This document shows, piece after piece, positions 1-24,874 of a stretch of DNA of 24,874 nucleotides. The notes under the pieces are model-generated. The model saw nothing but the letters and a program-made list of their open reading frames with translations, searched no databases and had not been told where the DNA came from. Each line of letters starts with the position of its first letter. Within the stretch, counting starts at the first letter, position 1. The DNA lies in IMG/VR virus record IMGVR_UViG_3300007513_000193, positions 1 to 24,874 of that record, one strand, 5' to 3'. This DNA is from a virus. A program made the translations under genes and the position numbers.

Positions 1-2
1 TA

Positions 3-149
3 TTACTTCCTTTCTTCTTTAACAATTCGACCAAAAAATGATGTAGGATAAAGATCTTCTGACTTACACCTTGGACATTTTGGATAATTTACTTTAATAC
101 TTCTAGAAAATACTTTTTCACATTCTTGACATTCGAGTTCCATTTTCAT
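3..149 (-). CDS. Small zinc-ribbon protein, 48 residues
   Basis: This complete short reading frame encodes 48 residues. It has two CxxC knuckles (Cys7/Cys10 and Cys25/Cys28) separated by 14 residues, the layout of a four-cysteine zinc ribbon. The second knuckle reads KCPRCKSEDL. The C-terminus is basic (KEERK). Such mini zinc ribbons in phages are usually of unknown function and may bind nucleic acid or a host protein; nothing here identifies the target. The start at 149 lies one base after the stop of the upstream leftward gene, and the AGGAAG ribosome site is embedded in that gene's last codons, so translation is probably coupled. A second in-frame ATG at 143 (Met3) is also possible, since AGGAAG is only 4 bases from the first ATG and 10 from the second. 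The zinc ribbon is well supported; the role is unknown. Confidence 0.75.
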   Translation of the reverse strand: MKMELECQECEKVFSRSIKVNYPKCPRCKSEDLYPTSFFGRIVKEERK

Positions 150-150
150 A

Positions 151-720
151 TTACTTCCTATAAGAATAGTTAACAAAATTGTCTACTTCTTTTTGTAGAC
201 AGTGATTAAACCTTTTTTCACGAGCAATATCTTCGATAATTTTTTCTTGCAACCGATCCCACTCCTTTTGCTTTTCTGCAGGACTTTTTGCCATAAAGTT
301 ATCCCACAAAATACCACGTGGTCTAAAACCATTTGCGTCTTTAAAATGGTCGGAATATGTATCGTCGTCGTATGTAAATTGAGTTTCGCTCTCTTTGCGA
401 ACTATTTCTGCTTGTAACTGTTTCCAGTATTTGGCAATTTTCATATTACCGTGCTTGTCAGGTTTGCGAGCAATTTCAAGTTGCTTTGCAGAAAGGGTAC
501 GCCCTTTATTAATTTGTTTTGCGAATGATGAAAGGATGTCTGCATCAAATGCAGTAAAACCAACACCGTTGGCTTTGTGTGTTGATTCCATTATTTGTTC
601 ATCTTCTTCTTGATTGTTGAATATTACAACAACCGCCCGCTCAACGGCACGATCATTGTTAGCAAGAAGATTAACAATCTTACTTTTAGTCCAAGTTCCA
701 TAGCCTCTATCAATTGGCAT
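151..720 (-). CDS. Conserved-looking phage protein of unknown function, two-module, 189 residues
   Basis: Soluble, charged protein with no signal peptide or membrane segment. It appears to have two parts. Residues about 8-107 (LLANNDRAVERAVVVIFNNQ, then NGVGFTAFDADILSSFAKQI and a Lys-rich segment with AKYWKQL) resemble a module I recall from many phage hypothetical proteins, where a residue stretch like NGVGF..D...L.S.AKQ is followed by LS.KQL.IARK. Residues about 118-189 (DDTYSDHFKDANGFRPRG followed by a charged helical stretch) resemble a second small phage family with a DxYKDxxGxRPR motif. No catalytic motif is visible. The start at 720 is preceded by AGGAG at a good distance, and a strong sigma-70 promoter lies just upstream. 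The last codons (AGG AAG TAA) double as the ribosome site of the zinc-ribbon gene. Family likeness is from memory, not from a search. Confidence 0.7.
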   Translation of the reverse strand: MPIDRGYGTWTKSKIVNLLANNDRAVERAVVVIFNNQEEDEQIMESTHKANGVGFTAFDADILSSFAKQINKGRTLSAKQLEIARKPDKHGNMKIAKYWKQLQAEIVRKESETQFTYDDDTYSDHFKDANGFRPRGILWDNFMAKSPAEKQKEWDRLQEKIIEDIAREKRFNHCLQKEVDNFVNYSYRK

Positions 721-765
721 GTTTGTCTCCTAAGTAAGTGTTTAACTAATTTAACCTATACAACT

Positions 766-793
766 ATTATACACTCTACAGATCAAATGTCAA
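766..793 (-). promoter_or_regulatory. Sigma-70 promoter for the leftward operon
   Basis: On the minus strand a perfect -35 hexamer TTGACA (793 to 788) and a perfect -10 hexamer TATAAT (771 to 766) are separated by 16 bases. Transcription would start near 759, giving a leader of about 40 bases before the ATG at 720. T4-like phages use promoters of this type for early transcription by unmodified host RNA polymerase, so the leftward genes are inferred to be early-expressed. Confidence 0.8.
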
Positions 794-824
794 CCAAAAA
801 ATTAAATGTGTATATAATTTTTTC

Positions 825-832
825 AATAAATA
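825..832 (+). promoter_or_regulatory. Possible T4-type late promoter upstream of gp25
   Basis: AATAAATA differs from the T4 late-promoter octamer TATAAATA at one position. A start about 6 bases downstream would give a leader of roughly 17 bases containing the AAGGA ribosome site at 847-851 before the gp25 ATG at 856. The region is extremely AT-rich, so a chance match is quite possible. Its position at the head of a late structural operon is the main support. Confidence 0.4.
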
Positions 833-855
833 TAATATAATCTATTAAGGATGCT

Positions 856-1230
856 ATGGCAAAAACATTATTTAAAGGATTTTCGACAGTTCAAGGACCA
901 AAAACTAGAAAATTACACGATATAGAATTAGCAAAACAGGATTTAAAAAATCACTTCCATACTAAACGAGGTGAGCGAGTAATGAATCCTTCATTTGGTT
1001 CTATGATTTGGCAACTAATGTTTGAACCATGGAATGATTCAACTGAAGAAGCAGTTAAAGAAGATTGCATAGATATTGTAGGAAAAGATCCAAGATGGAG
1101 GCTAGAAGGCGTAGAGACTTATTCTAATAATAATGCTTTAAGTGTTAAATTAAGCCTTTTTTATCAACCCACAGACCAATTAGAAGTTATGGCGTTACAA
1201 TTCGACCGTGAAATAGACGAGGAAATATAA
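856..1230 (+). CDS. 25: Baseplate wedge protein gp25
   Basis: This is a 124-residue member of the GPW/gp25 family; T4 gp25 has 132 residues. In phage T4 it sits in the inner baseplate wedge next to gp6 and gp53 and helps nucleate sheath assembly. Diagnostic features are FKGFSTV near the N-terminus, DIELAKQDLKNHFHTKRGER around residues 22-41 followed by MNPSFGSMIWQLMFEP (about 43-58), and a C-terminal beta-strand region (LSVKLSLFY). The family is sometimes labelled lysozyme-like in databases, but its established role is structural. The start at 856 has AAGGA four bases upstream. The gene ends 3 bases before gp6, the classic gp25-gp6 pairing of T4-like phages, and the two are surely co-translated. 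Confidence 0.95.
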   Translation: MAKTLFKGFSTVQGPKTRKLHDIELAKQDLKNHFHTKRGERVMNPSFGSMIWQLMFEPWNDSTEEAVKEDCIDIVGKDPRWRLEGVETYSNNNALSVKLSLFYQPTDQLEVMALQFDREIDEEI

Positions 1231-1233
1231 CAA

Positions 1234-4200
1234 ATGGCTACACGACAAGATGTTTTATTTGCCGCAGAAGATTATATAGCAAAATACCAATCATTTGCTC
1301 AATCTAATTTTCAAGCATATGATTTTGATACTTTAAAAGCGGCAATGGTAGATTATATAAGATTAAACTACCCAGAAGATTATAATGATTGGATCCAATC
1401 ATCTGAATTTATTAGTTTGATGGATTTAATAGCCTTTATGGGCCATAATTTAGCGTTTAGAACAGATTTTGCTACTCGTGAAAATTTTATGGAAACTGCT
1501 CAAAGTAGAGATTCGATATTAAGATTAGCCAGGTTCCTCGGATATAATCCTACTAGAAGCATAAATTCAAGTGGTGTGTTAAAAATTAAAACAATAAGAA
1601 CAACAGAAGCATTAATTGATTCGGATGGTAATAATTTACTGAACACTGATATTACTTGGAATGATTCTACAAATGCAAATGCATATGAGCAATTTTTAAT
1701 GGTAATGAATTCTGCATTTGGCAATACGACACAATTTGGTACTCCGTTTAAAGCGGCAACAATAGATGGTGTTAAAACTGAAATTTATAAAATGAATTCA
1801 CAAACACAACAAAATGTGACTCATACTTTTGCTGGTACTGTGCAAGGAGAATCTATACCATTTGAAATAACAAATGTTGATGTGGATGGAACATTAGGTT
1901 TATTTGAACCATATCCAGATCCTAATTCTGCTATGCGATGTTTGTACCTTAATGATGGAAAAGGGAATGCTAGTGCTAAAACAGGATTTTTCTTTTATTT
2001 TAAGCAAGGTTCTATAGAATTTAAAGACACGTTAATTTCAAGACCAATTGAAAATCAAGTTATAGATATAACAACATCAAATATTGTTAATGATGATGTA
2101 TGGGTTCAAACTATTGATCAAACAGGACAAATAGTAACAACGTGGATTCCGGTTGATACAGTAGTAGGATCAAATGTTATTTTTAATGCAGTCGATAATA
2201 ATATTCGAGATATTTTTCAAGTAGTTACTAATGCAGAAGATGCAATTAGTGTTAAATTTGCCGATGGTAGATTTGGTAATGCACCTAAAGGTATTATACG
2301 TATTTGGTATAGAGTAGGAAATGGTGAAGAATATACCATTAGAGCAGACGATATTCGAGATATAGAAATTACTATACCTTATTTTAGTAAGCATGATTTG
2401 CAATTATATGATTTAGTTGTTACACTAGATTTAGAAGAACCTATAAAAAATAGTGTATTAACAGAATCAAATACTAGTATACAAGCTAAGGCACCACAGG
2501 TGTACAGTACTCAAAATAGAATGGTATCAGCACAAGATTATGCGGTTTATCCATTGCAAGCATCGACAAATATTACAAAAATTAAAAGTACAAATAGAGT
2601 ACACAGTGGTCATACACGTTATGTTGATATTAACGACCCGACAGGAACATATAAAGATTTAACTATTTTTGGTGATGATGGATATATTTTTAAAGAAGAA
2701 ACATTTTTACGAAAAACATTAACATTACCTACTCCGTTAAATCCAACAGATATTATTGAGCAATACTTACAACCATATTTAGAAGAATCTGAAGTACAAA
2801 ACTTTTATTATCAAAAATATAAAAATGATTTTGTTTGGTCGGGTAGTACAACAGGAGATGATTTACATTTTACAACATCAGACGAAGCAACTCCTGCGTT
2901 AGCCGCAAAAATGTGGACTTGGAAAAAAGTAACAGGTTCTGCTAGACAAGCAACTGGTTATTTTGAAAAAGGTGCTACTACTCCTGATATAGTTGCTATA
3001 GGTAAAGATTCGTTAGATTCAATAGGTAAATTTTTAGTTGAAGGTGCAAATATAGAATTCGCAGAAGTGGATACTAACGGTAATTTTGTAGCAGGATCGT
3101 CAACTACTTGGGCGAGTATAACTGGAATATATGGAGATGGTAGAGGAGTTACAAGTTCTTCATTAGGTTACACAGGTAAAACTAAAGAAGAATATGGTAC
3201 TGTATCATTATCAAGGAATATACCAAATAATGTTAGAATAAAACGTATAGCACCTGCATATAATAATAAATTTAGTGCAACTGAAATTACAGCAATTAAA
3301 GATCAATTAGAACTTAATAATTCATTTGGTATACGATGGGATCATAGGAATAACCAATATGAAGTTATATTAGGTATTGATTTAGGGGAATCAGAATCTA
3401 CTGCTTTTAGTTTAACTGAAAGTACAGCAGGAACACAATCGGATAATAGTTATTTAATAAGAATAGAATTCCAAACAGACCAATGGGTGTTTTTAGCAAG
3501 AGCTATAAAATATAATTTCGGTTCAATAAAAAATGTTAGATTTTTTAACCAACGATTAGATAATAAAGTTAGTAAAATTACAAAAAAATCTACAAAGGAT
3601 GAAATCAGAATATTAGATATTAATTTACAACCTCTCACAACTGTCGGCGGAGGTTTAGGTACATCATTATTAACTGCAAATTATGATTTTGATATTGAAG
3701 GATTTTATACATATGATGATGGTTATACAGATCCACGTAGAGTATTATTAAAATTTGCAGATACTAATAAAGATTATGTGATAGATGATCCGTTTGCTTT
3801 TGATAGTATTGTAGGATCCAATGAAATTTATGTTGCAGATGAATTAGTAGACAATTATGTATATAAAACATTAATGACTACACCACCTCCAACAAATGCA
3901 GATGGTTCTATAAAATATTGGGTTTCATCTACATCGTATGATTTGGCAGATAAAGTAGAATATAATGGAGCAGAATATGAATCTAAAGTTGCAAGTAATT
4001 TAGGTGTGCTACCAACTGATACGTCTAAATGGTCGTATAAAAGAGATTTAATTTATGCAAAATATACAGGTAGATCAGGAGTACGATTTAAATGGAAGCA
4101 TGCCGCTAGTGAGGAAACACGAATTGATCCAGCGGTTACAAATATTATAGATACTTTTGTATTAACAAATACGTATAATACTGAGTTTAGAAATTGGCTG

Positions 4201-4791
4201 AAAAATGATAGGCGAGCAAAATATAAGCCATTGCCACATACTACAGAAGATTTAAAAACAATGTTTATGGCATTAGAAGATGCAAAAACATCTTCTGATA
4301 CAATAATTTATAAATCTTGTGAATATAAAATTTTATTTGGTACAGAAGCAGATTATGCATTACAAGCAAAATTTAAAGTAGTTAAAAATCCAACAACAAA
4401 TTTAACCGACAATGAAATAAAAGCAACAATAGTAGATTATGTTGATGATTATTTTGAACCTGATAATTGGGATTTTGGCGAAACATTTTATTTTACAGAA
4501 CTTGCCGCATTTATTCATAGAAATATGATAGGTATAATTTCTTCATTAGTAATTGTTCCAACAAATGCAGATTCTAGGTTTGGTAATATGTTTCAAGTTA
4601 CACCTAATGCTCATGAACTTTTTGTTAGTGCCGCAAAGGTATCAGATGTTGATATAGTTGATTCATATACTGAGACAAATATGAGAATTGCCGCAGGACT
4701 TGTTGAAACTCCAACAGCAACAACAAGTATTACAGGAGTCGTAACAGGTACAGGTTCTAGTTCTAGTTCAGGCGGAAGTAATTATTATTAA
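1234..4791 (+). CDS. 6: Baseplate wedge protein gp6 (baseplate J-like), enlarged
   Basis: This is a 1,185-residue protein of the gp6/baseplate J-like family, which dimerises to join the wedges of the contractile-tail baseplate. T4 gp6 has about 660 residues, so this version is nearly double. The N-terminal block (about 25-115) contains SEFISLMDLIAFMGHNLAFR and RLARFLGYNP, typical of gp6. The central block (about 417-486) contains KAPQVYSTQNRMVSAQDY and NRVHSGHTRYVDINDPTG, the most conserved gp6 signature. Around residues 893-936 a stretch with YWVSSTSYDLADKVEYNGAE and a following W looks like a carbohydrate-binding module (CBM5/12-like) insert. The C-terminal block (about 1070-1150) includes DYFEPDNWDFGETFYFTEL, and the protein ends in a Ser/Gly-rich tail. 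The ribosome site GAGGAA at 1219-1224 lies inside the end of gp25. Family assignment is firm; the insert is an inference. Confidence 0.95.
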   Translation: MATRQDVLFAAEDYIAKYQSFAQSNFQAYDFDTLKAAMVDYIRLNYPEDYNDWIQSSEFISLMDLIAFMGHNLAFRTDFATRENFMETAQSRDSILRLARFLGYNPTRSINSSGVLKIKTIRTTEALIDSDGNNLLNTDITWNDSTNANAYEQFLMVMNSAFGNTTQFGTPFKAATIDGVKTEIYKMNSQTQQNVTHTFAGTVQGESIPFEITNVDVDGTLGLFEPYPDPNSAMRCLYLNDGKGNASAKTGFFFYFKQGSIEFKDTLISRPIENQVIDITTSNIVNDDVWVQTIDQTGQIVTTWIPVDTVVGSNVIFNAVDNNIRDIFQVVTNAEDAISVKFADGRFGNAPKGIIRIWYRVGNGEEYTIRADDIRDIEITIPYFSKHDLQLYDLVVTLDLEEPIKNSVLTESNTSIQAKAPQVYSTQNRMVSAQDYAVYPLQASTNITKIKSTNRVHSGHTRYVDINDPTGTYKDLTIFGDDGYIFKEETFLRKTLTLPTPLNPTDIIEQYLQPYLEESEVQNFYYQKYKNDFVWSGSTTGDDLHFTTSDEATPALAAKMWTWKKVTGSARQATGYFEKGATTPDIVAIGKDSLDSIGKFLVEGANIEFAEVDTNGNFVAGSSTTWASITGIYGDGRGVTSSSLGYTGKTKEEYGTVSLSRNIPNNVRIKRIAPAYNNKFSATEITAIKDQLELNNSFGIRWDHRNNQYEVILGIDLGESESTAFSLTESTAGTQSDNSYLIRIEFQTDQWVFLARAIKYNFGSIKNVRFFNQRLDNKVSKITKKSTKDEIRILDINLQPLTTVGGGLGTSLLTANYDFDIEGFYTYDDGYTDPRRVLLKFADTNKDYVIDDPFAFDSIVGSNEIYVADELVDNYVYKTLMTTPPPTNADGSIKYWVSSTSYDLADKVEYNGAEYESKVASNLGVLPTDTSKWSYKRDLIYAKYTGRSGVRFKWKHAASEETRIDPAVTNIIDTFVLTNTYNTEFRNWLKNDRRAKYKPLPHTTEDLKTMFMALEDAKTSSDTIIYKSCEYKILFGTEADYALQAKFKVVKNPTTNLTDNEIKATIVDYVDDYFEPDNWDFGETFYFTELAAFIHRNMIGIISSLVIVPTNADSRFGNMFQVTPNAHELFVSAAKVSDVDIVDSYTETNMRIAAGLVETPTATTSITGVVTGTGSSSSSGGSNYY
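3910..4041 (+). other. Carbohydrate-binding-module-like insert in gp6
   Basis: Residues about 893-936 of gp6 follow the pattern W..STSY..ADKVEYNG..YE.KV followed by a later W. This is the usual spacing of CBM5/12-like chitin/cellulose-binding modules, in which aromatic residues contact sugar. T4 gp6 has no such module as far as I know. Motif-level evidence only. Confidence 0.5.
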
Positions 4792-4803
4792 TTAGGAAAA
4801 TAA

Positions 4804-7800
4804 ATGGCAGATTATTCTAGTAAAAACACCAGTGACCAGGTAGATAATACTATACCCGGATCTACAAGTAAAAATACTACAAAAAGATCTACGTATGATT
4901 TATTACCGGAATATCTTCAATCTGATACTAATAAAAAGTTTTTAAATGCTACATTAGATCAAATGATTTTAAGTGGCAATCCTAAAATTGAATCAGGTTA
5001 TATTGGTAAAAAAATAGGAGCAATACGAACATCAGCAAAAGATGTTTATACTGAAAGTAAAACAACCCTTAACAATAGATATCAAGTAGATCCTACAGTC
5101 GTAAGCCAAAACCCATCAACTTCAGAATATGAATCTGCTATACCATATGATGATATTATTAGTAAGTTAAAATATCTTGAAACTAACACAACAAATTTAG
5201 ATAAATTATTTTCTGATTATAATTATGCTTGGAAACCACCTATAAATTATGATATGTTTGTTAATTGGAATAGTTATGTGTGGTTGCCATTTGGGTTGCC
5301 TCTTGTAGGATTACATGGCGAAACAAAAGCAGGAATCGAAGGTAAAAGAACATACACAACATCAGCTCAAGTTATCCACGGAAACAGGACATTAACATTA
5401 GAAAACGGAATGCGACTTGCATTTATTAACGATACAAAAACATATTTGGTAACAGGTGTAGGTAAAAAGATAACCTTAATAGATGAAAGTACATTATGTT
5501 CAGTAACAGAAACTTCTATGGGGCTTGCTACACCAACTCAAGCTCTGGGTACAGTTGATACAGGAACCGGTTCTGTTGCAACTGCCTCAGTAGGAACACA
5601 AGGTACAAACTATGTTCATATACCATTTGTTAATGTATATGATCAAAGTGGTACACCAAGTACCCACGCAATATTAGAGGCTGATGTTAACAATGGTGCT
5701 GTAGATACCACATTGACAATTACAAATGCAGGAGCAGGATATGCAACTAGTGGAGTTACATTACATATTATGGGCGGACAAACTACAAGGCCTCCATATG
5801 TAAATGCGAATAAAGATGTCCATTATATGCATGAATATATTTGTATGGAAAAAAGTGCAAGAGATAATAATGCATGGTCTAGAGTTAATAATTGGTATCA
5901 TATTAATACTGTTCAAGCAGTAAACACAATGTTAAATCTTACTAAATCATTTAAATTAGATGGTATTATTGTTGACGATGATTATGCACAACGTCCTATA
6001 ATAGAATGGGAAAGAGATTTACATTTATATAATTATGGCACACATTTTAGAAAACCTGTTGATATTATTATTACAGAAGCAATGAATCCTGCTGATGGAA
6101 CAAACGGTTTTCTATTATCAGGCGGGTCTGCCGCGGCAGAAGTACATGATGGATATACAGTTCAAGATAATGATAGAGTATTATTTGTTAATTCTTCAAA
6201 TGACACATACAATAATAAAATTTATAAAGTTAATACAGCAAATACAGGTGCAACAGCCCTAACATTAGAAACAGATGGTAGAGGAGCAGGTCCTCCAACA
6301 CATGGTGATGTTGTTACAAGTTTAAATGGAACCACATTACAAGGTCAAGATTATTGGTTTGATGGAAGAAATGGACCAACGGCCCAGACATCTACTCAAA
6401 CAACATGGAGATTAGCACAAGAAAAAGGTACTAAAAATGTTCCAGTAAAGTTTGAATTATATGATACAACATTTCAACCGTTATCAGAATATAATGAAAC
6501 AGACTTTTTAGGTAATACAGTTTTTGAATATTTAGAAGACAAAACCACTGCTGATAGATCAGAGGATAAATTTTTAGGTTTTCCGTTAACATATGCAACT
6601 ACAAATTATTTGTCGTCTACTAATACTTCAAATTTAATGTTTAATAATTCTCATCAGCAAACAATGTATTTGTATGATAGAGGTACCATTCCAAAAGATA
6701 TATTAGGATTGTATTATCTAAGAAAGTTTGATAGAGACATTTCTAAATATGATTTTGATAATTGTTGGGAACAAAGTTACAAACAAATTAGAACACCTAT
6801 TACTATAACCCGAGATATTACAAATGCACAAGATGATTTTGTTGTTGATTTAGGTACAACTAATTTCGAACCAGAACGTGATTATAATGTTATAGCAACT
6901 ACAACAGGATTTGAATTTTGTTTAAAATCTGCTTATGGATTTGAAAAACTTTCAGGCATAAACCCTACACTATATTTGGCTAAAGGGCAAACTTATACAT
7001 TTGATATAACTAACGGAACTACAGCATTCCAAATACAAGATGCAAGTGCCTCGGCATATGGTACAGGTGTTACAAATAATAATACTCATAGTGGTATAGT
7101 TACATTTGCAGTAAGCGAAACAGAATCTAATGATGTATTATATTATTCTTCACCTAGTGGAACTGGTAAACTTATCATAATAGATAAAGTATTAGAGCAA
7201 GGATGGCCAGAAGTATATCATAACGGTGTAAGATTAACTCGTGATACACATTATATTTTTAATGGAAAAAAAGTAGTTATACCTTACGAAAGTTCAGGAA
7301 CAGACGAAACAGTTTCTGATGCTGGTGTACCAGTATTTTCTCCTGCTAATCAAACGCAAAGTACAGATAATTTATTAGCAGTAGGTGACATAGTAGATGT
7401 AAAATTTTATACTACAGATACTAGTGCTACAGATGAATGGGCATATGACGTTCCAACTGGACTTAAAAACAATCCAGGCAATGATGTATTGGGTAATATT
7501 TCGTACGCAGAAATATTTCCGCATATGATTGATTTAATTGATAAGCATCCTGGTTTAAAAGGTCCGGCATTTGGTAATAATAATTATAGAAGTTTGGGTG
7601 GTGAATCAGGATTTGGCGGAACAATTAATCACCAAATATCTCCTTTACTTAAACTTGGTTTAATGTTAGGAAATGAAAATTATGATTTATTATTAGCATT
7701 AGATTATACTGCTGATAGTTATAATGTGTTTAAAAAGAAATTCATACAAAAAATTGAACAATTATATGCTTCAATGGATTCCGGCACAAACACAAGTGCA

Positions 7801-10800
7801 TTAGTTGATCAAGCATTATATGATTTAAATTTAGGTAAAAATAATACATTTCCATTTGCAAATAGTGATATGGCGTATTATTTTAATATGGTCGAAAAAA
7901 CATATTCAGTTACAACATCGACTAGTACATTTACTTTACCTAAAACAATTACAAGAAAAAACCAATATCATAATCATGTGTATGTTTATACAGTAGATAC
8001 CAATGATGTTGAAACATTTGAAACTGAGTTTACATTAAATCCTAATGCAAATACTATTACATTGGGGACAGCGGTTGCATCAGGAAAAGTTGTCATAAAA
8101 GTTAGTATTGACGAAGGATTAAGTTTTATACCACCTACTCTTGCTAAATTGGGCGTTGCTCCAACGTATGTGCCAAAAAGTTATGTTGACGATACAGGTT
8201 CTAGAACAGTAGTTGTAATTGAAGGACATGACGGTTCAAAAACAGTAGCTCACGATTCAACTATTACAGGCTCGGGATCTGTTTTATCACACACGATAAC
8301 AGATTATAGAGATAAAGCATTATTAGAATTAGAAAATAGAATTTATGGACATATACAATCTGAGTTTAATAGCGACGATGACAATATAGTAACCTATTCA
8401 CATAGTCCAGAATCTAAACGAAAAGATTTAACTTTATTTCCTGGAAAATATCGAACAACGCCATATACAATAACTGATAGAAATAATTTTTATGATAATT
8501 ATTTTAACGCATTTAAGATTGCTCGAGGTATAACATTATTACCAAATACAGGATATGATGTAAATAATAAATTTACATGGAATTATAGTGCAGATGCTAA
8601 TGCCAATGGAATAGGATATTGGAGAGGCATTTATAAACATTATTTTGATACAGATAGACCACATTCTCATCCTTGGGAAATGTTAGGTTTTATAGGAAAA
8701 CCTTCTTGGTGGGATACACATTACGAATGGGTCAATGCTACTAAACGAAATAATATGATTTCTGCTTTGCAAAAAGGAATTATATCAGAACCTGGCCAAA
8801 CTATTGTTCAAGATATTAATGTTGCGAGGCCTGGTGCTACATTTCCTGTGGCCGCAGACGGAACATTACAAGATCCGGTTACCGCAACTTTAATGTCAAG
8901 TCCAACGGCTTTAGACGCCAAAGCAAGTTGGTCAATAGGTGACAACAGTCCGATAGAAACTGTATGGAAACGAACATCGTTGTTCCCATATATAGAAAAT
9001 GAATTTTTATTTTCAATAAATCCTGCAAAATATTTAGAAAAATATTATGATACAAAAGATAAAATAACTGATGGCGGAAATAAAGCAATAACAATTGATG
9101 TGACAACAGCCCCTAAGGCTGGTAACACCTCTGGTACAGTATTTTATTTAGATGGTGTCCAGCAGAAAAAATTAGTACTACAAGCAGGAAATGTATATAC
9201 ATTTAATTTAACAGATGCATCTTACAATACACATGATTTTCAATTATCAGAAGCATGGGAAGGCCAGGTCTCTGGACAGTATACAACAGGTTGGGACGAA
9301 GCAACTGATCCAACTAAACCTACATTTTCGCCAACTTCATCTACCCCAGAAATATTATACTATTATGATTCACAAGGTGGTCTTTACCACACCCAAGAAG
9401 GTGGTGTAATAGAAGTAGTATCTGTAGAACGTAAAAAACAATTTATATCTAATAAAACAAAAAAACGACATAATTCAAATGAATTATTCGTTCATAATGA
9501 AGTAGATAATAATAATTTATCTAGACGAATATTAGGATTGCAACAACCTATTGTTGATAGATTAATGTTTTTAGGTAATGATATATATGTAGATTTTGCT
9601 AGACAACTAAGACAGTTAAACACAAAATTAAGTTACAAAATGCAAGGATTTTCTAAAAAATCTTCTATATCTATGCTGGCAGATAGTTTACAATCAGAAA
9701 AATCAAATAACTTTATACCAAACGATGACTTAACTATTAAATTTCACACTTCATCACCATATAAAGAATATATTTATAGTGGTGTTGAAATTATTAAAAC
9801 ATCAACAGGTTATGCTGTTTATGGATATCATAATGATAAACCGTATTTTACAATACAAAATCAATTAAAGTCGACAATTAAACAAATTACAGTAAGTGAA
9901 ACAAATATTCAATTATATTCGGAATTTGATACAGGCACAAAACGGATAGATTATGGTACAGAATTTGAATCAGCAAATGATGTGTATAATTTCTTATATG
10001 CTTATGGAAAATATTTAGAAAATGTAGGATTTGAATTTAATTATCCTAATCAAGATGGAGTATATGAAGACTGGACATTAACTGCCCAACAATTTATATT
10101 ATGGTCTGAAGCCGAATGGGGCGACGACACATCTATTAAATTAAGTCCTGCAGGTAATTTATTATATTTTAAAACTACACATGGTCATATAAAAAGCAAT
10201 GATTATGAATATGGCAGTTTTTATTTAGATGTAAATAAATCTTTATTTGACTCAACGACTGTAGATGTAGATAGGCAATTAAGTTATATAACTGTTAAGC
10301 CTAAGGACGAAAGTAGGGCGATTTATTGTGCTTCGTTTGTTGTATGTGATTATGAACATCTGTTAATAATTAACAATAAAACAATATTTGATGATATAAT
10401 TTATTATCCTATTTTAGGTGATGCAAAACATAGATTTAAAATAGAATATTTAAAAACTCCAGAATGGAATGGCTCATTACATGCGCCTGGTTATTTAGTT
10501 TATGGTGACACAATATATGAAAATTTTGATAAAACTGTAGACAATATAACCTCTAGTTATTTTGCATCTGAGCAAACAGGATTGAATAAAGATAGTATAA
10601 ATGTTGCTAGAAAAAATATTGGTTATGAAAAGAAACAATTTTTAAGAAATATGCGTCTTTCAGAAGATGTGCAATTTCAATTTATGAAAGGAGTAAGCCA
10701 TTTAAAAGGTACACCTGAAGTTTTTAATAGATTGACTAGAAGTACATTTTTACTTGAAGCAAGTGTTGATATTAATCTAGAAGAAGAATGGATGTTTAGG

Positions 10801-13800
10801 TTAGGTGAATTTGGACCTGAATCTAAACAAACAACTAAAGAATTTACACTTAAAAATACAGATATAAAAGCAAATCCTCAGTTAATAAATTTTGGGGAAA
10901 TTTATCAAGGACAAGCAACAGATTTTGATTATGATACTACTATTAGTATGTTAGGCGGAGACGGAAGATGGTTAGAACAACCATCAACAAATCCTGCTGT
11001 TCAATTTAGTACTAGACCTATATTTGATCAATCGATAGATACTCTTGCTGAAATTGAAACGTATGAAAAAGATTTACCTAATGCTGGTTATCCTAGATTA
11101 GAAGAAACATCGTATCAAGTTTTTAAATTAGAAGATTTACCTACATTATATGACAAATATAAAGATGACGATAGTTCATTATTATATAAATTACTTCAGA
11201 CACCAAATTGGAAAGATACATATACCTATGCAAAAGGATATTATGTACGATATAAAGGTAAGCGATATACTTCTACAAGAATTATAAATGCGGCCGCTAA
11301 AAGTTTTTATGGTATAGTAAATGCAAAATATACAAAAACTCATGCAAGTGGTAATTTAGCAGAACTTGTAATTGAAAAATGTGTTTTCACAGTTGATGGT
11401 ATTTCTAAAGTTACTGCAACTGCTGATCCTTATCTTTATGGTATAACAGGTGTTACGGCTAGATTTGGAGAATTTGATTTTACTTATTATTCACCTGTAG
11501 ATAGACCTAGTACAAGTTCAGTTGATTCATCTGTACAACGAGGTGTGGATGCAAATGGTGATTTTACGTATATTTTTTCATTTGCAGATGGGGCAATACC
11601 TGCTATAAATATTCCTGCAGATGATGATAAAATGTATTTGTCGGCATTTAATTATAAAACTGATGCTGAAGTTAGTGGCAATGTTACTGATAGATGGATA
11701 GAAACCGGTGAAGCAGGATTATTTAATGTATGGACAGCAGATACAGGAGCAGGCGATTGGTCGACATTCAATCTTCAAGATGATAATTTTGGAATTGAAC
11801 AAATTTGTAAAGGATATGAAACTGGTGACGAAGCCCTTATTAAATTAGGAGTTGATCATAATTTAGCTGAAGGCGATTATGTTATGATTACAGGTGCAGA
11901 AAATAATCCTGCACTAAATGGAATTCATAAGGTAACTGGATTTCCGACAGGCTCGGATTGTCAAACGTGTGGATTAAGAGAAAATAAACAATTTTATATA
12001 GATGAATTTGTTGGTAGCAATGAAGTATATGGTAAAGTATTTGCATTTAGAAAAAGTAGATTTTCGGATTATTCAGCAATGTTTTCATCTATTGCCGATA
12101 CAAAATGGAGCTGGGTAACTAATAATTATGCTTATTGCGATGCATACTATGATGTCCAAGCTCTAGCAATAGGTGCCTCATCCGCCGCAGGTTCATATAA
12201 TCCATCATTTGCAGGTGGTACTTCGTTTACATTGACATCAACTTATGAATTAGTATATCCAGCAACAGCAGGTGATTTAGATGTATATGTAGGAGAGTTT
12301 AGACAAAAATTTGAACCTGGAAGTGGAGGCACAAAGGCATGGGAAGTAATAGGAACTACTATTGTATTTTATCCTGAAAATTTAGGTGGTACTTTTCAAG
12401 CAGGACAGCCAGTAATGATTGTTTATAAGAATAGAACTAAAGGTTGGGGTTCATTTAAATATGATGCTACTAATAGAACATTTATTGAAGTGAACAAACA
12501 ACAGCCAAAAGCAGACACAGGACAATTAGCAAATGTTATTGTATATGATTATGAACAAAATAAAGAATTAGCAAGAGCAGAAGTATGGGATCCGTTTAAA
12601 GGTATAGTACCTGGAATTGCTGAAGCAGAAATTGATATTATTTCAGGTTATGATCAAGCATTATATAATGCTACAACCCAAGACACAGAAACATTAACTT
12701 CAACACGAAATTGGGGGCAACACGAGGTTGGTATTTCATGGTGGAATTTAAATACTGTTCGATATATAGAATATGAACAACCGTTAGATTTAGATTATAC
12801 ATTTAAACACTGGGGAGAACAATTTCCTGGTTCTTCGATGGATATATATGAATGGACAAAAAGTACGGTTGCACCTGATGAATGGGTTACGTTAGTTGAA
12901 GGTAATTACGAAATAGATGGTGAAATTGCATCAGGTGAAGCATATACAAAAATTTTAAGTGGAGTTACCCATTACTATTGGTGCGAAGAAGAAGCACTTG
13001 ATCCACAAACAGGACAAGTATCTACATTTTATTATTTTTGGGTTAAAAATAAAACTTCAGTTCCACAAACCCAATCTCATAGAGAAATATCTACAAAAGT
13101 AATTGGAGAATACTTAAATGATCCTACGGCACAAGGACTTTTTTGGGCGGCTCCTGGAGGTGTATCAAATATTATAACTGGTAATGTAGGTGAACGATTA
13201 ACCCAAAATTCTGTTTTTCAAATAAACTTTACTAGTGATATTGATGATTCGCATAAAGAATGGATTACTATTAGAGAAGAAGATCAAGAAACAACAATAC
13301 CAAATAGATTTGCTAATAGACTTCATGAAAGTATTTTAGGTATAGACGAAAATAAAGATTTATTAAAAATAGCAGGAATTGAAGAAGATCAAAATTATAC
13401 ATACACAACACCAACACCAACAGGTGCAGGACTTTTTACATTTGTCAAAGCCTCAGCTACTGTAAGTTCTCAAGATAGCGATGTAAGAGATGTGAAGTTT
13501 AACACAGACGGAACTAAAATGTTTATGTTAGGTAGAGGTAATGATAAAGTTTATGAATATTCGGTATCAACCGCATTTGATGTTTCAACAATAACTTATG
13601 CTCAGTCTTTAGATATCAGTAGTCAAGACGTATCATCAAATAGTATAGAATTTAATACAGACGGAACTATATTGATTATGTTAGGTCAAAATACTGATAA
13701 AGTTTATGAATATGCTTTAAGTACAGGTTTTGATCTTTCAACAGCCTCCTACACAGATAGTTTTGATGTTAGTACTCAAGAACTCCAGCCTTATGGTTTG

Positions 13801-16800
13801 GCATTTAATAATGATGGAACTAAAATGTATGTTACAGGTTGGGCAGGTGATGATATTAATGAATATACATTAACAACAGGTTTTGATATTTCAACAGCAT
13901 CATATTCTCAAAATTTTGATGTTAGCTCTGAAGCCGGAAAACCATCAGCAGTACAATTTCAATCAGATGGAACTACAATGTATGTTTTAAACGGAAGTGG
14001 TGCTCCGACAATATTCAAATATACATTATCAACAGCATTTGATGTTTCGACAGCATCCTATTCAAATAAATCGTTTGAGGTAACAGATCAAGAAACTAAA
14101 GCAAGAGGCTTTTGCTTTAGTAATAATGGACTTCAAATGTTTCTTTGTGGTTGGGCAGGTGATGATATTAATGAATATACTGTACATGGTGCTTCAACAA
14201 CATATTCTGCTAAAAAATATAATTATGATTGGAATCAAAAATTAGAATATATGGCAAATGATGTTGTTAAAAGTAGTGCTAAATTGTATAAAACACATAA
14301 AGAGTTGCCCTTAGTTAAAACAAATACTAAATTATCCATTGATAACCAAACTACTACTATTCAACTTAGAATAGGAGAAAAAGCAGGCGAATTAACTTTT
14401 CCTGCTTCTGTTGAAATAGGTAATCCTCCAGCAGAATCAAATACATATGGTTTACCATATGAAAATGTAGTAGCATATGCATATGCAAATATAGTAAGTG
14501 GTAAAGTTGATAGTATTGTTATGAATCGTCCTGGACAAGGATATAATTCAGCAACTCCTCCTACTGTTACTATAAGTGCCCCGACTTCAGAAGGCGGGAT
14601 TCAAGCAACTGTAATAGATTCAGATATAACAATTGTAAATGGTGAAATTACTGCTATTGCCATGGATTCCACTAGAAAAGGATCTGGATACGAAAATTCT
14701 TATGCAGTTATAGACGAAGGCGAATCAAACGAAGAAATTGTAGAATTAAAATATTATGATAGATTTGCTACACGAAGGTTCAATGCAGATGTTAATATGT
14801 TAACAAATGGAGACTTTGAACAAAAAACTACTGCATTTTGGAGTACAAAATTAGGTACAATAGATCCTACAGGTAAAGTTGCTACCGTTGCAATTTATGG
14901 AGGTGGAACTGGGTATTCATCTGGTATTGCCGCAACAACTGGCGGTTCGGGTACAGGATTAACTCTCGACATAACACAAATAAATGGAGTAATTCAATCT
15001 GCTACAGTACAAACAGGTGGTGGTGGTTATGCAGTAGGTGATGTTGTATCGGTCACAGGCGGAACAGATGGTACTTTTACAATAGCAACTGTTAATTCGA
15101 ATGCCGTTGTATATGGACTTGCAAGTGGTGTATATACAGGGGAAAGTCAAAATGCAACTCATTATGTTGGACAAAAAGGTTTAAAAAATGCAAATTTAGC
15201 CGGAGGTACAATATTACAAAATATACAATACCAAGGCAAAGCATTGTTTAAAACAAATACTTCCTTAGATTCTGTAAAATTAAAATATGGACATTCGGCA
15301 ACTGATGTAGATTTTGATGCAATGACGGCTGTTACTTTAACACCTCAAACGTCATCCGAAGAAACAAGTCTCGGAACAACATTGGTTTATAGTGTTCAAG
15401 GAGAATTTGTTTCTAGCACAGACGATTATCATGCAATGTGGTTAGAAATAGAAGTACCTGATTCTAACGGTTTTGTAATGCATATTGATAGTATGGAATT
15501 TACTAATCCGGCAGTAGGTGATAGAATTATAGTAAGCAGAGCCGCTCAATCTACCACCGCAGTAGCTCATGATCAATATGCTACGTTTAAAGAATTAGGT
15601 AATTTTAATAGGCAACGATGGCAGGAATTATTAACTTATAATTGGATCGATGATAGAAATATATCTGTAGATTCACCTAATATGGTACCTAATTTACGAT
15701 TACATAATATATTTAGGTATGGAGGGCAAATTCGGCCTTATAAACAAAGTTGGATTAAAAGTAGGGTAGAGGCAATAAGAGCATTGATACAAAATGCAAA
15801 TAAAAATTTATTAAAAATAAATTTAAGTGATTCATATTTAAATTGGAAGAAACATTTAGGACAAAGTTTTGCTAAAGGTAATTCAACTTTTGCTCCTCAA
15901 GATTATTGGAAATATGTTGATTGGTTTCATCCAGACTTTACTATTAGTTCATCGTCGGTTGCACAATATACAGTAGGTGCAAGAAATGAATTATATGATG
16001 TAAATGAAGATGTTTATTCTGTAGTAAGGGTTGATAGTGACGATGCAGATGGTAACTGGGCATTCTATCAATGGGTAGATGATAGTTGGTTTAAAATTGG
16101 TAAACAAAACGGAACTATCGAATTATCAAGTTTATTGTATGATGTTCAAGATGTAGATGCAGGATGGGATGCCGCAGAATATGATATAGGTGGTTGGGAT
16201 AAAAATTATACAAATGAATTACAAGCAATCTTAAAAGGTTTACATGAAGATATATTTATTGATACATATAAACAATACTATAAAGAATTATTCTTTACAA
16301 TTATACATTTTATATATGCAGAACAAACCAATTTAGATTGGGTGGCTAAGACTACATTTTTACAATTACAACGAAAAACACCAGGAGCTCTTACTCCGAA
16401 AACATTTGATGTAGGTAGTGAAGAAGATATTTTAGCATATCTTAATGAAGTTAAACCGTATCATTCTAAAATCGAAACAGTTTTTGATTCTAGAACATTC
16501 GAAGAAGAAATTAATGCTTCGGCAGATGAAGTTGTCGATATAAGAGTACAAACTAATACATCAGGTAGTACAGAAACTGCTGATTCTAGAGCATTTAGAA
16601 TGTTTATTGATAACACAGGTACACGAATTTATGAAACAATTATAGATGCAAATAAAACAACAGCAACAGAAGATCTTGATTCAAAGGAAACAGAAATATC
16701 CGTAACATCAATAACACCACTCCCTACAGCACCAGGAGAAGTCGTTATTGGGGCTGAAAGAATACGATATGAAACAACAAATACCGGAGTTCTTCAAGGT

Positions 16801-17001
16801 TGTACTAGGGGTGTAGCCGGAACAGCGGCGGCAACCCATACATCAGGTGCAACAGTAACATCAGCAGGGCCTACAGTAGCACTTCCTGTAGATCCTGATC
16901 CTGAAGCATATAACGCATTTAATGATGATGGAACTACTACAATACAAAATAGCACGAATACACAAGCGGCTCTTATAAATGTAGGAAAAGGAACCATATA
17001 A
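4804..17001 (+). CDS. Giant modular baseplate/tail structural protein, 4,065 residues
   Basis: One uninterrupted frame occupies half the window, starting six bases after an AGGA ribosome site (4794-4797) and directly after gp6, where T4 carries gp7 and gp8. No enzyme motif is visible. Conserved-looking blocks I recall from large marine T4-like structural proteins are LPEYLQSDTNKKFLNATLDQ (about 33-52), NWNSYVWLPFGLP (about 155-167), FDTDRPHSHPWEMLGFIGKP (about 1280-1300), FMKGVSHLKGTPEVFNRL (about 1960-1977), WDPFKGIVPGIAEAEIDIIS (about 2595-2614) and EVKPYHSKIETVFDSR (about 3880-3897). Between them lie inserts: GxGY motifs (about 308, 3240, 3365), two cupredoxin-like domains (703-793, 1428-1539), a CBM-like motif (about 2130-2165), a propeller-type repeat (2887-3129) and a C-terminal GCTRGVAGTAAATHTSGATV module. 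It is probably a gp7-like wedge scaffold with surface inserts. The structural role is confident; the gp7 equivalence rests on gene order. Confidence 0.85.
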   Translation: MADYSSKNTSDQVDNTIPGSTSKNTTKRSTYDLLPEYLQSDTNKKFLNATLDQMILSGNPKIESGYIGKKIGAIRTSAKDVYTESKTTLNNRYQVDPTVVSQNPSTSEYESAIPYDDIISKLKYLETNTTNLDKLFSDYNYAWKPPINYDMFVNWNSYVWLPFGLPLVGLHGETKAGIEGKRTYTTSAQVIHGNRTLTLENGMRLAFINDTKTYLVTGVGKKITLIDESTLCSVTETSMGLATPTQALGTVDTGTGSVATASVGTQGTNYVHIPFVNVYDQSGTPSTHAILEADVNNGAVDTTLTITNAGAGYATSGVTLHIMGGQTTRPPYVNANKDVHYMHEYICMEKSARDNNAWSRVNNWYHINTVQAVNTMLNLTKSFKLDGIIVDDDYAQRPIIEWERDLHLYNYGTHFRKPVDIIITEAMNPADGTNGFLLSGGSAAAEVHDGYTVQDNDRVLFVNSSNDTYNNKIYKVNTANTGATALTLETDGRGAGPPTHGDVVTSLNGTTLQGQDYWFDGRNGPTAQTSTQTTWRLAQEKGTKNVPVKFELYDTTFQPLSEYNETDFLGNTVFEYLEDKTTADRSEDKFLGFPLTYATTNYLSSTNTSNLMFNNSHQQTMYLYDRGTIPKDILGLYYLRKFDRDISKYDFDNCWEQSYKQIRTPITITRDITNAQDDFVVDLGTTNFEPERDYNVIATTTGFEFCLKSAYGFEKLSGINPTLYLAKGQTYTFDITNGTTAFQIQDASASAYGTGVTNNNTHSGIVTFAVSETESNDVLYYSSPSGTGKLIIIDKVLEQGWPEVYHNGVRLTRDTHYIFNGKKVVIPYESSGTDETVSDAGVPVFSPANQTQSTDNLLAVGDIVDVKFYTTDTSATDEWAYDVPTGLKNNPGNDVLGNISYAEIFPHMIDLIDKHPGLKGPAFGNNNYRSLGGESGFGGTINHQISPLLKLGLMLGNENYDLLLALDYTADSYNVFKKKFIQKIEQLYASMDSGTNTSALVDQALYDLNLGKNNTFPFANSDMAYYFNMVEKTYSVTTSTSTFTLPKTITRKNQYHNHVYVYTVDTNDVETFETEFTLNPNANTITLGTAVASGKVVIKVSIDEGLSFIPPTLAKLGVAPTYVPKSYVDDTGSRTVVVIEGHDGSKTVAHDSTITGSGSVLSHTITDYRDKALLELENRIYGHIQSEFNSDDDNIVTYSHSPESKRKDLTLFPGKYRTTPYTITDRNNFYDNYFNAFKIARGITLLPNTGYDVNNKFTWNYSADANANGIGYWRGIYKHYFDTDRPHSHPWEMLGFIGKPSWWDTHYEWVNATKRNNMISALQKGIISEPGQTIVQDINVARPGATFPVAADGTLQDPVTATLMSSPTALDAKASWSIGDNSPIETVWKRTSLFPYIENEFLFSINPAKYLEKYYDTKDKITDGGNKAITIDVTTAPKAGNTSGTVFYLDGVQQKKLVLQAGNVYTFNLTDASYNTHDFQLSEAWEGQVSGQYTTGWDEATDPTKPTFSPTSSTPEILYYYDSQGGLYHTQEGGVIEVVSVERKKQFISNKTKKRHNSNELFVHNEVDNNNLSRRILGLQQPIVDRLMFLGNDIYVDFARQLRQLNTKLSYKMQGFSKKSSISMLADSLQSEKSNNFIPNDDLTIKFHTSSPYKEYIYSGVEIIKTSTGYAVYGYHNDKPYFTIQNQLKSTIKQITVSETNIQLYSEFDTGTKRIDYGTEFESANDVYNFLYAYGKYLENVGFEFNYPNQDGVYEDWTLTAQQFILWSEAEWGDDTSIKLSPAGNLLYFKTTHGHIKSNDYEYGSFYLDVNKSLFDSTTVDVDRQLSYITVKPKDESRAIYCASFVVCDYEHLLIINNKTIFDDIIYYPILGDAKHRFKIEYLKTPEWNGSLHAPGYLVYGDTIYENFDKTVDNITSSYFASEQTGLNKDSINVARKNIGYEKKQFLRNMRLSEDVQFQFMKGVSHLKGTPEVFNRLTRSTFLLEASVDINLEEEWMFRLGEFGPESKQTTKEFTLKNTDIKANPQLINFGEIYQGQATDFDYDTTISMLGGDGRWLEQPSTNPAVQFSTRPIFDQSIDTLAEIETYEKDLPNAGYPRLEETSYQVFKLEDLPTLYDKYKDDDSSLLYKLLQTPNWKDTYTYAKGYYVRYKGKRYTSTRIINAAAKSFYGIVNAKYTKTHASGNLAELVIEKCVFTVDGISKVTATADPYLYGITGVTARFGEFDFTYYSPVDRPSTSSVDSSVQRGVDANGDFTYIFSFADGAIPAINIPADDDKMYLSAFNYKTDAEVSGNVTDRWIETGEAGLFNVWTADTGAGDWSTFNLQDDNFGIEQICKGYETGDEALIKLGVDHNLAEGDYVMITGAENNPALNGIHKVTGFPTGSDCQTCGLRENKQFYIDEFVGSNEVYGKVFAFRKSRFSDYSAMFSSIADTKWSWVTNNYAYCDAYYDVQALAIGASSAAGSYNPSFAGGTSFTLTSTYELVYPATAGDLDVYVGEFRQKFEPGSGGTKAWEVIGTTIVFYPENLGGTFQAGQPVMIVYKNRTKGWGSFKYDATNRTFIEVNKQQPKADTGQLANVIVYDYEQNKELARAEVWDPFKGIVPGIAEAEIDIISGYDQALYNATTQDTETLTSTRNWGQHEVGISWWNLNTVRYIEYEQPLDLDYTFKHWGEQFPGSSMDIYEWTKSTVAPDEWVTLVEGNYEIDGEIASGEAYTKILSGVTHYYWCEEEALDPQTGQVSTFYYFWVKNKTSVPQTQSHREISTKVIGEYLNDPTAQGLFWAAPGGVSNIITGNVGERLTQNSVFQINFTSDIDDSHKEWITIREEDQETTIPNRFANRLHESILGIDENKDLLKIAGIEEDQNYTYTTPTPTGAGLFTFVKASATVSSQDSDVRDVKFNTDGTKMFMLGRGNDKVYEYSVSTAFDVSTITYAQSLDISSQDVSSNSIEFNTDGTILIMLGQNTDKVYEYALSTGFDLSTASYTDSFDVSTQELQPYGLAFNNDGTKMYVTGWAGDDINEYTLTTGFDISTASYSQNFDVSSEAGKPSAVQFQSDGTTMYVLNGSGAPTIFKYTLSTAFDVSTASYSNKSFEVTDQETKARGFCFSNNGLQMFLCGWAGDDINEYTVHGASTTYSAKKYNYDWNQKLEYMANDVVKSSAKLYKTHKELPLVKTNTKLSIDNQTTTIQLRIGEKAGELTFPASVEIGNPPAESNTYGLPYENVVAYAYANIVSGKVDSIVMNRPGQGYNSATPPTVTISAPTSEGGIQATVIDSDITIVNGEITAIAMDSTRKGSGYENSYAVIDEGESNEEIVELKYYDRFATRRFNADVNMLTNGDFEQKTTAFWSTKLGTIDPTGKVATVAIYGGGTGYSSGIAATTGGSGTGLTLDITQINGVIQSATVQTGGGGYAVGDVVSVTGGTDGTFTIATVNSNAVVYGLASGVYTGESQNATHYVGQKGLKNANLAGGTILQNIQYQGKALFKTNTSLDSVKLKYGHSATDVDFDAMTAVTLTPQTSSEETSLGTTLVYSVQGEFVSSTDDYHAMWLEIEVPDSNGFVMHIDSMEFTNPAVGDRIIVSRAAQSTTAVAHDQYATFKELGNFNRQRWQELLTYNWIDDRNISVDSPNMVPNLRLHNIFRYGGQIRPYKQSWIKSRVEAIRALIQNANKNLLKINLSDSYLNWKKHLGQSFAKGNSTFAPQDYWKYVDWFHPDFTISSSSVAQYTVGARNELYDVNEDVYSVVRVDSDDADGNWAFYQWVDDSWFKIGKQNGTIELSSLLYDVQDVDAGWDAAEYDIGGWDKNYTNELQAILKGLHEDIFIDTYKQYYKELFFTIIHFIYAEQTNLDWVAKTTFLQLQRKTPGALTPKTFDVGSEEDILAYLNEVKPYHSKIETVFDSRTFEEEINASADEVVDIRVQTNTSGSTETADSRAFRMFIDNTGTRIYETIIDANKTTATEDLDSKETEISVTSITPLPTAPGEVVIGAERIRYETTNTGVLQGCTRGVAGTAAATHTSGATVTSAGPTVALPVDPDPEAYNAFNDDGTTTIQNSTNTQAALINVGKGTI
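6910..7182 (+). other. Cupredoxin-like domain 1 of the giant protein
   Basis: Residues about 703-793 contain NPTLYLAKGQTYTFDITNG, then FQIQDAS, then VLYYSSPSGTGKLIII. This matches the beta-sandwich pattern (L.L..G..YTF...., later LYY....G) of cupredoxin-like inserts common in marine phage structural proteins. The usual copper-ligand loop (Cys, His, Met after LYYY) is absent, so it is expected to be metal-free and purely structural or adhesive. Confidence 0.5.
9085..9420 (+). other. Cupredoxin-like domain 2 of the giant protein
   Basis: Residues about 1428-1539 repeat the plan of domain 1: LVLQAGNVYTFNLTDAS, then HDFQLSEA, then ILYYYDSQGGLYHTQEGG. The LYYY segment keeps a His and the GG turn but has Asp where family members with a full copper site carry Cys, so it is a degenerate copy. 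It lies about 725 residues after the first domain, with conserved baseplate-like sequence between them. Confidence 0.5.
13837..13868 (+). repeat. 32-bp exact direct repeat, copy 1 (propeller unit 3)
   Basis: A 32-base run encoding GWAGDDINEYT is identical at nucleotide level to 14149-14180 in unit 5, while the intervening unit 4 is clearly diverged at the same place. Exact identity including third codon positions suggests recent duplication or recombination among blades. Confidence 0.85.
14149..14180 (+). repeat. 32-bp exact direct repeat, copy 2 (propeller unit 5)
   Basis: Second copy of the 32-base run found at 13837-13868, 312 bases downstream and in the same reading frame, so exchange between copies would remove or add two blades (104 codons) without a frameshift. 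Confidence 0.85.
16675..16860 (+). other. C-terminal GCTRG-type module of the giant protein
   Basis: Residues about 3958-4019 carry EISVTSITPL, then GEVVIGAERIRYETTNTG, then GCTRGVAGTAAATHTSGATV. I recall this short beta module from ends and linkers of many phage tail proteins, where an IGxExIxY strand is followed by GCTRGxxGTxAxxHxxG. It suggests a small appended domain rather than baseplate core. Function unknown. Confidence 0.5.
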
Positions 17002-17004
17002 ATA
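16997..17004 (+). promoter_or_regulatory. T4-type late promoter octamer TATAAATA
   Basis: An exact match to the T4 late-promoter consensus overlaps the stop codon of the giant gene (16999-17001), 19 bases before the next ATG. A start near 17010 would leave a leader of about 13 bases with AGGG at 17012-17015. In T4, late promoters consist of little more than this octamer, read with the phage sigma gp55 and co-activators. A few chance matches are expected in 25 kb of this composition, but this one sits exactly at a gene boundary. Confidence 0.6.
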
Positions 17005-17023
17005 TTAATATAGGGTATTATAA

Positions 17024-17653
17024 ATGAAAAGTAATCTTAATATAGATATGCAAGGACACGTTAAAATATTTGATGTAGATACAGGTGAGATCCTTGTCGA
17101 TAAAGCAAATAAAATACATGCAGAAAATATGAGCAGATGTATTGCAACTACACTAAGCAATAAAGATCATTTTTCTTTATATGAAATGCATTTCGGAAAT
17201 GACGGTACAATTATAGATGCTCAAGGTAATATTACATATAGAGAACCCAAAGTTACTTTAGCAAATGATGATTTATATAATGATAGGTTCTTTAAAAATG
17301 TAGATGTTTTAGATGCTGATAATACAGACACAACAGAAAATAAAATGGATATTGCATATACAGATGGAAATGCATATACAGATATTATAATAACATGCAC
17401 TTTAAATTATGATGAACCGGTAGCAAGCGATACAAATTTTAATTTAGCAAGTGCAGATCAAAAAGCAGACGATGCTACTATTGATGGAAATTTTGTATTT
17501 GATGAATTAGGTTTAAAAGCAAAATCAGCCGATGGAAGAAATCAAGGATTATTATTAAGCCATGTAGTATTTCATCCAGTCCAAAAAAGTGCAAACAGAA
17601 AGATTCAAGTTCTATACACAATTAAAGTGAGAACTAACTATACAGCAAGTTAA
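17024..17653 (+). CDS. Putative virion structural protein, 209 residues
   Basis: Acidic protein without membrane or signal segments. It starts MKSNLNIDMQGHVKIFDVDT, followed by GEILVDKANKIHAENMSRCI (about 22-41) and FSLYEMHFGNDGT (about 50-62). Later it has AYTDIIITCTLNYDEP, FVFDELGLKAKSADGRNQGL and LLSHVVFHPVQKSANRKIQV. These blocks (GHV.I.D..TGE.L.DK.N.IH.ENMS and FDELGLK...GLLLSHV.FHPV.KS.NR) match a family I recall from marine T4-like phages annotated as virion structural; its exact place in the particle is not known to me. It has its own exact late-promoter octamer upstream and may therefore be needed in higher copy than the giant protein. Start choice is supported by AGGG eight bases upstream. 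No database search was possible. Confidence 0.7.
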   Translation: MKSNLNIDMQGHVKIFDVDTGEILVDKANKIHAENMSRCIATTLSNKDHFSLYEMHFGNDGTIIDAQGNITYREPKVTLANDDLYNDRFFKNVDVLDADNTDTTENKMDIAYTDGNAYTDIIITCTLNYDEPVASDTNFNLASADQKADDATIDGNFVFDELGLKAKSADGRNQGLLLSHVVFHPVQKSANRKIQVLYTIKVRTNYTAS

Positions 17654-17665
17654 AAGGTAGAAACA

Positions 17666-20600
17666 ATGCCATATGATGTAAAAAATTACAAGGGTGCTTC
17701 AATAGCAAGTGTACTAGAAGGTACAGTTAACACCCAGACCCCTTTAAAATTAGTAGGGCAAAACTATAAAAATTATGGACAACTTATTGCAGAAAATTTT
17801 GTTCATATAGTAGAAAATTTTTCTAGAGATATTGCACCTACTAATCCTATTGTTGGCCAACTTTGGTATAAACCATCGGATGGTCACATATACATGTTAG
17901 ACCAAGATGCTAACAACAAAACCAAATGGAAGTCAATGGCTACATTGGATATTAGGCCAACAGATCCTGTTGATGATGCAAGTGGATATACACCTCGAGA
18001 AGGTGATTTTTGGTTTGATAGTGCGGCTGATAAAGGTATATTAAACATTCGATATAAAAACGACGAAACAGGTGTTTTACAATGGGGTCAACTTAGTGTA
18101 CCTGTTGCCGCAGATGCAACATTGCTTTTTCAAAATGTTTATGATGATTCTGCCGCAGGACAAACAACTACACCTCCTGTATCTCATGCATGTATTAAAT
18201 TTGTTGTTGATAGTAAGGTTATTGGTATATATTCTACCGGTGAAAAAGAATGGTCACCTTTAGGAAAATTAGATGGCACACCTTTACAGATTCAAAGTGG
18301 TGGATCTTCTGTAACATATGATGTTGAATCTCATCCTGATGGGTCTGCATTACATACATCATTTCCGTTTGTAAATGCAGGATTAACATTATCTGGTGCG
18401 TATGATCCAGATCTTCAAACAGGATCTACCGAAGGAAGAGAATATCAAGTTAAATTTCCTGCTCCAGGAGCAGGCGGTACTATGGCGGAAGGTTATCCTG
18501 TTATTAATAAGTCATTGCAGTCAATTGAATCAATTGTTATAACCAATCAAGGTAGTGGTTATACTGCATCTACCGTTAGTACATGGAATACAAATGGTGC
18601 AAGTGCTTTTGATCAAATACCCGCAGGACAAGGACCTTCAGGAACAGCACCAGCCCTTACTGCTGTATTAGGAACAGCAGGAACAGAATTTGAAGATAAA
18701 ATTATATCTGTTACAATAGGTAATGATACAAATGGAAAAGCAGGCGGTAATGGATATTTTACACCTCCTATTAAACCTGCTTTATCAGGTAATATTCGTA
18801 TAGGAAGAAATGCAACTGATTTTGCAGATTTTAGTAATCTTCAAGCAGGATTTGGTAGAAAAATTACAGCAATTAGCATATTAAATGCTGGTACAGGTTA
18901 TACTAATGGTACTATAATTATTCAGGCTCCTACTGGAGAAGCAGGCACCACAGCAACCGCTTCCATTACAACAGATGCTGGTGTAATTACTGCCGTTACA
19001 ATAGCTAATCAAGGTGATGGTTATACATATGCTCCTTCTACTACAAATGGAGGAATAACATTTACAGGTACAGCAGGTGCAGGAAATGGCGATGCTGTAT
19101 TAATGGCTGTATTAGGAGATGATAGATTATTATTAGATAGTAATGCTATTAGTGGTGATAAAATACATGGTGGAAATATATCTAGTTTTGAATCAGGAGC
19201 TATTAGTGATCTTACTGATTGGCACAGAAACGATCCAGGTATTGCAGGGTTAACAACAAGAGATGGATATGGTACAGACGAAGGATTAGCCTCAGATACT
19301 GCAACGGTTCATGATAACGATAAAACTGCATGGTCTAGTTATACATATGGTGGATCAGCAGGTGCATGGACATTAGCAATGACAGATGCAGTTGATGCCC
19401 AACAACGAAGACGAGTAGGATATGTTAATGTTGCATATGAACGAGAACAAACATTAGGTACTTCATCCGGAGCAGTAACAGCCGATGGTGGATTAAGAGT
19501 AGATGGCGGAGCCCACATAGGCAAAAATTTACATGTTAATGGTAGTGTGTCTGTAACAGGATCTTTATATACCGGTGGTAATATTAATAATATAGAAGTA
19601 AACAATTTAACTATTGAAGATAATTTAATAGAACTTAATAAAAGTCAAACAGATTTGGCTTCATCTAACGCAGGATCGGCGCCATTAACAGGTATTTCGG
19701 GTTTATATATAGATAGAGGATTGCTTGCAAATAATCAAGTACCATTTTCTACACTATTATGGGATGATTCAGATTTTGCATTATCCGGTACAACACCAAC
19801 AGGTGGGGGACCTATTAATAAACAAGAAGACTTTTTTAAGTTAGGTACATTTACTGGTAAAACTGAAGGTGATTTAGATAATGAAGAAGCCGCAGGCGAT
19901 GATCCAGAAGATGGATCCTTAAATCAAGATACAATTTCCGGATTTAAGTTAGCAAGTTTAGATGCATTGATGTATACTGCTCAAGCAGGTGTTAAATGTG
20001 ATATAATAAGTGATAGTCAAGGACACGAAGCAGTACCTACTGATAGAGATGTTGGAGGATTTATTGCAAGATACAACGGATGGCCTCAAGATAGTGCGGC
20101 CGCGGCGTACCCAAATACATTAGCAGATGCCGATACTGAATATAATGATGCTGGTGGTTATCCAGGTAAAGATCTTATTTTAGTTGATAGTGACGAAAGA
20201 ATTGTTAGAGGTGAGTTTCATTTTTATAGAGATGCATATCCATGTGATGGGTCAGATTCATTAGTGAATGCAGGAGTTAGCATCGGTGAAGGAGGAGCAT
20301 CATCTACTAAGGTAAGTGGTTCTAGTGGTGACAATTTATTTGTTATTAGAGATGGAGCAGTAACTACCCAAACTGATTCACCAGGAACATTTATGAGAGG
20401 ATCGGGAGGACCTGGTGCTAGATGGAATACACAGGGAGCTACCGCAATAGATTTAGATGCAACAAGTCCAGATATTACATCTGCAACTTGGGCAGGAGTA
20501 GATATAACAAACAGTTTTCTAGAAGATCCGATATGGTTTGTTGATAATGGCGAAGGCCAGGTGTGTGCATTACGAGAAGGTAGAGCAATAGGATGGAATA

Positions 20601-22465
20601 GACCAAGAATCCATGTGCATGATACAGATACCGATTATGGAACAGGAGCATTTGTAATACCTACAGTAGGAGCAGATGGTACTATAGCAGGTGTTGAAGT
20701 AATGACTAAAGGAAAACATTACTCAGAACAAGGCCCTGTAGGTATAGTAGGCGAGGCAAGAGATTCAACTACTGCAAATGCCAGTTTAGGACAAAATGCT
20801 GTAATTGCAGTACAATATTCTTCAGGTACTGTAAGTGGTGCATCGGCTTCTCAAGCAGGTAATAATTATAGAACTCCTAAACCTTTTAAAGAAGTAAATT
20901 CAACTAAGTTTAATGGTGTATTGTGTTCGGATCCATCCCAGGCAGTTTCAACTCCTAGTCCAATGATAGACGGACCGCATGTGGATGATAGTTCTCAAAA
21001 ATTTGTAGGATTATATCCTATAATGGATGGTCATAATGATGGAGCATTTGACAAGACAAAACCATTTGACGGATCAGGTATGACAATTGGTACTCATAAT
21101 TTACATTATGTTGATGGATTTATTAAAAATATAAGAGTTGAAAATCATTGGAATATTGAAGAATGCTTAACTATTTTAAATAGAGCAACTCATTCGTCAG
21201 GCACAGATGCAAAAGCAAAAACTAATCTTGGGGCAATAGCAACTCATAAAGGCAAAGCAGAAACTTCTGTATATGCATTAGGCGGACCTGATGATGCAGG
21301 CGGAACAGGTAGAGTTTATATCTGTGCTGAATCACAAGGCGATTCAGCACCAGCAGAAGTTGTTGTCGAAACACTTGCTAAAGGCGATTCTATAGGTAGA
21401 ATTCACGTTAAGGCCGAAACAGATGGTAATCATACTGCTGGGGTTCAAGAGAGTAAAGTTTATATAGAAGCCAAAGGGAGTAATACAGCCTCAGGTTCAA
21501 CTCTTTTTCCATACGGACAGCGAACATTGTGGGATGGGTCGGCCGCAGGTAATATAGAAATTGAAACTAAAGCCGATGACGGAAACGAAGTTCATCTTCA
21601 AGCAACAGATATGGTGGTTATTGAAGCCCCTGATAATATAGGTAGAACATCGGCTACACCAGCTGGAACTGTTGGAACAATGGCTGATTGGTTAACTAGA
21701 TTTGAAGTAGATGCAAAAGATACAAGATTAAATGGTCATATACACTTAGGTGATGGAACTTTAGTTGACCCTGGTACAACTGATTTATGGGACAGACATG
21801 TATTTTTTAATTCATTTATCGGTTCTCATGTAATGCCAGCAACAGATAGTGATGATGTCAGTGCGGCACTTGATGGTCAAGGTTGGGATTTAGGTGCAAC
21901 AAATGCTGAAACAAGTATTTCTCAACATCATGCTGGATTAACAGCAACTGGTGCTACCGATAAACGTTGGCGTACACTTTATGTAAGAAATATTAGTGCC
22001 GGATCTAATGCATCAACTGGATTAATAGATGGCGATTGGTCCTTAACTGCTGGGTCAACTTTCCAAGCAACATATACCGCTGACTTAGCAGAACGTTATG
22101 AAGCAGATGATAATTTAGAACCAGGTACAGTAGTTGCTATGGCTGGTACTGCTGAAGTAACGGCAACTACCTCAGAAAATGATGAAGATGTATTTGGAGT
22201 AGTATCAACAGAACCTGCCTTTATAATGAATGGAAGAGCAGGTACAAACGAAACGCATCCATTAATAGCAATGACCGGGCGGTGTCCATGTAAGGTTGTT
22301 GGAAAAATAAGTAAAGGTGATAGATTAGTGTCATCCTCAACACCGGGCAGAGCTAGAAAAGCAGACTTGACAAATGATTCAGTATTTGCTATAATAGGTA
22401 GAGCGATCGAGGCACACGACTCTGACGGAGAAGGCACAATAGAAATCGCCGTTACTAGAAACTAA
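17666..22465 (+). CDS. Tail-fibre-like structural protein, 1,599 residues
   Basis: Large mosaic fibre-type protein. Residues about 10-92 (LEGTVNTQTPLKLVGQNYKN, YGQLIAENFVHIVENF, NPIVGQLWYKPSDG) match an N-terminal module common in phage fibres and probably anchors it to the particle. GxGY modules follow at about 289, 409 and 449. Residues about 604-659 (LRVDGGAHIGKNLHVNGSVS, then NLTIEDNLIELNK) form the regular short-strand pattern of trimeric fibre shafts. The C-terminus (about 1434-1599) contains RWRTLYVRNISAG, TYTADLAERYEADDNLEPGT and VFGVVSTEPAFIMN, a terminal module typical of phage fibre proteins, perhaps related to intramolecular chaperone ends, although no S74-type Ser-Asp pair stands out. 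The start at 17666 follows the previous stop by 12 bases with a modest AAGG site. It probably contributes to host recognition; receptor unknown. Confidence 0.8.
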   Translation: MPYDVKNYKGASIASVLEGTVNTQTPLKLVGQNYKNYGQLIAENFVHIVENFSRDIAPTNPIVGQLWYKPSDGHIYMLDQDANNKTKWKSMATLDIRPTDPVDDASGYTPREGDFWFDSAADKGILNIRYKNDETGVLQWGQLSVPVAADATLLFQNVYDDSAAGQTTTPPVSHACIKFVVDSKVIGIYSTGEKEWSPLGKLDGTPLQIQSGGSSVTYDVESHPDGSALHTSFPFVNAGLTLSGAYDPDLQTGSTEGREYQVKFPAPGAGGTMAEGYPVINKSLQSIESIVITNQGSGYTASTVSTWNTNGASAFDQIPAGQGPSGTAPALTAVLGTAGTEFEDKIISVTIGNDTNGKAGGNGYFTPPIKPALSGNIRIGRNATDFADFSNLQAGFGRKITAISILNAGTGYTNGTIIIQAPTGEAGTTATASITTDAGVITAVTIANQGDGYTYAPSTTNGGITFTGTAGAGNGDAVLMAVLGDDRLLLDSNAISGDKIHGGNISSFESGAISDLTDWHRNDPGIAGLTTRDGYGTDEGLASDTATVHDNDKTAWSSYTYGGSAGAWTLAMTDAVDAQQRRRVGYVNVAYEREQTLGTSSGAVTADGGLRVDGGAHIGKNLHVNGSVSVTGSLYTGGNINNIEVNNLTIEDNLIELNKSQTDLASSNAGSAPLTGISGLYIDRGLLANNQVPFSTLLWDDSDFALSGTTPTGGGPINKQEDFFKLGTFTGKTEGDLDNEEAAGDDPEDGSLNQDTISGFKLASLDALMYTAQAGVKCDIISDSQGHEAVPTDRDVGGFIARYNGWPQDSAAAAYPNTLADADTEYNDAGGYPGKDLILVDSDERIVRGEFHFYRDAYPCDGSDSLVNAGVSIGEGGASSTKVSGSSGDNLFVIRDGAVTTQTDSPGTFMRGSGGPGARWNTQGATAIDLDATSPDITSATWAGVDITNSFLEDPIWFVDNGEGQVCALREGRAIGWNRPRIHVHDTDTDYGTGAFVIPTVGADGTIAGVEVMTKGKHYSEQGPVGIVGEARDSTTANASLGQNAVIAVQYSSGTVSGASASQAGNNYRTPKPFKEVNSTKFNGVLCSDPSQAVSTPSPMIDGPHVDDSSQKFVGLYPIMDGHNDGAFDKTKPFDGSGMTIGTHNLHYVDGFIKNIRVENHWNIEECLTILNRATHSSGTDAKAKTNLGAIATHKGKAETSVYALGGPDDAGGTGRVYICAESQGDSAPAEVVVETLAKGDSIGRIHVKAETDGNHTAGVQESKVYIEAKGSNTASGSTLFPYGQRTLWDGSAAGNIEIETKADDGNEVHLQATDMVVIEAPDNIGRTSATPAGTVGTMADWLTRFEVDAKDTRLNGHIHLGDGTLVDPGTTDLWDRHVFFNSFIGSHVMPATDSDDVSAALDGQGWDLGATNAETSISQHHAGLTATGATDKRWRTLYVRNISAGSNASTGLIDGDWSLTAGSTFQATYTADLAERYEADDNLEPGTVVAMAGTAEVTATTSENDEDVFGVVSTEPAFIMNGRAGTNETHPLIAMTGRCPCKVVGKISKGDRLVSSSTPGRARKADLTNDSVFAIIGRAIEAHDSDGEGTIEIAVTRN
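21965..22462 (+). other. C-terminal ADLAERYEAD/PGTVV module of the fibre-like protein
   Basis: Residues 1434-1599 carry ADLAERYEADDNLEPGTVVA, VFGVVSTEPAFIMN, HPLIAMTGRCPCKVVGKISK, GDRLVSSSTPGRARK and a final EGTIEIAVTRN strand. This arrangement recurs at the C-termini of many phage fibre and appendage proteins. Some related ends are autoproteolytic chaperones; whether this one is cleaved cannot be told from sequence. Confidence 0.6.
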
Positions 22466-22477
22466 TTAGGAAACTAG

Positions 22478-24574
22478 ATGGCCGAATATCAAGATAGGAC
22501 CGGTTACAATGTAGGTATTGTTGGCGGATCAGGTGGATCTGAACCAGCTGATACTATCGAAGCACAATGGATAAGAAAACTAGAAAGAGATTTGTGGATT
22601 AGGTTTTGGGGTCCGGGTCCTATTTGTACGGATTGGGACGACAAAAATGAATACGAACGGAGTTGTGGTTGGAATCAATCAGCTAGTTATGATGCAGGCA
22701 CATCTGGTTCCGGAACATCATCTGCAGGTATGGGTGATATGTCTGGAAATCCCTATTCTCATGTTTCTGCTGGAGGAGTTGGGTCAATTCCGGTATCTAC
22801 TTCTGATCCAAGAGATGCTTATGGATATGGAAAATTTACAGTATTACCTAATATAACTAATGCTTCTAAAGCAAATCCATGCAGAGTTACATGTGTAGGT
22901 CATGGCTTATTAGATGAAGCACACGAAGGTAGTACTTTATCTGCTCCTAATTATATACAAATAGTACGTGTCCCTTCGACTAGTATGTATCAATTAAATG
23001 AACAATATTTTTATGCAAAAGTTATTGACGCCGATACATTAGACTTATATGATAATGAAGCAATGACAGTTCCCCATGATTCTAGTTCTTACCAAGTATG
23101 GGCAGGATCAGAAGGACATATTAATTTTGTTATAGATTTTGTTGCAGGAACAGGTGATACAGGTAATTACGAACGAACAACTACTATTGCTAGAGATCAA
23201 TATGTAGCAATACAACAAAGAATAAATGCCGCAATAAAACGTACAGGGCAATCTACTTTTGCTACAGGGAACAGTAAAAAAACACTTGATCTTGCTACAG
23301 AACATGGAGCAATGAGAAAGTCTGACGGTTCTCCGACAACAGATATATTAGAAGATATGGGCCGAGTCCGGGACGATCATGTAAATGCAATGTCGGATGA
23401 AATAGAACGGATAGGAGGAGCCGGTTCAACACCTCCTAATACATCTTCATTAGGTGGTTATAATTTTCATAAATTACATGTAGACGGAATTTATGCTCCT
23501 TATTCAGTGAACAATAAAGACACTGATGTATATAGTGAAAATATAGATCAAGCAAGTGGATCGTTTAGCAATAATTGGGGTTCAGATAATTGGGATTCCG
23601 CTGGCGTTTGGTCTGGCGGTAGCCATAATATACCGTGGAGTGATAGTGGAGGAACTGAATATGGAAATGATAGACCATTTCTAGAAGCTCGAATGACATT
23701 TTTAGATTGGAACCATATGCGATACTGGTTTAATCAAGGAGGTTGTTGTGCATTTCATCCAGATTATACTGGATCTGGAAGTTATGGTAGTTGGATGTGG
23801 CAAAATTTAGCAAAAGCAAATAATCCAGGTCCGGCCGCCGCAAAGGTTTTTATCGGCCAATTTAATCCTTATCATGAAAATGCCGCACTTATAAGTACTG
23901 GTCAAATTACTTTTCGTAATGGAGGATCTGGTAATGGATGGACAGTTACTGGAGATTGTCCTAGGGTGCATGGATTAGGAGATAAATCCAATGCATATTT
24001 TACTGCCAGCGGAGGTGCTACATCGAACGGAACAACAATAACAGTAAGTTCGTCCGCGAATATGGCCCAAAATGATATATTACATATAGGTCCTTGGTTA
24101 GGCGAAATAGAAACTATAACAGACGCTACAACGGTCGAGCTTTATCGAAAGATGCGAAAAATTAATGGAACAGAATATGATCCTGATCCTACTAACGGCG
24201 ATGGGCCGTTAACTAATTTAGACATAGCATGTAGTAAATGGTATCGAGCATGTCAATACGACGGAAATGCAGGGTTATACGGTGATAATAATCCTTTTCC
24301 TAATAATGAAAGCATTAGTGGCGATCCATATATTCATTTTGATTGGAGATTTGTTAAAGATCATACCCAATCAAACAAACCATGTATTTTTTATAGAATG
24401 ATGTATGATAATGCATCGGTCCATGCTACAGTTCATGGTACTGGTACAATGCGAATGGGTAGCAGATGGGCCGATACTGTAGGATATTTTTATCCTGAGC
24501 AAGGAGCTAACCCAACAGTGACTAAGGATAATGCATCAACTGCTGAAGGCCATGACGGTTTTAATAGAATTTAA
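22478..24574 (+). CDS. Unassigned structural-type protein, 698 residues, Cys-rich
   Basis: I do not recognise the family. The N-terminus (GYNVGIVGGSGGSEPADTIE, then WIRKLERDLWIRFWGPGPIC) leads into a Gly/Ser-rich linker (about 71-103). Residues about 122-213 (NPCRVTCVGHGLL, IQIVRVPSTSMYQLNEQYFY, KVIDADTLDLYDNEA) resemble the FCCH-like beta modules (GHGL...N...Y.V...DA.T..LYD) found in phage tail proteins. Residues about 508-561 (GTTITVSSSANMAQNDILHI, IETITDATTVELYRKM) look like another short beta module. Ten cysteines, including a GGCC motif and Cys50/Cys63, make it far richer in Cys than its neighbours. It is co-directional with the fibre gene, 12 bases downstream, with AGGAAA at 22468-22473. 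It is probably a fibre or baseplate decoration; confident as a gene, weak as to role. Confidence 0.6.
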   Translation: MAEYQDRTGYNVGIVGGSGGSEPADTIEAQWIRKLERDLWIRFWGPGPICTDWDDKNEYERSCGWNQSASYDAGTSGSGTSSAGMGDMSGNPYSHVSAGGVGSIPVSTSDPRDAYGYGKFTVLPNITNASKANPCRVTCVGHGLLDEAHEGSTLSAPNYIQIVRVPSTSMYQLNEQYFYAKVIDADTLDLYDNEAMTVPHDSSSYQVWAGSEGHINFVIDFVAGTGDTGNYERTTTIARDQYVAIQQRINAAIKRTGQSTFATGNSKKTLDLATEHGAMRKSDGSPTTDILEDMGRVRDDHVNAMSDEIERIGGAGSTPPNTSSLGGYNFHKLHVDGIYAPYSVNNKDTDVYSENIDQASGSFSNNWGSDNWDSAGVWSGGSHNIPWSDSGGTEYGNDRPFLEARMTFLDWNHMRYWFNQGGCCAFHPDYTGSGSYGSWMWQNLAKANNPGPAAAKVFIGQFNPYHENAALISTGQITFRNGGSGNGWTVTGDCPRVHGLGDKSNAYFTASGGATSNGTTITVSSSANMAQNDILHIGPWLGEIETITDATTVELYRKMRKINGTEYDPDPTNGDGPLTNLDIACSKWYRACQYDGNAGLYGDNNPFPNNESISGDPYIHFDWRFVKDHTQSNKPCIFYRMMYDNASVHATVHGTGTMRMGSRWADTVGYFYPEQGANPTVTKDNASTAEGHDGFNRI

Positions 24575-24587
24575 TTAAAAGGAGAAA

Positions 24588-24874
24588 ATGGATAGTAAAT
24601 TAGAAAAAGCATTAGACTTTTCAAACTTTAGACAAACCCTTTACAACCAACAACAAACATTATTTTCAAAAGTAGAAGACCTAAAACTTCTAACTTATAG
24701 AGATAGACTTATTAAAACAACAGAACAACTTATTGCATTAACTAAAACTATGATAGATTTAGAGTATGCAGAATTTGTTGTAGATGATGTTAATGGAAAT
24801 CCTGTTAAAATAGACGATCCAAAAGACTTTTTAGAAAATATTGTTTACACATATGCAAATGCAAAAAATGAACA
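24588..24874 (+). CDS. 5' part of a conserved-looking phage protein, cut by the window edge
   Basis: Ninety-five codons plus two bases are visible and open at the right end. A strong AAGGAG ribosome site lies three bases before the ATG, 13 bases after the stop of the 698-residue gene. The sequence begins MDSKLEKALDFSNFRQTLYN and continues with an amphipathic helical segment (KVEDLKLLTYRDRLIK, TTEQLIALTKTMIDL), then a beta hairpin VVDDVNGNPVKIDD and DFLENIVYTYANA. This order (A..F.NFRQTL, a helix, then V.VDD.NGNP..I.D...F...I...Y..A) resembles a short conserved protein I recall near structural genes of marine T4-like phages, function unknown. It is probably soluble and helical. Confidence 0.65.
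   Translation, partial: MDSKLEKALDFSNFRQTLYNQQQTLFSKVEDLKLLTYRDRLIKTTEQLIALTKTMIDLEYAEFVVDDVNGNPVKIDDPKDFLENIVYTYANAKNE

Follow-up and report, generated by a model that had tools for sequence, protein, structure and literature searches.

Selective loss of restriction-type palindromes without a GA or GG step in a T4-like jumbo phage

Introduction

The 24,874-nt stretch of viral DNA analysed here, referred to as the window (IMG/VR record IMGVR_UViG_3300007513_000193), contains no GCWGC site from position 1 to 24,874, and GCSGC is found in it 34 times. Which force removes one pentamer and spares its near neighbor? A first-pass annotation had proposed selection against the GCWGC palindrome, with a host restriction enzyme of TseI/ApeKI or BbvI specificity, or a methylation-dependent effect, as its likely cause. 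We followed this question through the window, further sequence of the same phage, and related phages.

Results

Direct counting gave 0 GCAGC, 0 GCTGC, 22 GCCGC and 12 GCGGC in the window, and all 34 GCSGC are in-frame Ala-Ala codon pairs; the annotated counts were exact. Downstream of a gp25-like baseplate wedge protein gene (856–1230, plus strand, 124 aa; phrog_43, 1.5e-15), eight junctions lie in the gene of a gp6-like baseplate wedge protein (1234–4791, plus strand, 1185 aa; phrog_10646), at positions 1261, 1339, 1753, 2902, 4102, 4504, 4630 and 4690. The giant open reading frame (4804–17001, plus strand, 4065 aa) holds 13, and the gene of a 1599-aa protein (17666–22465, plus strand; phrog_14394, 3.1e-10) holds nine. 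The remaining four, at 23228, 23834, 23837 and 23882, are in the gene of a 698-aa protein (22478–24574, plus strand) with no PHROG match. The 1599-aa protein had been called a fibre, and its matches to virion-structural families are weak.

The seven complete genes of the window use GCA 339, GCT 154, GCC 71 and GCG 31 times for alanine, and the only Ala codons that precede GC are 22 GCC and 12 GCG. Base composition predicts 13.1 GCWGC and a Markov model 26.1. Shuffling synonymous codons, with the protein and the per-gene codon usage kept, gave 28.8 ± 2.3 (minimum 22, n = 400), and a second shuffle in which the next base was also kept gave 25.7. The expectation of roughly a dozen in the first-pass annotation is thus the composition value and too low, and a codon-shuffled null does not reproduce the zero.

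Nor is GCWGC of normal frequency in the rest of the genome. The window lies at 100% identity inside an 85.7-kb contig (G001, 9704–34577, minus strand) that contains one GCWGC against 90 expected, and 322 kb of overlapping contigs of the same phage, a T4-like jumbo phage known from environmental DNA, contain 7 (raw count) against 289 expected under the codon null. Over the larger sequence, the loss of HGCGCD, HAGCTD and HGCWGCD is independent of the reading frame; HGCGCD is absent from each of the three frames, where 36, 11 and 32 were expected. The third base of conserved Ala codons varies freely among clade members, except preceding GC: in clade member G004 it was switched in 0/19 codons before GC vs. 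32/56 elsewhere. These observations support selection at the DNA level against a restriction-type palindrome.

GCWGC is not the sole target, and here the earlier proposal had to be widened: about ten non-nested palindromes are purged, only where they lack a G in a GA or GG step, and several pressures may be at work, a TseI/BbvI-type enzyme among them. We define a GR strand as one on which a GA or GG step has its G inside the site or just 5' of it, each strand being counted separately. A palindrome was scored if its expectation was at least 6 and called depleted below 0.15 of expectation. In 361 kb of this phage, the depleted palindromes numbered 15/39 with no GR strand, 4/44 with one and 0/66 with two. 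Thirteen of the 15 were at zero, and the set is partly nested (AAGCTT and AGCT, for example).

The individual motifs showed the same gradation in the 322 kb (observed/expected at 0, 1 and 2 GR strands). In CTGCAG (0/16, 0/44, 39/29), CGCG (0/17, 8/48, 36/29) and CASTG (0/39, 52/95, 31/40), the G in question is inside the site; in GCGC (0/80, 37/80, 10/9), GCWGC (0/217, 5/66, 3/5.5) and AGCT (77/493, 153/172, 19/11), it is just outside. We considered one enzyme recognizing a GC-(W)-GC core and dropped it because CTGCAG, CGCG and CASTG obey the same rule. The controls CATG and GTAC were near 1, and ACGT ran in the direction opposite to the rule (354/344, 84/143, 6/9).

The GR rule was derived after the fact from the 322 kb. 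In sequence that was not used in finding it, the observed/expected values were 0/48, 15/44 and 19/16 for a further 39.8 kb of this phage and 3/47, 15/44 and 18/16 for the related contig G035, with six pooled controls at 0.96–1.13. The window alone, in a seven-motif test, gave 0/36, 10/31 and 10/10 for 0, 1 and 2 protected strands. With the depleted motifs fixed, GA with GG, equivalent to TC with CC on the opposite strand, was the top-scoring dinucleotide pair both here and in the cultured Sinorhizobium phage Phosso (PV764938).

Phosso, whose host is Sinorhizobium meliloti, is related through gp6 (36.5%), and its glycosyltransferase, folE-like and queE-like genes follow one another as they do here. 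It obeys the GR rule (14/43, 3/48 and 0/72 depleted at 0, 1 and 2 strands; 191 of 469 kb) with a partly different purged set, including TGTACA, ACGCGT and AGTACT, whereas GCWGC, GCGC and AGCT are near normal there. The CTGCAG sites left in these 191 kb have one (11 sites) or two (23 sites) GR strands, and so do the CAGCTG sites (33 and 13). In contrast, 100 kb of the jumbo genome of Agrobacterium phage Atu_ph07 (NC_042013; gp6, 37%) did not follow the GR rule. This phage instead lacks several GR-containing palindromes, such as CCWGG (0/62), has no QueE match and is absent from the 19 records that bear the glycosyltransferase.

In 50 kb of CAjan and 100 kb of nt-1, both known 7-deazaguanine phages, the rule was not seen. 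PA5oct (41 kb) has the glycosyltransferase and QueE, and only 1/27 of its unprotected palindromes were depleted; four pooled sets of glycosyltransferase carriers gave 0/16, 1/18, 0/32 and 0/31. Since these carriers show no avoidance, they neither test the rule nor support it. AGCT-avoiding relatives, which may or may not carry the gene module, showed the same class contrast (8/38 vs. 0/58), and the flank effect at CGCG is widespread (2/44, 56/103, 48/53 in twelve other loci). Therefore, the effect may be due in part to something else, or the modification proposed below may be more widely spread.

The phage encodes FolE (phrog_2197, 5e-57), a QueE-like protein (phrog_2076, 7e-54) and QueD (PF01242, 1.6e-14). 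Together with FolE and QueE there are genes for a phosphoribosyltransferase (phrog_8995, 1e-17) and for a protein homologous to an annotated glycosyltransferase; the glycosyltransferase profile had no match among PDB sequences at E 0.1. In the unfinished genome, phmmer and HMM searches with CAjan DpdA, nt-1 DpdA2 and BUCT-ZZ01 DpdA2, members of a divergent family, gave no match, the CAjan-type search covering the sequence before the last 39.8 kb (contig G031). Over the same part, phmmer with CAjan QueC gave no match. The PF06508 (QueC) match, at 18.9 bits under the cut-off, was to a candidate ORF at G025:90346-91239 that was judged on reading to be another ATP-pyrophosphatase. PF01702 misses even CAjan and nt-1, and its negatives are uninformative. 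Cytosine C5 methyltransferase PF00145 was found in 0/12, 0/5 and 0/4 records of the contigs searched, which did not include G031, and DNA methyltransferase PF01555 in 0/10 records from contigs other than G025, G028 and G031.

Five Pfam/PADLOC scans found 27, 51, 29, 29 and 97 families, of which 25 each are listed; among the families listed across all scans were the unspecific Methyltransf_24, carbamoyltransferase domains and the nuclease domains PDDEXK_15, TnsA-like N-terminal, HNH_3 and Phage_endo_I. The scans covered 46/49 ORFs of G001 outside the window, 19/44 of G003, 52/55 of G021 beyond 8 kb, 101/118 of G025 and 100 G028 ORFs of at least 90 aa, the new ORFs of G031 being outside this set.

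GCWGC avoidance had also been suggested as a host-linking signature. It recurs in other loci (ratio below 0.15 in 9/110 with at least 10 expected, near-duplicates counted) and is therefore no specific tag. A genome-contig search for the host gave one match, a gammaproteobacterial MAG whose bin contains a gp6 relative at 62%, and a comparison of bilin reductase and Amt relatives indicated no clear host. This match and a Usg-like family among the Pfam families listed are weak host hints, and no restriction-modification gene turned up. GANTC enrichment under a Markov null vanished under the codon null (ratio 0.85), and so provides no CcrM argument.

Discussion

We consider it probable that a guanine modification in the GA/GG context, 7-deazaguanine-like, blocks restriction and that the unshielded sites have been purged. 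The phage would face several type II restriction enzymes and escape them in two layers. In the first, every G preceding a purine would carry a bulky modification, probably a 7-deazaguanine derivative and perhaps glycosylated, made through the phage's own FolE, QueD and QueE; a modified G within or abutting a site would block cleavage. In the second, selection removed the palindromes that lack such a G, silently where possible. Since GCWGC has no such G unless it is preceded by G on one strand, the Ala-Ala junctions are forced to GCC or GCG. The identity of the cutting enzymes and of the host we can only infer.

Plain avoidance of several host type II enzymes, with unmodified DNA and flank effects that reflect enzyme preferences, is the strongest competitor, though an unlikely one. 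Type II site avoidance is described as widespread in phages (PMC6286503), and relatives of this phage avoid other single palindromes as a mosaic (CATG 13/122, AGCT 8/134 and ACGT 6/134 loci with at least 10 expected), the CATG avoiders without any flank rule. However, a single GA/GG rule here spans unrelated motifs, with the G inside some sites and just outside others, recurs in Phosso with partly different motifs and is absent from Atu_ph07, which lacks GR-containing sites. Somewhat less likely still is that the modified base is a cytosine after a pyrimidine (TC or CC), for example a hypermodified cytosine. The two contexts are the same on opposite strands and score identically, and carbamoyltransferase domains and a glycosyltransferase are encoded, but the C5 methyltransferase searches were negative in the contigs covered and the deazaguanine genes FolE, QueD and QueE are present.

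That a phage endonuclease cuts host DNA at these sites, the phage's own genome having been cleared of them, seems very improbable: nuclease domains do occur, but ten or so unrelated palindromes are too many for one nuclease, and the avoided sets of Phosso and this phage differ although the GR rule is common to both. We give practically no credence to a translation-level codon-pair bias against GCA or GCT followed by Ala, for which the window alone leaves room (0.8 GCWGC expected outside the Ala-Ala frame) but which the frame-independent losses contradict.

The guanine modification favored here can be set beside known systems. For non-temperate dsDNA phages, Rusinov et al. (2018; PMC6286503) report that 7.1% of type II cases have eliminated sites (bias below 0.1). 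Those cases resemble ours in that palindromic type II sites are almost completely lost; what differs here is that many palindromes are purged together in a jumbo phage, and only without a GA/GG step. Hutinet et al. (2019; PMC6884629) describe 7-deazaguanine DNA modification in phages 9g, CAjan and nt-1 as protective against restriction, and FolE, QueD and QueE are common to those systems and this phage. CAjan DpdA is reported to modify GA or GGC sites (PMC8306585). Unlike the 7-deazaguanine phages, this phage yielded no DpdA/DpdA2 or QueC in our searches, its context appears to be GA and GG, whatever follows, and its FolE and QueE are accompanied by the glycosyltransferase and the phosphoribosyltransferase.

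We tentatively suggest, as a possibility somewhat short of even, that this T4-like jumbo lineage carries a glycosylated 7-deazaguanine-type base at GA/GG, made by a route without QueC or a known DpdA (glycosyltransferase, FolE, QueD, QueE and phosphoribosyltransferase), and that the site landscape records the modification context. If true, the context could be read from plain metagenomic sequence without chemistry or native reads, with purged and spared sites as a map of shielding. A deazaguanine pathway linked to a glycosyltransferase would be predicted, including in Phosso, which is in culture, and one genome would combine base modification with the purging of sites.

Depletion of GCWGC in the window and related contigs

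A direct count of the window returned no GCAGC, no GCTGC and 34 GCCGC or GCGGC, all 34 being in-frame Ala-Ala codon pairs, exactly as the first-pass annotation had claimed. It had proposed a codon-shuffled null as the check, and the depletion turned out stronger than it had claimed: 400 within-gene shuffles of synonymous codons gave an expectation of 28.8 ± 2.3 GCWGC (W, A or T) with a minimum of 22, and the zero was not reproduced. A null also preserving the next base expected 25.7. GCWGC ranked first for depletion by z-score among the palindromes ranked.

The window, a virus fragment from IMG/VR, lies within an 85,740-b metagenome contig (G001) at 100% identity. Judged by its gp25- and gp6-like baseplate genes, we place it among the T4-like jumbo phages; the top named gp6 relatives (36–39%) were the Agrobacterium phage Atu_ph07, the cultured Sinorhizobium phage Phosso, SCTP-2 and PA5oct. 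Overlapping contigs extended G001 on one side (G019/G021) and on the other (G025, G028 and G031). The overlaps were 99.6–100% identical, that between G025 and G001 spanning a mere 3.9 kb. The non-overlapping total was 361,338 b (321,577 + 39,761), an unfinished genome with contigs pooled from several metagenomes.

The observed/expected GCWGC counts were 1/90 in G001, 2/72 in G002, 0/44 in G003, 0/26 in G004 and 0/22 in G005, unlike the sister contig G006 (17/31). Shared Ala-Ala junctions were GCC or GCG throughout in eight clade members (61–66% of codons in common with the window) and in G003 (88%), the sole exception being a GCT in locus L010. GCA or GCT occupied 13 of 27 such junctions in seven sister contigs. 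At the conserved Ala codons of G004, GCC/GCG was exchanged for GCA/GCT in 32 of 56 cases elsewhere vs 0 of 19 before GC. Judged from these sequence comparisons, the loss of GCWGC is long-lasting selection acting on DNA. G001:7997-9422 and G006:1130-2555 are 91% identical, the longer alignments of both contigs otherwise being 74–82%; neither segment carries GCWGC, and a recent exchange is likely.

A GA/GG rule for the purged palindromes

An all-word scan of 237 kb found AGCGC, ACGCG, AAGCTT, GTGCAC and much of AGCT to be absent as well. All leftover GCWGC sites carried a 5' G or a 3' C (8/8 in 361 kb, 4/4 in contig G035). GCGC and AGCT, depleted in all three reading frames, were also spared beside a G, and the sparing flank of CTGCAG and CGCG was opposite to that of GCWGC, GCGC and AGCT. 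A single rule covers both flanks: sites are spared when they contain, or directly follow, a G that precedes A or G. GA and GG were each sufficient, and the base after GG was immaterial. For seven motifs in 322 kb (GCWGC, GCGC, GTGCAC, GCATGC, CASTG, CGCG and CTGCAG), the observed/expected counts were 0/395, 111/357 and 122/120 for sites with this context on 0, 1 and 2 strands, respectively; six control motifs gave ratios of 1.02, 1.02 and 0.93. AGCT, outside the seven, was lowered rather than eliminated (77/504, 153/171 and 19/10), and ACGT followed the reverse trend. Many palindromes without a GA or GG step have thus been purged from this genome by selection. No such rule was described in the titles or abstract openings among the matches listed from the open-access literature.

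Since the rule was found post hoc, it was tried on sequence outside the discovery set. The new 39.8 kb of this phage gave 0/48, 15/44 and 19/16 for 0, 1 and 2 strands, and G035 gave 3/47, 15/44 and 18/16. Other clade members gave 4/148, 63/141 and 51/46, and the sister group 28/122, 56/95 and 34/31. The window by itself, which belongs to the discovery set, gave 0/36, 10/31 and 10/10. When every combination of one, two or three dinucleotides was scored with the depleted motifs held fixed, the top pair in both this phage and Phosso was GA plus GG, identical to TC plus CC; a triple including GA, GG and TC marginally outscored it in this phage.

The rule in other phages

Counts of depleted palindromes, partly dependent because palindromes are nested, were 15/39, 4/44 and 0/66 for 0, 1 and 2 strands in this phage, 14/43, 3/48 and 0/72 in Phosso (191 kb, motifs chosen from 91 kb of it) and 0/31, 2/40 and 9/52 in 100 kb of Atu_ph07, where the rule is absent. 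Atu_ph07 (NC_042013.1; L295, L296) instead lacks palindromes containing G followed by a purine: CCWGG 0/62, GGTACC 0/16 and AGATCT 0/20. The rule was not seen in the sequence analysed from the 7-deazaguanine phages CAjan (50 kb; 2/29 vs 3/47 palindromes depleted) and nt-1 (100 kb; 8/40 vs 10/54). PA5oct and the pooled IMG/VR carriers of the glycosyltransferase described below are neutral, because they avoid hardly any palindromes. AGCT-avoiding relatives showed the class contrast (8/38 vs 0/58), although AGCT itself was only partly rescued. The CGCG flank effect was present in many relatives and is therefore not independent support. Among further loci that avoid GCWGC, there was little rescue by a flanking G (0/78, 0/29 and 1/3).

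The distant relative L057 (gp6 33%, 45% GC) had no GCWGC, with unshielded GCGC at 0/11.5 and unshielded AGCT at 2/34. CATG was nearly missing in other large phages (L027, L028, L147-L150, L152-L154, L157, L159, L203 and L204), and still others lack AGCT, TCGA or ACGT.

Gene content

This phage encodes FolE (G025:19744-20418), a QueE-like radical SAM protein (G025:22753-23589), a phosphoribosyltransferase between the two and QueD (G028:100716-101126). The ORF adjoining FolE (G025:18665-19774) is a putative glycosyltransferase, 49% identical to the annotated Phosso enzyme; its role is a guess from gene position. In Phosso, folE-like and queE-like genes come after the glycosyltransferase gene, and in PA5oct the same gene lies near a 7-carboxy-7-deazaguanine synthase. 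Glycosyltransferase, FolE, phosphoribosyltransferase and QueE occurred together in 16 of 45 glycosyltransferase loci, many of them incomplete (43 from IMG/VR, near-duplicates counted, plus Phosso and PA5oct). Atu_ph07, without the rule, gave no QueE match and was absent from the 19 records bearing the glycosyltransferase. Cyanophage BUCT-ZZ01 has QueE, phosphoribosyltransferase, QueD and FolE, plus a relative of nt-1 DpdA2. Sequence and profile searches of this unfinished genome found no DpdA, DpdA2 or QueC, those for QueC and CAjan-type DpdA covering 322 kb of it.

The matches listed for G028:25908-109853 (L220-L224) cover numerous steps of de novo purine synthesis (two AIRS-family proteins, GARS, AIRC, SAICAR synthetase, a Lyase_1 protein, AICARFT/IMPCHase, IMPDH and GMP synthase), and further include isocitrate lyase, NifU-like and ClpS proteins. 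G021:40001-60000 (L122) encodes an ammonium transporter, coproporphyrinogen III oxidase, a class II tRNA synthetase and a ferredoxin-dependent bilin reductase, whose closest named phage is pelagiphage Mosig (38%); heme oxygenase is also among the G021 ORFs. The matches listed for 101 ORFs scanned in G025 (L210-L214) included a PycTM-like effector, a MotA/ZorA-like protein and 11 radical SAM proteins.

A possible mechanism

m4C methylation at GCWGC is reported in lake Chloroflexi (PMC6329791). Archaeosine-containing DNA of phage 9g is cleaved by AluI and HhaI (PMC5567051), consistent with AGCT and GCGC being vulnerable. The resistant sites of 9g are described there as having no sequence pattern, and MED16 DNA, carrying 7-amido-7-deazaguanine, is stated to be cleaved by EcoRI, EcoRV and HaeIII despite GA or GGC (PMC8306585); known systems therefore vary. 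The guanines of GA/GG, or the cytosines of TC/CC, are probably modified. Guanine is the likelier base, because deazaguanine genes are present and a GA/GGC context is stated for CAjan DpdA (PMC8306585). Such a modification would block cleavage of sites with GA or GG, so that only unshielded sites would be costly to the phage.
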